This document shows, piece by piece, positions 1 to 64,000 of a stretch of 64,000 bases of DNA. The notes under the pieces were generated by a model that was not told where the DNA came from, did not search any database, and saw nothing but the letters and a program-made list of their open reading frames with translations. The position numbers and the translations under genes were made by a program. The DNA comes from Pseudomonas putida (GTDB taxonomy: Bacteria > Pseudomonadota > Gammaproteobacteria > Pseudomonadales > Pseudomonadaceae): assembly GCF_005080685.1 (NCBI RefSeq), contig NZ_CP039371.1:3720001-3784000 (forward strand). Reading direction: 5' to 3'. How positions within the stretch are numbered: the first letter of the stretch is position 1; the number at the start of each line of letters is the position of its first letter.

Positions 1-425
1 TGGCCGAGCGCTTCCTGCACCACTTCCAGATCGCCGTGCAGCACTGGAGCCGCGCCCAGGAACTGGTGGCCGACAGGGCTGGTGCCCAAGTGGCTGGGCC
101 ACGGCTGTTCTGCCAGGCACTGCTGCGCGTCATCGCCCTGGACGGCGCCATCGACGCCCTGCTGCACCAGCGCCAACGCAAGGACCTGATCCAGGCCCTG
201 GCCGAGCACCTGCGCGTGCATCCACTGTGCTTGAGCGAGGAGGTGCTCGGCCGCGCCGTGCCACACCCGTTCGACAGCCACCCGCCGACCGCCCTGCGCC
301 TGCAGCAGCTGGGCGTGATGCTGGACGCGCAACTGCTGGCCGAGGCCACCCGCCAGCCCACCGACTACGACCGCCACTGGTTCGGCCAACTGGCCAGCCC
401 CAGCCCGGCGACCACTGCTACCTGA
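1..425 (+). CDS. M48-type zinc metallopeptidase, C-terminal part (cut by window edge)
   Basis: The reading frame is open from base 3, with no start in the window, so this is the 3' end of a longer gene. The visible protein contains ELVADRAG, the segment in which M48 (HtpX/Ste24-like) peptidases carry the third zinc ligand, a glutamate, followed by a conserved aspartate. Near the end, a segment with HPFDSHPPTALRL matches the usual M48 pattern of a conserved His-Pro stretch after the catalytic core. The HExxH motif and the membrane segments would lie upstream of the window. The next gene starts 15 bases after the stop and probably belongs to the same transcript. The family call rests on two motifs only. 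Confidence 0.7.
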   Translation, partial: AERFLHHFQIAVQHWSRAQELVADRAGAQVAGPRLFCQALLRVIALDGAIDALLHQRQRKDLIQALAEHLRVHPLCLSEEVLGRAVPHPFDSHPPTALRLQQLGVMLDAQLLAEATRQPTDYDRHWFGQLASPSPATTAT

Positions 426-440
426 CCCTGGAGTGCGCAC

Positions 441-1112
441 ATGAGCCGTCCTGAAGATCCATCGGCAAACTTGGCCGAGTCCCTGACCGGCGACTTCAAC
501 GCCAACACCAGCGAGCAACTGCGCGCCGCCATCGAAGAGCGCGAGCAGATCCTGGCCAGCGTGCCGGAAGTCACCGAACTGACCGACAGCCGCAAGGTAC
601 GCGGCATTCTGCTGATGTATTCGCTGTTCATGCTTGGTGTGGGCGCATTCTGCATCGGCGATAGCAAGGCCTGGCCGGCCGGGGTGATCTGCCTGGGCAT
701 GGGCGTGTTCCTCGGCGCCGGTGTGTGGCTGCAGCGCGAAGCCGGCAAGCACCCCCTGCTGCGCTTGAGCCGTACGCACCTGTGGTTTCGCACGCTGGAC
801 GCGGAAATCGACCTGCTGGACCTGACCCAGGCCAGGGTCAAGGACAGCCGCCAATTGCACATCACCCTCACCCTTCGCGAGGGCGCGCCGCTACCTGCCA
901 GCCACAATCCGGTCGGGCCGATGATGCCCAAGGCCAAGGCCGAGCACAGCCGGCCCCCGCAGGTCCACCTGTCGATGTACGGCCTGGACCGCAACGGCAG
1001 CGTCCTGATTCCCCAGGAGGTGATGCACCTGATCCTCAGCCACTGCGACGCCGCCCGCGCCTACGCGGAACTGCAGGCGCTCAAGGCCCGCCAATCCGAC
1101 CGGCAGGCCTGA
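441..1112 (+). CDS. Hypothetical protein with two membrane helices, paralogue of the next gene
   Basis: A 223-residue protein that I cannot assign to a named family. Residues 1-50 are polar and probably helical. Two hydrophobic stretches at about residues 54-74 and 77-98 look like a transmembrane hairpin, followed by a soluble C-terminal domain of about 120 residues. It shares its architecture and several short blocks with the gene at 1160-1834: an N-terminal LxESL, the two-helix hairpin, then PxxRLxRxxL and DLLD in the distal domain. The pair therefore looks like an old tandem duplication. The layout resembles small inner-membrane proteins that sense or present a cytoplasmic domain, but no function can be inferred. 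Confidence 0.7.
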   Translation: MSRPEDPSANLAESLTGDFNANTSEQLRAAIEEREQILASVPEVTELTDSRKVRGILLMYSLFMLGVGAFCIGDSKAWPAGVICLGMGVFLGAGVWLQREAGKHPLLRLSRTHLWFRTLDAEIDLLDLTQARVKDSRQLHITLTLREGAPLPASHNPVGPMMPKAKAEHSRPPQVHLSMYGLDRNGSVLIPQEVMHLILSHCDAARAYAELQALKARQSDRQA

Positions 1113-1159
1113 ACCACCGCGCGCAGCTTGCGCGGTTATCCATCATTTCGGAGTACCCC

Positions 1160-1834
1160 ATGACCACCCTGCAACAACCAGACCCCTTGTCCTCGCTGAG
1201 CGAGTCCCTGAGCGCCGAATACGACCAGGTGCGGGACGCACAACAGGCGCGGGTCATCAGCGAGCTCAAGCGGGTCGTCGAGCGCGTACCGGCGATCAGG
1301 GCGTTCACCAACACCCGCCGCTACAAGCGCTATGGGCCATTGCTCGTCCTGGTGTCGGCGTGCCTGCTGGGCTGGGGCATCCACGTGGGGTCCACCGGCC
1401 TGACCGTGTGCGCCGCCCTGATGACGGCGGGTTTTGCCGTGATGACCTGGCAACATCGCAACGCCGGCACCCAGCCCTTCATGCGCCTGACCCGCAGCCA
1501 GCTGACGGTCGATTCGCTGAGTGCACCGGTCGATCTGCTGGATGTGATCGGCATCGAGGTCAAGGACGAAGGATTCATCATGCAGCAGCAACTGATCCTG
1601 CGCCCTGACGCCAACCTGCCCACCCACCGTGCCACGCTGCAGCTGTTTGGCAATCAGGCCATGGCACTTAAAAAGCCCCGCCCGCATATCCGCATTCTCT
1701 CTGCGGGGCTGATGTGCGAAGGCCGCAAGCTGGAGTGCGATGACGTGTACGCGCTGCTCGAAGCGCATTGCCAGGCGGCGCAGGCTCAGCAGGAGCTCGA
1801 TCGGTTGCTGCGCCAAGGCGCGAACGCACGCTAA
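1160..1834 (+). CDS. Hypothetical protein with two membrane helices, paralogue of the preceding gene
   Basis: A 224-residue protein. The ATG at 1160 is preceded by CGGAG, and it aligns with the start of the paralogue at 441; an upstream extension of the open frame overlaps that gene and is not credible. Hydrophobic segments at about residues 55-74 and 76-94 form a hairpin, and the remaining C-terminal domain is polar. The stop codon overlaps the stop of the convergent AraC-type regulator: TAA at 1832-1834 shares bases with that gene's TAG at 1831-1833. Function unknown. It is presumably co-transcribed with its paralogue and perhaps with the M48 peptidase. Confidence 0.7.
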   Translation: MTTLQQPDPLSSLSESLSAEYDQVRDAQQARVISELKRVVERVPAIRAFTNTRRYKRYGPLLVLVSACLLGWGIHVGSTGLTVCAALMTAGFAVMTWQHRNAGTQPFMRLTRSQLTVDSLSAPVDLLDVIGIEVKDEGFIMQQQLILRPDANLPTHRATLQLFGNQAMALKKPRPHIRILSAGLMCEGRKLECDDVYALLEAHCQAAQAQQELDRLLRQGANAR

Positions 1835-2775
1835 AGCACGCGCCGGGCATCCCGGCGCACGGCCTGGGGAGGCACGCCAAAACCCCGGATGAACACCTCG
1901 CGCAGGTGGCGACGGTCGCGAAACCCGGTTTCCTTCGCCACCACATCCAGGCTGTGGCGGCTCTGCTCGATCATCAGGCGGGCAGCCTCCAGGCGCAGGC
2001 TTTCGACCGCCTTGGCCGGTGACTGCCCGGTTTCTGCAGTGAATACGCGGGTGAACTGCCTTGGGCTCAGGTGTACGGCCTCGGCAAGCTCCTCGACGGT
2101 GAGGGGCCGGGCCAGATGCTTGCGGGCGTACTCCAGGGCGGTCTGGATGCGGTCCGACTTCGGCGCCAGGGTGAGCAGTTCGGAATGTTGCGACTGCCCC
2201 CCAGAGCGCCGCTGGTGCATGACCAGCTTGTGCGCAACCGACCTGGCCAGTTCCGCGCCCAGGTCTTTCTCGACCATGCCCAACGCCATGTCCAGCGCAG
2301 CGGTCATGCCAGCCGACGTCCAGATCGGGCCGTCGACGATGAAAATCCGATCGTGCTCGACCGCTATGCGTGGATGCTGCTTGTGCAAGGCCTTGGCATA
2401 GGCCCAGTGGGTGGTGGCGCGCCGGTTGTCCAGGACCCCGGCCTGGGCCAGGACGAACGTACCGGTGCACAGCCCAGCGGTGCGTCGCGCCCCGCCGACG
2501 AACTCACGCACGCGTTGCAACACTTCCTCGCGCGGGGGCGTCAACGGCGTCAGGGTGCCGGCGACCATCCAGGTATCGGCCAGGCCTGGCGCGCCCAGCG
2601 GCAAGGTGTCGATGTGCATGCCCAGCGAGGACCGCACCGTGCCGCCGTCGAGCGAAAAATTCTGGATCCTGTAGACCGCTTCGCCGGCAACGATATTGGC
2701 GAACTCGAACACGGTCTGCGTTGCCAGGGACATGACCTGGAAACCTTCGGGAATCAGATAGCCGACGCGATGCAT
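1831..2775 (-). CDS. GlxA-family transcriptional regulator (DJ-1/PfpI domain plus AraC HTH)
   Basis: A regulator of about 314 residues. The N-terminal half (residues about 1-170) is a DJ-1/PfpI-like domain with the elbow-like segment AGLCTGTFVLAQAG. The C-terminal 100 residues carry two helix-turn-helix units of the AraC type, with LTVEELAEAVHLSPRQFTRV as the first. I chose the ATG at 2775 (MHRVGYLIPEG); an in-frame ATG 57 bases upstream would add an unlikely leader. It is divergent from the SDR gene at 2883 with a gap of about 107 bases, so the SDR and the quinone oxidoreductase behind it are its most likely targets. Ligand unknown. Confidence 0.88.
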   Translation of the reverse strand: MHRVGYLIPEGFQVMSLATQTVFEFANIVAGEAVYRIQNFSLDGGTVRSSLGMHIDTLPLGAPGLADTWMVAGTLTPLTPPREEVLQRVREFVGGARRTAGLCTGTFVLAQAGVLDNRRATTHWAYAKALHKQHPRIAVEHDRIFIVDGPIWTSAGMTAALDMALGMVEKDLGAELARSVAHKLVMHQRRSGGQSQHSELLTLAPKSDRIQTALEYARKHLARPLTVEELAEAVHLSPRQFTRVFTAETGQSPAKAVESLRLEAARLMIEQSRHSLDVVAKETGFRDRRHLREVFIRGFGVPPQAVRRDARRVL

Positions 2776-2882
2776 GGCTGGACACCTGTTGTGGATGTCT
2801 CGAAACACTACCATATACGTCATTTGAGACAAGCCCGCTTTTGCGCATCATGAACGCCAGTACCCACACACGGAGCTGGACC

Positions 2883-3683
2883 ATGAACAACCTGCATCAA
2901 GGCACTGCACTGATCACTGGCGCGTCCAGCGGCATTGGCGCGATCTACGCCGAGCGCCTGGCCCGCCGCGGCTACGACCTGGTCCTGGTCGCTCGCAACC
3001 GGGAACGCCTCAACGCCCTCGCCAGCCGCATCACGTCCGAAACCCGGCGAAGCGTCGAGGTCTTCCCCGCAGACCTCGCAAACCCAGGCGACCTCGCCGA
3101 GGTCGAGCACAAGCTGCGCGATGACGCGAGCATCACCCTGCTGGTGAACAACGCGGGCATCGGCACGCATACCCACTTGCTCGACAGCGACGTCGAACGG
3201 ATGGCCGAGATGATCAGCCTCAACGTCACCGCCCTCACCCGCCTGACCTATGCAGCGGTGCCCGGCTTCGTCGCCCGTCAGCGGGGCGCGGTGATCAACA
3301 TCTCCTCTGTTCTCAGCCTGACTCCCGAGGCGCTCAATGGCGTGTATGGGGCCAGCAAGGCGTATGTCACTGCGTTCACGCAGTCGCTGCACAAGGAGTT
3401 GTCCGCCCAGGGCATCCGCATCCAGGCCGTGCTTCCCGGTGCTACCGCCACCGAACTATGGGAAATCGGCGGCTTGCCCCTGGCACACCTGGACCCAGGC
3501 ATCGTGATGACGGCCGGCGACCTGGTCGACGGCGCGCTGAAGGATTTCGACCACGGCGTCCTGGTGTCGATACCGTCTTTGCACGACCTTGCGCCGTACC
3601 AGACCTACGAAGCCAGCCGCCAGGCCCTGGCAGGCCTGCTCTCGAACAGCCAGCTCGCACCCCGCTACGGCACCAACCCGTGA
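2883..3683 (+). CDS. SDR family oxidoreductase
   Basis: A 266-residue classical short-chain dehydrogenase. The cofactor motif TGASSGIG lies at about residues 10-17, NNAG follows in the middle of the fold, and the active-site YGASK supplies the Tyr-x3-Lys pair. The arginine-rich second strand (VARNRERL) suggests NADP(H). The start at 2883 is supported by GGAG at 2872-2875; an earlier in-frame ATG at 2841 lacks this. Substrate unknown. It sits opposite a GlxA-type regulator and upstream of a zinc-free quinone-oxidoreductase-like gene, an arrangement common in Pseudomonas detoxification loci for reactive carbonyls. That role is an inference. Confidence 0.85.
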   Translation: MNNLHQGTALITGASSGIGAIYAERLARRGYDLVLVARNRERLNALASRITSETRRSVEVFPADLANPGDLAEVEHKLRDDASITLLVNNAGIGTHTHLLDSDVERMAEMISLNVTALTRLTYAAVPGFVARQRGAVINISSVLSLTPEALNGVYGASKAYVTAFTQSLHKELSAQGIRIQAVLPGATATELWEIGGLPLAHLDPGIVMTAGDLVDGALKDFDHGVLVSIPSLHDLAPYQTYEASRQALAGLLSNSQLAPRYGTNP

Positions 3684-3721
3684 CCGATGCGCCGGGTATT
3701 TTCACTGCAGTAGAGAAAGTC

Positions 3722-3802
3722 CTGCTCGATTGAGCCACTTTTTATCAGCAATCGAAGCAGCTAGCCTGATTCCTACGTTCAATTCATCGGTTCAATTCAT
3801 CG
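3722..3802. promoter_or_regulatory. Inverted repeat and tandem 12-bp repeat before the quinone oxidoreductase gene
   Basis: The gap 3684-3813 contains an inverted repeat with arms at 3722-3732 (CTGCTCGATTG) and 3749-3760 (CAATCGAAGCAG), differing by one bulged base. Downstream of it is a perfect tandem 12-mer, TTCAATTCATCG, at 3778-3789 and 3791-3802 (13-bp period). The tandem copies end just before the ribosome binding site of the gene at 3814. AraC-type proteins commonly bind direct repeats, so the nearby GlxA-type regulator is a candidate binder. This is unproven. Confidence 0.4.
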
Positions 3803-3813
3803 AGGTAACGCCA

Positions 3814-4821
3814 ATGAAGGCCGTCGTCTATACCCAACCCGGTTTGCCGATCAACGATCCCCAAGCGCTGGTCGACAGCGAGTTGCCCACGCCCACTCCC
3901 GGCGCCCGCGACCTGTTGGTCGAAGTCAAGGCCATCGCCGTCAACCCGGTCGATACCAAGATCAGGGCCAGCCGAGGGGGCGACCAACCGCAGGTGCTGG
4001 GGTGGGATGCGGTAGGTATCGTCCGCGAAGTCGGGGCCGAGGTTTCGCTGTTCCAGCCCGGCGATGAAGTGTTCTACGCCGGGGCCATCGATCGCCCTGG
4101 CAGCTACAGCGAATTGCACCTGGTCGATGAGCGCATCGTCGGGCATAAACCGCGCAGCCTGGATTACGCCAGCGCTGCCGCCTTACCCCTGACCTCGATT
4201 ACCGCCTGGGAACTGCTGTTCGACCGCCTGGGCATCGAACAGCACGGTGGCCGGGGTCAGCGCCTGCTGGTGATCGGCGCAAGTGGCGGAGTGGGGTCGA
4301 TCCTGGTTCAACTGGCCCGCACCCTCACCGAGCTCACCGTCATCGGCACCGCCTCACGCCCGCAAACGCAGGCCTGGGTCAAGGACCTGGGCGCCCACCA
4401 CGTCATCGACCATGGTGCTTCGATTGCGCTGCAGCTGGAAGCCTTGGGGCAGAACCCGGTCGACTACGTGATCAGCCTGACCCACACCGACACCTACCTG
4501 CCGCAACTGGTTGAGGTGCTGCGTCCGCAGGGCAAGCTGGCGTTGATCGATGACCCGGCGCAGCTCGATGTGATGCCACTCAAGCGCAAGTCGCTGTCGC
4601 TGCACTGGGAGCTGATGTTCACCCGCTCGCTTTATCGAACCGATGACATGATCAAGCAGCATCAGTTGCTGGAACAGGTCTCGACGCTGGTCGATCAGGG
4701 CGTGCTCAAATCCACCCTGGGCGAGCACTTCGGCGCCATCAATGCCGACAACCTCAAGCGCGCCCATGCGCTGATCGAGAGCGGCAAGGCGCGGGGCAAG
4801 ATCGTGCTGGAAGGCTTCTGA
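3814..4821 (+). CDS. Zinc-binding-type alcohol dehydrogenase family, quinone oxidoreductase-like
   Basis: A 335-residue medium-chain dehydrogenase starting MKAVVYTQPG. The N-terminal GroES-like domain contains the family block LVEVKAIAVNPVDTKIR and GWDAVGIVREVG. The Rossmann motif GASGGVGSILVQLA falls at about residues 155-168. No structural-zinc cysteine cluster is seen, placing it with the zinc-free zeta-crystallin/quinone reductase branch (ZADH/QOR type). These enzymes use NADPH to reduce quinones or alpha,beta-unsaturated carbonyls. It follows the SDR by 130 bases, with possible operator repeats between, and may form one stress-response unit with it under the divergent GlxA regulator. Confidence 0.88.
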   Translation: MKAVVYTQPGLPINDPQALVDSELPTPTPGARDLLVEVKAIAVNPVDTKIRASRGGDQPQVLGWDAVGIVREVGAEVSLFQPGDEVFYAGAIDRPGSYSELHLVDERIVGHKPRSLDYASAAALPLTSITAWELLFDRLGIEQHGGRGQRLLVIGASGGVGSILVQLARTLTELTVIGTASRPQTQAWVKDLGAHHVIDHGASIALQLEALGQNPVDYVISLTHTDTYLPQLVEVLRPQGKLALIDDPAQLDVMPLKRKSLSLHWELMFTRSLYRTDDMIKQHQLLEQVSTLVDQGVLKSTLGEHFGAINADNLKRAHALIESGKARGKIVLEGF

Positions 4822-4845
4822 TCGGGGCGTTTTGCTGCAAGGGCC

Positions 4846-4868
4846 AGCCCATCCGCCCGCGATGGGCT
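4846..4868. terminator. Hairpin between convergent genes
   Basis: AGCCCATC at 4846-4853 pairs perfectly with GATGGGCT at 4861-4868 across a 7-base loop. It lies between the stops of the quinone oxidoreductase (+) and the MFS transporter (-). There is no clear T-tract on either strand, so termination efficiency is uncertain. Confidence 0.4.
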
Positions 4869-4887
4869 GCGCTCGCTAGCCGTGCGA

Positions 4888-6063
4888 CTACAGGCGCCGG
4901 GCCTTGAACGTCAGCAAGGTTGCAACGATCAGCATCGTGCCGCTGGCGATGAAGGTCGCCTGGTAGCCAATACCGTCGTACAACAGGCCACCGAGCGTGG
5001 CTCCGAGCGTGATGGCCAGTTGAATGACCGCCACCATCAAGCCACCTCCCCCTTCCGCATCCTCGGGTAGCGTGCGGGCCAACCAGGTGAACCAGCCAAC
5101 CGGTGCACAGGTTGCGATCAGGCCCCAGATGCCCAGCAACAAGGCAGTGGGTACCAGCCACGAACCTACTGCGACCACCGCGAACGCGACGATTGCCATG
5201 ATCAGCGGGATGCCGATCAACACCCTGGCCAAATGGCGGCCGATGAACGTGCCGACCACCATCGTGCCCACCAGGCCGGCAACGCCGACGATCAACAGCA
5301 GCAGCGAAAGCATGGGCACGTCCACCCGGGTCACGCTCTCCAGGAACGGGCGCAGGTAGGTGAAGAGCGTGAACTGCCCCATGAACAACAGCGCCACCGC
5401 CGCCATTCCCAGCGCGACCGTTGGTTTACCCAGAAGGCGCAACGTCCCCGCCGCGGAGCCTGAAGCACGCTCGCTCGGCATGGGTGGCAAGGTAAATGCC
5501 TGCCAGGCCAGAGCGACAACGGCAAGCGGCACGACGCAGAAGAATGCGCCTCGCCAACCCATAATGCCTCCAAGGTAACTTCCTATCGGGGCCGCGATGG
5601 CCGTCGCCAAGGCCGTACCGCCCTGCATGATCGCGATCGCTTTGGGCACCTGCCCATCGGGGGCTATCCGCATCATCACGGCAGTCGACATCGACCAATA
5701 GCCGCCAATCGCGACGCCGAGGACTGCCCGGCCAGCCATCAGGATTGTGTAGTTGGGGGCGAAGGCGACCAGGGTGCCCGAAACCACCATCAATGCAGTG
5801 GTACCCAGCAGCACCACTTTGCGATCGATACCGCGGGTGAGACGGGCGAGCATGAGGCTGGTGATCACGGCAAAAAAGCCAGAGATCGAGATAGCCTGCC
5901 CGGCCTGGCCCTCACTGAGCGACAGATCGGTGGCTACGGGCGTGAGCAGGCTGACCGGAAGGAACTCGGAAGCCACGAGGGCGAACGCGCAAAGCGACAT
6001 TGCCAGGACAGCGCCCCATGCTGGGCGACTGGTACGTTGGACAGGTAACGCGGTACTGCTCAT
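4888..6063 (-). CDS. MFS transporter, DHA1-type efflux (NepI/AraJ-like)
   Basis: A 391-residue major facilitator with about twelve hydrophobic helices. ASEFLPVSLLTPVATDL in helix 1 and GYWSMSTAVMMR in the fourth helix are typical of the DHA1 sugar or nucleoside efflux branch (AraJ, NepI, YdeA types). I use the ATG at 6063 (MSSTALPVQ); an upstream in-frame ATG at 6102 would add thirteen residues. It is divergent from an AraC-type regulator starting at 6237, a layout usual for a regulated efflux pump. The natural substrate cannot be read from the sequence. Confidence 0.85.
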   Translation of the reverse strand: MSSTALPVQRTSRPAWGAVLAMSLCAFALVASEFLPVSLLTPVATDLSLSEGQAGQAISISGFFAVITSLMLARLTRGIDRKVVLLGTTALMVVSGTLVAFAPNYTILMAGRAVLGVAIGGYWSMSTAVMMRIAPDGQVPKAIAIMQGGTALATAIAAPIGSYLGGIMGWRGAFFCVVPLAVVALAWQAFTLPPMPSERASGSAAGTLRLLGKPTVALGMAAVALLFMGQFTLFTYLRPFLESVTRVDVPMLSLLLLIVGVAGLVGTMVVGTFIGRHLARVLIGIPLIMAIVAFAVVAVGSWLVPTALLLGIWGLIATCAPVGWFTWLARTLPEDAEGGGGLMVAVIQLAITLGATLGGLLYDGIGYQATFIASGTMLIVATLLTFKARRL

Positions 6064-6236
6064 CGCTGCTCCGGGACTGAATAGGGGACCGGCTGCCATC
6101 ATCCGCGCCCGATCCGCAGCATCAGTAGAGTGGTACTGTGAATTCCTTGCCTATTCGTCCAGCCTTGCCTGCGCACCCATGGACAGCCCGACAAACGGGA
6201 GCATACAGTTGCAGTGACACTACGGACTTCGCCAAC

Positions 6237-7190
6237 ATGAACACCTCCACAGCCAGCACCGCTTCGTCTTGCGCCCAGCAATCGCTGTGCAGGATCATCG
6301 CCTCGCTGACGCCGGCACCCGGCGACTTCTCCACGCCGATAACCGATCTCGCCGTCTACAGGCGCGATGCACCCTGCCTGCCGGTTACCTGCATGGTCGA
6401 ACCCAGCATCGTGCTGGTGGTGCAGGGTGCCAAGGAGATGGTCATCGGGGGCGATGCATACCCCTACGGCAGCGACGGTTTCCTGGTCACCTCGCTGAGC
6501 CTGCCTGCGCACTCGGCCGTGACCCAGGCAAGCAAGGATGCCCCTTGCCTGGGGCTGGTGTTTCGGCTGGACCTGCGCACCCTGGCTGAGCTCATCGCCC
6601 AAGATGTTCGTCTACCAGCATCGGGTCAGCCGATAGCGGGCAGCGCAGGTGTCGGTACGCTGTCACCTGGACTGCTGGCGTCATTCGCCAGGCTCGTCGA
6701 GTTGCTGCATGAGCCCGATGCAATCGCGGTGCTCTGGCCGCTGCTGCAACGGGAAATTCACTACCGCCTGCTGATGAGCGACCAGGCCCCGCTCTTGCGG
6801 CACATAGCCTCGGTCGGTAGCAAAGGGCATCGAATCGCCAAGGCGATCGACTGGATCAAGTTGAACTACGCCTCGCCTTTGCGGGTGGACGACCTGGCAT
6901 CGCAGGTCCAGATGGGGCTCTCGACCTTCCACCAGCATTTTCGTCAGCTGACCGCCATGAGTCCGCTGCAGTATCAGAAATGGATACGCTTGAACGAGGC
7001 GAAGCGGATGATGCTCAATGAGAACCTCGACGCCGCAACGGCCGCGTTCAAGGTTGGCTATGAAAGCCCTTCGCAGTTCAGCCGCGAATATGGGCGGCAG
7101 TTTGGCTTGCCGCCCAAGCGAGATATCGCCGATTTGCGCCGAGTCGCCATGCACGGCAATCAAGGCGCCGATCGAGTCAGCCCCGTCTAA
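6237..7190 (+). CDS. AraC family transcriptional regulator with AraC_N domain
   Basis: A 317-residue protein. The first 180 residues match the AraC_N type of effector domain seen in YqhC-like regulators (MVEPSIVLVVQGAKEMVIGG, then a beta-rich cupin-like fold). The last 110 residues hold the two HTH units, with LRVDDLASQVQMGLSTFHQHF and VGYESPSQFSREY. I start at the ATG at 6237 (MNTSTAS); the frame is open further upstream but without a convincing ribosome site. It is divergent from the MFS efflux gene and likely controls it. Its 3' end overlaps the convergent MFS gene at 7177-7190. Confidence 0.86.
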   Translation: MNTSTASTASSCAQQSLCRIIASLTPAPGDFSTPITDLAVYRRDAPCLPVTCMVEPSIVLVVQGAKEMVIGGDAYPYGSDGFLVTSLSLPAHSAVTQASKDAPCLGLVFRLDLRTLAELIAQDVRLPASGQPIAGSAGVGTLSPGLLASFARLVELLHEPDAIAVLWPLLQREIHYRLLMSDQAPLLRHIASVGSKGHRIAKAIDWIKLNYASPLRVDDLASQVQMGLSTFHQHFRQLTAMSPLQYQKWIRLNEAKRMMLNENLDAATAAFKVGYESPSQFSREYGRQFGLPPKRDIADLRRVAMHGNQGADRVSPV

Positions 7191-8397
7191 CGTCGGTCGA
7201 CGGCACCGCCGGGCTGAAGGAATAGGCAGCCAACCCCACCACCAGCAACAACGCCGCCGTCGCGAAGATCCAGGCGTAGATGCTCGGCGCGGGGCTACCG
7301 GCGACCTGCCCTGCGTCTGCGATCAGGCCAAACACCCAGGACGCCAGGGCCGACCCCAGGAACACGAAGCTGTTGAGCACCCCGAGCCCCCGCCCCCTGA
7401 TGTGTGGCGCCAGCAACAATCGGCCATGGGCCATGACCATCGGGTGCAGTACCCCGACAGTGGCCAGCGCTGCCAACAGCCCGACATTGGCAACCACCGC
7501 ACCATCGGGCCAGGCGACCAGCACCAGTGCGGTCAGCAAGGTCATGAGCGTCCAGCCGAGGATGCTCGAGCGCAGCGAATAGCGACGCAGAATCCACGGC
7601 TGCGCCGCTGCCGCCACCAGCGCCCCGAGGCTCAGGGCCGCCAGGGCGACGCCACGAGTGCCCGCGTCGAGGTCGAACACGCTCGCCAGGTACGGCCCGC
7701 CCCAGGCGTTGCGGAACGACGTACCCGCGGCCATCGCCAGGCACATCGGGATCAACGTCCACATCGCCGGCACCGCGAGCAAGCCAAGGCTCGCCCGCAG
7801 CATCCCTCCCAGGCTTTCGCCTTGCGCTGGGCAGTCCGCTCGATCCTCGACCGTGCGCCAGACGCACACCGTCACCAGCAGCATGATCAGTGCAGAACAG
7901 GCAATCGCGGGCCGCCAGCCGAAGGTGTCCACCGCCCAGCCAAGCGGCGCGGTCGCGCACAGCCCGCCGACCATGCCCATGGCGTTGGCGCCGCTGATGT
8001 ACGAGGTGAACTGCGGCCCGGACAAGCGCTGCGCCGCGTAATGCATCAAGCCCATGAACACCGGGGCGCAGGCCAGGCCCAGGCCGACCTGGGCGAGCAT
8101 TGCCGACAACCCGCCCGGGGCGAACACGAACAGCGCCGCGGACACCACTCCCAGGGCCAAAAGCCAGCGTGCAGGGCGGCCTACCCCGCAGCGATCGAAG
8201 GCGATGCCCACGGGGATCTGCGCCAAGCCGAACGACAGGAAGAAGCACGAAGACAAGGTGCCGAAGCCTGCTGGCGTCAGCCCCAGGTCATGCTGGAGCT
8301 CAGGTGCCATGACCCCGAGGCAGGTACGGAAGAACTGGCTGAGCACCAGGGCGAAGGTCAGCGCGGTCAGGCCGCGGGTTGCAGAGGTCGATGCCAT
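7177..8397 (-). CDS. MFS transporter, CynX/NimT-like
   Basis: A 406-residue MFS permease with about twelve hydrophobic segments. The N-terminal half carries RTCLGVMAPELQHDLGLTPAGFG and a conserved loop after helix 2 (GIAFDRCGVGRPARW). Start taken at 8397 (MASTSATRG), with an alternative ATG three codons upstream. Its last 14 bases overlap the end of the AraC-type gene on the other strand. Its promoter faces the APC permease at 8857 across about 460 bases. That gap contains a 19-bp direct repeat close to this gene's start, a candidate operator. The substrate is not inferable, and a link to the polyamine genes is only positional. Confidence 0.82.
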   Translation of the reverse strand: MASTSATRGLTALTFALVLSQFFRTCLGVMAPELQHDLGLTPAGFGTLSSCFFLSFGLAQIPVGIAFDRCGVGRPARWLLALGVVSAALFVFAPGGLSAMLAQVGLGLACAPVFMGLMHYAAQRLSGPQFTSYISGANAMGMVGGLCATAPLGWAVDTFGWRPAIACSALIMLLVTVCVWRTVEDRADCPAQGESLGGMLRASLGLLAVPAMWTLIPMCLAMAAGTSFRNAWGGPYLASVFDLDAGTRGVALAALSLGALVAAAAQPWILRRYSLRSSILGWTLMTLLTALVLVAWPDGAVVANVGLLAALATVGVLHPMVMAHGRLLLAPHIRGRGLGVLNSFVFLGSALASWVFGLIADAGQVAGSPAPSIYAWIFATAALLLVVGLAAYSFSPAVPSTDVRRG

Positions 8398-8430
8398 GGG
8401 CCCCACATTGATAGCGAAGGTGCATTCGTT

Positions 8431-8489
8431 GTTTTGCTAACGATACAGCTACCGCCACCGGGGCGTCACCGTTGCGGTAACGATCCAGC
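8431..8489. repeat. Direct repeats upstream of the MFS gene, 40-bp period
   Basis: Two 19-bp copies start at 8431 and 8471 and agree at 15 positions, sharing TAACGAT-x-CAGC (8438-8449 and 8478-8489). A period of exactly 40 bp is close to four helical turns, as expected for a cooperative operator. They sit 34 bases upstream of the start codon at 8397. Confidence 0.45.
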
Positions 8490-8509
8490 GCTCAACCGTG
8501 GTCACGGCC

Positions 8510-8527
8510 ATCACCCCAAGGGGTGAT
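8510..8527. promoter_or_regulatory. Perfect palindrome with TCACCC-N4-GGGTGA core
   Basis: ATCACCCC at 8510-8517 and AAGGGGTGAT after it form a perfect 18-bp palindrome. The core TCACCC-CAAG-GGGTGA recurs with the same spacing at 14604-14619, upstream of the LuxR-type gene of this region. This suggests an operator shared by the permease (start 8857, about 330 bases downstream) and the regulator. The rest of 8528-8856 shows no gene and no strong repeat. Confidence 0.5.
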
Positions 8528-8856
8528 TTTACCTGCCGGATGACTGTGGGAGCATTCGTCAAGGCCCCTTGGCGTGCACAGTTTCAACGGCTTCGACAGA
8601 AGCCAATGAGCGGCCTTACCCTTCGTGCCTTGACAATAAAGAGAACAATGTCATGAACCCATCCCTCGCCCAGCCCGCCCTGTGCGGTCCCCCCTTCCCG
8701 CCAATCGGCGACACCGGGCTCATCCGCTAGTCCCATTCGCTGCACCCGGGCAACCTTGCGCCCACCTGCCCCGATCAATCGTCCGCATCCGACCTTCACC
8801 GGTATCGAGCCCGCTCGTATACCGCGGCGTCCTGCATCCGACATCAGGAGTTAGCA

Positions 8857-10233
8857 ATGCATACAACAACCACAACCGCCACGCCCCCTGCGCATTCCCC
8901 TTCACATTCGAACTCAACCGGACGCTTGCGTAAATCCATGAGCATGACCGCGCTGGTACTCTTCGGCCTTGCCTACATGGTGCCGCTGGCGGTGTTTTCC
9001 GCCTATGGGCTGGTCGCCCAGATGACCAAGGGGCACCTGCCTACCGCTTACCTGCTGACCCTGGGCGCGATGTTGTTCACCGCCTACAGCTATGGCCGAA
9101 TGGTCCAGGCCCACCCTTATTCGGGCTCCGTCTACACCTACACGCGCAAGGCCTTCGGTGCCTGCGCAGGGTTCATGGCCGGTTGGACGCTCCTGCTCGA
9201 CTACATCTTCCTGCCGCTGCTCAGCTATCTGCTGATCGGCATCTACATGTCGGAATACTTCCCGGACATCCACCCCTGGGTGTGGGTGCTCGGCTCGATC
9301 AGCCTGGTGACCTTTCTCAACCTGATCGGTATCGAGTCGGTGACCCGGGTCAACTGGATCCTGGTGGTCGCCCAACTGGTGTTCATCGTGGTGTTCGTGG
9401 CGCTGTCGATCCAGACCGTGTCCGCCCAGGCGCAGCCGGTGTCGTTGACCTCGCCGTTCTATCACGAGGGCTTCAGCGCCTCGGCGATCATGGCCGGGGC
9501 GGCCGTGTTGTGTCTTTCGTTCGTCGGTTTCGACGCGGTGTCGACCATGGCCGAGGAAACCACCAACCCTACCCGGCGCATCCCTCAGGCGATCATGGCG
9601 GTGTCGTTGAGCGGTGGCCTGCTGTTTCTCGTGGTGTCGTACTTCGCCCAACTGGTGCACCCCGACTGGAGCAGCTTCGCCGACCCCGATTCGGCGCCGG
9701 TGGAAGTGATGCGCAGCACCGGCGGCCAACTGCTGGCCAGTGCCTTCACCGCCACCTACGTCGCCGGGTGTTTTGCCTCGGCGATGGTCTCCCAGGCCAG
9801 CGTGTCCCGGGTGCTGTTCGCCATGGGACGCGACGGTGCGCTGCCGTGGGTGTTTGGTCAGTTGGTGACGAAAAAGCGCGTGCCGGCTTGCGCGATCATG
9901 CTGGTCGGGCTGGTTTCGCTGACCGCGTTGGTGATCAGCCTGGATACGGTCGCCAACATGATCAGCTTTGGCGCGCTGTTCGCCTTCTCGGCGGTCAACC
10001 TGGCCGTGATCAAGCATTATCTGATCGACCAGAAGTTGCGTGGTACTCAGAACGCCCTGCGCTACGGCCTCATCCCAGGGTTGGGCTTTCTCAGCACGGT
10101 ATGGCTGTGGACCAGCCTGTCGAGCATGTCCTTCACCATCGGCCTGTGCTGGATGGGCGCCGGCGTGTTGTTCTTGCTGGGACTGACGCGGGCATTTCGG
10201 GTGAAGCTGCCAGAACTGCAGATGGCCGATTGA
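8857..10233 (+). CDS. APC family permease (putrescine/amino-acid importer-like)
   Basis: A 458-residue amino acid-polyamine-organocation permease with about twelve hydrophobic helices. The first helix block SMSMTALVLFGLAYMVPLA and the GFDAVSTMAEET segment in helix 6 are family hallmarks; the latter resembles PuuP-type putrescine importers. AGGAG at 8847-8851 supports the ATG at 8857. It lies next to a PuuC-like aldehyde dehydrogenase and a SpuC-like aminotransferase on the opposite strand, so import of putrescine or a related amine is the likely role. Transcription probably ends at the strong hairpin at 10266-10301. Confidence 0.85.
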   Translation: MHTTTTTATPPAHSPSHSNSTGRLRKSMSMTALVLFGLAYMVPLAVFSAYGLVAQMTKGHLPTAYLLTLGAMLFTAYSYGRMVQAHPYSGSVYTYTRKAFGACAGFMAGWTLLLDYIFLPLLSYLLIGIYMSEYFPDIHPWVWVLGSISLVTFLNLIGIESVTRVNWILVVAQLVFIVVFVALSIQTVSAQAQPVSLTSPFYHEGFSASAIMAGAAVLCLSFVGFDAVSTMAEETTNPTRRIPQAIMAVSLSGGLLFLVVSYFAQLVHPDWSSFADPDSAPVEVMRSTGGQLLASAFTATYVAGCFASAMVSQASVSRVLFAMGRDGALPWVFGQLVTKKRVPACAIMLVGLVSLTALVISLDTVANMISFGALFAFSAVNLAVIKHYLIDQKLRGTQNALRYGLIPGLGFLSTVWLWTSLSSMSFTIGLCWMGAGVLFLLGLTRAFRVKLPELQMAD

Positions 10234-10265
10234 CGCTTGTAGATGGCCTTGTTGCGTCATCCATG

Positions 10266-10301
10266 AAAAAAGACGCCGACGAGTGATCGTCGGCGTCTTT
10301 T
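10266..10301. terminator. Strong bidirectional intrinsic terminator
   Basis: GACGCCGACGA at 10272-10282 pairs perfectly with TCGTCGGCGTC at 10287-10297 across a GTGA loop. It is flanked by an A-run before and TTTT after. The A and T runs make it usable in both directions, ending the permease (+) and the aldehyde dehydrogenase (-, stop at 10315). Confidence 0.9.
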
Positions 10302-10314
10302 CATTGGGCCAGGG

Positions 10315-11808
10315 TCAACCGCGCAACTGGTACCAAGTGGTCTTGAGCTGCGAGTACTTGTCGAACGAATGCAACGACAGGTCGCGACCGAAACCCGATT
10401 GCTTGCCACCGCCGAACGGTACGCTCACATCCAGGGCATCGACCGTGTTCACCGACACCGTGCCCGCCTTCAGCCGTTTGGCGACCCGGTGCGCGCGGTT
10501 GAGGTCGTCGCTCCACACCGAGGCGGCCAGGCCGTAGATGCTGTCGTTGGCCAGGGCGATGGCCTGCTCCTCGGTGTCGAAGGCGCTCACTGCGAGCACC
10601 GGACCGAACACTTCCTCGCGCGCCAGACTCATCCCCTGCCCGACTTCGGCGAAGATGGTCGGCTCGATGTAGTTGTCGGCGCCATCGATGGTCAGTCGCT
10701 GGCCGCCACACACCAGGCGCGCGCCCTCCTCGCTGGCCTGGCCGATGGCGCGGGCGATGCGTGCGGTCTGCTCGGCATCGACGATGGCCCCGGCACGGCT
10801 GGCAGGGTTCAGCGGGTTACCCGGCAGCCACTGACGGGCCTTGGCTTGCAGGCGTTCGACGAACGCGTCGTGGATCGAGCGCTGCACGTACAGGCGCGAG
10901 TTGGCCGAGCACACTTCGCCCTGGTTGAAGAAGATGCCGAAGGCGGCCTTCTCCGCTGCCAGGTCCAGGTCCTGGCAGTCAGCGAAGACCAGGTTCGGGC
11001 TCTTGCCACCGCACTCCAACCAGACCTGCTTGAGGTTGGACTGCGCCGAATACTGCATGAAGTACTTGCCCACCTGGGTGGAACCGGTGAACACCAGGCA
11101 ATCCACATCCGGGTGCAGGCCAAGGGCACGGCCAGCTTGCTCGCCCAAACCTGGCACCACGTTCAGTACACCTTCCGGCAGACCGGCCTCCAAGGCCAGT
11201 TCGCCCAGGCGCAAGGCCGAGAACGGCGACTGTTCGGCGGGCTTGAGCACCACGCTGTTGCCTGCGGCCAGGGCGGGTGCGAGCTTCCAGGCGGCCATGT
11301 CCAGGGGGAAGTTCCACGGCACCACGGCGGCGATCACGCCGAGGGCTTCGCGGGTGATAGTGGCCAGCGCGTTGGCTGCGGTCGGCGCGACCTGGTCATA
11401 CAGTTTATCGAGTGCCTCGCCGTACCAGGCGAAGACATGCGCGGAGCCTGGCACGTCGATGTTGTAGGCATCCATTACCGGCTTGCCCATGTTCAGCGAA
11501 TCGAGCAGGGCCAGTTCTTCGCGGTTGGCCATGATCAACTCGGCCAGGCGCAGCAGCACCTTCTTGCGCTCGGCTGGGGCCATGCGCGGCCAGGGGCCTT
11601 GCTCGAAAGCACGGCGGGCGCTGGCGACGGCGAGGTCGACTTCGGCTTGGGCGCAGGAGGCTACCTGGGCGAGTAGTTGGTTGGTGGCGGGGTTGATGGA
11701 TGCGAAGGTGGCGCCGGTCGAGGCGCTGAGCTGGCGGCCTTGGATCAGGGCCTTGGTGGGTAGGGTTAGGGTGGAGGCGCGTTGTTGCCAGAATTGTTGC
11801 GTTTGCAT
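10315..11808 (-). CDS. Aldehyde dehydrogenase, gamma-Glu-gamma-aminobutyraldehyde/aminobutyraldehyde type (PuuC/KauB-like)
   Basis: A 497-residue NAD(P)-dependent aldehyde dehydrogenase. The oxyanion asparagine is N166 (VVPWNFPLD), the general base E265 (LECGGKSPN), and the catalytic cysteine C300 (FFNQGEVCSAN). Length and the GQ/GEVC context fit the PuuC/KauB group that oxidises aminoaldehydes from polyamine breakdown. Together with the aminotransferase at 12240-13622 it would convert putrescine to 4-aminobutyrate: transamination gives 4-aminobutanal, which this enzyme would oxidise. The two genes are separated by a 431-base gap containing a nested palindrome, so they are probably transcribed independently. 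Confidence 0.88.
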   Translation of the reverse strand: MQTQQFWQQRASTLTLPTKALIQGRQLSASTGATFASINPATNQLLAQVASCAQAEVDLAVASARRAFEQGPWPRMAPAERKKVLLRLAELIMANREELALLDSLNMGKPVMDAYNIDVPGSAHVFAWYGEALDKLYDQVAPTAANALATITREALGVIAAVVPWNFPLDMAAWKLAPALAAGNSVVLKPAEQSPFSALRLGELALEAGLPEGVLNVVPGLGEQAGRALGLHPDVDCLVFTGSTQVGKYFMQYSAQSNLKQVWLECGGKSPNLVFADCQDLDLAAEKAAFGIFFNQGEVCSANSRLYVQRSIHDAFVERLQAKARQWLPGNPLNPASRAGAIVDAEQTARIARAIGQASEEGARLVCGGQRLTIDGADNYIEPTIFAEVGQGMSLAREEVFGPVLAVSAFDTEEQAIALANDSIYGLAASVWSDDLNRAHRVAKRLKAGTVSVNTVDALDVSVPFGGGKQSGFGRDLSLHSFDKYSQLKTTWYQLRG

Positions 11809-11855
11809 GGGGGCTCCTGGGGGCGCTTGGGGCGGTTTGTTGTTGGTTTTGGAGT

Positions 11856-11883
11856 GGGATTTGGATTGGGATTTGGGCGGGGG
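11856..11883 (+). other. G-run tract with quadruplex potential upstream of the aldehyde dehydrogenase
   Basis: Four runs of three or more G occur within 28 bases on the + strand: 11856-11858, 11868-11870, 11875-11877 and 11879-11883, with spacers of 9, 4 and 1 bases. The surrounding 11809-11935 is strongly G/T-biased on this strand, so it is C/A-rich in the leader of the minus-strand gene. Quadruplex formation is only a possibility. Confidence 0.3.
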
Positions 11884-11943
11884 TGGATCTGGAGGAAAGG
11901 TGGGGGCGCGGGGTGTTCACTGGAGCATTGCAGTGGCGCACAA

Positions 11944-12194
11944 ATCGAGCGCCGCCCGCGCGGCGCTTCGCGGGACAAGCCCGCTCCCACATTTGTTGCA
12001 ACGTGCCACTGTCTGTCAGGTCATGGTTGTTCGCCTTTGGTGGCACCACGAGGTATCGGGGTGCGCCCCGGCGGCAACACAAATACCGAGCCGGGCCCAC
12101 CAGACTGACAACCATGGCCTGTCAGACATAATTGGCCCCAAACAGATGTGGGAGCGGGCTTGTCCCGCGAAGCGCCGCGCGGGCGGCGCTCGAT
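11944..12194. repeat. Nested palindrome with REP outer arms (BIME-like)
   Basis: The outer arms are 49-bp perfect inverted repeats at 11944-11992 and 12146-12194. Each contains a REP core (GTGGGAGCGGGCTTGTCCCGCG) joined to an extra GC palindrome (GCGCCGC-like). Inside them, 12011-12030 and 12108-12127 form a second inverted pair matching at 18 of 20 bases. A small hairpin (CGGGG-TGCG-CCCCG) at 12057-12070 lies almost at the exact centre. No open reading frame of interest is present. It occupies the gap between the aldehyde dehydrogenase and aminotransferase genes. Confidence 0.9.
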
Positions 12195-12239
12195 CTCAAA
12201 GCCGCTGAAGATCTCAAGCGAACACATCAGCGCCCGATC

Positions 12240-13622
12240 TCAATACCGCCCGACCAACCGGGCAGTCCGATCCACTGCAACCTTTGTCTTCTCCACCAAC
12301 TCATCCAGCTCGCCATGACTGGCCACCAACGCCGGCGCCATGATCATCCGCCCCAGGGTCGAACGAATGATCACCCCTTCCTCGAAACCAAAGGTCCGGC
12401 ACTGCCAGGCCAGGTCGTTCTCGTTCGCGAAGCGCTTGCGGCTGGTCTTGTCTTCTGCGAACTGCAACGCTGCCACCAGCCCGGCGCCCTGCACCTGGCC
12501 GATCAGCGGGTGGTTGGCGAACACCTCACGCAGTATCCGCTGCAGATACGGCCCGGTGTCTTCCTTCACCTGGCGCACGATGCCTTCGTCACGCAGGGCC
12601 TTGAGGTTGGCGATGGCCACCGCCGCCGCCACCGGGTGACCGGAATAGGTCAAACCATGGGCGAACACCCCGCCCTGCTCCACCAGCGCCTCGGCGATGC
12701 GCTTGCTCAGCACCAGGCCGCCCATCGGCACATAGCCCGAGGTCAGGCCCTTGGCGATCGACAGGGTGTCGGGCTCGAAGCCGAAGTACTCGTGGGCGAA
12801 CCATTCGCCCGTGCGACCAAAGCCACCGATCACTTCGTCGGCGCACAGCAGCACGTCGTACTGGCGGCAGATGCGCTGGATCTCGGGCCAGTAGCTTTCT
12901 GGCGGGAAGATCATGCCGCCAGCGCCCTGGAATGGCTCGGCGATGAAGCCGGCAACGTTCTCGGCGCCCAGTTCGAGGATCTTCTCCTCCAGCTGAAGGG
13001 CACAGCGCCGGCCGAACTCGGCCGGCGACAGCTCGCCGCCAGCGGCGTACCAGTAGGGTTCGTCGATGTGCGCTACATCCGGGATCAGGCCGCCCATCTC
13101 GTGCATGAACTTCATGCCGCCCAGCGCCGTCGCGGCCAGGGTCGAGCCGTGGTAGCCGTTCCAGCGGCCGATCATGATCTTCTTGCTCGGCTGGCCGACC
13201 ACCTGCCAGTAACGGCGCACGGTACGGATCAGCACCTCGTTGGCCTCGGAGCCTGAATTGGTGTAGATCGCGTGGCTGTAGTGCCCCGGCAACAGGTTGA
13301 ACAGCAGTTCGGACAGCTCGATCACCGCCGGGTGGGTGGTGTGGAAGAACATGTTGTAGTAGGCCAGCTGGTCCATCTGCGCAGCGGCGGCGGCAGTCAG
13401 GTCCTTGCGGCCGTAACCGAGCTGGGTGCACCACAGGCCCGACATGCCGTCCAGGTACCGCTTGCCCTCGCTGTCCCACAGGTGCAGCCGCTCGCCGCCG
13501 ACGATCACCCGGGGGCCTTCGGCGTTGAGGGCCTTCTGGTCGAGGAAGGCATGGATGTGGTGAGCGGCATCGCTGGCCTGGTAGTCACGGGTCTGGCGTT
13601 GCGGTACGAAAGGCGCGTTCAT
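12240..13622 (-). CDS. spuC: Class III aminotransferase, SpuC-like (putrescine/polyamine-pyruvate aminotransferase)
   Basis: A 460-residue fold-type I PLP enzyme. Visible landmarks are GSEANE (about 124-129, phosphate contact), the DEVIGGFGR strand (D262 binds the pyridine nitrogen) and the Schiff-base lysine K291 in SIAKGLTSGYVPMGG. The sequence reads like SpuC of pseudomonads, which transfers the amino group of putrescine and related diamines to pyruvate. The nearby APC permease, aminobutyraldehyde dehydrogenase and LuxR-type regulator support polyamine use. Pseudomonas genomes often carry several SpuC paralogues, so the exact amine preference is open. Confidence 0.85.
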   Translation of the reverse strand: MNAPFVPQRQTRDYQASDAAHHIHAFLDQKALNAEGPRVIVGGERLHLWDSEGKRYLDGMSGLWCTQLGYGRKDLTAAAAAQMDQLAYYNMFFHTTHPAVIELSELLFNLLPGHYSHAIYTNSGSEANEVLIRTVRRYWQVVGQPSKKIMIGRWNGYHGSTLAATALGGMKFMHEMGGLIPDVAHIDEPYWYAAGGELSPAEFGRRCALQLEEKILELGAENVAGFIAEPFQGAGGMIFPPESYWPEIQRICRQYDVLLCADEVIGGFGRTGEWFAHEYFGFEPDTLSIAKGLTSGYVPMGGLVLSKRIAEALVEQGGVFAHGLTYSGHPVAAAVAIANLKALRDEGIVRQVKEDTGPYLQRILREVFANHPLIGQVQGAGLVAALQFAEDKTSRKRFANENDLAWQCRTFGFEEGVIIRSTLGRMIMAPALVASHGELDELVEKTKVAVDRTARLVGRY

Positions 13623-13667
13623 GGCGGGTGTTCCTTGTTGGTATGGGGTGGAGCGAGGCAGCGGCGC

Positions 13668-14546
13668 TCAGCGCAGCTTGCCCATGTAGCTTTCCAGCGG
13701 GTCTCGGCCGAGCACGCCCTGGGCGTTGGCCAACGCATCGATGAACAGGGAGAACAGTTCCGACTGCGTGCCGATATCGAGCTTGGCGTAGACGTGCTTG
13801 CGGTGGGACTTGATGGTGTCTTCCGAGACCCCCAGGCGTTCGGCCAGCGAGCGGGTCGAGTGGCCGCGCAGGATGAGCTGGGCGATGCGGCACTCGCGTT
13901 CGGTCAGCAACGACGAACCGAAGTTGCTCAGCGCAGCATGCACCTGCTGCTCCCAACCCGTTTCAATCCGCCCACCTCGGCCTTGGTAGCCGTCGAAGTG
14001 CTTGGCCAGCACCGCCAGCACCCAAGGGCCGATGCACTTGAAGCGTGCCTTGGTGTCACCCTCGAGTTCGTCGGTGAATGCCAGGGAAACCGCCAGGCTC
14101 AGGCCCTTGCCCAACTGCAGGATGTAGTTGATCTCGTCTTCGAAGTACGAATGCCGGTAGAACGCCAGGTAGTACTCGCTGAGCTTGAAGTGATCCGGGG
14201 CGACGTCTTCCAGGGCATAGCAGCCCGATGGCACGTTCTCGATGCTGGCCTCGTAGAACGGGTCGAGCAGGTAGAAACCCGACAGGTAGCGCCGCACGTT
14301 GCCTTCCGGCGCCCAGGGCCCGGCGCCATCACATTCGAACCAGGCCGAGGGCAAGCCTTGGTGCGGATACAGATACACGGTGGTGGCCTTCACCGGGCCG
14401 ACGCTCGCCAGCGCCTCGATCAGTGCCGCGGCGAACCCGGGTGTGCCAATGGCCGCGGTAACCTTGGCCATTGCCTCGAACCACCGCACTGAAGTGAGTT
14501 GAGCACTATCCACGTCTGCATCCACCCAAAAAAGACTGCCTGGCAT
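13668..14546 (-). CDS. LuxR-family transcriptional regulator of the polyamine region
   Basis: A regulator of 292 residues, or 267 if the ATG at 14471 (MAKVTAAIG) is used. The C-terminal 65 residues form a LuxR/NarL HTH (LTERECRIAQLILRGHSTRS, then LGVSEDTIKSHRKHVYAKL). The N-terminal 200 residues lack the conserved Trp/Tyr/Asp pattern of acyl-homoserine-lactone receptors and have no receiver domain, so the signal is unknown. The gene lies 45 bases upstream of the aminotransferase on the same strand. Its own upstream region holds a TCACCC-N4-GGGTGA palindrome that also occurs before the permease. Autoregulation and control of the polyamine genes are inferred. Confidence 0.82.
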   Translation of the reverse strand: MPGSLFWVDADVDSAQLTSVRWFEAMAKVTAAIGTPGFAAALIEALASVGPVKATTVYLYPHQGLPSAWFECDGAGPWAPEGNVRRYLSGFYLLDPFYEASIENVPSGCYALEDVAPDHFKLSEYYLAFYRHSYFEDEINYILQLGKGLSLAVSLAFTDELEGDTKARFKCIGPWVLAVLAKHFDGYQGRGGRIETGWEQQVHAALSNFGSSLLTERECRIAQLILRGHSTRSLAERLGVSEDTIKSHRKHVYAKLDIGTQSELFSLFIDALANAQGVLGRDPLESYMGKLR

Positions 14547-14603
14547 GAGGCGGCATCGTTGTTCTGTTGAGCGGATGTTCCCATGAGTGCCTGCCCTGGA
14601 AAA

Positions 14604-14619
14604 TCACCCGATAGGGTGA
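14604..14619. promoter_or_regulatory. TCACCC-N4-GGGTGA palindrome upstream of the LuxR-type gene
   Basis: TCACCC at 14604-14609, spacer GATA, GGGTGA at 14614-14619. Same half-sites and spacing as at 8511-8526. It lies 57 bases upstream of the longer start of the LuxR-type gene. Confidence 0.5.
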
Positions 14620-14685
14620 ACCCGCAAGCGCCAGCGGCATCGATGTCGCGCGCTGAGCTGAGCTGGGCTGAAGAGCCCGCCCCGA

Positions 14686-15846
14686 TCAGGCCTGGCGCAG
14701 GTATGCCGCCAGGCGCAGCAGCATCGCATCACAGCCTTGCAACTGCTCGACACTGACGAATTCGTCCGGCTTGTGCCCCTGGTCCATGCTCCCTGGCCCG
14801 CAGACCACCGTAGGAATGCCGGCCTGGTCGAACAACCCGCCTTCGGTGCCGAACGCGACCGTACCGAAGGTATCGGAGCCGCTGAGCAATGCCACCAGCC
14901 GCGCCGCCTCGCTGTCTTGCGCAGTGGCCAGCCCCGGGTAGGCGCTCAGCGGGCGCAGGCGGATATCGCTGGCGGCATTGACTGCCCGCATGCGCGGCAG
15001 TAGCTCGGCCTCGGCGTAGGTCTGCAACTGGTCGGCCACGCGCTGCGCCTCGAAACCGGGCAAGGCGCGCACCTCGAAGTCGAATTCGCATTCCTCGGGC
15101 ACGATGTTCAGCGCCCGACCGCCCTTGATCACACCGGTCTGCACGGTCGAGAACGGTGGGTCGAAACGCTCGTCGTGGTGCGCCGGCAGCGCCAGCGCAT
15201 CGCCGATCTCGCCGAGCTTGCCGATCAGTCGCGCGGCGTACTCAATGGCGTTGACCCCATAGGGCGCATAGGCAGAGTGGCAGGCCGCACCGTGCACTTC
15301 GCAGCGCATGGCCAGCTTGCCCTTGTGGCCGAGCACCGGCTTGAGCTCGGTCGGCTCGCCGATCAGGCACAAGCGCGGCTTGTGCGGGCGCTGTTGCAAG
15401 GCCGCGAGCATGGAACGTACGCCCAGGCAGCCGACTTCCTCGTCATAGGAGAATGCCAGGTGCACCGGCATCGACAGCGGCTCGGCAAGAAACGCCGGCA
15501 CCGCGGCCAGCACCGAGGCGATGTAGCCTTTCATGTCGGCAGTGCCCCGGCCGTACAGGCGGCCATCGCGTTCGGTGAGGGCGAATGGCTCGACCGTCCA
15601 TGCCTGGCCATCCACCGGTACCACGTCGGTGTGACCGGAGAGCACAACACCCCCGCGATCATCGGGGCCGATGGTGGCGAACAGGTTGGCCTTGGTGCCT
15701 TCGTCGTTGAGAAACAGCTCGCTCTGCACGCCCAACCCGGCGAGGTAGTCGCGGATGAAACCGATCAGTTCCAGGTTGGAATCGCGGCTGACGGTGGCAA
15801 AGCCCACCAGGCGCTCGAGCAGTGCGCGGCTGGACACCTCACTCAT
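14686..15846 (-). CDS. argE: Acetylornithine deacetylase-like M20 metallo-deacylase (ArgE family)
   Basis: A 386-residue M20 amidohydrolase. LSGHTDVVPVDGQ supplies the first metal histidine and catalytic aspartate, DMKG the bridging aspartate, DEEVGC the general-base glutamate and metal ligand, and GHKPDE near the C-terminus the last histidine. Start taken at 15846 (MSEVSSR), overlapping the end of the DUF1028 gene by 8 bases. The family removes acyl groups from amino acids. The setting (DUF1028, Rid protein, flavin monooxygenase) argues for a catabolic N-acyl or peptide substrate rather than arginine synthesis. The gene name marks the family, not a proven role. Confidence 0.82.
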   Translation of the reverse strand: MSEVSSRALLERLVGFATVSRDSNLELIGFIRDYLAGLGVQSELFLNDEGTKANLFATIGPDDRGGVVLSGHTDVVPVDGQAWTVEPFALTERDGRLYGRGTADMKGYIASVLAAVPAFLAEPLSMPVHLAFSYDEEVGCLGVRSMLAALQQRPHKPRLCLIGEPTELKPVLGHKGKLAMRCEVHGAACHSAYAPYGVNAIEYAARLIGKLGEIGDALALPAHHDERFDPPFSTVQTGVIKGGRALNIVPEECEFDFEVRALPGFEAQRVADQLQTYAEAELLPRMRAVNAASDIRLRPLSAYPGLATAQDSEAARLVALLSGSDTFGTVAFGTEGGLFDQAGIPTVVCGPGSMDQGHKPDEFVSVEQLQGCDAMLLRLAAYLRQA

Positions 15847-16516
15847 CGCCCGGCACCCCATAGCTTGGCGCTGCGGTAGGGTTGAGGGCGCGGGTCACGT
15901 AGTCCTGCATCTGCGGGCGGTAGGCCTGCCAGAGGCGGTCGAGCTCACCGATCGGATCGTGCTCGGCCCAGTCCACACGCAGGTCGACCAGCGCCCAGGT
16001 GTGCTCGCCGGCGATCTTCAACGCCGCCGAATGCACCGGCCCCGCCTCGCCTCCGGCCGCCATGGCCGCGTGCATCGCCGCCAGCAGGCGGTCTGCCAGG
16101 TGGCCGCCAGCCTGTTCGAAGGCTGCGACCATGGCTTCGATCACCGCCTGCGAAGACAGCAGGTTGCCCGCCGCCGCGCACTGCTCGCCAGCCACGGCAT
16201 TGTGCACGCCAAGGGCCTCCTTGCCGGTGAACAGCGCCACCTGGCCCTGGCTGTCGATCACCGTCACCTGCCGATACTCGCTCCAGCCGTTGGCACTGAG
16301 CACCTTGTCCAGGGCCGCCGCTGGCGGCACCTGGTCGCGTTCTAGGGCATCGAGGATCTGCGGGCCGAGGGCCGGCAAGGTGATGTTCTGGGTCGAGACC
16401 GCACCCACGCCGGCACGCACCCACGGGCAGCGGGCACCCACGGCGATGCTCGACGAACTGATGGCGATGCCGACCTGGCCGGTTTCCTGGCAGCGTCCGA
16501 TGATGGAGAAAGTCAT
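15839..16516 (-). CDS. DUF1028 family protein (Ntn-hydrolase-like)
   Basis: A 225-residue protein starting MTFSIIGRCQETGQVGIAISSSS, the typical DUF1028 opening; the family has an Ntn-hydrolase-like fold. ATG at 16516 chosen over a frame extension of 13 codons. The conserved GARCPWVRAGVGAVSTQ and NAVAGEQCAAAGNLL blocks are present. It overlaps the ArgE-like gene, so the two are translationally coupled. It is divergent from the flavin monooxygenase/Rid pair across 277 bases. Members of this family recur beside M20 peptidases and Rid proteins, but no enzyme activity is firmly assigned as far as I know. Confidence 0.85.
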   Translation of the reverse strand: MTFSIIGRCQETGQVGIAISSSSIAVGARCPWVRAGVGAVSTQNITLPALGPQILDALERDQVPPAAALDKVLSANGWSEYRQVTVIDSQGQVALFTGKEALGVHNAVAGEQCAAAGNLLSSQAVIEAMVAAFEQAGGHLADRLLAAMHAAMAAGGEAGPVHSAALKIAGEHTWALVDLRVDWAEHDPIGELDRLWQAYRPQMQDYVTRALNPTAAPSYGVPGDE

Positions 16517-16579
16517 GGTGCAGCTCCTGTTCTGGTTTAACAGGATTCTCTGCAAGCCCCGCCGGGGACGAAACCAACA

Positions 16580-16614
16580 TTTTCCTCGGCATTGCCAAGG
16601 AAAAACCTAAGGCC
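16580..16614. promoter_or_regulatory. Palindrome and shared motif in the DUF1028/monooxygenase divergent promoter
   Basis: TTTTCCT (16580-16586) and AGGAAAA (16598-16604) flank GGC-ATT-GCC, giving a 25-bp palindrome with a single mismatch (C16587/A16597). Immediately after it, ACCTAAGGCC (16605-16614) is repeated exactly at 19555-19564, upstream of the LysR-type gene of this region. The element is a plausible LysR-type operator for both divergent transcripts. The rest of 16517-16793 shows no gene. Confidence 0.4.
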
Positions 16615-16793
16615 CCGGCAAAACGCCGCCGATCCTGGCCCCAGCCCTTGCCCCACGAGCCCTTCGGTAATTTATCGGCAAGCCCCAGCTAAATACTATT
16701 TTCGCGATGTTACGCCCCTCCCTAGTCTGGCCCCAGGCAACAGCGGTCCATCGAACCGACCTGACAACAACCGCCTGAACAAGGGCTCGGAAA

Positions 16794-18110
16794 ATGACAC
16801 TGAACAATATCGAAATCGACACCCTCGTGGTCGGCGCCGGCCAGGCCGGCGTGGCCATGAGCGAACACCTGAGCAAGCTTGGCGTGCCGCACCTGGTACT
16901 GGAGCGCAACCGCATCGCCGAAGCCTGGCGCACCGGACGCTGGGATTCGCTGGTGGCCAACGGCCCGGTCTGGCACGACCGCTTCCCGGGCCTGGAATTC
17001 GACCTCGACGCCGACGCCTTCGCCGGCAAGGAGCAGGTCGCCGACTATTTCGAGCAGTACGTGCGCAAGTACAACCTGCCGGTGCGTACCGGAGTCGAAG
17101 TTAAAAAGGTGGTGCGCAACGCCGATCGCCCCGGCTTCACCATCGACACCAACCAAGGCGTGATCCGCGCCAACCGCGTGGTAGCGGCCACCGGCCCGTT
17201 CCAGAAGCCGGTCATTCCGGCCATCGCGCCGAAAGACGCCCACCTGCACCAGATCCACTCCGCCGCCTACTTCAACCCCGAGCAACTGCCCGAAGGCGCG
17301 GTGCTGGTGGTCGGCGCCGGTTCCTCCGGCGTGCAGATCGCCGAAGAGCTGATGCGCGCCGGCCGCCAGGTGTACCTGTCGGTCGGCGCCCACGACCGCC
17401 CGCCGCGCAGCTACCGCAACCGTGACTTCTGCTGGTGGCTGGGCGTGCTCGGCGAGTGGGATGCCGAAATCGCCAAACCCGGCCGCGAACACGTGACCAT
17501 CGCCGTGTCCGGTGCCCGTGGCGGCCACACCGTGGACTTCCGCGCCCTCGCCCACCAGGGCATGACCCTGGTCGGCCTGACCCAGTCCTTCGACAACGGC
17601 GTGGCGCGCTTCCAGGACAACCTGGCCGACAACATCAACCGTGGCGACGACAACTACCTGGCCCTGCTCGATGCCGCCGACGCCTACATCGAGCGCAATG
17701 GCCTGGACCTGCCCCAGGAGCCAGAAGCGCGCAAGCGCTTGCCTGACCCGGACTGCGTGAGCAACCCGCTGCGCGAACTCGACCTGGCCAAGGCCGGCGT
17801 CACCAGCATCATCTGGGCCACCGGCTATGGCGTGGACTTCAGCTGGCTGCAGGTCGACGCCTTCGATGCCAACGGCAAGCCGCAGCACCAGCGCGGCGTG
17901 TCCAAGGAACCTGGCGTGTACTTCCTCGGCCTGCCTTGGCTGTCGCGCCGCGGCTCGTCGTTCATCTGGGGCGTATGGCACGACGCCAAGCACGTCGCCG
18001 GGCACATCGCCACCCAACGTACCTACCTGGCCTACCGTGACCGCGATGAGCGCACCGCGGAGCAACACGCCACCTCTACCCGCAACGTCAGCACCCTCGG
18101 AGCCCACTGA
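16794..18110 (+). CDS. Flavin-containing monooxygenase-like NAD(P)/FAD oxidoreductase
   Basis: A 438-residue flavoprotein. An FAD-binding VVGAGQAGVAMSEHL lies near residue 10 and a second NAD(P)-binding VVVGAGSSGVQIAEEL near residue 165. An ATG-containing block (SIIWATGYGVDFSW) is present at about residue 340, as in group B monooxygenases. Such enzymes oxygenate N- or S-containing substrates or ketones. The stop shares one base with the start of the Rid-family gene, so both are made together. With the divergent DUF1028/ArgE pair this forms a four-gene module for an unknown N-containing compound. Confidence 0.86.
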   Translation: MTLNNIEIDTLVVGAGQAGVAMSEHLSKLGVPHLVLERNRIAEAWRTGRWDSLVANGPVWHDRFPGLEFDLDADAFAGKEQVADYFEQYVRKYNLPVRTGVEVKKVVRNADRPGFTIDTNQGVIRANRVVAATGPFQKPVIPAIAPKDAHLHQIHSAAYFNPEQLPEGAVLVVGAGSSGVQIAEELMRAGRQVYLSVGAHDRPPRSYRNRDFCWWLGVLGEWDAEIAKPGREHVTIAVSGARGGHTVDFRALAHQGMTLVGLTQSFDNGVARFQDNLADNINRGDDNYLALLDAADAYIERNGLDLPQEPEARKRLPDPDCVSNPLRELDLAKAGVTSIIWATGYGVDFSWLQVDAFDANGKPQHQRGVSKEPGVYFLGLPWLSRRGSSFIWGVWHDAKHVAGHIATQRTYLAYRDRDERTAEQHATSTRNVSTLGAH

Positions 18111-18526
18111 TGCCTACCCACACTCGCATCCGCATGTTCAACACCAAGGAAACCTACCCCAACCAGACCCTGGACAACGACCTGTGCCAGGCCGTGCGGG
18201 CCGGTAACACCATCTATGTGCGTGGCCAGGTCGGTACCGACTTCGAAGGCAAGCTGGTCGGCCTGGGTGACCCTCGTGCACAGACCGAGCAGGCAATGAA
18301 GAACGTCAAGCAATTGCTCGAAGAAGCCGGCTCGGACCTGTCGCACATCGTCAAGACCACCACCTACATCACCGACCCGCGCTTCCGCGAGCCGGTGTAC
18401 AAGGAAGTCGGCAAATGGCTCAAGGGGGTCTTCCCGATTTCCACCGGCCTGGTGGTGGCGGGGCTGGCCCAGGCCGAGTGGTTGATGGAGATCGACGTGA
18501 TCGCGGTGGTACCGGATCAGGCGTAA
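18110..18526 (+). CDS. Rid-family (YjgF/UK114) protein lacking the RidA arginine
   Basis: A 138-residue trimeric Rid-fold protein, start codon overlapping the previous stop (TGATG). It keeps the family's YVRGQVGTD and KNVKQLLEEAGS blocks. Where true RidA proteins have the imine-binding arginine (usual context VEVARLP), this protein has VVAGLAQAEWLMEID, glycine replacing it. It is therefore unlikely to be a general 2-aminoacrylate deaminase and falls among the pathway-specific Rid subfamilies often adjacent to flavin oxidoreductases. It may hydrolyse or carry the imine-type product of its monooxygenase partner. This is inference. Confidence 0.85.
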   Translation: MPTHTRIRMFNTKETYPNQTLDNDLCQAVRAGNTIYVRGQVGTDFEGKLVGLGDPRAQTEQAMKNVKQLLEEAGSDLSHIVKTTTYITDPRFREPVYKEVGKWLKGVFPISTGLVVAGLAQAEWLMEIDVIAVVPDQA

Positions 18527-18543
18527 GCATCGCGCGTGTCGAT

Positions 18544-18566
18544 GGCGAAGCTTTCAAAGCTTCGCC
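18544..18566. terminator. Palindrome overlapping the LysR gene's stop codon
   Basis: GGCGAAGCTTT at 18544-18554 and AAAGCTTCGCC at 18556-18566 are perfect inverted repeats around C18555. The stem lies 17 bases past the Rid gene stop and includes the last codons and stop (18554-18556) of the convergent LysR gene. It likely serves both transcripts. Confidence 0.5.
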
Positions 18567-19459
18567 AGTTCCTCCCGGCAGAACTCGACGAACAACTGCG
18601 CCGGCTTGGTCAGTTGCACCCGCTTCAGGTGCGCCGCTGCCAGCCCCGACAACGCCACCGGCTCGGCGATGTCGATCATCACCAGGCGCTGGCCGTCATA
18701 GGTGAACGGCGAATGGGGCCGGGTCACCAGCAGCGAAAAACCGAACCCCTGCCCCACCATCCCGCGCACCATCTCGATCGACGGCGAACTGAAGACGATG
18801 TTCGGCGTCAGCCCCAACTCGTTGAACAGGCTGACGAAGTAGGTACGGCTGGGCGCCACGTCCAGCAGGATCATCGGCTCCGGGCACAGGTCGCGCAATG
18901 ACACCTGGGCCTGGCTGGCGAAGCGGTGTTTTTCCGGCAACAACACGTAGGGCTTTTGCGGCGGCATCAGTGGCTCGGTCTCGATGGTGCCGTCGAGGTC
19001 GTGGTCGTAGAGGAATGCAAGGTCGAAACTGCCCGCGGTCAGGCCCTGGATCAGGTCCTGCTGCTCGCCATCGCGCAAGCGGATGTCCACACCCGGGTAA
19101 CGCTCGCGAAAACCGGCGATCAGCCGCGGCAGGTACAGCGGCGCCACGGTTTCGAAACAGCCGATGTCGATCTGCCCGGCCACGGTGTCGTTGTCGGCCA
19201 GGGCGTTCTGCTCGAATTCATGGGCCATCTGCAGCAGCGTCCGGGTCTTGGCGTAGAAACGCTTGCCGCTGGGGGTCAACGACACACCCTGGGCGTGATG
19301 GCGGATGAACAATTGCACACCGAAGCTTTCCTCCAGGCTCTTGATCGCCGTGGAGATCGACGGCTGGGCGATGTACAGCTGGCGCGAGGCCTCGGCGACG
19401 CTGCCGGCCTCGACCGTGGTGACGAAGTACTTGAGTTGACGCAGGGTATAGGAAGCCAT
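18554..19459 (-). CDS. LysR family transcriptional regulator
   Basis: A 301-residue LysR-type protein. The N-terminal wing HTH is clear (YTLRQLKYFVTTVEAGSVAEASRQLYIAQPSISTAIKSLEESF). A periplasmic-binding-like effector domain follows. Start at the ATG at 19459; the open frame extends 16 codons further without support. It converges on the Rid/monooxygenase pair and is the obvious regulator of that module. The decanucleotide ACCTAAGGCC in its own upstream region also occurs in the DUF1028/monooxygenase promoter. Inducer unknown. Confidence 0.85.
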   Translation of the reverse strand: MASYTLRQLKYFVTTVEAGSVAEASRQLYIAQPSISTAIKSLEESFGVQLFIRHHAQGVSLTPSGKRFYAKTRTLLQMAHEFEQNALADNDTVAGQIDIGCFETVAPLYLPRLIAGFRERYPGVDIRLRDGEQQDLIQGLTAGSFDLAFLYDHDLDGTIETEPLMPPQKPYVLLPEKHRFASQAQVSLRDLCPEPMILLDVAPSRTYFVSLFNELGLTPNIVFSSPSIEMVRGMVGQGFGFSLLVTRPHSPFTYDGQRLVMIDIAEPVALSGLAAAHLKRVQLTKPAQLFVEFCREELAKL

Positions 19460-19554
19460 GGGCACCTCTGTGGCGCCGGAGCGGCGCCTTGGAAATCTTT
19501 TCGTCACTTTACCTTGGGCTCGGCGCCTGTGCAGGGGCAGCCGGTCGAGGATTT

Positions 19555-19580
19555 ACCTAAGGCCTGAGCATATTTTCGCT
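19555..19580. promoter_or_regulatory. Motif shared with the DUF1028/monooxygenase promoter
   Basis: ACCTAAGGCC (19555-19564) and TATTTTCGC (19571-19579) both recur in 16517-16793, at 16605-16614 and 16697-16705. The site is about 100 bases upstream of the LysR start and the same distance before the divergent ATPase gene. The remainder of the 226-base gap shows nothing else clear. Confidence 0.35.
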
Positions 19581-19685
19581 GTGCTTGCCCTGGAGCAAGG
19601 CCATTGCGGTATCAGCGTCTATGCTTGGCACAAGCTCAAGATCAGCCTTTTCAACTAGTCGATTGGCAGGAGGCGGGAGAGTCCC

Positions 19686-22406
19686 ATGGCAGCAACTCAA
19701 ACCGAGGAAATCCGCACCACCAAGGCCGATGCCGGGCATTGGTACCGCAAGAGCGTACAGCAGACCATGGCCGACATGCAGACCAGCGCCGACGGCCTGG
19801 CGCCTGAAGAAGCCACCGCCAGGTTGCTGCGCGTGGGTGCCAATGCCCTGCCGGCCAAGGACGTCGATCCGGCGTGGTTGCGCTTCATCCGCCATTTCAA
19901 CGATGTGCTCATCTACATCCTCCTGGCCGCCGCCGTGGCCACCGCGCTGATGGGCCACTGGACCGACACCCTGGTCATCCTACTGGTGGCGGTGATCAAC
20001 GCCACCATCGGCTTCGTCCAGGAAAACAAGGCGGAAAAGTCCCTGGCTGCCCTGCGCGGCATGCTCAGCAGCAGTGCACATGTGGTGCGCAACGGGCAAA
20101 AACTGGAAATCGACGCCAGCGAACTGGTGCCCGGCGATATCATCATTTTGCGTCCGGGGGACAAGATCCCCGCCGACGTGCGCCTGTTCGACATCCACCA
20201 CCTGCAGGTCGAGGAGTCGATGCTCACCGGTGAGTCGCTCACCGTGGCCAAGCAGAGCGAGGCCATCGAACACGAGGCCCAGTTGGCCGACCGCACCAAC
20301 CTCGGTTACTCCGGCACCAACGTAAGCTCGGGCAATGCCAAGGGCGTGGTGGTGGAAACCGGCGCGGCCACCGAGCTTGGCAAGATCAACCGGATGATCG
20401 CCACCGTCGACGAGAACCAGACCCCGCTGCTGCTGCAGATCGCCCAACTGGGCAAGCGCATCTTCCAGCTGATCATCGGCATGATGGTGGTGCTGTTCGT
20501 GATCGGCTTCTTCTGGCACGACTACCCGTTCGGCGAGCTGCTGCTGTCGCTGATCAGCCTGGCCGTGGCCGCCGTGCCCGAAGGCCTGCCGGCGATCGTC
20601 TCGATCATCCTGTCGCTCGGCGTGCAGCGCATGGCGCGCAGCAAGGCGATCATCCGCAAGCTGCCGACCGTGGAAACCCTGGGCGCCATGAGCGTGATCT
20701 GCTCGGACAAGACCGGCACCCTGACCATGAACGAGATGACGGTGAAAAGCGTGCTCACCGCCGCCACCATCTTCAATGTCGAAGGCCAGAGCTACGAGCC
20801 CAAGGGGCGCATCACCCTAGCCGGTGCCACCGAGACGCTGGACTGGAGCCAGCACGACAACCTCGCGGCGTTCATCCACGCCGTCGACATCTGCAACGAC
20901 AGCAGCCTGCAGCGCACCGACGACGGGCGCTGGAGCGTGGTTGGCGGACCCACCGAGGGCGCGCTCAAGGTACTGGCGCGCAAGGCCGCGCTGGAGATAC
21001 CGGAGGTCAAGCGCTTCGGCAAGATCCCCTTCGACTCGGCCTACAAGTACATGGCCCGTCGCTGCGACGTCGACGGCGCCAGCCTGGTCTACCTCAAGGG
21101 AGCCCCCGACGTGCTGCTGCGCATGTGCCAACAGCAGCTCGGCGCCAACGGCCCGGAACCGCTGGACCGCGAGTACTGGGAGCGGGAAATGAGCCAGGTG
21201 GCCAGCCATGGACTGCGCATGCTGGCAGCGGCCTACCGGCCCACCCCGGACGCGGGACCTGAGATCGACCACGAGGACCTCCAGCAGGGCATGATCTTCC
21301 TCGGCGTGGCCGGGCTGATGGACCCACCGCGCCCCGAGGCGATCGAGGCCATCGCCATGTGCCGACGGGCGGGCATCGAGGTGAAGATGATCACCGGCGA
21401 CCACCCCGACACGGCCGTCGCCATCGCCGGCATGCTCGGCATGGGCACCGACCTGCGTGCCATGACCGGGCAGGAGCTGGAACAGACCGACGACGCCACG
21501 CTCAAGCGCGTGGCCATGCAGTACTCGGTGTTCGCCCGCACCAGCCCCGAGCACAAGCTGCGCCTGGTGCGTGCCCTGCAGGCCAACCAGCAGGTGGTCG
21601 GCATGACCGGTGACGGGGTCAACGATGCCCCAGCACTGAAACAGGCGGACGTCGGCATCGCCATGGGCATCAAGGGCACCGAGGTGACCAAGGAAGCCGC
21701 CGACATGGTACTCACCGACGACAACTTCTCGACCATCGCCAACGCCGTGCGCGAGGGCCGGCGGGTCTACGACAACCTGAAGAAGACCGTGTTGTTCATC
21801 CTGCCGACCAACATGGCCCAGGGCCTGATCATCGTCCTGGCGATCCTCACCGGCGTGGTGGTGCCACTGTCGCCGCTGCAGATCCTGTGGATGAACATGG
21901 CCACCTCCACCACGCTGTCCTTCGCCCTGGCCTTCGAGCCTGGCGAGTCCGGGATGATGCTGCGCAAGCCGCGCAATGCCGGCGAATCGATCCTCAACCT
22001 GTTCGCCGTGTGGCGGGTGCTGTTCGTCGGTGGCCTGCTGACCACGGCAGCCTTCCTGCTGGAGGCCTGGCTGATCGCCGACGGCCAGGATACCGACCAC
22101 ATCCGCACCATGATCCTGCACACCCTGGTCACCGCGCAGTGGGCCTACATGTTCAACTGCCGCCTGCAGGAGGCGTTCTCGCTGAACGCGGCGCTGCTGC
22201 GCAACGGCGCCCTGCTCACCGTGACCCTGGCGCTGGTGCTGTTGCAGTGTTTGGTGATCTACGTACCGTTCATGCAGACCGCCTTCCACACCGTGGCCCT
22301 GCCCTTCAGTGGCTGGCTGATCTCGCTGGGCATCGGGGTGCTGGTGTTCCTGGCCGTCGAGCTGGAAAAACTGCTGATCCGCCGCTGGAAGGCAAGCCGC
22401 GCCTGA
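19686..22406 (+). CDS. P2-type cation-transporting ATPase (PMCA/SERCA-like)
   Basis: A 906-residue P-type ATPase, full length. Domain order: N-terminal cation-ATPase domain, actuator TGES (181-184), helix 4 with PEGLP (298-302), phosphorylation motif SDKTGT with D341, nucleotide domain, hinge TGDGVND (about 640), and the C-terminal helices. PEGLP places it in the P2 class. In helix 6, where calcium pumps have an NLVTDGxP-type site, this protein reads WMNMATSTTLSFALAFEP and lacks that aspartate. The exported ion (Ca, Mn, Na or K) is therefore uncertain. It stands alone, divergent from the LysR gene. Confidence 0.88.
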   Translation: MAATQTEEIRTTKADAGHWYRKSVQQTMADMQTSADGLAPEEATARLLRVGANALPAKDVDPAWLRFIRHFNDVLIYILLAAAVATALMGHWTDTLVILLVAVINATIGFVQENKAEKSLAALRGMLSSSAHVVRNGQKLEIDASELVPGDIIILRPGDKIPADVRLFDIHHLQVEESMLTGESLTVAKQSEAIEHEAQLADRTNLGYSGTNVSSGNAKGVVVETGAATELGKINRMIATVDENQTPLLLQIAQLGKRIFQLIIGMMVVLFVIGFFWHDYPFGELLLSLISLAVAAVPEGLPAIVSIILSLGVQRMARSKAIIRKLPTVETLGAMSVICSDKTGTLTMNEMTVKSVLTAATIFNVEGQSYEPKGRITLAGATETLDWSQHDNLAAFIHAVDICNDSSLQRTDDGRWSVVGGPTEGALKVLARKAALEIPEVKRFGKIPFDSAYKYMARRCDVDGASLVYLKGAPDVLLRMCQQQLGANGPEPLDREYWEREMSQVASHGLRMLAAAYRPTPDAGPEIDHEDLQQGMIFLGVAGLMDPPRPEAIEAIAMCRRAGIEVKMITGDHPDTAVAIAGMLGMGTDLRAMTGQELEQTDDATLKRVAMQYSVFARTSPEHKLRLVRALQANQQVVGMTGDGVNDAPALKQADVGIAMGIKGTEVTKEAADMVLTDDNFSTIANAVREGRRVYDNLKKTVLFILPTNMAQGLIIVLAILTGVVVPLSPLQILWMNMATSTTLSFALAFEPGESGMMLRKPRNAGESILNLFAVWRVLFVGGLLTTAAFLLEAWLIADGQDTDHIRTMILHTLVTAQWAYMFNCRLQEAFSLNAALLRNGALLTVTLALVLLQCLVIYVPFMQTAFHTVALPFSGWLISLGIGVLVFLAVELEKLLIRRWKASRA

Positions 22407-22420
22407 GCGCCCATGCCCTG

Positions 22421-22448
22421 GCGCCACCGGCCTGGCTGGCGGTGGCGC
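22421..22448. terminator. GC hairpin after the cation ATPase gene
   Basis: GCGCCACCG at 22421-22429 pairs with CGGTGGCGC at 22440-22448 across 10 bases. It lies between the ATPase stop and the convergent AsnC remnant. There is no T-tract, so intrinsic termination is unproven. Confidence 0.4.
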
Positions 22449-22457
22449 GATTGTTCG

Positions 22458-22862
22458 CTACACCGGCAGCTCGGTAGTCAGCTTGATCTTCTCCATCGGC
22501 ACCTCGGTCTTGACGTTCTGCACCACGCTGAGGCTGGTCAGGTGCTCGACCTGAAAGCGGCGATAGGCGTCCAGGTCCGCTGCCACCACCCGCAACAGCA
22601 AGTCGCAGTCTCCGGCCATCACATGGCATTCCACCACCTCGGGCAACAGGCGCACGGCTTCGACGAAGAGGTCAGTGGTTTCCTGGTCCTGGCGCTTGAG
22701 CCAGACCCGCACGAACAGGGTAAGCCCCAGGGCGACCTTGGCCGGGTCCACCAGCGCGACATAACGCTCGATTACCCCGGCATCCTCCAGCAGACGCACC
22801 CGCCGCAGGCACGGCGAGGCGGACAACCCCACCAATTTGGCCAGTTCCTGGTTCTGCAATCG
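22458..22862 (-). pseudogene. Lrp/AsnC-family regulator lacking its N-terminus, 5' end replaced by a REP element
   Basis: The frame encodes a recognisable Lrp/AsnC protein from RLQNQELAKLVGLSASPCLRRVRLLEDAGVI onward, through the ligand-binding RAM domain, to a normal C-terminus. The first 20 or so residues of the family (an MDxxDxxIL-type helix that completes the HTH) are missing. Upstream of base 22862 the frame runs into a REP element (22889-22924) and then into the end of the LLM monooxygenase gene. No ATG or GTG with a ribosome site precedes the conserved part; only TTG codons are available. A deletion or REP-associated rearrangement probably destroyed the start. Confidence 0.65.
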
Positions 22863-22888
22863 CTCCGATCTTGAGGATGATGAAATAC

Positions 22889-22924
22889 TTGTGGGAGCGG
22901 GCTTGCCCGCGAAGAGGCCGGCAC
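22889..22924. repeat. REP element at the truncated AsnC gene
   Basis: Contains TGTGGGAGCGGGCTTGCCCG followed by CGAAGAGGCCGGC. It lies between the AsnC remnant and the stop of the LLM monooxygenase (22928), only 4 bases past that stop. Confidence 0.85.
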
Positions 22925-22927
22925 CGA

Positions 22928-24259
22928 TCAAGCAGACTTCAGTGCAAACCGCGACCCCGGCCGCTCCAGCCCATAGTGCTCGCGCAACGTGCTCCCGGCA
23001 TACTCACTGCGGAACAACCCGCGCTTGCGCAGGATCGGCAACACTTCATCGAGAAACACCTCGAAGCTGTCGGGAAACGCCGGCGGCATCACGTTGAACC
23101 CATCTGCCGCCCCTGCCCGGAACCACTGCTCGATCAGGTCGGCGATCTGCACCGGTGTGCCCACCGGCACCCAATGCCCACGCGCGCCCGCCAGTCGATG
23201 GATCAACTGGCGCAACGTCGGCTGCTCGCGGTCAACGATATCGATGATCAACTTGAACCGGCTCGATTGGCTCTGGCTGCCCTGGAAGTCGACCAGGTGC
23301 CGTGGGAACGGTGCATCCAGGTCCTGCCCCGAAAGATCGGTCCCTAACATGCGCCGCAATTGGCCGAGCGACACATGCGGCAGCACCAGTTCGTTGAGCT
23401 CGTCGAACTTGCGCTGGGCTTCGGCCTCGGTGCTGCCGATGTAGGGGCTGATGCCCGGGAGTATCTTCAACTGACGTGGATCGCGGCCCGCCGAACGGGC
23501 TCGGGCGCGGATGTCCCTGGCGAATTCGCTGGCACTGTGCAAGGTCTGATGGGCGGTGAAAATCGCCTCGGCGTGCCGCGAAGCGAAGTCCCGGCCATCC
23601 TCCGAAGAGCCCGCCTGCACCTGCACGGGCCGGCCCTGGGGCGAGCGTGGCGAATTGAACGGGCCCTTGACCCGGTAATGCGTGCCCACATGGTTGATCG
23701 GGTGCACCTTGTCGCCATTGGCGAACACGCCGCCGGCCTTGTCCAGTACCAGTGCATCGTCCTCCCAGCTGTCCCACAGATCACCCACCACCTGCACGAA
23801 CTCCTCGGCGCGGGCGTAGCGGTCATGGGCGCAGGGATGCTGGTCCAGGCCGAAGTTGGCAGCGGCGGCAGCCAGCGACGTGGTCACGATGTTCCAGCCG
23901 GCACGGCCCTTGCTCAGATGGTCGAGGGCGCTGAACGAACGCGCCAGGTTGTAAGGCTCGCTGTAGGTGGTGCTGGCCGTGGCGATCAGGCCGATGCGCT
24001 GGGTGACCGCAGCGATGGCGGCCAGCCAGGTGATCGGCTCGAAGCGGATGCGCAGGCCTTCGCGGTCGTTCTCGGCCAGCGACGGCGAGTCGGCGAAGAA
24101 GATCGCATCGAGCTTCTCGCGTTCGGCGCGCAACGCCAGTTGTTGATAGAAGCCAATGTCCATGGACGCTTCCGGCACCGACTGCGGGTGCCGCCAGGCG
24201 GCTTCGTGGTGGCCGTTGGGATAGATGAACAGGTTGAGGCTGAGCTGGCGTTCGGACAT
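22928..24259 (-). CDS. NtaA/DmoA-family FMN-dependent monooxygenase (LLM class)
   Basis: A 443-residue luciferase-like monooxygenase of the NtaA/SnaA/DszA/DmoA group. Typical blocks are DAIFFADSPSLAEN near residue 55, TASTTYSEPYNLARSFSALDHLSKGRAGWNIVTT at about 93-126, and RPVQVQAGSSEDGRDFA at about 220. These two-component enzymes use FMNH2 from a separate reductase to break C-S or C-N bonds, for example in sulfonates, dimethyl sulfide or nitrilotriacetate. The gene follows a sulfonate-type ABC importer and a TauD-like dioxygenase on the same strand, pointing to organosulfur use. No flavin reductase gene is nearby. Confidence 0.88.
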   Translation of the reverse strand: MSERQLSLNLFIYPNGHHEAAWRHPQSVPEASMDIGFYQQLALRAEREKLDAIFFADSPSLAENDREGLRIRFEPITWLAAIAAVTQRIGLIATASTTYSEPYNLARSFSALDHLSKGRAGWNIVTTSLAAAAANFGLDQHPCAHDRYARAEEFVQVVGDLWDSWEDDALVLDKAGGVFANGDKVHPINHVGTHYRVKGPFNSPRSPQGRPVQVQAGSSEDGRDFASRHAEAIFTAHQTLHSASEFARDIRARARSAGRDPRQLKILPGISPYIGSTEAEAQRKFDELNELVLPHVSLGQLRRMLGTDLSGQDLDAPFPRHLVDFQGSQSQSSRFKLIIDIVDREQPTLRQLIHRLAGARGHWVPVGTPVQIADLIEQWFRAGAADGFNVMPPAFPDSFEVFLDEVLPILRKRGLFRSEYAGSTLREHYGLERPGSRFALKSA

Positions 24260-24292
24260 TTCCGTTCCCTGAAAAATGTGGATTGACGGGCC

Positions 24293-25057
24293 TCAGTGCA
24301 GCTCGGCGAAGTCGCTGAGCACATCGTCGCGCAAGGCGATGAAGTGGCTGTCGCTGCGGTTGCGCGGGCGTGGCAGGTCGATGTCCAGCACGCGCCGGAT
24401 ACGCCCCGGGTTGGGCTGCATGACCACCACCCGGTCACCGAGGAACACTGCCTCGTCGACATCGTGGGTGACCAGGATCATGGTGATCTTTTCCCGCGCC
24501 CAGATGTCCTGCAGCTCGCCCTGCAAACGCGCGCGGGTCAAGGCGTCGAGCGCGCCCAGCGGCTCGTCCAGCAACAGCACCCGTGGGCGGTTGACCAGGC
24601 CGCGGGCGATCGCCACGCGCTGCGCCATGCCACCGGAAATCTGGTGCGGGTAGGCGTCGATGAAGTCCTGCAAGCCCACCAGCTCGATATGCTCGCGTAC
24701 CGTCTCGCGCTTCTGCGCGGCGCTCAGTGCAGAGTTCTTCAAGCCCACGGCGACGTTCTGCTCGACGTTCAGCCAGGGGAACAGGCGATGGTCCTGGAAC
24801 ACGATGCCACGCTCCAGGCCCGTGCCCTGGATGGGCTTGCCATCGAGCAGGATGCGCCCGTCGTATTCCTCGTCCAGGCCCAGGATCAGGCGCAGCAAGG
24901 TGGACTTGCCGCAGCCGCTGGCACCGACGATGCTGATGAACTCGCCGGGGGCGATGTCGAGATGGACGTTGTCGAGCACCTGCAAATGCGTGGCGCTGCC
25001 CGGTCGGGAAGCAAAGCGCTTGCTGATGTGCTCCAGGATGAGGCCGTTGTTGTGCAT
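24293..25057 (-). CDS. ABC transporter ATP-binding protein, SsuB/TauB-type
   Basis: A 254-residue nucleotide-binding subunit. Walker A GASGCGKSTLLR, Q-loop VFQDHRLFPWL, signature QISGGMAQRVAIARGL, Walker B VLLLDEPLGALD and a switch histidine in LVTHDVDEA are all present. ATG at 25057 (MHNNGLILEHISKRF) preferred over an extension that would overlap the upstream permease stop. It powers the importer whose permeases lie at 25083-26773 and whose binding protein is at 26778-27890. Nitrate, sulfonate and taurine ATPases share this type; the neighbours favour sulfonates or sulfate esters. Confidence 0.9.
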   Translation of the reverse strand: MHNNGLILEHISKRFASRPGSATHLQVLDNVHLDIAPGEFISIVGASGCGKSTLLRLILGLDEEYDGRILLDGKPIQGTGLERGIVFQDHRLFPWLNVEQNVAVGLKNSALSAAQKRETVREHIELVGLQDFIDAYPHQISGGMAQRVAIARGLVNRPRVLLLDEPLGALDALTRARLQGELQDIWAREKITMILVTHDVDEAVFLGDRVVVMQPNPGRIRRVLDIDLPRPRNRSDSHFIALRDDVLSDFAELH

Positions 25058-25082
25058 GCTGCGATCCTTGTGAAAATGCCGA

Positions 25083-25871
25083 TCAACGTGACGTGATGCC
25101 ATACAGGCGCTGCAGCCGTCGTTCGAGCGTCCGGGCCAGCGCGTTCAGCGCCCAGCCCACCAGGCCGATGACCAGCATGCCGAACAGCACCAGGTCCATC
25201 ATGAAATGCTCGCTGCCATCGATCAGCGTGTTACCGATGCCCTCCCCCGACACCAGCAGGTATTCCGCGCCGATGGTCGCCAGCCAGGAATACACCAGCG
25301 CCAGGTACAGGCCGGTGAAGATCGACGGCAAGGCTGCCGGCAACATCACCGAGACGATGGTCTGCCAGCGGCTGAAGCCATACACCCGGGCGACCTCGAG
25401 CAGGCTCGGCGGCACGTTGCGCAGGCCGTCGCAGGTATTGACCACCACCGGCACCAGCGCCGCCAGCGACAGGAACACCACCTTGGCCACGTCTCCCAGG
25501 CCGAACCACACCGATATCAGCGGGATCCAGGCGAACAGCGAAATCTGCTTGAAGGTGTTGAAGCTCGGGCCGACCAAGCGCTCGAAATAGCGCGACAGGC
25601 CCAGCAGGCAACCCAGCACCAGCCCCAGCGCGGTGCCAATGACGAAGCCGCTGAGGTTGCGCGCAAGGCTCGCCGAGATCGCCCGCCAGAACTTGCCCGA
25701 AGCGATCTGCTCCCAGGCCGTGGCCACTACCTTTTCCGGCGAGACGAACAGCCCCGACTGGCTCCAGCCTTGGTGCGATGCCAGCCACCAGAGGGCGATC
25801 GCCGCCACTGGCAGGACCCAACCGCGATAGCGGCGACGCGCAGGTTGCTGCGCAACGAGCGTCGTACTCAT
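25083..25871 (-). CDS. ABC transporter permease, SsuC/TauC-type
   Basis: A 262-residue inner-membrane permease with about six helices. The EAA-like cytoplasmic loop is present (EVARVYGFSRWQTIVSVMLPAALPSIFTGL). Its start overlaps the stop of the second permease by four bases (ATGA at 25868-25871), indicating translational coupling. It pairs with the 301-residue permease at 25868 to form a heterodimeric channel. The well-known Ssu and Tau systems use one permease gene, so the two-gene form is a distinguishing point of this locus. Confidence 0.88.
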   Translation of the reverse strand: MSTTLVAQQPARRRYRGWVLPVAAIALWWLASHQGWSQSGLFVSPEKVVATAWEQIASGKFWRAISASLARNLSGFVIGTALGLVLGCLLGLSRYFERLVGPSFNTFKQISLFAWIPLISVWFGLGDVAKVVFLSLAALVPVVVNTCDGLRNVPPSLLEVARVYGFSRWQTIVSVMLPAALPSIFTGLYLALVYSWLATIGAEYLLVSGEGIGNTLIDGSEHFMMDLVLFGMLVIGLVGWALNALARTLERRLQRLYGITSR

Positions 25872-26773
25872 GCGCTCTGCCCTCCCAGACGTGGCCGGCC
25901 CCGGTCGAGGCGTTTCTCGGCATAGTCGAAGGCACGGTCGAACAGCAGGCCCAGTGCGCCGACCACCACCACCGCGGCCATCACCAGATCCAGCTGGAAC
26001 AGTTGCCGGCCATAGACGATCAGGTAGCCCAACCCCTCACTAGAGGCCACCAGTTCCACCACCACCAGCGACAACCAGGCTTTGGTGAAGCCCAGGCGAA
26101 AACCGGTGAAGAGGGTCGGGATCGCTGCCGGCAGCACGATCGCGGTGATGCTCTGCCAACGGCTGAAGCCATACACCTGACCGACTTCCAGCAGGTTCCT
26201 CGGCGCCTGGCGGAACGCCTGCAACGTGCACAGCGTGATCGGCACCAAAGCGGCCTTGGCGATCAGCACGTACTTGAGCGTCTCGCCGATGCCGAACAAC
26301 AGCAAGGCGAACGGTAGCCAGCCCAGCACCGGAATCTGCACCAGCGCGTTGAAGGTCGGGAGCAGGTAATCCTCGAGGGTGCGTGACAAGCCCATGGCCA
26401 CGCCCAGGGCCAGGCCCAACAAGCTGCCAAGGGCAAAACCGACCACCACCCGCTGCAGGCTGGCCGAGGCGTTCAACCACAGATCGCCACTGCTGGCCAG
26501 GTCGGCGAACGACTCGTAGACGTACGCCGGCGGTGGCAGCACCTGTTCCGACAGCCATCCGCGTTCCACGCCCAGGTACCAAAGGCCAAGCAACAGCAGC
26601 GGCAAGAGCCAGGGCAAGGCCTTGTCAGCGGGCCTGAACGACCACGGCGACGGCTTGGCCACCTCGACCTTGCGCACCGAGCGGGCCGCTGCCGGAGGCA
26701 GGCGTTTGACGTTATCGCGCGGCAAGGCCGGCGCGGGATAGTGCTCGACGCGAGCGCTCTGTGCCCTGGCCAT
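25868..26773 (-). CDS. ABC transporter permease, SsuC/TauC-type, second subunit
   Basis: A 301-residue permease with a 50-residue hydrophilic N-terminal extension, then six hydrophobic helices and the loop EVGQVYGFSRWQSITAIVLPAAIPTLFTGF. It is clearly related to the permease at 25083 over the core, so the pair arose by duplication. It ends in a four-base overlap with that gene and begins just after the substrate-binding protein gene. AtsB of P. putida sulfate-ester uptake is, from memory, a double-length permease; here the two halves would be separate genes. Confidence 0.86.
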   Translation of the reverse strand: MARAQSARVEHYPAPALPRDNVKRLPPAAARSVRKVEVAKPSPWSFRPADKALPWLLPLLLLGLWYLGVERGWLSEQVLPPPAYVYESFADLASSGDLWLNASASLQRVVVGFALGSLLGLALGVAMGLSRTLEDYLLPTFNALVQIPVLGWLPFALLLFGIGETLKYVLIAKAALVPITLCTLQAFRQAPRNLLEVGQVYGFSRWQSITAIVLPAAIPTLFTGFRLGFTKAWLSLVVVELVASSEGLGYLIVYGRQLFQLDLVMAAVVVVGALGLLFDRAFDYAEKRLDRGRPRLGGQSA

Positions 26774-26777
26774 GGGT

Positions 26778-27890
26778 CTAGCCTCCCTGCTTGGCGGTGC
26801 CGGTGGCCGCTACCGCATCACGTGCCGGTTGCTTGCCATCGGGGGCGTAGGGTGTCCAGAAATGCTCCAGGCCCTTGGCCTCCAGCGCCTTGTTCAGGTA
26901 GCGGGTGTCGAACCAGCCGTCGATGCTTACCGGGCGGCGGATGAGCTTCTCTTGCTTGGCCTGCTCGGCCACCGCCTGGTAACGGCCGACCAGGAACTCA
27001 TCGACCAGCGGCGAGGCCCGGTCGCGCAGTGGCACGCCGGTAAAGTCGGCGCGCAGCGACTCGGCCGGCTCGTTGCTCTTGGCCCACTCGGTGAAGACGG
27101 CGTCACGGTGGCTGTCCTCGGACGTCCACTTGGCCGCGTCCACCAGGGTATCGACGACCTTCTGCACGTTGTCCGGGTGTTCCTTTTCGTAGGCCGTGCG
27201 CACCACCAGGGCGGTTTGCCGGGTGTAGCGCACGTTCTGCTCGGGGTTGTCGTAGACGATGTCGATCAGGCCCTGGTCGCGCAGCTTGAACAGCTCGCGG
27301 CCACCGAACGCGGCATCGACGCCGTTGGAGATCAACGCCGCCTGGGAGCTACCGGTATCGAGGTTGATCGCCTTGATATCGCGTTCGGTCAGCCCATGCT
27401 CGGCCAGCAGGTTGATCATCACCAGATGGCCATTGGTGCCCCGGAAGATCGCCACCTTCTTGCCTTTGAGGTCTTCGATGCGCTTGATCGGCGAGCCCTT
27501 GGGTACCGCCAGGTACAGGTTGGCACGCACACCCACCGCCGCCAGCAGCTTGGTGTCCAGGCCGTTGGAGCGCCCGACCACCGCCGGCAGGTCGCCCTGG
27601 TAGGCGAAGTCCAGTTGCTGGTTGGACAGCGCTTCGTTGACCGCCGGCCCCGCCCCCTTGAAGAAGAACCACTGCACGTCGGTGCCGCTACCGGCAAAGG
27701 CTTTTTCCAGCAATTGCTGGTTGCGCACGATGCCCAGCGGCGAGCCACTGAAGGTCACCGGGTCGCCACCGCCAGCCGTGGCGACGCCAATACGCAGCAC
27801 ATCGGCCTCGGCCACGGGAATTGCCAGGAGCGCGGCCAGGGTCGCGGCGATGCTGCCTTTGTTGAACAGGCGAATGCCATTGAGCTTCAT
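26778..27890 (-). CDS. Aliphatic sulfonate/sulfate-ester ABC transporter substrate-binding protein
   Basis: A 370-residue periplasmic binding protein. The signal peptide is MKLNGIRLFNKGSIAATLAA through PVAEA (about 1-28). The mature part has the SsuA/NMT1-like fold (LRIGVATAGGGDPVTFSG, VQWFFFKGAGPAVNEALSN, GVRANLYLAVPKGSPI). AAGGA eight bases before the ATG at 27890 sets the start; an ATG nine bases upstream overlaps that ribosome site. It is co-transcribed with the two permeases and the ATPase. At 370 residues it is longer than SsuA/TauA (about 320), and closer to AtsR-type proteins. Confidence 0.88.
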   Translation of the reverse strand: MKLNGIRLFNKGSIAATLAALLAIPVAEADVLRIGVATAGGGDPVTFSGSPLGIVRNQQLLEKAFAGSGTDVQWFFFKGAGPAVNEALSNQQLDFAYQGDLPAVVGRSNGLDTKLLAAVGVRANLYLAVPKGSPIKRIEDLKGKKVAIFRGTNGHLVMINLLAEHGLTERDIKAINLDTGSSQAALISNGVDAAFGGRELFKLRDQGLIDIVYDNPEQNVRYTRQTALVVRTAYEKEHPDNVQKVVDTLVDAAKWTSEDSHRDAVFTEWAKSNEPAESLRADFTGVPLRDRASPLVDEFLVGRYQAVAEQAKQEKLIRRPVSIDGWFDTRYLNKALEAKGLEHFWTPYAPDGKQPARDAVAATGTAKQGG

Positions 27891-27924
27891 GTGAGCCATC
27901 CTTGTGTCGATGCGATTGGCGGGG

Positions 27925-28827
27925 TCAGGCAGCGAGGTGTTTCTTGTCGGCTTCGGTCTTTGGCGAGCGGGAGTCGGGGCTGGGCTTGAGCGCCGTGCTC
28001 GGGCGGCCATCCACGCCCACCGGCACATCGCCGTCGATGGTGGTGCGGCGCACGATGCGCTGGGCATCGCCATAGTCGTTGATGGCGACATGCTGGGTGG
28101 CGCGGTTGTCCCAGATCACTACATCGCCAGCCTGCCAGCGCCAACGCACGGTATTGTCGAGGTGGGTGATGCGATCATGGAACAATCGCAGCAACTGTTT
28201 GGAGTCGTTCTGGCTGACACCCTGTATGTGTTTGACGAAGTGCCCAAGAAGCAAACTTCTTTCACCCGATTCTGGATGAACACGAACCAGCGGATGTTCG
28301 GTTTCGTAAACATCGGCGGTGAACTGCTCGCGATAGCGCTTCAATGCGCAGGCATGGGGCGCGGCATAATCATAAAGATTGGTATGCAAGGCGCGCAGAT
28401 TATCCGCCAGCAGTTTCAACGGTGCCGGCAAGTCGGCATAAGCTGCAGCGGTATTGGCCCACACCGTATCGCCACCATAGGGTGGAATGACCACGCCACG
28501 GAGGATGGATATCTTCGGATAGTTGGCCACGAAGGTCACGTCGGTGTGCCAGGAATTGGCCCGGGTTTCCTTGGCGTCGAGGTTCAGGATGGCGGTGCTG
28601 TTGGCCTCGGAGCGTAGCGTCGGATGGGGCACCTGGTCACCGAAGCGCTGCGAGAACGCCTCGTGTTCGGCGTCGTCCAGATGCTGGTCGCGGAAAAACA
28701 GGACTTTATATTTCAACAGTGCCTGATGAATGACGGAGAAGTTTTCCTCACTGACGTCGCCACCCAACTTTACGCCGGACAGTTCCGCACCAATACGCCC
28801 CGCCACCGGTGTTATGTGAATTGTCAT
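27925..28827 (-). CDS. TauD/TfdA-family Fe(II)/2-oxoglutarate dioxygenase (AtsK/TauD-like)
   Basis: A 300-residue dioxygenase. The iron triad is H94-x-D96 (SWHTDVTF) and H246 (NRATQHVAIND), and the 2-oxoglutarate carboxylate would be held by the arginine at about 260-261 (RIVRRTTIDG). These enzymes hydroxylate the carbon next to sulfur or sulfate, releasing sulfite (taurine, sulfonates) or sulfate (alkyl sulfates). SWHTDVTF and the GGDTVWANT block resemble AtsK and TauD. First gene of the six-gene operon running down to 22928, its promoter region carrying TCATAAAGA repeats. Likely expressed on sulfur starvation. Confidence 0.88.
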   Translation of the reverse strand: MTIHITPVAGRIGAELSGVKLGGDVSEENFSVIHQALLKYKVLFFRDQHLDDAEHEAFSQRFGDQVPHPTLRSEANSTAILNLDAKETRANSWHTDVTFVANYPKISILRGVVIPPYGGDTVWANTAAAYADLPAPLKLLADNLRALHTNLYDYAAPHACALKRYREQFTADVYETEHPLVRVHPESGERSLLLGHFVKHIQGVSQNDSKQLLRLFHDRITHLDNTVRWRWQAGDVVIWDNRATQHVAINDYGDAQRIVRRTTIDGDVPVGVDGRPSTALKPSPDSRSPKTEADKKHLAA

Positions 28828-28863
28828 CGAGCTGATCCCTGTCTCTGGTCATGTTGGGTCAGA

Positions 28864-28912
28864 TCATAAAGACATAAAATCAGCCGTGACCAATCACCAA
28901 TCGTCATAAAGA
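28864..28912. repeat. AT-rich direct repeats in the organosulfur operon promoter
   Basis: TCATAAAGA occurs at 28864-28872 and 28904-28912, exactly 40 bases apart, and a related ACATAAAATC follows the first copy. The stretch is the most AT-rich of the area and lies just upstream of the TauD-like gene start (28827). It may bind a sulfur-control regulator or simply hold the promoter. Confidence 0.35.
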
Positions 28913-28965
28913 TAGAAGACAGGCTCTTTCGTTCTACGGTAAATCGCTATTAGCTCATAACCGCT

Positions 28966-30282
28966 TCAAGCAGGAATCATATTGCCATTAGCATCAAGAG
29001 ATGCACTCGACTGCAATCCAAGCCACTCACGCGCCTGAACCAGATCCTCGTGCAGATCGTGGTTCCACAGCCAGTCGAAACGCTCGGCGAGCACTTTGCC
29101 CAGCGCCGCTCTGTCGCCCCGCACCACGGGGTCGCGCAACTCGTAGAGTTCGCCGGCCTCGAAGGAGGTTCGCTGCACCTGGCAGGCGCGGGGTCGGCGT
29201 ACGGCGTCATAGGCCAACAGCACAGCCTCAGGGCGCTTGCCGAGCACGTTCGGGTCGACCAGCAAGCGAGCCAGCAGCCAGGCATCCTCCAGCCCCTGCC
29301 CGGCACCGGCGCCCTGGTGCGGCAGCATGGCATGAGCGGCGTCACCGATCAGGCCGACCCGGCCATGGGCGTAGCCGGGCAATTCAGCCAGGTCATGCAG
29401 CGCCCACAGCGAAGGGTTGGGAATATTTTCCAGCAATACTTGCGCGGCGACATCCCAGCCAGTGAAGGCCGCGAGCATCTGCGCCTGGGTCGCCTGGCGC
29501 ACCCAAGGTGTGTCGCTGGGCCAGACCGGGTCGGGCCGGCTGCGATCGGTGATGAACGCGACCACATTGATCAGTCGGCCCTGCTTGACCGGGAATGTGA
29601 GGATATGACCGTCCAGCCCCAGGTACATCTGCGGCACGTCGATCAGGTGTTCGTCCAGGCCGCGGTCGCGGTAGGCCTGGCGCAACTGCTGGCTGTCGAT
29701 CAGCCCGCGGTAGGCACAGGTACCGCTGAAGCGTGGCGCTGCCAGGGGTTGGTTCAGTCCCTGCAAGACATGGTCGCGAATCGATGACTTGATGCCATCG
29801 GCGCCGATCAGCAGATCGCAGTGATGCTCGGTGCCATCGGTGAAAGTCACCTGCACCTGCTCACCGGCCTGCTCGACCCGTTGCGCACGCTTGCCGAACC
29901 GGGCGACGCCCGCCGGCAGTTGGCGGGCCAGCGCATCGAGAAAGTCGGCGCGATGCACTGACGATTGCCCGACCCCCTTGGCTACGCTGCTGCCCAGGTA
30001 CTGGGCATCCTCGCCCGTGCGCCATTCGAACCAGATGTCCTGCCAGGGCGCCGGGGTACTGTCGGCGATGTTGCGATAGGGCTCGGCGATGCCGAGGCCG
30101 GCAATGGCGCGCACGGCATTGGCACCGAACGACACCCCAGCGCCGACTTCGCCGAAGGCCGCGGCGGCTTCGAACAATTGCACGTTCAAATGGGCATGGC
30201 GGCACAGGTCGAGTGCCAGGGCGACTCCAGCGATACCACCACCGACGATGGAGACGTTCAGACGAGCAGAAGATTCATGCAT
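28966..30282 (-). CDS. FAD-dependent monooxygenase, salicylate hydroxylase-like (NahG type)
   Basis: A 438-residue single-component flavoprotein hydroxylase. Motifs in order: VSIVGGGIAGVALALDL (FAD ADP-binding, about 9-25), LLIGADGIKSSIR (DG motif, about 160) and GLIGDAAHAMLPHQGAGAGQGLEDA (GD motif, about 305). Length and motifs match NahG-type enzymes that decarboxylatively hydroxylate salicylate to catechol using NADH. A NahR-like LysR gene is divergent, with a near-consensus NahR box between them, which makes salicylate or a close analogue the best substrate guess. Catechol-processing genes are not in the window. Confidence 0.85.
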   Translation of the reverse strand: MHESSARLNVSIVGGGIAGVALALDLCRHAHLNVQLFEAAAAFGEVGAGVSFGANAVRAIAGLGIAEPYRNIADSTPAPWQDIWFEWRTGEDAQYLGSSVAKGVGQSSVHRADFLDALARQLPAGVARFGKRAQRVEQAGEQVQVTFTDGTEHHCDLLIGADGIKSSIRDHVLQGLNQPLAAPRFSGTCAYRGLIDSQQLRQAYRDRGLDEHLIDVPQMYLGLDGHILTFPVKQGRLINVVAFITDRSRPDPVWPSDTPWVRQATQAQMLAAFTGWDVAAQVLLENIPNPSLWALHDLAELPGYAHGRVGLIGDAAHAMLPHQGAGAGQGLEDAWLLARLLVDPNVLGKRPEAVLLAYDAVRRPRACQVQRTSFEAGELYELRDPVVRGDRAALGKVLAERFDWLWNHDLHEDLVQAREWLGLQSSASLDANGNMIPA

Positions 30283-30374
30283 GGCAAGGCACCCTGTGGG
30301 CTGATTGTTATTGGTGTGCCCGGATGATTACCCCTGCGCGGACATTGATAAATATCGTGTAGCCTATAGATCAC

Positions 30375-30389
30375 ATCACCACTGTGAAT
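30375..30389 (-). promoter_or_regulatory. NahR-type operator
   Basis: On the minus strand the site reads ATTCACAGTGGTGAT. The NahR consensus I recall from the nah/sal promoters is ATTCAYRCTN2TGAT; only one defined position (G for C) differs. It points toward the hydroxylase gene, 92 bases upstream of its start, and is 14 bases from the LysR start, fitting both activation and autoregulation. Confidence 0.7.
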
Positions 30390-30403
30390 ATTACCGAGCT
30401 GCC

Positions 30404-31309
30404 ATGGAACTGCGCGACCTGGATCTGAACCTGCTGCTGGTCTTCAACCAACTGCTGATCGACCGCAAGGTATCCACCGCCGCCGAGCACCTGGGGCTGA
30501 CCCAGCCGGCCATGAGCAACGCGCTCAAGCGCTTGCGCACGGCACTGCAGGACGAGTTGTTCGTGCGCACCTACCAGGGCATGGAGCCCACGCCTTACGC
30601 CCTGCAACTGGCGGAGCCGGTGACGATGGCCATCCAGACCCTGCGCGACGCCCTCGCCCGCCAGGACACTTTCGACCCGGCAACCTGCACCCGGCGCTTC
30701 ACCATGGCGATGACCGACATCGGCGAAATCTACTTCATGCCCAAACTGATGGATGCCCTGGCCGAACGCGCCCCGGGTTGCACCATCAGCACGCTGCGCA
30801 ACACCAGCGACACGCTTGCCGAGGGCTTGCAGAACGGCACCATCGACCTGGCCGTCGGCCTGCTGCCGCACCTGCAGGCCGGGTTCTTCCAGCGCCGCCT
30901 GTTCCACCACCGCTATGTCTGCCTGTGCCGAGCCGGTCACCCGGCCACGCGCGAACCCTTGACGGTGGAGCGGTTCTGCAACTACGGCCATGTCCGGGTG
31001 GTGGCAGCCAACACCGGCCATGGTGAAGTCGATACCTTCTATGCCAAGGCCGGGGTGGCGCGTAACGTGCGCCTGGAAGTGCCGCACTTCGTCGCAGTAG
31101 GCCATATCCTGCAGCAGACCGACCTGCTGGCCACGGTGCCCGAGCGCTTCGCCACCAGCTACGAAGCCCCCTTCGGCCTGTGCATCCTGCCGCCGCCGTT
31201 GGAGCTGCCGAACATCGAGATCAACCTGTTCTGGCATGCACGGTTCAACAAGGATCCGGCCAATCGGTGGCTGCGGCAATTGATGTTCGATCTGTTTTCC
31301 GATCAATAG
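30404..31309 (+). CDS. LysR family regulator, NahR-like
   Basis: A 301-residue LysR protein starting MELRDLDLNLLLVFNQLLIDRKVSTAAEHLGLTQPAMSNALKRLR, very close to the NahR/NodD N-terminus. The effector domain follows. ATG at 30404 used; the frame runs 33 codons upstream through the operator and is not coding there. NahR activates salicylate-degradation operons when bound to salicylate. The divergent hydroxylase and the intergenic NahR box give the same reading here. It converges on the NCS1 permease with a 20-base gap. Confidence 0.88.
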   Translation: MELRDLDLNLLLVFNQLLIDRKVSTAAEHLGLTQPAMSNALKRLRTALQDELFVRTYQGMEPTPYALQLAEPVTMAIQTLRDALARQDTFDPATCTRRFTMAMTDIGEIYFMPKLMDALAERAPGCTISTLRNTSDTLAEGLQNGTIDLAVGLLPHLQAGFFQRRLFHHRYVCLCRAGHPATREPLTVERFCNYGHVRVVAANTGHGEVDTFYAKAGVARNVRLEVPHFVAVGHILQQTDLLATVPERFATSYEAPFGLCILPPPLELPNIEINLFWHARFNKDPANRWLRQLMFDLFSDQ

Positions 31310-31329
31310 GGCAACGGGCTCCGATCGCC

Positions 31330-32709
31330 CTACTCCTCGACATTGGCCAGGCTCGCCCTACGCCTCAGCGCTGGCGGCGCCTTGACCATGAAATACAGCA
31401 CTCCCGCCAAGGCCAGCCCAGCGAGCCAACTGACATCCGCGCCGATCAACCGTGCAACGTAGCCTTCGAAGAACGAGAACTGCATGAACGGCACCGTGCC
31501 GATCACCGACACCGCATACACCAACATGGTCTTGCCGTTCCAGCGTCCATATCGGCCCTGCGCATCGTAGAGATCCGCGATGTGGTAAGCGCCCCGCTGC
31601 ACCAGGTAGTAGTCCACCAGGTTGATCGCGCTCCAGGGAATGAGCAGGTAGAGCTGCCCGATCAGGATATCGGCGAAGAACGTGTCGAAGTGATACTGGG
31701 TGCGCGTGGCAATCAGGCACGCCAGCACCGAGAGCACTGCCATCACCGCCGCCTTGGTCACGGGCCGCACCTGGCGCAGCGTGGCGAAACCGCTGTAGAT
31801 GGTGGTGCTGGACATGTAGGCGCTGTACAGGCACAACACGTTGTACTGCACCACGCCCAGCACGATCACCACCAGCACGGTGTTCGCCCAGGGGCCGAAC
31901 AGGCTGGCGATCGCAGCGCCCGGGTCCAGGTGCAACGCCGCAGGCAGCACCGCGGCCAGCAACGCCCCCAGCGCCATCATGCCCAGCGACCCCAGGGCAC
32001 AGCCGAAGTAGGTAGTCCAGAAGGTATCACGGGTGCGCACGTCGGCTGGCAGGTAGCGCGAGTAATCCGCCACGTACGGCCCATACCCCAATGTCCACGA
32101 CGCCGCCTGGGCGATCACCAGGTTGAACACCGGCATCGAAAAGCCACCTGCGCTGAACTGCAGGCTGCCCAACGACCGGGCGCGGACCAGGATCAGTACC
32201 AGCGCGGTGCCGAATACCAAGGTCGACAGCAGCGTCATCCAGGCGCCCATGCGGTGGATCAGCTCGTAGCCGACGACGCCGATCAGGAACGTCGCGGCAC
32301 CGATCATCACGATCGCCTGGTTGTCGCTGACCGGCAGCAGCGTCTTGAGCGTGTCGCGCATCAACACGCCGCTGGCGGCCATGAACAATACCGCGGCCGT
32401 GACCATCACCAGCAGCGGGATGGCGGCACCGAAGACGCCGAACTGGGCGCGGCTCTGGATCATCTGCGGCACGCCAAGGTGCGGCCCCTGGGCAGAATGC
32501 GCGGCCATGAACACCGTGCCGACCAGCGCGCCGATGACCAACCCCAGCAATGTCCACAGCAGGCTCAGCCCGGCTGCGACGCCCAAGGTGCCGATCATCA
32601 GCGCAGTCACTTGCAAGTTGGAGCTGAACCACACGGTGAATAGCCGGCGCGGCCTGCCATAGCGCTCGCTGTGAGGCACGAACTCAATGCTGCGTGTCTC
32701 GACTTTCAT
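31330..32709 (-). CDS. Cytosine/purine permease family (NCS1) transporter
   Basis: A 459-residue NCS1-type permease with about twelve helices. GYGPYVADYSRYLP in the middle and IPWSAINLVDYYLVQRGAYHIADLY near the end are family signatures. The ATG at 32709 overlaps the stop of the binding-protein gene (ATGA), so it is the last gene of the ten-gene carnitine/betaine operon. Known NCS1 substrates are nucleobases, hydantoins and thiamine-like compounds, while quaternary amines usually use BCCT carriers. Its substrate here may therefore be a new one, or an intermediate of the pathway. Confidence 0.85.
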   Translation of the reverse strand: MKVETRSIEFVPHSERYGRPRRLFTVWFSSNLQVTALMIGTLGVAAGLSLLWTLLGLVIGALVGTVFMAAHSAQGPHLGVPQMIQSRAQFGVFGAAIPLLVMVTAAVLFMAASGVLMRDTLKTLLPVSDNQAIVMIGAATFLIGVVGYELIHRMGAWMTLLSTLVFGTALVLILVRARSLGSLQFSAGGFSMPVFNLVIAQAASWTLGYGPYVADYSRYLPADVRTRDTFWTTYFGCALGSLGMMALGALLAAVLPAALHLDPGAAIASLFGPWANTVLVVIVLGVVQYNVLCLYSAYMSSTTIYSGFATLRQVRPVTKAAVMAVLSVLACLIATRTQYHFDTFFADILIGQLYLLIPWSAINLVDYYLVQRGAYHIADLYDAQGRYGRWNGKTMLVYAVSVIGTVPFMQFSFFEGYVARLIGADVSWLAGLALAGVLYFMVKAPPALRRRASLANVEE

Positions 32710-33668
32710 TGCTGTGCCACCTCCGTCGCTACCTCGGCCCTGACCTTCGCCAGGCCCGGCTGGCCGTCCCACGTGGTCACACCCTCCAGCCAGGCGTCGA
32801 GTACATCGGGATGCTGTTTCAGCCAGGCCCTGGCCGCCGCCTCTGGCTCCATTTTCTGGTAGAGGATGGCGCCCATGATGTGGTTTTCCATGTCCAGGGT
32901 GAAGCTGAGGTTCTTCAGCAACTGGCCCACGTTCGGGCACTCGTCGACATAGCCCTTGCGGGTGCTGGTATAGACCGTCGCGTCACCGAAGTCGGGGCCG
33001 AAATAGGCGTCGCCGCCGGTGAGGAACTGCATGTCGAAGCGCGTATTCATCGGATGCGGTTCCCAACCCAAGTAGACGATCGCCTGGTTGCGCCGCTGCG
33101 CCCGTTCCACTTGGGCCAGCATGCCCGACTCGCTCGAGGCCCCCACCGAGAATCCGGCATCCTTGAGGCCGAAAGCGTTGTCGCCGATAGCCTTGAGTAC
33201 CGCGTTGTTGCCGCCATCCCCCGGTTCCAGGCCGTAGATCTTGCCGCCCAGGGCATCCTTGAAGCGGGCGATGTCGGCGAAGTCCTTGAGCCCTTGGTCC
33301 CACAGGTTCTGCGGCACCGCCAGGGTGTACTTGGCGTGCTTGAGGTTGACCCGCACGATGTCGATGCTGCCGGCGTCGCGGTAGGGCTTGAGGTCCGGTT
33401 CCATGGTCGGCAACCAGGTGCCGAGGAACACGTCCATGCTGCGGCCTTCGGACAAAGCCTTGAAGGTCAGCGGTACGCCGACCAGGGTGGACTTGGTCTG
33501 GTAGCCGAGGCTTTTCAGCAGCGTGGTGGCGATCGCGGTGGTGGTCTGGATATCGGTCCAGCCGGGGTCGGACATGCGCACCAGTCGACATTGGGCCGGT
33601 TCCCCGGCAACGGCGTCGAGCGACAGAGCCAGGGCGGTACACAGCGTGACGCAACGTGCAATTTTCAT
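32706..33668 (-). CDS. Quaternary-amine ABC substrate-binding protein (ChoX/CaiX-like)
   Basis: A 320-residue OpuAC-type periplasmic protein with signal peptide 1-21 (ending AVAG). Conserved blocks: RLVRMSDPGWTDIQTTTAIATTLL, DVFLGTWLPTMEPDL, and VYLGWEPHPMNTRFDMQFL, whose aromatic residues usually form the cage for trimethylammonium groups. It resembles choline-binding ChoX and carnitine-binding CaiX of pseudomonads. No permease or ATPase of this importer is adjacent; in Pseudomonas, CaiX-type proteins borrow the CbcWV core, and the same is likely here. The carnitine dehydrogenase nearby favours carnitine. Confidence 0.88.
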   Translation of the reverse strand: MKIARCVTLCTALALSLDAVAGEPAQCRLVRMSDPGWTDIQTTTAIATTLLKSLGYQTKSTLVGVPLTFKALSEGRSMDVFLGTWLPTMEPDLKPYRDAGSIDIVRVNLKHAKYTLAVPQNLWDQGLKDFADIARFKDALGGKIYGLEPGDGGNNAVLKAIGDNAFGLKDAGFSVGASSESGMLAQVERAQRRNQAIVYLGWEPHPMNTRFDMQFLTGGDAYFGPDFGDATVYTSTRKGYVDECPNVGQLLKNLSFTLDMENHIMGAILYQKMEPEAAARAWLKQHPDVLDAWLEGVTTWDGQPGLAKVRAEVATEVAQQ

Positions 33669-33766
33669 GACGCAAGGTCCTCTCTGTGGCAGCTATGGGA
33701 AGCGGCAGTTTGTTGTTTTTACAGAGGCGAAGCGGTCTTGTTGTGGGTGCAGCTACAGCGTCCTGG

Positions 33767-34240
33767 CTAACGACGAATCCCGATGACACGGCCGCAATAA
33801 CCCGGGCGCGGCAAGCCCTTGTGCTCGGCGAACAGCTGGCCGACCCTGGCCTCGACGGCGCTGGCGAATTTCGCCGCACGCCCGCTCTCGGTCGAGATGT
33901 TCATCAGCATCTGCTCGCTCACTGCCAGCAGTTGCGCATCCCCGGGGCGGTACAGGTGATGGACGATGTGCAGCCGTTTGCTGTCGTGGTCGACCAGTTG
34001 GGTGTACACCTGGACTCGCTCGCCCAACTTGGTCTCGCTCAGGTAGTTGATGTGCGCCTCCAAGGTGTACAGCGTGTGGCCGTATGCGGCGCGGCCATCG
34101 CTGTCCAGGCCGAGGTGATCCATCAGTGCATCGGTGGCGTGGCTGAACAGCAGGAAGTAGAAGGCGTCGCGCAGGTGGCCGTTGTAGTCGATCCAGTCCT
34201 CTACGATGCTGGCTTGGTGGATGAGCAGCAGATTGTTCAC
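33767..34240 (-). CDS. Hotdog-fold thioesterase (betainyl-CoA thioesterase candidate)
   Basis: A 157-residue 4HBT-like thioesterase with VEDWIDYNGHLRDAFYFLLFSHATDALMDHLG, where the Asp-Tyr-Asn-Gly-His block matches the active-site helix start of this family. GTG at 34240 is the start, supported by AAGGA seven bases upstream; no ATG fits. In carnitine degradation a thioesterase of this kind hydrolyses betainyl-CoA, made by the BKACE enzyme, to glycine betaine. Carnitine dehydrogenase (35279) and BKACE (38409) are in the same operon, so this assignment is well supported by context. Confidence 0.82.
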   Translation of the reverse strand: MNNLLLIHQASIVEDWIDYNGHLRDAFYFLLFSHATDALMDHLGLDSDGRAAYGHTLYTLEAHINYLSETKLGERVQVYTQLVDHDSKRLHIVHHLYRPGDAQLLAVSEQMLMNISTESGRAAKFASAVEARVGQLFAEHKGLPRPGYCGRVIGIRR

Positions 34241-34266
34241 AAGCAGGTCCTTCCAGAAGTCTTGGG

Positions 34267-35220
34267 TCAGAGATCGAGCACGAGGGTGGCGGACAATGCG
34301 CGGGACACGCAGATCATCATCACGTCGTTGTTCTTGCGCTCGGCCGCCGTCAGCACGCTGTCGCGGTGGTCCGGCGTACCGTCCAGCACGCAGGTTTCGC
34401 ATGAAGCGCAGGTCCCTTCGCGGCACGAACTGTCCACTCGCAGGCCATTGGCCTCGAGCACCTGGAGAATGGTCTGGTCCGCCGGCACCTCGAAGGTTCT
34501 ACCACTGCGCGCCAGCTCGATGCTGAACGGCCTGTCGCCGGTGTCGTGGATCGGTGCCTTGGGCGTGAACCATTCGAAGTGCACCTGCTCCTCGGCATAG
34601 CTTTTCGCCGCCGCTTCCACGGCCAACATCAACGGCGTCGGGCCGCAGGTGTAGAAATGCACGTTGGCCGGTTGACGAGCGACGGCCGCGGGTACGTCGA
34701 ACAAGCCGCCCGCCTCGTCGTCGGCATGCAGGGTAACGTTGTCGGCAAAAGCGCTCAGTTCTTCGAGAAAGGCCGCGCGCTGGCGGCTGCGCACCAGGTA
34801 ATGCAGGTGCCAGGGCCGACGGTTGGCCTCGCACCACTGGATCATCGACCACACGGGCGTGATGCCGATGCCACCGGCGAAGAACACGAAGCCCGGCGCA
34901 TCCTCTTGCAACGGGAAGTGATTGCGCGGCGCGCCGACCTGCAATATGTCACCCACCCGCAGGGACCGGTGCACGTGCCGGGAGCCGCCCCGGCTGGCTG
35001 CCGACAGGCCAACCCCGACGCAGTAGCGATGCCGCTCGCGGGCATCGTTGCACAGCGAATACTGGCGCACGATACCCCCGGGCAGATGCAGCTCGATGTG
35101 CGCACCCGGCGTGAACGGCGGCAGCGGCCTCGCATCGGGCGAGCGCAGCTCGACCAGCACGACGCCCTTGGCTTCGGTGATCAGGTCGGTGACCTGCAAG
35201 GTCAATACATCATCAGGCAT
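34267..35220 (-). CDS. PDR/VanB-family Rieske oxygenase reductase (CntB-like)
   Basis: A 317-residue flavin-iron-sulfur reductase. The flavin site reads RQYSLCND (about 60), the NAD site FFAGGIGITPVWSM (about 110), and a C-terminal plant-type ferredoxin domain has CREGTCASCETC plus a later Cys in MMICVSRA, giving four ligands. ATG at 35220 chosen for its GAGG upstream. It is the natural electron donor for the Rieske oxygenase at 40099, as CntB/YeaX serves CntA/YeaW. The two partners are at opposite ends of the catabolic part of the operon. Confidence 0.88.
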   Translation of the reverse strand: MPDDVLTLQVTDLITEAKGVVLVELRSPDARPLPPFTPGAHIELHLPGGIVRQYSLCNDARERHRYCVGVGLSAASRGGSRHVHRSLRVGDILQVGAPRNHFPLQEDAPGFVFFAGGIGITPVWSMIQWCEANRRPWHLHYLVRSRQRAAFLEELSAFADNVTLHADDEAGGLFDVPAAVARQPANVHFYTCGPTPLMLAVEAAAKSYAEEQVHFEWFTPKAPIHDTGDRPFSIELARSGRTFEVPADQTILQVLEANGLRVDSSCREGTCASCETCVLDGTPDHRDSVLTAAERKNNDVMMICVSRALSATLVLDL

Positions 35221-35278
35221 GGCAAACCTCACGCAACGGCAAACCGGCCCTGGGCAACTCGCGCCCAGGGCCTCGTAC

Positions 35279-36211
35279 TCAACGGCGCCGCAGCGGGGCC
35301 GTCGCCTTCAACATCTGGGTAATCAGTGCGTCGCGGTTGCCAGCCAGGGTGCTCCAGCTGTCGTCCCCGGCCTCCTGGTGCACGCCCTCGACCAGCAGCG
35401 CGGCCGTTTCCTGATCCAGACGCGGGTCGCCCAGGTCGTCCCACCAGCCGTGGAAACTCTCGGTGTACTTCTGGCAGAACGAGCTCAAACCTTGCGAACC
35501 GCCGCCGAGGTGGAACAACAGGGTCGGCCCCATGGCTGCCCAGCGCAGCCCTGGCCCGGCCCACACCGCCTTGTCGACATCCTCGACACTGGCCACGCCG
35601 CTTTTCACCAGGTGAATCGCCTCGCGCCACAGCGCGGCCTGCAAGCGGTTGGCCACGTGCCCCTTGACCTCGCGATTGACCCGGATGGTCACTTTCCCCA
35701 CCAACTGATAGAAACGCTCGGCCTGCTCGACCACGCCAGCGGCGGTCCTGTCGTTGCCCATCACTTCCACCAGCGGGATCAGGTGCGGCGGGTTGAACGG
35801 ATGGCCGAGGATGAAATGCGAAGGGTCCTGCCATCCCGCCTGCATCTCGCCCAGACGCAGGCCCGAAGCGGACGAGGCGACGATCGCCCCGGGCTTGAGC
35901 GCCGCTTCGAGCTCGGCGAACAGCTCATGCTTGATGGCGATCCGCTCCGGCACGCTTTCCTGTACGAAGTCGGCCTGGCGCACGGCACTGGCCACATCGG
36001 CATGGAAGCTCAACTCGCCCGGTTCGCCTTCGGCCAGGCCCAGTTCGCGCAACGTCGGCCAGGCATTGTCGATGTACGCCCGCACATCGGCTTCCATCGT
36101 CGGCGAAGGGTCATGGACCGCCACATTGCGCCCCGATGCCAGGAACAACGCGGCCCAGCTGGCGCCGATGACCCCGGCGCCGATCACTGCAACATTTTCG
36201 AATTCACTCAT
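35279..36211 (-). CDS. lcdH: L-carnitine 3-dehydrogenase
   Basis: A 310-residue 3-hydroxyacyl-CoA-dehydrogenase-fold enzyme. NAD site VAVIGAGVIGASWAALFLASG at the N-terminus; the catalytic His region GHPFNPPHLIPLVEV; and the C-terminal dimer domain with HVANRLQAALWREAIHLVKSGVASVEDVDKA. Length and blocks match carnitine 3-dehydrogenases rather than fatty-acid enzymes. It would oxidise carnitine to 3-dehydrocarnitine with NAD, the substrate for the BKACE protein of the same operon. Start at 36211 overlaps the upstream SDR stop by one base. Confidence 0.85.
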   Translation of the reverse strand: MSEFENVAVIGAGVIGASWAALFLASGRNVAVHDPSPTMEADVRAYIDNAWPTLRELGLAEGEPGELSFHADVASAVRQADFVQESVPERIAIKHELFAELEAALKPGAIVASSASGLRLGEMQAGWQDPSHFILGHPFNPPHLIPLVEVMGNDRTAAGVVEQAERFYQLVGKVTIRVNREVKGHVANRLQAALWREAIHLVKSGVASVEDVDKAVWAGPGLRWAAMGPTLLFHLGGGSQGLSSFCQKYTESFHGWWDDLGDPRLDQETAALLVEGVHQEAGDDSWSTLAGNRDALITQMLKATAPLRRR

Positions 36212-36960
36212 CAGAAGAACCTCGGTTGTAAGGGGGATGCGCAGGTCAGGCCGCCATCGACGACGATGCACTGCCCGGTGATGAAACGCGCCGCGTCTGA
36301 GGCCAGCCAGGCCACGGTCTCGGCAATGTCCTGGGGTTGGCCGAAGCGTCCCACGGGGTGCCTGGCCAGGGCGTCATGCTTGGCCTTGGTCGGGTCGGCG
36401 GCCATGGCGAAACCGTCCTCGGCCATGGCGGTCATGATCCAGCCGGGGCTGACCGCGTTGCAGCGCACCTGCGGCCCATGGTCCACGGCAATCGAGCGGG
36501 TTAGCCCATGCACGAAGGCTTTCGAGGCGTTGTACACGGCCATCGATGGGTCGGCAGCCAGCCCGGAGATCGAACCCACGTTGACGATCACGCCGCCGCC
36601 TTCGAGCATCCCCGGCAGCGCCGCGCGGCACAGGTTGAAGGTGCCACGGGCATTGATACCCATCACTTCGTCCCAATCGTCGTCGGTGGTTTCGAGCACG
36701 GTCTTTTCCAGCTGCACGCCAGCGTTGTTGACCAGCACCTCGACCCTGCCGAAACGCTGCTCGGCACGCTGCAGCACAAGCCGCGCATCCGCAGCCCGCG
36801 ACACGTCCGCCTGGACCCACTCGACCGCAGGGTCGAGGTCATCCGGCCTCGCGCCCCGGCCACAGGTCAGCACCTGGCTGCCCTGGGCGACGAAGAGGTC
36901 GACGATGGCCCGGCCAATCCCCCGGCTGCCGCCGGTCACGATCACTACGGGTCTGTTCAT
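36211..36960 (-). CDS. SDR family oxidoreductase in the carnitine operon (first)
   Basis: A 249-residue classical SDR with TGGSRGIGRA (about 9-18), NNAG (about 88-91), a catalytic serine in VGSISG and YNASK (Tyr-x3-Lys). The C-terminal FITGQCIVVDGGL is typical of FabG-like members. One-base overlap with the carnitine dehydrogenase gene. Carnitine degradation as described needs no SDR, so this enzyme may handle D-carnitine, an acyl or hydroxy analogue, or malic semialdehyde-level intermediates. The role cannot be fixed from sequence. Confidence 0.8.
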   Translation of the reverse strand: MNRPVVIVTGGSRGIGRAIVDLFVAQGSQVLTCGRGARPDDLDPAVEWVQADVSRAADARLVLQRAEQRFGRVEVLVNNAGVQLEKTVLETTDDDWDEVMGINARGTFNLCRAALPGMLEGGGVIVNVGSISGLAADPSMAVYNASKAFVHGLTRSIAVDHGPQVRCNAVSPGWIMTAMAEDGFAMAADPTKAKHDALARHPVGRFGQPQDIAETVAWLASDAARFITGQCIVVDGGLTCASPLQPRFF

Positions 36961-36966
36961 CGTCGA

Positions 36967-38388
36967 TCACCCATGGGCCAGCATGACGTGGCGAACACTG
37001 GTGTAGGCATCGAGCGCGAACACCGACATATCGCAACCGTGGCCCGAACCTTTCATCGCCGCCCACGGCATTTCCGGGGTGGCCACGCCATGGGTGTTGA
37101 CCCAGGTGAAGCCGTAGCGCAGCCGGCTGCTCGCGGCCATCGCCCGGCCGCTGTCGCGGGTCCACAGCGATGAAGCCAGGCCGTAGCGGGTAGCGTTGGC
37201 GAGAGCGATCGGATCCTGGTCGTCGGTGAAACGCGACACCGTGACCACCGGCCCGAACAGTTCCTGGGTGGCGATTTCGGCGCAATGGTCGACGTCGGCG
37301 ACCACCGTGGGGCTGTAGAAGAAGCCACCACCGGGCTCGATCCGCCCCCCGCTCACCACTTCTGCGCAGGCCCTGGCGCGGTCGACGAAGCCGGCCACGC
37401 GCTGGCGGTGCTGCTCGGTGACCAATGGGCCCATCTCGGTGCCGACAGCCCGCGGCGCGCCCAGCCGGATCGAGGCCGCCGCTTGCGCCAGCTCGCTCAC
37501 CACGCGGTCATAGACCTTGCTGGCGACCAACAGCCGGCATGGCTGCGCGCAGTCCTGACCGGCGTTGAAAAAGGCCGTGGCGCGCAAGGTGGCGATGAGC
37601 TTGTCGATGTCGGCGTCGTCGAAGACGATCACCGGCGCCTTGCCGCCCAGTTCCACGTGCACCTGGCGCATCTGCTGCGCGGCGGCGCGCATGGCAGCGC
37701 TGCCGGTGGCGGGAGAGCCGGTGATGCTCACCGCCTCGATGCCCTCGGCGTTGATGAGCCGGTCGCCAGTCGAGGCGCCGCTGCCGTGGACGATATTGAT
37801 CACGCCCCGAGGCACCACGTCGGCCAGCAGTTGGGCCAGGCGCAGGGTCGACAGCGGCGTCACCTCAGAGGGTTTGAGCACCACGCTGCAACCGGCGGCG
37901 AGCGGCGCCGCCAGCTTCCAGGCAGCCATCATCAACGGGTAGTTCCAGGGCGCGATGGCCGCCACCGGGCCAATCGGGTCACGGCGAATCAGGCTGGTGT
38001 GCCCAGCCACGTACTCCCCCGCCGCCACGCCACCCAGGGTTCGCGCGGCGCCTGCGAAGAAGCGGAACGTGTCGAGGGTCAGCGGCATCTCGTCGTCGAG
38101 CGCCGAGGGCCAGGGTTTGCCGACGTTCTGACTCTCCAGCGCGGCCAATTCCTCGGCATGCGCCTCGACCACGCCAGCGATGTCCGTCAGCAGCCCGGCA
38201 CGCTGCGCCGGGGTGGTTTTCCCATAGGTTTCGAACGCTTGCCGGGCACTGCGCACAGCGCAATCGAGCTGGGCGTCGTCGGCCTGACGAACGCCGACGA
38301 TCGCCTCGCCAGTGGCCGGATCGATGACCTGCAAGGGCGCGGCAGCGCCTTCGACGAGCTCGCCGTCGATCAACATCTTGGTATGCAT
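36967..38388 (-). CDS. Aldehyde dehydrogenase (betaine/amino-aldehyde type)
   Basis: A 473-residue aldehyde dehydrogenase with oxyanion N149 (IAPWNYPLMMAAWK), general base E246 (VELGGKAPVIV) and catalytic C280 (FNAGQDCAQPCR). The GQDCxxPCR context is like aminobutyraldehyde and betaine aldehyde dehydrogenases. ATG at 38388 fits the family start. In this operon it could oxidise malic semialdehyde, the product left when a CntA-type oxygenase removes trimethylamine from carnitine, or betaine aldehyde. Transcribed between BKACE and an SDR with gaps of 6-20 bases. Confidence 0.85.
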   Translation of the reverse strand: MHTKMLIDGELVEGAAAPLQVIDPATGEAIVGVRQADDAQLDCAVRSARQAFETYGKTTPAQRAGLLTDIAGVVEAHAEELAALESQNVGKPWPSALDDEMPLTLDTFRFFAGAARTLGGVAAGEYVAGHTSLIRRDPIGPVAAIAPWNYPLMMAAWKLAAPLAAGCSVVLKPSEVTPLSTLRLAQLLADVVPRGVINIVHGSGASTGDRLINAEGIEAVSITGSPATGSAAMRAAAQQMRQVHVELGGKAPVIVFDDADIDKLIATLRATAFFNAGQDCAQPCRLLVASKVYDRVVSELAQAAASIRLGAPRAVGTEMGPLVTEQHRQRVAGFVDRARACAEVVSGGRIEPGGGFFYSPTVVADVDHCAEIATQELFGPVVTVSRFTDDQDPIALANATRYGLASSLWTRDSGRAMAASSRLRYGFTWVNTHGVATPEMPWAAMKGSGHGCDMSVFALDAYTSVRHVMLAHG

Positions 38389-38408
38389 GGGTGTCTCCCC
38401 AATGGCGA

Positions 38409-39338
38409 TCACAGGGTGATCTTGTCGCGCCCCTTCAGGCCCAGGCGTGCACGCGCTTGCTCCGGCGTCGCCACCTTGAGGCCGAGGTTCTCGACGATCG
38501 AACGAATCTTCAGCACCTGCTCGGCATTGCTCCTGGCCTTTTCGCCGGCGCCAATGAACAGACTGTCCTCGAGCCCGACCCGGACGTTGCCGCCAAGCAT
38601 CGCGGCCTGGGTGGCGAAGCTCATCTGGTGCTTGCCGGCAGCCAGCACCGACCATTCGTAGTCCTTGCCGAACAGCTTCTGCGCCACCGTGTGCATGTGC
38701 ATCAGGTTGTCCAGGTCGGCGCCCACCCCGCCCAGCACGCCAAAGACGATCTGGATCAGGAACGGCGGCTTGACCCAGCCCTGGTCGATCACCCAGGCCA
38801 GGTTGTACAGGTGGCCCAGGTCGTAGCATTCGAACTCGAAACGGGTACCGTGCCCCTCGCCCAGTTCTTTGACGATGTATTCGATGTCGGCGAAGGTGTT
38901 GCGGAAAATGAAGTCGCGGGTGCTGTCGAGGAAGGCCGGCTCCCAGTCGTGCTTCCAGTTGCTGTACTTGGCCTTCATCGGGAAGATGCCGAAGTTCATC
39001 GAGCCAACGTTCAGCGAGGCCATTTCCGGGCTCACCGCCAGGGCCGCGCGCAGGCGCTCCTCGCGGGTCATGCCCAGGCCGCCACCGGTGGACACGTTGA
39101 GCACCGCGTCGCTCTGGCGGTGGATCTGCCCCATGAAGTCCTGGAACAGTTCCGGGCGTGGGTCGGGCTTGCCGGTTTGCGGGTTGCGCGCATGCAGGTG
39201 GATGATCGAGGCCCCCGCCTGGGCCGCCTCGATGGAGGAATCGGCGATTTCCTGCGGGGTGATCGGCAGGTATTCCGACATCGTCGGGGTGTGCACGCCA
39301 CCGGTGGTGGCGCAGGTGATGATCACGGACTTGGGCAT
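38409..39338 (-). CDS. Beta-keto acid cleavage enzyme (BKACE), 3-dehydrocarnitine-cleaving type
   Basis: A 309-residue BKACE/DUF849 protein. The zinc-binding SIIHLHAR lies at about 45-51, and STGGGLGMTREERL and VLGGVGADLDNLMHM are conserved family blocks. BKACE enzymes condense a beta-keto acid with acetyl-CoA and split it into acetoacetate and a new CoA ester; 3-dehydrocarnitine gives betainyl-CoA. Carnitine dehydrogenase and a thioesterase in the same operon supply the steps before and after, giving a complete carnitine-to-glycine-betaine route. ATG at 39338 (MPKSVIITCATTGG). Confidence 0.88.
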   Translation of the reverse strand: MPKSVIITCATTGGVHTPTMSEYLPITPQEIADSSIEAAQAGASIIHLHARNPQTGKPDPRPELFQDFMGQIHRQSDAVLNVSTGGGLGMTREERLRAALAVSPEMASLNVGSMNFGIFPMKAKYSNWKHDWEPAFLDSTRDFIFRNTFADIEYIVKELGEGHGTRFEFECYDLGHLYNLAWVIDQGWVKPPFLIQIVFGVLGGVGADLDNLMHMHTVAQKLFGKDYEWSVLAAGKHQMSFATQAAMLGGNVRVGLEDSLFIGAGEKARSNAEQVLKIRSIVENLGLKVATPEQARARLGLKGRDKITL

Positions 39339-39346
39339 GGCGAGGC

Positions 39347-40102
39347 TCACAGTTTCATTTGTTGAACTTGGGCGGTCAGGCCGCCATCGAGAATCCACAA
39401 CTGGCCGCTGGCGTAGCGGGCCTCGTCGCTGGCCAGCCAGTAAACGAGGTTGGCCACGTCCTGCGGGGTGCCGTAGCGCCGGGTCGGGTGTACGTCGCGC
39501 ACGGCGCTTTCCAGGCTGGCGATGTCGCCGTGGTCCTGGAAGAAGCTGCGCAGCATCGGCGTGTCGATGTACCCCGGGCACACCGCGTTGACGCGAATGC
39601 CCTCTGGGCCGTGGTCACAGGCCATCGCCCGGGTCAGGGCATGCACCGCGCCCTTGCTGGCGCAGTAGGCGGCAAGGCCCGGGTCGGCGATGAAGCCGTC
39701 GTACGATCCGAAGTTGATCACGCTGGCCCCGGCGCTCTCGCGCAACAGTGGCAAGGCATGCTTGCTGATCAGGAAGGTGCCGGTGACGTTGACCGCGAAG
39801 ACCCGGTTCCACACCTCGAGACTGGTGTGCTCGATGGTGTGCTCGACCTCGATGCCAGCGGCGTTGACCAGCACATCGAGGCGCCCATGGGCCTGGCGCA
39901 CCTGCTGCATCAGCGCCTGCACCTGGCCTTCGTCGCTGACGTTCAGGCGCACGCAGTGCGCATCCGGTACCGGTGCAGCGCTGGACAGGTCGGCGGCATA
40001 CACCACCGCCCCTTCCTGGATCAGGCGCTCGCACACTGCCCGGCCGATGCCGCCGATACCTCCGGTGACCAGTGCCACCTTGCCTGCCAATGGGCCGCTC
40101 AT
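39347..40102 (-). CDS. SDR family oxidoreductase in the carnitine operon (second)
   Basis: A 251-residue SDR with TGGIGGIGRA at the cofactor site, NAAGIEVEH in place of the commoner NNAG, a serine in VINFGSYDG, and YCASK. The ATG at 40102 overlaps the Rieske oxygenase stop (ATGA), a sign of coupled translation. Its closest relative in the window by style is the SDR at 36211, yet the two are well diverged, so they probably act on different intermediates. Substrate unknown; a hydroxylated or racemic carnitine analogue is possible. Confidence 0.8.
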   Translation of the reverse strand: MSGPLAGKVALVTGGIGGIGRAVCERLIQEGAVVYAADLSSAAPVPDAHCVRLNVSDEGQVQALMQQVRQAHGRLDVLVNAAGIEVEHTIEHTSLEVWNRVFAVNVTGTFLISKHALPLLRESAGASVINFGSYDGFIADPGLAAYCASKGAVHALTRAMACDHGPEGIRVNAVCPGYIDTPMLRSFFQDHGDIASLESAVRDVHPTRRYGTPQDVANLVYWLASDEARYASGQLWILDGGLTAQVQQMKL

Positions 40103-41241
40103 GGCTTCACACTCCGCGCATAGGCCTCGAGCACCAGGCCGTGGAAGTGATGCAGGGCATGCTCGGATTTGCCCGAGCCGTTGGGGTCGGTGACGATGCG
40201 GCCCTGGTCGAACGCCGGCGTCTGCATGCCGCGCTGGACGTTCTCCACCAGCGAGATGTCCTCGACTTGCAACACTTCGTCCAGGTAGCGGATGGCCTCG
40301 CATTCCATGTCGTCCGGCTCCGGCGTCTCGAGGAAGAAATCGTAGGTCTCGAAGGTGCGATCCGGGCCCATGGGCACGATGTTGAGCACGATGATCGAGC
40401 TGCGCCCCGGGTAACGCATCAGGCAGGTGTTGGGCCACAGCCACCACACCGCATGGGTACGCACACTGGCCTTGGACACGTCGTAGGCCGAGTTCTGGCC
40501 CTTGCCGGCCTCGGCCATGTGGCTCGAGTAGATACCGTGGGTCTGCACCTTGTAGGTGTCCATGTCGACCAGGGTGCAGAAGTCCTTGTGCGCCGTCGGG
40601 CAGTGGTAGCACTCGAGGAAGTTGTCGACCACGTTCTTCCAGTTCGACTTGATCTGGTAGGTCAGGCGGTGGGCGAAAGTGAGCTTCTCGATGTCCGGCG
40701 CCCAGTGCAGGATCTCCTTGGCCAGGTCGCCGGACTGCTCGCGCAAAGGCGCCGCCTGCGCATCGAGATTGACGTAGACGAAGCCGCAGAACTCCTCGAC
40801 CTGCACGGGGGTGAGGTGGATCTCTTCCTTGTCGAAGTCCTTGAGCCCACCTACATGCGGCGCTGCCACCAGGCTGCCGTTGAGGCCATAGCACCAGGAG
40901 TGATAGGGGCAGACGATGCGCCGGGTCTTGCCCTCGCCCTGCAACACCGGGTGGGCGCGGTGCTTGCACACGTTGTAGAAGGCGCGCAGCGTGCCGTCCT
41001 GGTCACGCACCACCGCGATGGGCATGCCGGCGATGTTCACCGTGGTGTAGCTGCCAGGCTCGCGCACCTTCTCGACGTGGCACACCCACTGCCAGGACTT
41101 GGCGATGATCGCCTGCTGGTCGAGGCGGAACCACTCGGGTTCGACATAGGCGTCGGCACGCAGGGACTGGGAGCGCAGCGGGTCCGGGTCGTACCCCTGC
41201 TTGATCGTTTCGAATTGGCGAGGATGCAGCAACTCAGTCAT
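40099..41241 (-). CDS. Rieske-type aromatic-ring-hydroxylating-like oxygenase, CntA/GbcA clade
   Basis: A 380-residue oxygenase alpha subunit. The Rieske [2Fe-2S] ligands are C92-x-H94 and C111-x2-H114 (NVCKHRAHP and CPYHSW). The mononuclear iron site is E210, H213, H218 in FLECYHCPTAHKDF, with H-x4-H spacing. Members of this clade act on quaternary amines: CntA splits carnitine to trimethylamine and malic semialdehyde, GbcA demethylates glycine betaine, Stc2 acts on stachydrine. The length is nearer CntA (about 370) than GbcA (about 430). First gene of the operon; its reductase is at 34267. Confidence 0.86.
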   Translation of the reverse strand: MTELLHPRQFETIKQGYDPDPLRSQSLRADAYVEPEWFRLDQQAIIAKSWQWVCHVEKVREPGSYTTVNIAGMPIAVVRDQDGTLRAFYNVCKHRAHPVLQGEGKTRRIVCPYHSWCYGLNGSLVAAPHVGGLKDFDKEEIHLTPVQVEEFCGFVYVNLDAQAAPLREQSGDLAKEILHWAPDIEKLTFAHRLTYQIKSNWKNVVDNFLECYHCPTAHKDFCTLVDMDTYKVQTHGIYSSHMAEAGKGQNSAYDVSKASVRTHAVWWLWPNTCLMRYPGRSSIIVLNIVPMGPDRTFETYDFFLETPEPDDMECEAIRYLDEVLQVEDISLVENVQRGMQTPAFDQGRIVTDPNGSGKSEHALHHFHGLVLEAYARSVKP

Positions 41242-41262
41242 ATCAACGGCCCTTTTATTATC

Positions 41263-41339
41263 ACGGGCATGGGGATGTGCCCGTTGTGTGGGGTTGATAG
41301 TGGTCTGACTGAGGCGGCGAAAATGTTTAATATTCGCCG
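41263..41339. promoter_or_regulatory. Two inverted repeats upstream of the carnitine/betaine operon
   Basis: ACGGGCA (41263-41269) pairs with TGCCCGT (41278-41284), just upstream of the ribosome site of the Rieske gene. CGGCGAA (41315-41321) pairs with TTCGCCG (41333-41339) around an 11-base AT-rich centre, about 75 bases before the start codon. The second is the better operator candidate for the GlxA-type regulator at 41412. Confidence 0.5.
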
Positions 41340-41362
41340 TGTTTTGTGCTTATTCGGCCATT

Positions 41363-41406
41363 GTCGTTTTTAGGTATGCGCCCGCTGCAACCCTGCAAAA
41401 AACGAC
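41363..41406. terminator. Inverted repeat with T-tract after the GlxA-type regulator gene
   Basis: GTCGTTTTT (41363-41371) and AAAAACGAC (41398-41406) are inverted repeats separated by 26 bases, placed directly after the stop of the regulator gene (41412). The spacer is long for a classic terminator, so this is tentative. Confidence 0.35.
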
Positions 41407-41411
41407 ATGTT

Positions 41412-42416
41412 TCAATGCTCCTTGCCGACCTGGTGCATCGGCCAGGCCCGGTAGTCGAACGGCACCCGGCCTTCCTGGCGGTCCCGGCGCGGCGTCAGGC
41501 CGAAGCGCTCGCGGTAGATGCGACTGAAGTGCGACTGGTTGGGAAAACCCGAGGCGACGCCGACCTTGGTCAGCGCCAGGTCGGTCTGGGTGACCAGCCC
41601 CCGGGCGCGGTCCAGGCGAATGTCGCGGTAGTACAGGGCTGGTGTCTTGTGGGCTACCTGGCGAAACAGCCGGTCCAGCTGGCGCTGGGAAATACCCACC
41701 TGCTCGCAGATCTCGGGAATGCTGATGACCTCTTCGAGATGGGTTTCCATCAGCTTGATCGCCTGCTTCACCACCAGTGGGATGGTATGGCCCAAGGGCT
41801 GCTGGGCCTCAGGGTTCTGTTGCGTGCTACCGGGGCGGAACTGTTGGTGGAAGACATAGCGCGCCGCCTCGTTGGCCAGCGTCTCGCCGTGCAGGTTGCG
41901 GATCAGTTGCAAGGCGGTATCGGTGGCGGCCGCGCCGCCGCAGCAGGTGATGCGGTTCTGGTCGAAGACGTACAGGTCCTCGACGATGGTGACATCGGGG
42001 TACAGCTCGATCAGCGCATCGATGTGCTCGTAGTGCCCGGTGGCCTTGCGCCCGGCCAGCAAGCCCGCCTCGGCCAGCAGGAAGGTTCCGGTGTCCAGCG
42101 CGGCGAGCATGCAGCCTCGGCTCGCCCAGGTCCGCAGCAGGCCCTGCAGATAGGGGCTGTGATGCTGCTCCGGCGACCAACTGCACGACAGCAGGACCAG
42201 GTCCCAGGGCTCGTCGCGCAGGTTCGCCAGGGACTGGGTGAACATGTCCATGCCGTTGGAGGCGCGGATGCCACCGCCTTGCAACGAGGCGAACTCCCAA
42301 TGGAAGCGGCTTTCCCCGGCCAGGTAGTTGGCGGCGCGGAAAGGGTCGACGAACGCCGTGGTGGCCGCGGCGTTGAAGTACGGGAAGACGATGACCAGGA
42401 AGCGGAACACACGCAC
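41412..42416 (-). CDS. GlxA-family AraC-type regulator, CdhR-like
   Basis: A 334-residue regulator with an N-terminal DJ-1/PfpI-like domain (FLVIVFPYFNAAATTAFVDPFRAAN; ALDTGTFLLAEAG) and a C-terminal pair of AraC HTH units (ISIPEICEQVGISQRQLDRL; VGVASGFPNQSHFSRIYRERFG). In pseudomonads the carnitine regulator CdhR belongs to this family and sits beside the carnitine dehydrogenase genes. Here the gene lies directly upstream of the carnitine/betaine operon in the same orientation, with a palindrome in the gap. It probably activates the operon in response to carnitine or its product. Confidence 0.86.
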   Translation of the reverse strand: MRVFRFLVIVFPYFNAAATTAFVDPFRAANYLAGESRFHWEFASLQGGGIRASNGMDMFTQSLANLRDEPWDLVLLSCSWSPEQHHSPYLQGLLRTWASRGCMLAALDTGTFLLAEAGLLAGRKATGHYEHIDALIELYPDVTIVEDLYVFDQNRITCCGGAAATDTALQLIRNLHGETLANEAARYVFHQQFRPGSTQQNPEAQQPLGHTIPLVVKQAIKLMETHLEEVISIPEICEQVGISQRQLDRLFRQVAHKTPALYYRDIRLDRARGLVTQTDLALTKVGVASGFPNQSHFSRIYRERFGLTPRRDRQEGRVPFDYRAWPMHQVGKEH

Positions 42417-42567
42417 CTCGATAGCGACCGGGTGCAGGGATCATAGCCCCGACCTGGTGCCGCTGCGCAAGCCTGGTCAGCATCGGTGGCGATAGGTTCA
42501 GCACCCGCATCCCAGCGTTCCAGCCAATGTTGCCGGCACTGACCACGAAAAGGGCCCCACCCTGCCC

Positions 42568-43197
42568 CTATCGAACGCGGATCTTCGGATCCCCCGCGCC
42601 ACGCCGCAAGGCCTGCAGGAACCCTTCCAGCGGCGCCGGCTCGGCGATCTGCGGCAAGGCATCCTTGTCTGGCCGCTGGGCCCAGAACGCGTCCCAGGAC
42701 GGGAACAGTTCATGGAAACTCCCGGCGTAGGGCTCGCGCCCCGGCCAGCGCATCTTCAAGCCACCGATCGGTGGCTTGTTGAGGTCGGTGGCGTACCAGT
42801 AGCACGGCAGGCGCCGGCGGAAGCACCAGCGTCCGTCGATACGCTCGTAGTCGTCCCAGTACAGCATCTGCATGATCACCCACTCCGGGCCAGTCTCATG
42901 CTCGTTCTTCGAATACACCACGCCCGTGGCGTGGTCGGCATCGCTGAACTCGATGATGTGCTGGCCCAGATGGTGGGAGGTGCCATGGAACTGCTTGCGC
43001 ATGGTCTCGTCCAGCCACGCCTTGAGGTGGGCACGGCCAGACTTGTCGCGGCCGACCCGCACGTCCGCGGCGAAGCAGTTGGCCATGGCGTCCATGTCGC
43101 GCATGTCCAGCGCCAGCGCGTACTTGCCGGCCAGTTGGCGGATCGCGTCCAGAGACTCCAGGCGATCGATGCGCTGCAGCAGCGATGTAGTCTCCAT
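42568..43197 (-). CDS. SnoaL/NTF2-like protein, possible hydroxysteroid dehydratase (BaiE-like)
   Basis: A 209-residue protein with a SnoaL-like alpha+beta barrel in residues about 5-150 and a short C-terminal tail. The opening IDRLESLDAIRQLAGKYALALDMRDMD resembles bile-acid 7-alpha-dehydratase BaiE. Y26 and D31 keep the five-residue spacing of BaiE Tyr30/Asp35 as I recall them, and H76 in HHLGQH can match its histidine; the BaiE Asp106 counterpart is not evident. A dehydratase or ketosteroid-isomerase-like role in steroid catabolism is inferred. It ends an operon with the two SDRs at 43203 and 43987. Confidence 0.75.
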   Translation of the reverse strand: METTSLLQRIDRLESLDAIRQLAGKYALALDMRDMDAMANCFAADVRVGRDKSGRAHLKAWLDETMRKQFHGTSHHLGQHIIEFSDADHATGVVYSKNEHETGPEWVIMQMLYWDDYERIDGRWCFRRRLPCYWYATDLNKPPIGGLKMRWPGREPYAGSFHELFPSWDAFWAQRPDKDALPQIAEPAPLEGFLQALRRGAGDPKIRVR

Positions 43198-43202
43198 GCT
43201 CG

Positions 43203-43973
43203 TCACTCCAGCACCGTGTACAAATCCGACCCTCGTCCACCGTCCACCGCCAGGCTGGCCCCCGTCACGTACGAAGCCTCGTCGCTGGCCAGGAACAGAA
43301 TGGCGTTGGCCAGTTCCTGGGGCAGGCCGACCCGGCGCATGGGGATCACTTTTTCGGTGTTGGCCCGGGCCTTGGCGTCGCCGAGCATGCCGGCGGTCGC
43401 TGGTGTGTCGACCACACCGGGGATGATCACGTTGCAGCGGATGTTGTGCGCTGCGCCTTCGCTGGCTGCCGCGCGGGTGAAGTTGATCACCGCAGCCTTG
43501 GCGGCGGAGTAACCGGCCATCCAGGCGGTCCCGAACAGGCCACAGATGGAAGCGATGTTGACGATCGAGCCCCCCTTGCCCTTCATGAGCTGCATGGCCG
43601 TGCGCGTGCCCCAGAAGGTGCCGTCCACGGTGGTGGCGAAGTTGGCGTGCCAATCGGCAGTGGTCATGCTGTCGATACCGCCCCAGGTGTAGGCCATCGC
43701 GTTGTTGACCAGGATGTCCAGGCCACCGTGGCGTTCGGCGCAGGCTCGCAGCGCGGCGACGTAGCCCTGCTCGTCGCTGACGTCGGCCACCGCCACTTCG
43801 GCGCAGCCACCCCGGGCGAGGATCTGCTCACGCACGCCTTCCAGCGGCTCGCGGCGCCGCCCGCACAACACCACCAGGGCGCCCTCCTCGGCGAAGCGCA
43901 GCGCGGTGGCTTCGCCGATGCCGGAGCCGGCGCCGGTCACGAAGGCGATCTTGCCTTGCAGTCGTTTGCTCAT
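43203..43973 (-). CDS. SDR family oxidoreductase, steroid cluster
   Basis: A 256-residue SDR: TGAGSGIGEA near residue 13, VNNAMAYTWGG replacing the usual NNAG, serine in NIASICG, and YSAAK as the Tyr-x3-Lys pair. The YVTGASLAVDGG ending is typical. ATG at 43973, 13 bases after the SDR at 43987. It lies 5 bases from the SnoaL-like gene, so the three genes form one minus-strand operon. That operon starts at 44721 and has the shared 20-bp motif in its promoter. A hydroxysteroid dehydrogenase role is plausible but unspecified. Confidence 0.8.
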   Translation of the reverse strand: MSKRLQGKIAFVTGAGSGIGEATALRFAEEGALVVLCGRRREPLEGVREQILARGGCAEVAVADVSDEQGYVAALRACAERHGGLDILVNNAMAYTWGGIDSMTTADWHANFATTVDGTFWGTRTAMQLMKGKGGSIVNIASICGLFGTAWMAGYSAAKAAVINFTRAAASEGAAHNIRCNVIIPGVVDTPATAGMLGDAKARANTEKVIPMRRVGLPQELANAILFLASDEASYVTGASLAVDGGRGSDLYTVLE

Positions 43974-43986
43974 CGTTCGTTCCTCG

Positions 43987-44721
43987 TCAGATAAAGGCCA
44001 TGCCGCCGTTGACCGCAATGTTCTGTCCGGTGATGAAGCTGGCATCATCGCTGGCCAGGAACACCGCCACGCGGGCGATTTCATCGGTTTCGCACATACG
44101 TCCCAGCGGCACGTTCTTCAGCAGTGCCTGCATGTGCTCGTCGGGGATGCCAGCCATCATCGGCGTGTTGGTCGGGCCCGGCACCAGGGTGTTGACGCGG
44201 ATGCCCTGGGCCGCAAGCTCACGAGCGATCGAGCGGGTCAGGCCCATCACCGCGGCCTTGGAGGCGCAATAGTGGCTTGGCCCTTCGCCAGTCAGCGCGG
44301 CGGTACTCGACAGGTTGATCAGCACGCCCTGGCGCTTGCCCTTGAGCATCAGCCGGGCGCCTTCGCGGCAGCACAGGAAGGTGCCGCCCAGGTTGACCCC
44401 GATGACCCGCGCCCAGCTGTCGTCGGGCGTGTCGAGGAAGGCATCGAGCGCGCCGACGCCAGCGTTGTTGACGACGATGTCCAGGCCACCAAAGTGCGCC
44501 TCTACCTGGCCCATGGCATCGGCCACCGAAGCCGCCTCAGCGACGTTGCAGCCCAGCGCCAGCACCTGCTCGCCCAGGTCGGCGAGGCCGGCAGCGAGTG
44601 CCTTCTGGTCGAGGTCGACGGCGACCACCTTGGCCCCTTCGGCGACGAATCGGCGCACGATGGCCTGGCCCATGCCTTGCCCCGCGCCGGTGACGAAGGC
44701 CACTTTGTTCTGCAGTTTCAT
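43987..44721 (-). CDS. SDR family oxidoreductase, first gene of the SnoaL/SDR operon
   Basis: A 244-residue SDR with TGAGQGMGQA, NNAGVGALD, a serine in NLSSTAAL and YCASK, all in the expected order. DLDQK after strand 2 (VVAVDLD) suggests NAD(H) rather than NADP(H). The ATG at 44721 is 61 bases from the 20-bp motif at 44783-44802, which is oriented toward it. Divergent from the HsaD-like hydrolase gene. As one of at least five SDRs in the cluster, it may oxidise one of the hydroxyl groups of a steroid nucleus. Confidence 0.8.
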   Translation of the reverse strand: MKLQNKVAFVTGAGQGMGQAIVRRFVAEGAKVVAVDLDQKALAAGLADLGEQVLALGCNVAEAASVADAMGQVEAHFGGLDIVVNNAGVGALDAFLDTPDDSWARVIGVNLGGTFLCCREGARLMLKGKRQGVLINLSSTAALTGEGPSHYCASKAAVMGLTRSIARELAAQGIRVNTLVPGPTNTPMMAGIPDEHMQALLKNVPLGRMCETDEIARVAVFLASDDASFITGQNIAVNGGMAFI

Positions 44722-44782
44722 GGTGTTCCCCTTGGTTGAAGCCCGTTGGTCTTCACCATCATTGGGCGCAGGCCAGTGCCGG

Positions 44783-44837
44783 GCATCGTCCGATAGGACT
44801 AGCGTCGCAGCCGCGTCGTGGTCCGGATGGACGATGC
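44783..44837. promoter_or_regulatory. Inverted pair of the 20-bp cluster motif in the SDR/hydrolase divergent promoter
   Basis: Read toward the SDR, the site at 44783-44802 is CTAGTCC-TATCG-GACGATGC (minus strand). Read toward the hydrolase, the site at 44818-44837 is GTGGTCC-GGATG-GACGATGC (plus strand). They are 15 bases apart. The same motif recurs at 52948-53007 (two sites), 58516-58535 and, degenerate, 63433-63452. Confidence 0.75.
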
Positions 44838-44958
44838 CGACCTGGCCCAGGCGGCAGAGGATCCAGAAACGCATACCGGGCTGGCCAGGCCTTCCCCTTC
44901 AAGCGGCTGGATGGCCTGCCCGGCGTGCCCTCACCCCATCGAGAACTGGAGAACCGGC

Positions 44959-45792
44959 ATGAACCAACCCGTCGACCTGCCCCTGCCCACTGGCCACTAC
45001 GCCACCCTGCCCAACGGCCTGCGCCTGCACTATCTGGACGAGGGCCAGGGCCCGGTGGTGCTGTGGTTGCATGGCAGCGGGCCGGGTGCCAGCGGATTCA
45101 GCAATTTCAAGGGCAACTACCCGCAGCTGGTCGCGGCTGGCTATCGCAACATCGTGCTCGACCTGCCCGGTTTCGGGCGTTCGGACAAACCCGAGGAGGT
45201 TCGTTACGAGCTGGATTTCTTCGTCGATTGCGTCGCGGCACTGCTCGACCAGATCGGCATCGACCGCTGCACCGTGCTCGGCAACTCCCTGGGCGGTGCC
45301 ATTGCGCTGGGCCTGGCGTTGCGTCGGCCTGAGCTGACGGAGCGGCTGATACTGCTGGCACCGGGTGGTGTCGAGGAGCGTGAAACCTACTTCCAGATGC
45401 CAGGCATCCTGCGCATGGTCGGGCTGTTCAATGCCGGCCCCATTGGTCTTGGTGAAATGCGCAGCATGATGAGCCTGCAACTGTTCGACGACTCGATCCT
45501 GCCCGAGGAGTTGCTGCTGGAGCGAGTGGCCGTGGCGGTGACGCAGCCGAAGAACCTGTTCAGCACCATGCGGGTGCCGAACATGCGTGCGCGGCTGGGT
45601 GAAATCGAATGCCCGATCCTCGGTTTCTGGGGCAGCAACGACAACTTCAATCCGGTCAGTGGCGCGCAGTACATCATCGATGGGGCGCGCCAGGCACGCT
45701 TCATCGTGCTCAATCGCTGCGGGCACTGGGTGCAGGTGGAGCATCGCGAGCTGTTCAACCGCAGTTGCCTGGAGTTTCTGCAGCACGGGTGA
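44959..45792 (+). CDS. Meta-cleavage product hydrolase (HsaD/TesD/BphD-like alpha/beta hydrolase)
   Basis: A 277-residue alpha/beta hydrolase with nucleophile S110 (VLGNSLGGA), acid D228 (WGSNDNF) and H256 in CGHWVQVEH, whose tryptophan is conserved in C-C bond hydrolases. HGSGPGASGFSNF near residue 38 is the typical oxyanion loop. Such enzymes hydrolyse the ring-opened product of extradiol cleavage, releasing 2-hydroxydienoate. The hydratase, aldolase and acetaldehyde dehydrogenase that finish that branch lie at 53944-56728. The extradiol dioxygenase itself is not in the window. Monocistronic, ending at a REP cluster. Confidence 0.86.
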   Translation: MNQPVDLPLPTGHYATLPNGLRLHYLDEGQGPVVLWLHGSGPGASGFSNFKGNYPQLVAAGYRNIVLDLPGFGRSDKPEEVRYELDFFVDCVAALLDQIGIDRCTVLGNSLGGAIALGLALRRPELTERLILLAPGGVEERETYFQMPGILRMVGLFNAGPIGLGEMRSMMSLQLFDDSILPEELLLERVAVAVTQPKNLFSTMRVPNMRARLGEIECPILGFWGSNDNFNPVSGAQYIIDGARQARFIVLNRCGHWVQVEHRELFNRSCLEFLQHG

Positions 45793-45809
45793 TCGAGGGC
45801 GCTGCATCC

Positions 45810-46049
45810 CTCGTGTGGGATGCGGCTTTGCCCGCGAAGCCGGCACCGTGGTGGATGGCACGGGCTTGGCCCGTGTTCGCGGGTAAACCCGCTCCTACAG
45901 GTACGGCGCAGTGGCTGAGGTCGGGCTGTATCTGCGAGGGCCTATTCGCGGGCAAGCCCGCTCCCACAGGATCTTCACCGTCATCAAGGCCAGCGCCAAC
46001 CCTGTGGGAGCGGGCTTGCCCCGCGAACACCGGCTTAGCCGGTGCCAGG
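45810..46049. repeat. REP cluster between the hydrolase and OYE genes
   Basis: The 272-base gap contains four REP-like units in alternating orientation: about 45810-45848, 45868-45902, 45944-45970 and 46001-46049. Cores include GCGGGTAAACCCGCTCCTAC and GTGGGAGCGGGCTTGCC. The last carries a second small hairpin (CACCGGCTTAGCCGGTG). No gene is seen in the gap. Confidence 0.85.
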
Positions 46050-46064
46050 CACTGCAGTGTCGGC

Positions 46065-47297
46065 TCAGCCCGCAGCCGGCTGGCTGTTAAGCTGCGCATC
46101 CCCCGGCTGCCCCAGCACGCACGAGGTCCCCCCAGGGGTATACATCATCGCCACACAGCGATTGCACGCCGTGCAGATCGAATTGCGGCTCGCACCACTG
46201 GCCAGCTTGTTCACATAGTCGGGTTCGGCAATCAACACCCGCCCCATCGCCACCAGGTCGAAACCCTCGGCCATCACCTGCTCGATGCTCGCCAGGCTCT
46301 TGGCTCCGCCCAAATAAGCCAGCGGCATCTTCACCGCCGCCCGTACCTTGCGTGCATGCTCGAGCAGGTACAACTCGCGAAACTCCACCACCGGATCCAT
46401 GCGCCGCTGCAGCGCCATCGCCAGGGCGATCAGCGGGTTTTTCTGCTGTACGCGGTTCTCCTTGGGGAACGAGGAACCGAACATGGTGGTGATCGACTCT
46501 GCGTTCATCCCCGCCCTGAGTACCAGCAGGTGCGCGCCCTCCTGCTCCAGCATACGGGCGATCTGCGCACCGTCCTCGGCGCTGTTACCGGCGCGCACGC
46601 CCTCGGTGATGCTGTACTTGCACACCACGGCGAGGTCCTGACCGACCGCATCGAGCACCGCGCGCAGCACCCGGCGCGCAAAGCGCAGGCGGTTCTCCAG
46701 GCTGCCGCCATACTGGTCGCGGCGCTTGTTGTACAACGGCGAGATGAATTGGCTGAGCAAGTAGCCATGCCCCATGTGGATTTCCACCGCGTCAAAACCG
46801 GCCTCACGGGCCAGCCGCGCGGCCTGGGCGAAATCGCGCACCACCTGCTGCATGTCGGCCTCGTTCATGGCCTGCTTGAGGAACATGCCGCTCATCATGC
46901 CGATCTTGTTGAAACCGCCACTGGCCGACAGCGGCCGTGGCGTGGAGCGCTCGCGAATGAAGGTGAAACAACCGCCGTGGGTGATCTGCGCGCTGGCCAG
47001 CCCGCCTGCCCGATGCACGGCATCGGTGAGGGCCTTGAAGTGCGGCAGGCTATCGCGTTCCAGGATCAACTGGTTGGGCAACGTACGGCCGTCGCGGCTG
47101 ACCGCGCAGTAGGCCACGGTGGTCAATGCCACACCGCCGCTGGCCAGGTCCGCGTGCAGCTTGGCCAGTTGCCGGGAGGGCACGCCCTGGGCGCTCATGC
47201 CCTCGTTGGTGGCCGCCTTGACGAAGCGGTTCTTCAGGGTCAGCGGGCCGATCCTGACAGGATTGAAGGGCGATCGTTCTGGAGTCTGGTTCATCAC
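46065..47297 (-). CDS. NADH:flavin oxidoreductase (Old Yellow Enzyme family) with a C-terminal Fe-S-like cysteine motif
   Basis: A 410-residue TIM-barrel flavoprotein: FNPVRIGPLTLKNRFVKAA at the start, HMGHGYLLSQFISPLYNKRRDQYGGS with the substrate-binding histidine region, and GGAKSLASIEQVMAEGFDLVAMGR near the end. After the barrel comes CTACNRC with a further Cys 12 residues on, the C-x2-C-x2-C-x11-C pattern that binds 4Fe-4S in 2,4-dienoyl-CoA reductase. The second, FAD-binding half of that enzyme is absent. BaiCD and BaiH, bile-acid ene-reductases, belong to the same superfamily, so reduction of a steroid double bond is conceivable. Last gene of the HsaA-KshB-ligase-DUF1302 operon. Confidence 0.83.
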   Translation of the reverse strand: MMNQTPERSPFNPVRIGPLTLKNRFVKAATNEGMSAQGVPSRQLAKLHADLASGGVALTTVAYCAVSRDGRTLPNQLILERDSLPHFKALTDAVHRAGGLASAQITHGGCFTFIRERSTPRPLSASGGFNKIGMMSGMFLKQAMNEADMQQVVRDFAQAARLAREAGFDAVEIHMGHGYLLSQFISPLYNKRRDQYGGSLENRLRFARRVLRAVLDAVGQDLAVVCKYSITEGVRAGNSAEDGAQIARMLEQEGAHLLVLRAGMNAESITTMFGSSFPKENRVQQKNPLIALAMALQRRMDPVVEFRELYLLEHARKVRAAVKMPLAYLGGAKSLASIEQVMAEGFDLVAMGRVLIAEPDYVNKLASGASRNSICTACNRCVAMMYTPGGTSCVLGQPGDAQLNSQPAAG

Positions 47298-47322
47298 AGG
47301 CCTTGTCCTCGGTGCAGTAGGC

Positions 47323-48963
47323 TCAGAAGGTGTACTTGGCGTTGAACGACAGGTAGTCGCGGTCCGCCAGCAGGCGGCCCTGGGCGATGTCCGGCGAGCT
47401 CAGGTAGGCGACGTAGGTCAGGCCGACCTGGAAATTGCCCAGGTACTTGAAATCGCCGCCGACGGTCAGGCGCTTCTCGTCGCGGCCCAGGCCCTGGTAG
47501 GCGCTGCCGTCGACGTTCTGCTGCCAGACCACCCGGGTGGTCAGGTCCAGGCCGTCGGCGATGGACGGGTAGTCCATGTAGGCGCCAACGCCCAGCAAGG
47601 TCGAGCCACGGGTCTGGGTCGCCGACTGGAAGTCGTCGAAGCTGCCATCCACGCCAGCGCCGCCACCGCTGATGACCAGGGTGTCGACGCCCTCGATGGA
47701 TTGGTGCACCACCTCGCCCATGAACGTGGTCTGCTGCGCCAGCCAGCTCGGCCCGAGGATGTACGAGGCGTTGAGGTTGCCCTGCCAGATCTGCCCGGTG
47801 GTCGGCGCGCCATTGTTCAGGTACACCGATGCGCCATCGCGGTAGCTGAGGTCGCCGGCGTACTGCACCGAATCGCCCACCTTGGAGCTGAAGCTCACGC
47901 CCGTCAGCTCGACATCTTCGAAATAGCCCAGTCGGTAGGCAGGCGCCGCGCCGGCATTTGCGCGCTGGCTGATGCGCGAGTTCGACGAGTAGTGGGTTTG
48001 CCCGGTGAAGTCGAAGAACAGCGAGCCGACCCGCTCGTGATAGCGGTAGTGGAACAGCCCCACCTCGGTGTTCTCGGTAATCCGATAACGCACGCCCATG
48101 CCCCATTGGCCGCTGTCGCGTGGCTTGACCTCGCCGGCATAGTTGGCACCGGTGAAGGTCTTGTCCGGCAAGCTGTCGATCACCCCGGCACTGAGCCGGA
48201 AGAACTCCGCGCCCGGGCCGAAGTAGTCGCTGCCAAAGTAGTCGCCCACTGGGTTGAGCTGGGTTTTCTCCCACTGGTACTGGTAGAAACCAACCAGCGC
48301 CAGGTCTTCGTTCAGCGACCAGGACGCCGACACCTGCCCCACCGGCAGGTAGGCGTCCTTGGCCTCGGTGCCGGGCACGTTGAACTTGGTCGCGTCGACG
48401 GGCGCCTGGCCCTGGCTGATGTTGGCCCAGAACAGGCTCTCGCCCCAGGCCACCAGGTGGCGACCGGCCTTTACCGACAGGTATTGGGTTTCGCCCAGCT
48501 CGTAGTTGCCATACACGTAGGCATCGAGCAGGCGCGCCTTGCTGCCGCTCAGGCGCCGGGTGTCCTCGACGAAGCCATCGGGGCGACCGACCTTGTTCAC
48601 CGTCTGCGGCGAATCGTTGGCATTGCGCTCGTGGTAGACGTCGTCGTAGAAGTGGCTGCCACGCAGTACCGCCCCGACGTTGTCATGGCGCAGGCGCAGC
48701 TCGCCGAACAGGCTCAGCCGGTTGGTGATCAGCGACCCGCGCTTGAAGTTGCGGGTACCGTCGTCGTTGTTGATGTCGTTGAGGTACTGGTTGGCCTGCT
48801 TGGCAGTCCGCATGGACGCGGTGTAGTTGACCGTCAGCGATGACTCCAGGGTGGTGTCCTCACCGAGCTCCAAGGTCGGCCCGGCGGCGGCACCGCCACT
48901 GGCCAGGCCAAGGGCCATGGCCAGACAGCGGCGCCGGGCCAGGCCCGTGTTCGACGTCGACAT
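47323..48963 (-). CDS. DUF1302 family outer-membrane-like protein
   Basis: A 546-residue protein with an N-terminal signal peptide (about 1-27, ending GGAAAGPT). The rest is rich in alternating beta strands, as in outer-membrane barrels. DSPQTVNKVGRPDGFVEDTRR, YLSVKAGRHLVAWGESLFWAN and the C-terminal YLSFNAKYTF (aromatic last residue) are typical of DUF1302. These proteins recur with DUF1329, YCF48-like and MMPL proteins in clusters degrading steroids and other hydrophobic compounds, where uptake across the outer membrane is suspected. Co-transcribed with the ligase upstream and the OYE gene downstream. Confidence 0.85.
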   Translation of the reverse strand: MSTSNTGLARRRCLAMALGLASGGAAAGPTLELGEDTTLESSLTVNYTASMRTAKQANQYLNDINNDDGTRNFKRGSLITNRLSLFGELRLRHDNVGAVLRGSHFYDDVYHERNANDSPQTVNKVGRPDGFVEDTRRLSGSKARLLDAYVYGNYELGETQYLSVKAGRHLVAWGESLFWANISQGQAPVDATKFNVPGTEAKDAYLPVGQVSASWSLNEDLALVGFYQYQWEKTQLNPVGDYFGSDYFGPGAEFFRLSAGVIDSLPDKTFTGANYAGEVKPRDSGQWGMGVRYRITENTEVGLFHYRYHERVGSLFFDFTGQTHYSSNSRISQRANAGAAPAYRLGYFEDVELTGVSFSSKVGDSVQYAGDLSYRDGASVYLNNGAPTTGQIWQGNLNASYILGPSWLAQQTTFMGEVVHQSIEGVDTLVISGGGAGVDGSFDDFQSATQTRGSTLLGVGAYMDYPSIADGLDLTTRVVWQQNVDGSAYQGLGRDEKRLTVGGDFKYLGNFQVGLTYVAYLSSPDIAQGRLLADRDYLSFNAKYTF

Positions 48964-49010
48964 GCTGCTCTCCTTTGTTGTTATTGTTCTGTTCAATTCC
49001 TGGCGCACGT

Positions 49011-50618
49011 TCAGGCCTGGGCCACGAAGGCCCTGAGGTCGTTCTTGGCGACCTTGTTCGAAGGGTTCAGCGGCAGCGCCGGGAAGAACCGCACCTGGCG
49101 CGGCACCTTGTAGTTGGCCATGCGCTCGCGGCTCCAGCCGATCAGTGCCTGCTCGTCGAGTTGCTGGCCCTCGCGCAGCACCACGCAGGCACAACCGACC
49201 TCGCCCATGCGGGCATCGGCAATGCCGATCACCGCCACCTGGGCGATCGCCGGATGGGCCAGCAACGCGGCCTCGATCTCGGCCGGGTAGCAGTTGAAGC
49301 CGCCGACGATGTACATGTCCTTCAGGCGGTCGGTGATGGCCAGGTTGCCCTGCGCGTCGAGGCGACCGACATCGCCGGTGTGCAACCAGCCCTCGGCGTC
49401 GATGGCCTCGGCAGTGGCCAGCGGGTCGTCGAAATAGCCCTGCATGATGTGGAAACCGCGCAGGCAGATCTCCCCGGTCTCACCCTGGGCCACGGCACGG
49501 TTGGAGGCGTCACGGATGCTCACCTCGGTGCCTGGCAAGGGCCGCCCGCTGGTGCCGGCAATGACCTCGGCCGGGGCCTGGGGGTCGCACAGGGTGGCCA
49601 GGCCGCCACACTCGGTCAGGCCATAGGCGGTGGTGACCACGCTGAACCCCAACTCGTTGCGCATGCGCTCGATCAGGCTCGGCGGAATGCTCGCTGAACC
49701 GGTCACGGCGATGCGCAGGCTCGACAGGTCTGTCTCGGCCAGGCGTGGATGGGCCAGCAGCGACAGGTACAAGGTCGGCGCCCCAGGCAGCACGCTGATG
49801 CGCTCGCGGGCGATGCGCTGGAACACCGTCTCGGCATCGAACACCGCGTGCGGCAGGATGGTCGCCCCGGCAATCAGGCAGGTCAGCCAGCCGGCCTTGT
49901 AGCCAAAGGCATGGAAAAACGGATTGACGATCAGGTAGCGATCGCCCGGCACCAGCCCCAGCACCCGCACGTACTCGGAGAACGCACGCAGGTTCTGGCC
50001 ATGGGCGCTCATCACGCCCTTGGGCTTGCCGGTGGTGCCGGAGGTGAACAGCAGGTCGCAGATGGCCTCGGGCTGGATGCTCAGGGCACGGCGCTCGGCG
50101 GTGAGCTTCTCGACGGTCGCAGCGCCGAGCAGAAAGCGCTCGTAGCTAAGGTCCTGCGCGCCAGGCTCCTGGTCGCAGGCGAAAATCACCTGGTGCTCCA
50201 GGGTCGCCGGGCGATGCGGGGCGAGCAACGCCGGGTAGTCGACGTCCAAAAAGCGCTGTTGCACGAACAGCACCCGGCAACCGCTACGGCCCAGCACGTC
50301 GGCGGCTTCAGCGCCCTTCATGCGGGTGTTGACCGGCACCAGCACGACGCCGGCGCAGTGGATACCCAGTGCCGCGAGAATCCACTCACGGCCGTTGGGC
50401 GCCCACAGGCCGACCCGGTCGCCCGGCTGGATGCCCAGCGCCATCAAGGCACGGGTGACCTGTAGCACATGGGCCGGAAGATCGGCGTAGTCCAGGCGCT
50501 CGCCGTTGTCCTCGATGGCAGCATGGCCGGCGAAACGCCGGGCACTGTCGAACAGCAGACGGGCAATGGTGGCAGGCGCGCAGGCCTGTGCGTCGAAGGC
50601 ATTGAGGATCGGGTTCAT
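49011..50618 (-). CDS. Acyl-CoA synthetase (FadD3-like AMP-forming ligase)
   Basis: A 535-residue ANL-superfamily ligase. The P-loop-like LLFTSGTTGKPKGVM, the adenine motif TTAYGLTECGG, the GWLHTGDVG hinge region with the D, and the C-terminal lysine in NPSNKVAKNDLR are all present. Start uncertain: ATGs at 50639, 50633 and 50618 are in frame; 50618 (MNPILNAF) has GTGAG six bases ahead. In steroid-degrading actinobacteria FadD3 activates the C/D-ring propanoate remnant. The setting here (HsaA-, KshB- and HsaD-like neighbours) suggests the same or a side-chain activation role. Confidence 0.84.
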   Translation of the reverse strand: MNPILNAFDAQACAPATIARLLFDSARRFAGHAAIEDNGERLDYADLPAHVLQVTRALMALGIQPGDRVGLWAPNGREWILAALGIHCAGVVLVPVNTRMKGAEAADVLGRSGCRVLFVQQRFLDVDYPALLAPHRPATLEHQVIFACDQEPGAQDLSYERFLLGAATVEKLTAERRALSIQPEAICDLLFTSGTTGKPKGVMSAHGQNLRAFSEYVRVLGLVPGDRYLIVNPFFHAFGYKAGWLTCLIAGATILPHAVFDAETVFQRIARERISVLPGAPTLYLSLLAHPRLAETDLSSLRIAVTGSASIPPSLIERMRNELGFSVVTTAYGLTECGGLATLCDPQAPAEVIAGTSGRPLPGTEVSIRDASNRAVAQGETGEICLRGFHIMQGYFDDPLATAEAIDAEGWLHTGDVGRLDAQGNLAITDRLKDMYIVGGFNCYPAEIEAALLAHPAIAQVAVIGIADARMGEVGCACVVLREGQQLDEQALIGWSRERMANYKVPRQVRFFPALPLNPSNKVAKNDLRAFVAQA

Positions 50619-50638
50619 GCAAGGCTCACTCATCGGCA

Positions 50639-51661
50639 TCACTCGGGAAAGCGGATCCGCAGCAGCGGGCTGGTGGGCACGGCCTGGCACGCCAGGATCC
50701 AGCCTTCGGCCAGCTCGGCGGCATCCAGGGCATCGTTGTGCAACAGCTCGACATCACCGCTCTCCAGGGTGCACATGCACGACGCGCAGCCGCCAACCCG
50801 GCAGGCGCTGGGTGGGTTGAGGCCGGCGCGCTGCATGGCGTCGAGCAGCGTCTCGCCGCTGGCGCAGTCCAGGCTGTGGTCGGCGCCGTCCAGGCGTACC
50901 GCCAGTTTCGCCGCCATGGCCGCCTCGCTCTGGCTCGCCTGCGCCAGCTCGCCCTCGGCAGGCAACGACACGAAGCGCTCCACGTGGACCCGGGCACTGG
51001 GCATGCCGAGGCTGGCCAGGGCCTGCACGGCGGCATCCATGAACGGCGCCGGGCCGCAGATGAAGGCCTGGGCATCGAGCAGCGGCCGCGCCAGTTCGGC
51101 CAGTTGCGTCACGCTCGGCACGCCTTGCAAAGAGTCGAGCCAATGCACCACCTGCAGGCGTTGCGGGTGAGCCGAGGCCAGCATGCGCAGCTCGTCGCGG
51201 AAGATCACCGAGTGCTCGTCGCGGTTGGCGTAGATCAGCAGCACCCGCCCCTGCCCGGCCAGCAGCGCCGAACGCAGGATCGACAGCACCGGCGTCACCC
51301 CGCTGCCACCGCCGAACAGCAGCAGGTCGCCCTGCAGGTCACGGGGCACGAACACCCCGGCCGGCGGCAGTACTTCCAGGGTCTGGCCTTCCTGCAATTG
51401 CTCGCACAGCCAGTTCGAAGCGCGGCCGTCACGCACGCGCTTGACGGTGACTCGTAGCGGTTCATCGAGCAGCGGCGTGCTCGACAGCGAGTAACAACGC
51501 GGCAACCAGCCGCCCTCGAATGGCACCCGCAAGGTCAGGAACTGGCCCGGCTTGTAGTGAAAGCGCTCGGCCAGTGACGCAGGCACCTCGAACACCAGCG
51601 AGCGGGCGTCGGCGGTTTCCTCGATCACCCGCGCCACGCGCAAGGCAAGATAGTCATTCAT
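50639..51661 (-). CDS. Ferredoxin reductase-like protein (KshB-like FAD/2Fe-2S reductase)
   Basis: A 340-residue reductase: FAD site RCYSLSST (about 55), NAD site GGGSGVTPVLSILR (about 113), and a C-terminal plant-type ferredoxin domain with CRVGGCASCMC and a final Cys in LACQA. The order FAD-NAD-FeS is that of KshB and PaaE. KshB feeds the Rieske oxygenase KshA in 3-ketosteroid 9-alpha-hydroxylation; no KshA is visible here. An alternative is electron supply to the HsaA-like enzyme 27 bases upstream, although that class normally uses free reduced flavin. Confidence 0.86.
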   Translation of the reverse strand: MNDYLALRVARVIEETADARSLVFEVPASLAERFHYKPGQFLTLRVPFEGGWLPRCYSLSSTPLLDEPLRVTVKRVRDGRASNWLCEQLQEGQTLEVLPPAGVFVPRDLQGDLLLFGGGSGVTPVLSILRSALLAGQGRVLLIYANRDEHSVIFRDELRMLASAHPQRLQVVHWLDSLQGVPSVTQLAELARPLLDAQAFICGPAPFMDAAVQALASLGMPSARVHVERFVSLPAEGELAQASQSEAAMAAKLAVRLDGADHSLDCASGETLLDAMQRAGLNPPSACRVGGCASCMCTLESGDVELLHNDALDAAELAEGWILACQAVPTSPLLRIRFPE

Positions 51662-51687
51662 GGTTCAGGTACTCGCTTTCACCCGGC

Positions 51688-52875
51688 TCAGACGAACGGG
51701 TCCGGATTGGGCAGGCCCAGCTGCACCGCACCGAAACTGCGCCCGTAGGCCATGAAGTTGTTGGCGATATGCCCGCGTGCCTGGTGCAGGTCACGGAACA
51801 ACCGCGCCACCGGGTTGCTGTTGTACAGCCCGGAAGCGGCCATGCTGCGCAACAGGTCGCTGATGCGCTCGGCACAGATGTTGGTGACGTAGGACGACTG
51901 GTAGCGGTACAGCAGGCGCGTCTCGGTGTCCGGGTACTCGCCGGCACGAGCCAGTTGCATCAAGTGTTCGTAGTTGCGTTCGAGCACCAGCTTCAGGCTG
52001 TCGACGGTGATCACCGCCTCGGCCACCGCCGTTTGCGCGACCGGGTCGTCGGCGGTGCGCGCGCCGTGCTTGCCGATATGCTGGGCCGCGTTGTCGCGGA
52101 AGGTATCGATGGCCCCCTGCAGGGCACCGATCGCCGAGGTGGAGACTGCACGGGAGAACACCTGGGCGAACGGAATCGCGTAGATCGGGTTGGTGTTCAC
52201 CAGGCGCCCCGGCGTCGCTTCGATCTGCCAGTTGTTGGTGCGCTGCACGCGGTGGGCCGGGACGAAAGCATCCTCGACCACAATGTCGTGGCTACCGGTG
52301 CCACGCAGGCCGAGCACATCCCAGTTGGGCTCGATGCGGTAGTCGGCACGTGGTAGCAGGAAGGTGCCATGCTCGCTGGCGAAGTCGCCATCGGCCGGGA
52401 GGATGCCGCCGAGCAGCACCCACTGGCAATGCTCACTGCCACTGGAAAAACCCCAGCGCCCGCTGATGCGATAGCCCCCGGGTACCACGCTGACCCTGGC
52501 CGCAGGCATATAGGTCGAGGAGATCAGCGCGCCATGGTCCTGTCCCCAGACCTCGCGCTGCGCCTCGATCGGGTAGCGCGCCACTTGCCAGGGATGCACG
52601 CCCATCACGCCATAGACCCAGGCGGTCGACATGCAGCCCTCGGCGAGGATCATCTGGATTTCGAAAAAGGTCCGCGGATCGACTTCGTAACCGCCGAAGC
52701 TGCGCGGCTGCAGGGCGCGCAGCAAGCCAGCCGCCTGCAGCTCCTCGATGGTCTGGTCGGGGATGCGCAAGTCACGCTCGGCCTGGGCCGCGCGGGCCTT
52801 GAGCTGCGCCACCATGCCCCGCGCACGTTCGATCAGTTCGACTTCTTCCTGGGTCTTTTCTCGCAAGCTGTGCAT
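51688..52875 (-). CDS. Flavin-dependent monooxygenase oxygenase component, HsaA/TesA2-like
   Basis: A 395-residue protein with the acyl-CoA dehydrogenase fold used as a group D monooxygenase. Matching HsaA are LQPRSFGGYEVDPRTFFE, STAWVYGVMGVHPWQVA, ISSTYMPAARVSVVPGGYRI, WGFSSGSEHCQWVLLGG and LGLRGTGSHDIVVEDAFVPAHR. HsaA hydroxylates 3-HSA, the phenolic secosteroid, to the catechol 3,4-DHSA before ring cleavage, using FADH2 from HsaB. No HsaB-like reductase is visible here. The ATG at 52875 has GGAGA upstream. First gene of a five-gene operon with the 20-bp motif in its promoter. Confidence 0.85.
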   Translation of the reverse strand: MHSLREKTQEEVELIERARGMVAQLKARAAQAERDLRIPDQTIEELQAAGLLRALQPRSFGGYEVDPRTFFEIQMILAEGCMSTAWVYGVMGVHPWQVARYPIEAQREVWGQDHGALISSTYMPAARVSVVPGGYRISGRWGFSSGSEHCQWVLLGGILPADGDFASEHGTFLLPRADYRIEPNWDVLGLRGTGSHDIVVEDAFVPAHRVQRTNNWQIEATPGRLVNTNPIYAIPFAQVFSRAVSTSAIGALQGAIDTFRDNAAQHIGKHGARTADDPVAQTAVAEAVITVDSLKLVLERNYEHLMQLARAGEYPDTETRLLYRYQSSYVTNICAERISDLLRSMAASGLYNSNPVARLFRDLHQARGHIANNFMAYGRSFGAVQLGLPNPDPFV

Positions 52876-52947
52876 CACTGGTCTCTCCCGGTCTCGCTGC
52901 GCCACTGCGCGAGCTGGGATCGATCATCGGGTCGCCCAGGCGATCGT

Positions 52948-53007
52948 TCATCGTCAAAGCGGACTAGGGCCCGCAGGGCCTGGCGCGCTAGTCCGTTGAG
53001 ACGATGC
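52948..53007. promoter_or_regulatory. Inverted pair of the 20-bp cluster motif in the HsaA/SDR divergent promoter
   Basis: Toward the HsaA-like gene: CTAGTCC-GCTTT-GACGATGA on the minus strand at 52948-52967. Toward the SDR at 53082: CTAGTCC-GTTGA-GACGATGC on the plus strand at 52988-53007. The spacer is 20 bases. The proximal edges are 72 and 74 bases from the two start codons, an almost symmetrical arrangement. Confidence 0.8.
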
Positions 53008-53081
53008 TGACGGGCGGCGCCACCGCCATAGTCGGCTCCATCGACAGCGCTGATAACAGAGCCCTAAAAGGAGGTACCGTC

Positions 53082-53855
53082 ATGAGTATCCTGCAGCGAT
53101 TCCGACTCGATGGCAGCGTGGCCATCGTCACCGGCAGCGGACGTGGCATCGGCCGGGCGATTGCCCTGGCGTACGCCGAGGCCGGCGCCGATGTGGTCTG
53201 CGCCGCGCGCTCACTGGACGATGTCCAGGCGGTGGCCGAGGAAGTCCGGGCCCTGGGCCGCAATGGCCTGGCCTTCGCCTGCGACGTCAACGACAGCGAA
53301 CAGCGCCAGGCGTTGGTGCGCCAGAGCCATGAGCACCTGGGCCGCATCACCCACCTGGTCAACAACGTCGGCGGCGGTGGCCCCAACGACCCGCTGGGCC
53401 TGAGCCCGGAGCAATTCGACGAAATCTTGCGCTTCAACGTCTCCAGTGCGTATGCGTTCTGCCAGCTGTGCGTGCCGCTGATGCGCGATGCCGGTGGCGG
53501 CAACATCGTCAATATCAGCTCGGTGGCTGCCCGCTACTCGCAGCGCCACTTCAGCGCCTACGGCACGGCCAAGGCGGCGCTCAGCCACCTGACCCGTCTG
53601 CTGGCCCAGGATTTCGCGCCGCAGGTGCGGGTCAACGCCGTGGCTCCAGGCCCGACCCTAACTGCCGCGCTGAACAGCGTGATGCCAGCCGCCATGCGCC
53701 AGACGATGGAGGCCAACACCCCGCTCAAATGCCTGGGCAGCCCCGAAGACATCGCTGCCGCCGCGCTGTACCTGGCCAGCCCCGCCTCGGCCTGGGTCAC
53801 CGGCAAGATCATCGACGTCGACGGTGGCGCCGACTCCAGCGTCTGGGTCGGCTGA
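53082..53855 (+). CDS. SDR family oxidoreductase, 7-alpha-hydroxysteroid dehydrogenase-like (HdhA-like)
   Basis: A 257-residue SDR led by a near-perfect ribosome site (AAAGGAGGT, 53067-53075). TGSGRGIGRA binds the cofactor; S146/S147, Y160 and K164 form the active site (YGTAK). NNVGGGGPNDPLG closely parallels the NNAGGGGPKP block of E. coli HdhA, and the segments TLTAALNSVMPA, ANTPLKCLGSPEDIAAAALYLASPASAWVTGK also track it. HdhA oxidises the 7-alpha-hydroxyl of bile acids, so a hydroxysteroid substrate is a reasoned guess. First gene of the operon running to 56728. Confidence 0.83.
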   Translation: MSILQRFRLDGSVAIVTGSGRGIGRAIALAYAEAGADVVCAARSLDDVQAVAEEVRALGRNGLAFACDVNDSEQRQALVRQSHEHLGRITHLVNNVGGGGPNDPLGLSPEQFDEILRFNVSSAYAFCQLCVPLMRDAGGGNIVNISSVAARYSQRHFSAYGTAKAALSHLTRLLAQDFAPQVRVNAVAPGPTLTAALNSVMPAAMRQTMEANTPLKCLGSPEDIAAAALYLASPASAWVTGKIIDVDGGADSSVWVG

Positions 53856-53943
53856 CCTCGTTTCCTCAGCCGGCCACCCATCCGCTCGCGCCGGCTTTTT
53901 TTTATTCAACCCACAGATATACCCACCCACAGAGAGTCCCTTC

Positions 53944-54750
53944 ATGAAGAGCTCCGTCATGGACGCCCATCTGATCACAGCGCTCGGTGACGAGCTGTTC
54001 AACGCCCTGCGCGGCCGCCATACCGTGCAACCGCTGACCCAGCGTTACCCAGACCTGACCCTCGAGCAGGCGTACCGCATCTCGCTGGCCTTCCTTGAGC
54101 GTCGCGAAAGCCTGGGCGAGCGCGTGGTCGGCAAGAAGATCGGCGTGACCAGCCCCGCCGTGCAGGAAATGCTCGATGTGCACCAGCCAGATTTCGGATT
54201 TCTCACCGACGCCATGCAGGTGGAGGACGCCAGCGCGGTCAGCCTGTCCCGGCACCATCTGATCCAACCCCGCGCCGAAGGCGAAATCGCCTTCATCCTC
54301 GCTGAGGACCTGCACGGCCCGGGGATCAGCGCCGAAGACGTGCTGGCCGCCTCCCAGTGGGTGATGCCCTGCTTCGAGATCGTCGATTCGCGCATCGACA
54401 ACTGGCAGATCCGCATCCAGGACACCGTCGCCGACAACGCCTCGTGCGGCGTGTTCGCCCTGGGCCAGCAACGCGTCGACCCGCGCACGTTGGACCTGGC
54501 CAAGGTACAGATGCAACTGCTGAAGAACGGCGAGCCGGCTGGCAGCGGCCTGGGTTCGGCGGTGCAAGGCCACCCGTGCGCGGCGGTCGCGTGGCTGGCC
54601 AACACCCTGGGCGAGCTGGGTATCCCGTTCCGGCGTGGCGAGATCATTCTTTCCGGCGCCCTCGCGCCTCTGGTGCCGGTCACCGCCGGTGACCGCATCA
54701 GCCTGAGCATGAGCGGGTTGGGCCAGTCCAGTCTGCGCTTCGTGCCCTGA
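53944..54750 (+). CDS. 2-keto-4-pentenoate hydratase (HsaE/TesE/MhpD-like)
   Basis: A 268-residue hydratase of the FAH-like superfamily: LTLEQAYRISLAFLERRESLGERVVGKKIGVTS at about 40-70, the metal-binding PRAEGEIAFIL (glutamates) at about 102, CFEIVDSRI at about 142, and GHPCAAVAWLANTL near 215. It hydrates 2-hydroxy-dienoates to 4-hydroxy-2-oxoacids after C-C hydrolysis by an HsaD-type enzyme. The product is cleaved by the aldolase at 55706. The gap of 88 bases after the SDR contains a T-run but no strong terminator. Confidence 0.88.
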   Translation: MKSSVMDAHLITALGDELFNALRGRHTVQPLTQRYPDLTLEQAYRISLAFLERRESLGERVVGKKIGVTSPAVQEMLDVHQPDFGFLTDAMQVEDASAVSLSRHHLIQPRAEGEIAFILAEDLHGPGISAEDVLAASQWVMPCFEIVDSRIDNWQIRIQDTVADNASCGVFALGQQRVDPRTLDLAKVQMQLLKNGEPAGSGLGSAVQGHPCAAVAWLANTLGELGIPFRRGEIILSGALAPLVPVTAGDRISLSMSGLGQSSLRFVP

Positions 54751-54771
54751 CTTTTCCGTGGAGCCATGAAC

Positions 54772-55695
54772 ATGAGCAAGAAGATCCGATGTGCATTGAT
54801 CGGGCCGGGCAACATCGGCACCGACCTGCTGTACAAACTCAAGCGCAGCGAGGTGCTGGAACCGGTGTGGATGGTGGGCATCGAGGCCGCCTCCGAAGGC
54901 CTGGCGCGCGCCCGCGAACTGGGCCTGAAAACCACCGCCGAGGGCGTCGACGGCCTGTTGCCGCATGTGCTGGAGGACAACATCCAGATCGCCTTCGATG
55001 CCACCTCGGCCTACGTGCATGCGCAGAACAGCCAGAAGCTCAACGCCCTGGGCGTGCTGATGATCGACCTCACCCCTGCGGCCATCGGCCCCTACTGCGT
55101 GCCGCCGGTCAACCTCAAGGCCAACCTGGGGCTGGGGGCGATGAACGTCAACATGGTCACCTGCGGCGGCCAGGCGACCATCCCGCTGGTGGCCGCGGTG
55201 TCCAGCGTGCAGTCGGTGGCCTATGCCGAGATCATCGCCACTGCCGCGTCGAAATCGGTGGGCCCGGGCACGCGCAAGAATATCGACGAGTTCACCCGCA
55301 CCACCGCCAGTGCGGTGGAACAGGTGGGCGGCGCCCGGCAGGGCAAGGCGATCATCATCATCAACCCCGCCGAGCCACCGCTGATCATGCGCGACACCGT
55401 GCACTGCCTGACCGACGACGAACCGGACCAGGACGCGATCCGCGCCGCCCTGCAGGCGATGATCGAGCAGGTGCAGCGTTACGTGCCGGGCTACCGCCTG
55501 GTCAACGGGCCGGTGTTCGACGGCAAGCGCGTGTCGATCTTCATGGAGGTCGAAGGCCTGGGTGACTACCTGCCGCGCTACGCCGGCAACCTCGACATCA
55601 TGACCGCGGCCGCGGCGCGTACCGCCGAGCTGTTCGCCGAGGAAATCATCAAAGGCGAGCTGCTGCTGCGCCCTACCCCTACCGCCCTGGCCTAA
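54772..55695 (+). CDS. Acetaldehyde/propanal dehydrogenase, CoA-acylating (HsaG/TesF/DmpF-like)
   Basis: A 307-residue enzyme with NAD site [16 protein letters not shown], catalytic cysteine in [14 protein letters not shown] (about 130) and [24 protein letters not shown] near the C-terminus. I start at the ATG at 54772 because GGAG (54760-54763) is eight bases away; another ATG lies six bases earlier but too close. It converts the aldehyde released by its aldolase partner to acyl-CoA; the two form a channelling complex. In steroid degradation the product is propanoyl-CoA, in aromatic pathways acetyl-CoA. Confidence 0.9.
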
Positions 55696-55705
55696 GGAGC
55701 CGACC

Positions 55706-56728
55706 ATGGACCTTTCCGGCAAACGCATCACCGTACACGACATGTGCCTGCGCGACGGCATGCACCCCAAGCGCCACCAGATCAGCCTCGACGAAATGCA
55801 GCGCATCGCCTGCGGCCTGGACGCCGCCGGGGTGCCGCTGATCGAGGTGACCCATGGCGATGGCCTGGGTGGCAGCTCGGTCAACTATGGGTTCCCGGCG
55901 CACAGCGACGAGGACTATCTGTCGGCAGTCATCCCGCTGATGAAGCAAGCCAAGGTCTCGGCACTGCTGCTGCCGGGTATCGGCACGGTGGAGCACTTGA
56001 AGATGGCGCACGGGCTGGGTGTCAGCACCCTGCGCGTAGCCACCCACTGCACCGAGGCCGACGTCAGCGAACAGCACATCGCCCATGCCCGGCACCTGGG
56101 CATGGACACCGTGGGTTTTCTGATGATGGCGCACATGAACAGCCCGCAGGGCCTGGCCAGCCAAGGCAAGCTGATGGAAAGCTATGGCGCCAACTGCATC
56201 TACCTGACCGACTCGGCCGGCTACCTGCTGCCGCATCAGGTCAGCGAACGGGTGACGGCAATGCGTGCAGCGCTGCGCCCGGAGACTGAAATCGGCTTCC
56301 ATGGCCATCACAACCTGTCGATGGGCGTGGCCAACTCGATTGCCGCGATCGCTGCCGGTGCCAGCCGCATAGACGCCGCCTGCGCAGGGTTGGGTGCCGG
56401 GGCCGGGAATACCCCGATGGAAGTGTTGGTGGCGGTGTGCAAGCGCATGGGCATCGACACCGGGGTGGATGTGTTCGCCATCCAGGACGTGGCCGAGGAC
56501 CTGGTAGTGCCAATCATGGACTTCCCCATCCGCAGCGACCGCGATGCGCTGACCATGGGTTATGCCGGGGTGTATGGCTCGTTCCTGCTGTTCGCCAAGC
56601 GCGCCGAGCAGAAGTATGGGGTGTCGGCGCGGGAGATCCTGGTGGAAATGGGCCGGCGCGGGATGGTCGGCGGGCAGGAGGACATGATCGAAGACACTGC
56701 CATGACATTGGCCAAGCGCCGGGCCTGA
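55706..56728 (+). CDS. dmpG: 4-hydroxy-2-oxovalerate/2-oxohexanoate aldolase (HsaF/TesG/DmpG-like)
   Basis: A 340-residue DRE-TIM metallolyase: [15 protein letters not shown] with the catalytic arginine and metal aspartate, [16 protein letters not shown], and [16 protein letters not shown] with the metal histidines, plus a C-terminal helical domain that contacts the dehydrogenase. It splits 4-hydroxy-2-oxoacids into pyruvate and an aldehyde. Starts 10 bases after the dehydrogenase stop. The gene symbol follows the aromatic-pathway name; in a steroid pathway it would correspond to HsaF/TesG. Last gene of its operon, followed by a REP hairpin. Confidence 0.9.
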
Positions 56729-56739
56729 AGGCCCTTATG

Positions 56740-56838
56740 CGCGGGTAAACCCGCTCCTACAGTCACAGCGGTATTCTGCAGAACCTCGCTGTTCCTGTAG
56801 GAGCGGGTTTACCCGCGAACACGGGCGAAGCCCGTGCC
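56740..56838. repeat. Inverted REP pair between convergent operons
   Basis: A 23-bp perfect inverted repeat with arms at 56740-56762 and 56795-56817. The right arm continues into ACACGGGCGAAGCCCGTG, a second small hairpin. It fills the gap between the aldolase (+) and SDR (-) stops and may act as a terminator or mRNA stabiliser for both. Confidence 0.9.
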
Positions 56839-56850
56839 ACCCACCTCGGA

Positions 56851-57684
56851 TCACCGCCAATCGGCAACGATCCCATGCTCCAGGGCCAACGCCTGCGCCG
56901 CCACGGTGCGCCGCTGGTACTGCTGCGCCTGCGGATCGGTGGCCAACCACAACATCACCGCCGCCGGCACTTCAGGCGGTGCGCTGCCGGCGCGCAAGGC
57001 GATCACGCCCTTCTCGCCGATGGTCACCTTCAATGCCTCGGTGGTCACCACGCCAGGGTTCAACGTGTAGGCACGAATCCCCCGCCCACCCAGCTCCGTC
57101 GCAAGAATCCCCGACAACCGCGACACCGCCGCCTTGCCGGCGCCATAGGCATAGCCCCAGCCGCCCTTGTCCGCCGCTACCGGTGGATCGCTCTCGCCGG
57201 CACCGGAGGTGACGTTGATCACTACGCCAGCGCCCTGCCCCAGCATCCGCTGTACCACCGCCTGGGTCAGCAGCAACGGCGTGAGGATGTACCCCTTGAA
57301 CATCCGCTCAAGGGTATCGGGCTGCAACGCCAGAAAGGTCGAGTTGAGGTCGCTGCCCTGGTAGATCGCATTGTTCACCAGCACGTCGATACGCCCGTAC
57401 TCGGCCAGCACGGCCGCGCAGGCAGCCTCGGCCGAGGCGCTGTCGAGCAGGTCCATCGGCACCACCAGCACCCGTGCGCCCAACGCCCGGATCGCCTCGG
57501 CCGTGCCGTTGAGGCTACCGGACAACGGCGCACCTTCAGCATCGCGCAAGGCGTGGGGATGCTGCTCGCCCTCCTCGAGCGTGCGCGCGCTGATCGCCAG
57601 GTCATAACCGGCACGGGCGAAAGCCAGCGCCGCCGCACGGCCGATGCCACGGCTGGCGCCGGTAATGAAGGCCACTTTGTTCAT
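56851..57684 (-). CDS. SDR family oxidoreductase (extended loop form), steroid cluster
   Basis: A 277-residue SDR with TGASRGIGRA at residues 8-17, an unusual insert after strand 2 (EEGEQHPHALRDAEGAPLSG), NNAIYQGSD in place of NNAG, and the pair YGAGK. It is about 25 residues longer than the classical members nearby. SDRs with this kind of insert occur in actinobacterial and proteobacterial steroid clusters. Substrate unknown. Twelve bases downstream of the HsdA-like gene on the same strand, so the two form an operon with the motif at 58516. Confidence 0.78.
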   Translation of the reverse strand: MNKVAFITGASRGIGRAAALAFARAGYDLAISARTLEEGEQHPHALRDAEGAPLSGSLNGTAEAIRALGARVLVVPMDLLDSASAEAACAAVLAEYGRIDVLVNNAIYQGSDLNSTFLALQPDTLERMFKGYILTPLLLTQAVVQRMLGQGAGVVINVTSGAGESDPPVAADKGGWGYAYGAGKAAVSRLSGILATELGGRGIRAYTLNPGVVTTEALKVTIGEKGVIALRAGSAPPEVPAAVMLWLATDPQAQQYQRRTVAAQALALEHGIVADWR

Positions 57685-57696
57685 TTGCGATCCTTG

Positions 57697-58464
57697 TCAG
57701 AAACGCGGCGCACGCACCATCGCGTCCATGCCGCCATCGATGAAAACCACGCTGCCGTGGACGAACTGCGCCTGCTCGGACTGCAGGAACCCCACCAGCG
57801 CGGCGATTTCCTCCGGGCGCCCGGCACGGCCCAGTGGCGCGACGAATTCGCGCACCGCCTTGCCGAAGCGGGCATCGTCCAGCGATGCCTGGTGCAGCGG
57901 CGTCTGCACTGCACCCGGCGCCACCACGTTCAGGCGCATGCCACGTTGCCCCCAGGCCAGGGCCAGGCTGCGGGCATGCTGGGTAATGGCGTATTTGGAA
58001 CAGGCGTATGCCACATGCGGCTGGCCCAGGCTGTCGGCCAGGTCCAGCGCGCGGGCCTCATCGCCCTCGAGCATCGCCGCCGTCATCGCCTGTTGCTCGG
58101 CCCCAGGCTGGGTGGCGGCCACCGAACCAATCACCAGCGCCGCGGGGTTGCGACCGCGTTCCAGCGCGCCCTGCAATCCGTCGAGCAACTGGCTGACGCC
58201 AAAGTAGTTGACCGCCACGATCAAGCCGCAGGACGGCGCGGTCACGCCGACCCCGGCGCAGCAGACCAAGCCGTCGAGCACCCCGCCGCTGCGTTCGAGC
58301 ACCTCGGCAATCGCTGCCGACCGCCCTTGCGCAGTCGATAGATCAGCCTGCACCTCGGCATTGGCGCGGTCGATTCCGATCACCTCATGGCCTGCCGTGC
58401 GCAACAACGCGGCAACCGCCGCCCCAATGCCCGAGGCACTGCCCGTGATAGCTGTAACAGACAT
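57697..58464 (-). CDS. 3-alpha-hydroxysteroid dehydrogenase/carbonyl reductase (HsdA-like SDR)
   Basis: A 255-residue SDR with GSASGIGAAV at the cofactor site, S114, Y153 and K157 (YACSK). The sequence parallels Comamonas testosteroni 3-alpha-HSD/CR as I remember it: GIDRANAEVQADLSTAQGR, VLDGLVCCAGVG, VAVNYFGVSQLLDGLQ and the tail FVHGSVVFIDGGMDAMVRAP. HsdA interconverts 3-alpha-hydroxy and 3-keto steroids with NAD and starts androsterone and bile-acid breakdown in that organism. This is the most specific steroid marker in the window. Its promoter carries the 20-bp motif at 58516-58535. Confidence 0.85.
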   Translation of the reverse strand: MSVTAITGSASGIGAAVAALLRTAGHEVIGIDRANAEVQADLSTAQGRSAAIAEVLERSGGVLDGLVCCAGVGVTAPSCGLIVAVNYFGVSQLLDGLQGALERGRNPAALVIGSVAATQPGAEQQAMTAAMLEGDEARALDLADSLGQPHVAYACSKYAITQHARSLALAWGQRGMRLNVVAPGAVQTPLHQASLDDARFGKAVREFVAPLGRAGRPEEIAALVGFLQSEQAQFVHGSVVFIDGGMDAMVRAPRF

Positions 58465-58515
58465 AATCGATCTCCAGGATAGGTCCGCCAGTATCGGCAG
58501 ACCGCGAACGCGCCG

Positions 58516-58535
58516 GCATCGTCCTTGCGGACTAA
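58516..58535 (-). promoter_or_regulatory. 20-bp cluster motif upstream of the HsdA-like gene
   Basis: On the minus strand the site reads TTAGTCC-GCAAG-GACGATGC, ending 51 bases from the start of the HsdA-like gene (58464). Same order and orientation relative to the gene as the sites at 44783, 44818, 52948 and 52988. Confidence 0.75.
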
Positions 58536-58556
58536 GGCCGACGCCCGGGCCAGGGC

Positions 58557-59786
58557 TCAGGCACGGCGCGCGACCGCCAGTTGCGGCAGCGGCACCTTGA
58601 GCCGCTCGGGCGCCTTGAGCGCGACCTTCGGCTTGCCCAAGGCGACCACGCTGTTGAGCAGGATCCGCACCAGTTCGGTCTGCCGACGCACGCCGGTCTT
58701 GGAGAAGATCGAACGCAGGTGCGCCCGCGCCGTGTTGCGCCGGATGTTCAGCTCTTCGGCGGCTTCTTCCAGCGACAAGCCGTTGGCCAGTTCCATGGCC
58801 AGTGCGGTTTCCGCGCGGGTCAGGTTGAACAGCTGCTTGGTCACCACCTCGCTGGCCAGCGATTTGCTCGCCGCGTCGCGGATATACACCAGCGCCGCCG
58901 GCTTGCCGCGCTCGTCGGCCCAGTCCAGCGAAGGGATCGATTCCACCACCAGGCCCAGGTTGACCAGCCCAGACGGCCGCGTCACCGACATGGCTTCGGC
59001 GCTTTTCGGCGCATCGGCGGAAAACGCCGCGCGGATCAGCCGCTGCAGCTCACGGTTGTCGCTCGGGTAGGTTGCCTCGAGACGCCCGCCGACCAGTTTC
59101 AGGCCGTCGCCACTGCCCAGGATCTCCTGGGCCACCGGGTTGACCCGCAACACGCTGCCGCTCTCGTCGAGCACCAGGGTAGCCACCGACAGGCGGCTGA
59201 TGGCCTGGGAATACAGCTCGCTGAGCGACTCGCTGCGGTCGAGCAGGTTGTGCACCTGCATGGCCCGGCGCAGGTGCGGCAGGAACATGCCGCACAACGC
59301 GCGTTCGGCGGGCGAGAAGTTGGGCGCCCGTTTGGGCCGGGTCACACGAAAGCGCAGCTTGCCGCCGTCCGGGGTGGAAATGTCGGCGCCCATCACGTGG
59401 TACACGTCCTGCTGGTTGCAGAACATCTTGAAGTAGGCGCTGCGCTCCCATTCCTCTGGCGTCAGTATGTCGTCGACCGTGAACACCTGGTCGGGCGGCT
59501 GGTTGGCGAATGGCGTATTGGTTTGCGGATAGGTCATGTAGCCGATCTCGCCGGCCCCTTCGATATCGCCGGAGATGATCATCACGCCCATGTCCGGCTG
59601 ATCCGGTACGCGCAGGATCAAGGTCACGTAGTTGGCGTCATACAAGGTGCGAAAGCTGGTCAGCGCACGGGCCATCAGCTTGGGGTCGAGGGCGCCTTCA
59701 TAGATTTCACCGACCAGGCGGTCGAAGGTCGCCAGGTCGCAGCCGAGGCTGGCCAGTGCTTCATGGGTCAAGACAGCTTTTTCCAC
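58557..59786 (-). CDS. LuxR-family regulator with PAS-like domain (TeiR-like), probable cluster regulator
   Basis: A 409-residue regulator. GTG at 59786 is the likely start, with GGAGA just upstream; the frame extends 23 codons further without support. Residues about 1-190 form a sensor-like region. About 205-300 resemble a PAS domain (LSVATLVLDESGSVLRVNPVAQEILG). The C-terminal 65 residues are a LuxR HTH (LTRAETALAMELANGLSLEE, then LNIRRNTARAHLRSIFSKTGV). TeiR, the testosterone-inducible activator of C. testosteroni, has a comparable PAS-LuxR layout. Placed between the HsdA-like gene and the MMPL gene, it is the best candidate to bind the cluster's 20-bp motif. Confidence 0.83.
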   Translation of the reverse strand: MEKAVLTHEALASLGCDLATFDRLVGEIYEGALDPKLMARALTSFRTLYDANYVTLILRVPDQPDMGVMIISGDIEGAGEIGYMTYPQTNTPFANQPPDQVFTVDDILTPEEWERSAYFKMFCNQQDVYHVMGADISTPDGGKLRFRVTRPKRAPNFSPAERALCGMFLPHLRRAMQVHNLLDRSESLSELYSQAISRLSVATLVLDESGSVLRVNPVAQEILGSGDGLKLVGGRLEATYPSDNRELQRLIRAAFSADAPKSAEAMSVTRPSGLVNLGLVVESIPSLDWADERGKPAALVYIRDAASKSLASEVVTKQLFNLTRAETALAMELANGLSLEEAAEELNIRRNTARAHLRSIFSKTGVRRQTELVRILLNSVVALGKPKVALKAPERLKVPLPQLAVARRA

Positions 59787-59902
59787 AGTCTTCTCCTCGC
59801 TCGGGTAAGGCAGTGGCCTTCCCTTGTTATTTTTATAGTTTCGGCTCTGGGGCAATGGCCCGGGTGCTGCTTGCGATGTACGCGGCCCAGTCTCGCTGGC
59901 CG

Positions 59903-59941
59903 CCCTGGCGCCGACAATAGGGGCGCCAGGGTTTATTTTTT
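59903..59941 (+). terminator. Intrinsic terminator on the plus strand, opposite to its neighbours
   Basis: CCCTGGCGCC (59903-59912) pairs with GGCGCCAGGG (59922-59931) across 9 bases and is followed by TTTATTTTTT (59932-59941) on the plus strand. Both flanking genes, LuxR-type and MMPL, run on the minus strand. The U-tract would therefore end antisense transcription rather than the MMPL transcript. The rest of 59787-59942 shows no gene. Confidence 0.75.
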
Positions 59942-59942
59942 A

Positions 59943-62345
59943 TTACCGGATGTCTCCTTCCATCGCGCCCGCCAGCACCGGCCTCGGCGCCGTCTGGCGG
60001 GCGACCAACGGCCGCCCTCGGTTGAACCAGGCCGCCAGTGCCGGCAGCAGGAAAATCGCCCCGAGCACGTTGACCAGGAACATGAACGACAGCAGCACGC
60101 CCATGTCGGCCTGGAACTTCAGCGGCGCGAAGGCCCAGGTACAGACGCCGATCGACATGGTCAGGGCGGTGAACACGGCGGCGGTGCCACGCTGACACAT
60201 GGCCAGGTAGAACGCCTCGCGCAGGCTGGCGCCGGCAGCCATCTCGTGCTGGATGCGCTCGTACAGGTAGATGCCGTAGTCCACCCCCACCCCGACGCCC
60301 AGGGCCATCACCGGCAGGGTCGCGACCTTGAGGCCGATGCCAAGCATGGCCATCAACGCGTTGCACAGGATCGCCACGATCGCCAGCGGCACCAGGATGC
60401 ACAGCACGGCGCGCAGCGAAAGAAAGGTCAACCAGCAGAACAGCGCCACCGAGCCGAACAGCGCCGCCAGCATGATCACCTCGGCGCGCTTGACCGCTTC
60501 GTTGGACGCTGCCATGACGCCAACATTGCCGCCGGCCAGGAGGAAGTCGACCTTCGGCGTGCGTACATCGTCGATGATGCGTCGGGCTTCACCGATGGCA
60601 TGGCTGATGGTCGCGCCTTCGTGGTCGGCGAGAAACACCAGGATCTGCATCTGCTGGCAACCCTCGGTCACCAACCCATCGTCCGGCATGTAGGCCCGTG
60701 CGCCCTGGCTCAAGCCGCGGGCCGAACCCGGGATCGCCGCCCAGCGCGGGTTGCCCTCGTTGTTGCCGGCGATGACCCGCTTGCCCATGCCGGCCACGCT
60801 TTGCACCGACTGCACACCCGTCACTGCGCGCATGCGGAAGTCGAAGGCCTCCACGGCCCGCATCACCTCTGGCGACAGGCAGCCTTCCTCGATGCCCTTG
60901 ACCTCGACGAACACCGACAGCACGTCCAGGCCGATCGAGTAGCTGCCGATGATCCGTGCGTTGTCCTGGTTGTAGCGCGAATCGCTGCGCAGCTCCGGCG
61001 CGCCGGCGCCGATATCGCCCACCGCCAGTTCACGCGCTTTCCAGGCCCCGGCCACGAGCAACGCCAGGCTCACCGCGAACACCGCCAGCGCCGGGCCCGG
61101 CTCGGCCAACGCCGACAGCCGCCACCACAGGCGATGGCGCCCCGCCTCGCGAGCCTGGGCGCGTTGCAGCGTGGCCGGTTCCAGGCGCAGCCAGGAGAGA
61201 ATGATCGGCAGCATCAGCTTGTTGGTGACGATCATCAGCATTACACCGATGCACGCCGTCACGCCCAGTTCATGCACGATCGGGATGTCGATCAACATGA
61301 TCACGGCAAAACCCAGCGCGTTCATCAGCAGCGCCAGCGAGCCGGGGATGAAGATCTTGCAGAACGCCGAGCGCGCCGCCTGCTGGGCGCTGGCCCCGGC
61401 CACCACGTCCTGCTTCCAGGCATTGGTCATCTGCACCGCATGGGACACGCCGATGGAGAAGATCAGGAACGGCACCAGGATCGACATCGGATCGATGCCC
61501 AGCCCCAGCAGCGGTAACAACCCCAGCAGCCATACCACCGGCAGCAAGGCCACCACCAGGGCGACCAGGGTCAGGCGCCAGGAACGGGCGTACAGCCACA
61601 ACAGCAACGCGGTGATGACGAAAGCGATGAAGAAGAAGCCGATCACCGTGTTCAGCCCCTCCACCACATCACCGACCAGCTTGGCGAAGCCGACGATGCT
61701 GATCTCGATGTCGGCGCTGGCGTATTTGTGGCGCAGCTCCTCCAGGCGCTTGGCGACCTCGACGTAATCCACCGGCTTGCCAGTCTGCGGGTCGATGTCC
61801 TGCAGATCGGCTCGCACCATCGCCGACTTCAGGTCATTGGCGATCAGCCGGCCGATCTGCCCCGAGGCTGCGGCGTTGCTGCGCACCTGAGCCAGGTCTT
61901 GCGGGCTGCCGTTGAAGCGTGGCGGCACCACCACGTCGCCGTAGAAGCCTTCCTCGGTGATTTCGATGTAGCGCACGTTGGCGGTGAACAGCGAGGTCAC
62001 GCTGGCCCGGTTGACCCCGGAAATGAAGAAGACGTCGTCGGTGACCTTGCGCAGGGTATCGAGGAATTGCGGGTTGTACAGGTCGCCCTGGCCCTTCCAG
62101 CGCACGCTGACGAGAAAGCGGTTGGCCCCGGTGAAGTACTGGCTGAAGCGCAGAAAATTGACCATGTAGTCATGGCGTACCGGGATCTGCTTGTTGAAGC
62201 CGGGGTCGAGCTGGGTGTGGGTCGCGCTATAGCCCAAGCCCAGGGTCAACAGCACGAACAGCAACAGCAGGCCTCTGCGGCCCTTCATCAATGCATTGGC
62301 GGTGGCCTCGACGCAGCGAGCGCTCCGGGTCTGTGCTTTTTTCAT
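59943..62345 (-). CDS. MMPL/RND-family transporter
   Basis: An 800-residue protein with two RND-type halves, each a first helix, a large periplasmic loop and a five-helix bundle, twelve helices in all. The first bundle contains DPMSILVPFLIFSIGVSHAVQM and the second VGVGVDYGIYLYERIQHEM, the GxxxD-type proton-relay helices of MMPL proteins. ATG at 62345 (MKKAQTRSARC) chosen; the open frame extends into the next gene. Such proteins accompany DUF1302 and YCF48-like proteins in clusters for hydrophobic substrates, and transport of steroids or lipids is suspected. Co-transcribed with the YCF48-like gene (10-base gap). Confidence 0.86.
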   Translation of the reverse strand: MKKAQTRSARCVEATANALMKGRRGLLLLFVLLTLGLGYSATHTQLDPGFNKQIPVRHDYMVNFLRFSQYFTGANRFLVSVRWKGQGDLYNPQFLDTLRKVTDDVFFISGVNRASVTSLFTANVRYIEITEEGFYGDVVVPPRFNGSPQDLAQVRSNAAASGQIGRLIANDLKSAMVRADLQDIDPQTGKPVDYVEVAKRLEELRHKYASADIEISIVGFAKLVGDVVEGLNTVIGFFFIAFVITALLLWLYARSWRLTLVALVVALLPVVWLLGLLPLLGLGIDPMSILVPFLIFSIGVSHAVQMTNAWKQDVVAGASAQQAARSAFCKIFIPGSLALLMNALGFAVIMLIDIPIVHELGVTACIGVMLMIVTNKLMLPIILSWLRLEPATLQRAQAREAGRHRLWWRLSALAEPGPALAVFAVSLALLVAGAWKARELAVGDIGAGAPELRSDSRYNQDNARIIGSYSIGLDVLSVFVEVKGIEEGCLSPEVMRAVEAFDFRMRAVTGVQSVQSVAGMGKRVIAGNNEGNPRWAAIPGSARGLSQGARAYMPDDGLVTEGCQQMQILVFLADHEGATISHAIGEARRIIDDVRTPKVDFLLAGGNVGVMAASNEAVKRAEVIMLAALFGSVALFCWLTFLSLRAVLCILVPLAIVAILCNALMAMLGIGLKVATLPVMALGVGVGVDYGIYLYERIQHEMAAGASLREAFYLAMCQRGTAAVFTALTMSIGVCTWAFAPLKFQADMGVLLSFMFLVNVLGAIFLLPALAAWFNRGRPLVARQTAPRPVLAGAMEGDIR

Positions 62346-62355
62346 GAATCGCCTC

Positions 62356-63324
62356 TCATTTGCCCAGCGTGGCAAGGTCGCCCTCGCTGGCATCGAATAC
62401 CCCTTGCTCACCACCCAACAGCAGCCGTGACCCCACCATGGCCGCCGACGTCAACGTGCCGTGCCCGGCCAGGCGCTTGGCGTCGATCCGTTCGCCACGG
62501 GCATCCAGTCGCACCAGCGAGCTGCCAGCGCCGACGATCAGCAACCCGCCACCCGGCAGGCGGACATGGCCGTAGAGCGGTAGCGCGTTCCCGACCTCGA
62601 CCTGGCGCCAGTGCGTGCCGAAGTCGTGGCTGACGAATACATGCCCGCGCATGCCGTAGGTCACCCAGTCGTCGTCGCTCAGGCGCACGATGCCGAACAG
62701 CGAGCCGCTGTAGAACGCCGGCAGAGCCTGCCACTGCGCGCCACCGTCGGTACTGCGCAGCACCAGGCCCTGCTCGCCGACCAGCATGCGCCGGCCTGCC
62801 GCGTCGCCGTCCATGCCGTTGAGGTGGGCGCTGTCGATCTCCAGCGCCAGTGGCCGCCAGGTCGCCCCCGCGTCGTCGGACTGATAGAACTTGCCGAAGC
62901 TGCCATAGGCCAGCACCCGCTCGGCGCCTGCCGCCCACACGCCCAGCAGCGGCTCGCCGAGCTGGTCATCGTGGCGCACTTCGCGCCAGTGCCGGCCGGC
63001 ATCGTCGGAACGCAGGATCCAGCCATCGTGCCCAACCGCCAGCAGGCGCTTGCCGTCGAGCGCCACCAGGGCGGTCAGCGCGACCTGGCGTTGTGGCTCG
63101 ACCACCGCCGCTTGCCAGCTCCTGCCCTGGTCGTCGCTGAGCAGGATGCTGCCGCGCTCGCCCACCGCCAGCACGCGCTGGTCGAGGTCGAGCAAGGCAT
63201 TGATCTGCACGCGGTCGGCGCGCAGGGGATCATCGGCGGGCAAGGCATCGGGATGGGGCAGAAAGGTAAACACGATGGTCAGGCCCACGAACAGGCAGAC
63301 CAGGTAACCGATCACCGAGCGCAT
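62356..63324 (-). CDS. YCF48/BNR-repeat-like protein with N-terminal membrane anchor
   Basis: A 322-residue protein. The N-terminal hydrophobic segment (VIGYLVCLFVGLTIVFTFLP, about 4-23) acts as anchor or signal. The remainder is a beta-propeller-like series of repeats of the form W(R/Q)xxx, ILLSDDQGRSW, ILRSDDAGRHW, FYQSDDAGATW, VLRSTDGGAQW and FVSHDFGTHW. The SxDxGxxW pattern defines BNR/YCF48 repeats. ATG at 63324 has GGGAG eight bases ahead. Function in these clusters is unknown; it is regularly paired with MMPL and DUF1302/DUF1329 proteins. Confidence 0.83.
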   Translation of the reverse strand: MRSVIGYLVCLFVGLTIVFTFLPHPDALPADDPLRADRVQINALLDLDQRVLAVGERGSILLSDDQGRSWQAAVVEPQRQVALTALVALDGKRLLAVGHDGWILRSDDAGRHWREVRHDDQLGEPLLGVWAAGAERVLAYGSFGKFYQSDDAGATWRPLALEIDSAHLNGMDGDAAGRRMLVGEQGLVLRSTDGGAQWQALPAFYSGSLFGIVRLSDDDWVTYGMRGHVFVSHDFGTHWRQVEVGNALPLYGHVRLPGGGLLIVGAGSSLVRLDARGERIDAKRLAGHGTLTSAAMVGSRLLLGGEQGVFDASEGDLATLGK

Positions 63325-63432
63325 GGGCATCGCTCCCGATCGAGGTGCAGGTACAACGCAACCATGGAACCGTTCCTCTTGTTCTTGTCGGGCGGGGGGC
63401 ATGGGGGATAGTCGGACGGGGGCGCGCGGGAA

Positions 63433-63452
63433 ACATCGTCCAAATGGCTTAA
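63433..63452 (-). promoter_or_regulatory. Degenerate copy of the 20-bp cluster motif before the YCF48/MMPL operon
   Basis: The minus strand reads TTAAGCC-ATTTG-GACGATGT, keeping GACGATG and the spacing but with a weaker left half. It ends 108 bases before the YCF48-like start, in the expected orientation. Confidence 0.5.
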
Positions 63453-63500
63453 GGTTTGTCAGTAATGGCCCTGTCACCGATGCCAGGTCCGGCGCCGGAC

Positions 63501-63789
63501 CTGTGGGAGCGGGCTTGCCCGCGAACACCGGCAGAGCCGGTGCCAGGCAGCGCGTCGCATTCTTCGCGGGTGAACCCGCTCCTACAGGGGTTTCACTGCT
63601 GCTAGGACCGGCGCCAGACCTGTAGGAGCGGCTTTAGCCGCGAACACCGACGTAGCCGGTGCCAGACCTGTAGGAGCGGCTTTAGCCGCGAACACCGGCG
63701 TAGCCGGTGCCAGGGACCGCGGCGCATTCTTCGCGGGTGAACCCGCTCCTACAGGGCTTTCACTGCTGCCAGGGCCGGCGCCAGACCTG
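63501..63789. repeat. REP array with nested duplications
   Basis: Five REP-like units occupy the gap: 63501-63546, 63560-63589 (inverted), 63619-63665, 63667-63713 and 63727-63756 (inverted). Units three and four are tandem copies with a 48-bp period, one mismatch apart. A 67-bp block at 63556-63622 recurs at 63723-63789 with three mismatches. The variant core GTAGGAGCGGCTTTAGCCGCG is used in the tandem copies. No gene is seen in the 489-base gap 63325-63813. Confidence 0.9.
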
Positions 63790-63813
63790 CAGCCGATAGG
63801 AAACTGGCAACCT

Positions 63814-64000
63814 TCAACGCTGATACAGAATCACCAGGTCGTTGATCACCGATGGTCGCTCCTGGCCGACCACATGGGTGTTGATTTCCAGGGTCAACTG
63901 GGTACCGCGCTGCTTCACCTCCACCGCCTTGACCCTGGCCCTGGCGTGAATGCGCGAACCAGCCGGTACCGGCGCCGGGAAGCGCAGGCGGTCGGAGCCG
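63814..64000 (-). CDS. MaoC-family dehydratase, C-terminal part (cut by window edge)
   Basis: The minus strand is open from the window edge to a TGA at 63814-63816 and encodes about 61 residues ending NDLVILYQR. GSDRLRFPAPVPAGSRIHARARV followed by a strand ending in EINTHVVGQERPSVIND is typical of the C-terminal half of MaoC/hotdog hydratases, in which GxDRxRFPxPVxxG is conserved. In steroid clusters such hydratases act on enoyl-CoA side chains. The start lies beyond the window, so a partner domain cannot be excluded. Confidence 0.75.
   Translation of the reverse strand, partial: GSDRLRFPAPVPAGSRIHARARVKAVEVKQRGTQLTLEINTHVVGQERPSVINDLVILYQR

Follow-up and report, generated by a model that had tools for sequence, protein, structure and literature searches.

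An imperfect inverted repeat upstream of steroid-type genes in Pseudomonas putida, a putative operator of TeiR-like PAS-LuxR activators

Introduction

Which protein reads the 20-bp motif that recurs upstream of the steroid-type genes in this part of the Pseudomonas putida genome, and how would it act on transcription? A preliminary description of the window (the whole stretch of DNA analysed here, 64,000 nt) had reported six copies of YTAGTCC-N5-GACGATGC, read as a non-palindromic and possibly undescribed activator site for the product of the PAS-LuxR gene at 58557-59786. Our comparative sequence analysis suggests that the motif is very probably a direct operator of the in-cluster TeiR-like PAS-LuxR activators, here called REG1 and REG2, with putative binding in a class II arrangement.

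Results

All six sites were found in the window at the positions and in the orientations described, and three of them fit the consensus exactly, since the mismatches are 0, 2, 1, 0, 0 and 3:

44783..44802, minus strand: candidate operator copy 1, CTAGTCCTATCGGACGATGC, 0 mismatches; promoter of SDR gene 43987-44721
44818..44837, plus strand: candidate operator copy 2, GTGGTCCGGATGGACGATGC, 2 mismatches; promoter of alpha/beta hydrolase gene 44959-45792
52948..52967, minus strand: candidate operator copy 3, CTAGTCCGCTTTGACGATGA, 1 mismatch; promoter of acyl-CoA dehydrogenase gene 51688-52875
52988..53007, plus strand: candidate operator copy 4, CTAGTCCGTTGAGACGATGC, 0 mismatches; promoter of SDR gene 53082-53855
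58516..58535, minus strand: candidate operator copy 5, TTAGTCCGCAAGGACGATGC, 0 mismatches; promoter of SDR gene 57697-58464, immediately after the regulator gene
63433..63452, minus strand: candidate operator copy 6, TTAAGCCATTTGGACGATGT, 3 mismatches, weak left half; BNR - MMPL - regulator promoter

Copies 1-6 lie 61, 121, 72, 74, 51 and 102 or 108 bp from their start codons, so that four of the six (61, 72, 74 and 51) indeed lie 51-74 bases from the start codon, as had been stated. When up to three mismatches were allowed, the window held 11 matches against 3.04 expected, a number reached by none of 100 shuffles. With up to two mismatches over the 20-base consensus, only five of the reported sites survive; the 19-base core (first base dropped) gives an extra 2-mismatch match at 24789, within a predicted gene.

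The genes that follow the sites are these:

43987..44721, minus strand: SDR dehydrogenase, target of copy 1
44959..45792, plus strand: alpha/beta hydrolase, target of copy 2
51688..52875, minus strand: acyl-CoA-dehydrogenase-fold protein, target of copy 3
50639-51661: ferredoxin-reductase-like gene, behind the 51688-52875 gene
49011-50618: FadD3-type ligase gene, behind the 51688-52875 gene
53082..53855, plus strand: SDR dehydrogenase, target of copy 4
53944..56728, plus strand: 2-oxopent-4-enoate-hydratase-like protein (below cut-off), acetylating acetaldehyde dehydrogenase and 4-hydroxy-2-oxovalerate aldolase (both above)
57697..58464, minus strand: SDR dehydrogenase, target of copy 5
62356..63330, minus strand: BNR/YCF48-type gene, first behind copy 6, start at 63330 or 63324
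59943..62345, minus strand: MMPL/RND-type transporter gene (below NCBIfam cut-offs), between the BNR gene and REG1

Copy 4 probably also serves the hydratase, acetaldehyde dehydrogenase and aldolase genes downstream of the SDR gene 53082-53855. In or beside the cluster there is a KshA_C domain (PF19298) above cut-off, a match to the 3-oxosteroid 1-dehydrogenase model with E 7.7e-175, which is below the curated equivalog cut-off, and a match to the HsaC model (E 4.7e-81) that is also below the equivalog cut-off and level with a biphenyl-diol dioxygenase model. With KshA, KstD and HsaC-type enzymes, the cluster is predicted to be one for steroid (9,10-seco) degradation.

The preliminary description took the site to be non-palindromic, a reading ruled out by the dyad pairing, which reaches 0.61 at centre 8.5 and 0.14-0.36 at the 20 other centres tried; the site is an imperfect inverted repeat, TAGTCC-N4-GGACGA, followed by TG. 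The fixed orientation that had been claimed was confirmed, and the constant spacing proved to be that to a -10 element, not that to the start codon. A -10-like hexamer stands at constant distance behind each of the six window sites:

44758..44763, minus strand: -10-like hexamer AATGAT of copy 1, predicted dyad centre about -42.5
44857..44862, plus strand: -10-like hexamer GAGGAT of copy 2
52923..52928, minus strand: -10-like hexamer GATGAT of copy 3
53027..53032, plus strand: -10-like hexamer CATAGT of copy 4
58490..58495, minus strand: -10-like hexamer GATACT of copy 5, predicted dyad centre about -43.5
63408..63413, minus strand: -10-like hexamer GACTAT of copy 6

The pattern NANNNT with hexamer start at 38-40 was present at 13 of the 13 own-genome sites scored (mean at other offsets, 0.9) and at 89 of the 93 non-redundant sites (mean at other offsets, 8.8); among chance look-alike sites, 2 of 21 had a -10-like hexamer. 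This constant spacing puts the dyad centre near -42.5 (-42.5 at five window sites and -43.5 at one, counted from predicted transcription starts). No consensus sigma-70 promoter and no recognised -35 box was called at any of the six window sites. A centre near -41.5 to -42.5 with a -10 element and no good -35 box is the geometry of class II activators, and the window sites are predicted to share it.

Centred at -42.5, a site reaches into the -35 region, a position used by repressors too, and a LuxR-type repressor of hydroxysteroid dehydrogenase has been reported in C. testosteroni; REG1 or REG2 might thus be a repressor that blocks RNA polymerase from the site until lifted by a steroid signal. 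We regard this explanation as quite improbable. As no -35 box was recognised, a repressor would have little basal activity to act on. The reported role of TeiR/TesR is a positive one, and P. stutzeri Chol1 is stated to degrade cholate and to grow with a delay when a TeiR-like gene is deleted (unpublished data, as cited in PMC8399759); both oppose a repressor.

For the activator reading, candidate binders were sought in the main cluster, where the genes scanned (Pfam/NCBIfam) gave regulator-family matches only for an AraC gene (41412-42410) and two others:

58557..59786, minus strand: REG1, PAS-LuxR (TeiR-like) regulator, proposed binder; alternative longer TTG start at 59855
genome 3809041-3810216: REG2, in-cluster paralogue of REG1

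REG1 and REG2 both carry a GerE domain (PF00196) above the curated Pfam cut-off, and an inverted repeat together with a GerE protein is what is expected of the operator of a LuxR/NarL-type dimeric regulator; we infer that the two are a cognate pair. The PAS match of REG1 (E 0.0006) is below the Pfam cut-off and also below the NCBIfam cut-off, this part of the protein having sub-threshold NCBIfam matches to histidine kinases, and REG2 has no PAS match. There was no Pfam match to a receiver domain, as in NarL-type two-component response regulators, in either protein, nor to a kinase domain in REG1, and no PDB relative of the regulator was found by sequence. REG2 is the one close paralogue of REG1 in its own genome, with 90% identity in the helix-turn-helix and 51% in the sensor part. 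The DNA-binding domains are nearly equal, and therefore the site may be bound by REG1, REG2 or both. The earlier naming of the gene at 58557-59786 as the candidate is supported by the tracking of composite and regulator described below, and needs widening to two in-cluster paralogues.

The motif alone is not specific in the 6.61 Mb own genome, with 118 matches at up to two mismatches against 81 in the reversed control; specificity is gained at zero mismatches or by adding the -10 element. The composite of dyad plus -10, pattern TARNCYNNNNRGACGATGN{20,22}ANNNT, gave 10 matches, all of them within two steroid gene regions (reversed control, 1), so that the proposed check on motif frequency elsewhere in the genome found no composite outside these regions. 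It overlooks copies 44818 and 52948 and two second-locus sites because their letters lie outside the pattern. Beyond the window, five further sites with 0-2 mismatches lie within 43 kb to the right, and a second locus near 2.477-2.481 Mb has three, also with 0-2 mismatches. Chance origin of the motif is ruled out by the shuffles, the genome scan with reversed control and the specificity of the composite.

A scan of Pseudomonas genomes, also proposed earlier, bore out the association. Among 298 genomes, the strict composite was found in 52 and a regulator homologue in 52, with 51 genomes shared, one motif-only, one regulator-only and 245 with neither (Fisher p = 2.6e-55); the composite was thus present in 51/52 regulator genomes against 1/246 others. 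The shared genomes hold 299 copies, at least three each, and the regulator-negative genomes one; the reversed composite matched in four genomes of the set. In a held-out test, a matrix from 13 own sites was run over 20 regulator neighbourhoods from other genomes, where it matched 125 times (116 of them with a -10), and over 20 control regions, where it matched 15 times (1 with a -10); several of those genomes are closely related, and a dyad may have been scored on each strand. Genome G225, with a regulator 36% and a KshA 45% identical, has no composite and no neighbourhood matrix match with a -10. Taken alone, the exact 19-mer is less reliable as a marker than the composite: it occurs in 35 of the 298 genomes (reversed control, 8), 26 of which also have the regulator, and in the nine regulator-less genomes (one site inspected in each) eight sites lie inside a predicted coding region, while in the ninth genome, G271, the nearest downstream gene is 2,356 bp away.

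KshA is present in 51 of the 52 regulator genomes; it co-occurs about equally well, and therefore co-occurrence alone indicates steroid catabolism and not this protein. Two co-inherited regulators are likewise indistinguishable by co-occurrence alone, and the site could belong to another regulator of the steroid cluster, for instance the AraC/GbdR-like protein encoded close to copy 1, with the PAS-LuxR protein a mere neighbour; a sigma-70-family gene (L034:8625-9134) also lies about 3.3 kb from the second-locus sites. This seems to us very improbable. The AraC gene (E up to 1e-70) was detected in five of the 298 genomes, and just two of the 52 strict-composite genomes have it, for which reason it was rejected as the binder. 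REG1 and REG2 are the only other regulator-family matches among the cluster genes scanned, and a short spaced dyad is the type of site read by LuxR/NarL-type helix-turn-helix dimers.

Sites for the proposed PAS-LuxR regulators also precede steroid-type genes in loci of Thauera, Vibrio (where the record's own annotation was used, the GC3-based gene caller being poor there), Caballeronia, Cupriavidus and Sphingobium. Identities to REG1 in the DNA-binding domain and the sensor are 97 and 57% in Thauera, 93 and 47% in Vibrio and 76 and 39% in Binataceae. On a Sphingobium plasmid whose regulator has the helix KRNTARAHLR, a site with two mismatches and a -10 lies 53 bp ahead of a gene annotated as 3-ketosteroid-9-alpha-monooxygenase; for the Novosphingobium relative (helix AHNTAKVQLR), none of the sites has a -10. 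The exact composite is absent from the Binataceae genome, where two intergenic sites with 1-2 mismatches lie near the regulator, and in Burkholderia arboris the sites all have 2 or more mismatches. A looser TMGTCY composite matched 13 of 65 other genomes of Thauera's order at one site each (reversed control, 0), 12 of the 13 being of the TCGTC form; therefore, either this form is non-specific outside clusters or those genomes hold something else. When proteins were searched across the class (E up to 1e-50), the regulator was recovered from only 2 of 369 genomes, its own and G521.

Recent horizontal transfer of steroid clusters, and not selection on the site, might have kept the element, given that the two own-genome loci have identical site letters and that the regulator is patchy among species (52 of 298 genomes). 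We find this hardly credible, as the sites stand before different, non-homologous genes and are conserved despite differing flanks (93 sites that share less than 60% identity when the flanks are included), also where identity between cluster proteins is no more than about 40-60%, and the -10 spacing is retained as well.

Discussion

The claim of an activator site for a PAS-LuxR protein is supported here by specificity and co-occurrence, and corrected as to palindromy and the number of paralogues. No published description of the operator, and nothing relevant to the motif letters, was found in the literature searched, and it is for this literature that the operator can be called undescribed.

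We propose that a regulator dimer would bind the imperfect dyad, whose centre lies some 42.5 bp before the predicted transcription start, substitute for the absent -35 box and recruit sigma-70 RNA polymerase to the -10 element at constant spacing. The signal, presumably a steroid or a catabolite, would be sensed by the PAS-containing part and would activate the ring- and side-chain-degradation operons together with envelope-type genes (DUF1329, BNR, MMPL). The regulator gene groups may themselves be activated via a weaker conserved variant of the site, which would give positive feedback. More tentatively, and with somewhat less than an even chance in our view, one operator and one regulator family would govern steroid catabolism in Alpha-, Beta- and Gammaproteobacteria, the PAS-LuxR protein being an intracellular steroid receptor, a counterpart of nuclear receptors, that activates directly without a membrane kinase cascade. 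In practice, the composite allows regulon members to be predicted in other genomes (one match in 246 regulator-negative Pseudomonas), and the operator might serve as a promoter part in biosensors for steroids and bile salts.

Compared by description, TeiR/TesR of Comamonas testosteroni is alike in being a LuxR-type regulator within a steroid cluster with an expected positive role. It differs in that TeiR, as reported in reviews, has been claimed to be a polar, membrane-associated kinase; in REG1, by contrast, Pfam detected neither a kinase nor a receiver domain. The model proposed here has no need of TeiR as a membrane kinase. No operator for TeiR is described in the literature searched, and a defined operator with fixed promoter geometry offers a test of TeiR-like action at DNA against the reported kinase route.

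In class II activation by LuxR-type proteins, the lux box lies at about -42.5. The likeness extends to a dyad that replaces the -35 box at constant spacing to the -10, whereas the dyad letters are other ones and the lux system has an acyl-homoserine-lactone domain in place of the PAS-containing sensor. The ACTU motif of CrbR in Pseudomonas acetate genes, described by comparative genomics (PMC5715377), likewise has the form of an imperfect inverted repeat and is recognised by a LuxR-family regulator; it has other letters, and CrbR is described as a two-component response regulator, whereas no receiver domain was detected in REG1. KstR and KstR2 differ in being TetR-type repressors of Actinobacteria, and their homologues are said not to occur in bile-acid-degrading Proteobacteria; the likeness to these regulons lies in a single operator family that marks the operons of steroid catabolism.

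The Site in the Window and Its Geometry

The preliminary description had placed six copies of a 20-bp motif in the window, starting at 44783, 44818, 52948, 52988, 58516 and 63433, and all six were found at these coordinates and in the orientation claimed. The consensus proposed for them, YTAGTCC-N5-GACGATGC, stood only in part, being exact in three sites, with 1, 2 and 3 mismatches in the others. The GACGATGC end is gene-proximal at every site, all six point toward their own gene, and both divergent intergenic regions (44783/44818 and 52948/52988) have a separate site for each gene. With up to three mismatches, the motif has 11 matches in the window vs 3.04 expected from shuffles. Just upstream of the weak site at 63433, window 63480-63700 holds several near-identical GTAGGAGCGG...CCGCGAACACCGG extragenic repeats, which we take to be REP-like.

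From 145 sites with up to two mismatches and, some exceptions apart, not deep in predicted genes, 93 non-redundant ones were aligned, chosen without regard to any -10 feature. The conserved letters are TAGTCC, a 4-base spacer and rGACGATG, and dyad pairing reaches 0.61 at centre 8.5 vs 0.14-0.36 at 20 other centres. Position 40 shows an A and position 44 a T, as expected for a -10 hexamer; NANNNT starting at 38-40 occurs in 13/13 own-genome sites (weak site 63433 left out) and in 89/93 overall, compared with means of 0.9 and 8.8, respectively, at other offsets and with 2/21 chance look-alikes from the same genome. The site is an imperfect dyad with a -10 element behind it. All six window sites have the hexamer, at offset 39 in five and 40 in one, which places the predicted dyad centre at -42.5 and -43.5, respectively, if transcription is taken to start 7 bases downstream of the hexamer. 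This is the position typical of class II activators, LuxR among them. No consensus sigma-70 promoter was called at the sites.

Distribution in the Own Genome

The P. putida genome measures 6.61 Mb, and the window occupies positions 3720001-3784000 on its 6.5-Mb contig. Exact 19-mers number six: three in the window and the following three outside it.
3795230: exact 19-mer, just beyond the right window edge
3809004: exact 19-mer, just beyond the right window edge
2477464: exact 19-mer, second locus

The surrounding regions carry steroid-type genes (KshA_C-domain protein, DUF1329, acyl-CoA dehydrogenases), together with an HsaC-like dioxygenase and a 3-oxosteroid 1-dehydrogenase-like protein, both below curated equivalog cut-offs. 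Outside these regions there are four 1-mismatch matches, three of them within predicted genes. At up to two mismatches, the genome gives 118 matches vs 81 for the reversed control, so that in its loose form the motif has no discriminating power by itself. The composite TARNCYNNNNRGACGATGN{20,22}ANNNT, which joins the dyad to the -10-like element, has 10 matches in the whole genome, 10/10 within two steroid regions (reversed control, 1); it takes in weak site 63433 and misses 44818 and 52948, and, as it was modelled on such sites, its matches are not independent, while its absence elsewhere is.

The second steroid-type locus (C1:2474334-2484935, in L034) contains flavin reductase, MFS transporter, amidase and KstD-like genes, and two of its three sites are identical in letters to window sites 52988 and 52948. 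A sigma-70-family (ECF-like) gene (L034:8625-9134, minus strand; genome ~2473624-2474133) lies ~3.3 kb from these sites.

Co-occurrence with the Regulator

Candidate genes for the site binder:
Window 58557-59786, minus strand: REG1, PAS-LuxR (TeiR-like) regulator
Genome 3809041-3810216: REG2, its paralogue
Window 41412-42410: AraC/GbdR-like regulator

Among 298 Pseudomonas genomes, a regulator homologue (E up to 1e-30) was found in 52 and the stricter composite TAGTCYNNNNRGACGATGN{20,22}ANNNT also in 52 (reversed control in 4), with both together in 51; G161 has one composite without the regulator. Copies number 299 in the 51 shared genomes and 1 in all 246 that lack the regulator. A KshA homologue (E up to 1e-40) occurs in 52 genomes, 51 of them with the regulator, so that regulator, composite and KshA mark the same genomes. 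The AraC/GbdR-like protein, encoded beside the cluster, is an unlikely rival binder; at E up to 1e-70 it is present in 5/298 genomes and in 2/52 of those with the composite.

The 13 own sites also supplied a matrix, which was run on 20 of the 26 genomes that have the regulator but no exact 19-mer. The regulator regions gave 125 matches, 116 with a -10 (hexamer scored at three offsets), and the 20 control regions 15 and 1; the 125 are not independent, as close kin are among the genomes and a dyad can be counted on both strands. At least one match with a -10 was present in 19/20 regulator regions. The exception, G225 (L168), has a distant regulator (36%) with a differing recognition helix, NTARTHLR, and a KshA homologue (45%), without a recognisable composite; it may use a changed operator.

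REG1 and REG2 are 58% identical, and the GerE domain was matched in both. The PAS match in REG1 fell below the cut-off, its PAS part gave sub-threshold matches to NCBIfam histidine kinases (E 0.03 and 0.08), and Pfam matched no kinase or receiver domain in either protein. For 26 of the more divergent regulators compared, identity to REG1 is 53-97% over the 58-residue helix-turn-helix and 29-65% over the sensor part, and RRNTARAHLR is nearly invariant in the close groups. NTARAHLR is retained in a regulator on a Sphingobium plasmid, where a 2-mismatch site with a -10, TAGTCTCTTCGGACGAAGC, lies 53 bp upstream of a gene annotated 3-ketosteroid-9-alpha-monooxygenase; the Novosphingobium pNL2 relative has helix AHNTAKVQLR and no site with a -10 at its locus, which is possibly not a steroid cluster, and this comparison is a single pair. 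The Sphingobium site (L264 14610-14628), which precedes a KshA-type gene on an alphaproteobacterial plasmid (Sphingobium sp. TomTYG64), suggests that the range of the operator is possibly wider.

Genes behind the Sites in Other Genomes

In named species and other Pseudomonas loci, the site stands upstream of homologues of the window SDR and acyl-CoA dehydrogenase genes, and also before homologues of BNR, KshA, KstD, flavin reductase, HsaC and DUF1302 genes. Its distance from the called start is mostly 50-110 bp. A looser TMGTCY composite was searched in five whole genomes, with a reversed control of 0 in all five and no match in Candidatus Binataceae.

TMGTCY composite matches and plasmid or Vibrio sites
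Thauera butanivorans: 12 composite matches, all on two contigs
P. jinjuensis: 6 composite matches, two contigs
Serpens gallinarum: 5 composite matches, one contig
G521: 10 composite matches listed, two overlapping
Caballeronia plasmid: exact site, 61 bp before acyl-CoA dehydrogenase homologue
Caballeronia plasmid: 1-mismatch site before HsaC homologue
Cupriavidus plasmid: 1-mismatch site before KstD homologue
Vibrio alfacsensis: sites with 1 and 2 mismatches, upstream of coding sequences with the annotations acyl-CoA dehydrogenase and electron transfer flavoprotein

The Burkholderia arboris plasmid has weaker sites only. Of 65 further genomes from the order that includes Thauera, searched irrespective of regulator status, 13 have the composite, one site each, 12/13 in the TCGTC form (reversed control 0).

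Possible Autoregulation

Weak site 63433 heads the order BNR - MMPL - REG1, and a like site at 3813696 heads BNR - MMPL - REG2. Since 156 bp (REG1) and 60 bp (REG2) separate MMPL and regulator, the regulator genes, above all REG1, possibly have their own promoter. The left halves of the 63433-63452 and 3813696 sites are distinct (TAAGCC, TAACCC) and recur in related promoters, where altered halves TAAGCC, TAGGCC, TAACCC or TAATCC go with a retained GGACGATG. Such sites precede the BNR homologue in L122, L124 and L152 and, where it is the caller's next gene, the MMPL homologue in L102, L109 and L111; the next called gene in L116 and L127 has no cluster match. They could represent a lower-affinity feedback subtype.

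Comparison with Known Systems

No operator for TeiR-like regulators is described in the portions covered of the literature searched (PMC8399759, PMC6678751, PMC13101464, PMC6895838, PMC8700777, PMC4810484, PMC5715377), and within that largely open-access literature the present operator is undescribed. PMC6895838 cites the claim that tesR-like genes are confined to C. testosteroni; here, REG1 homologues, putatively tesR-like, are present in 52/298 Pseudomonas genomes, 51 of them with a KshA homologue.
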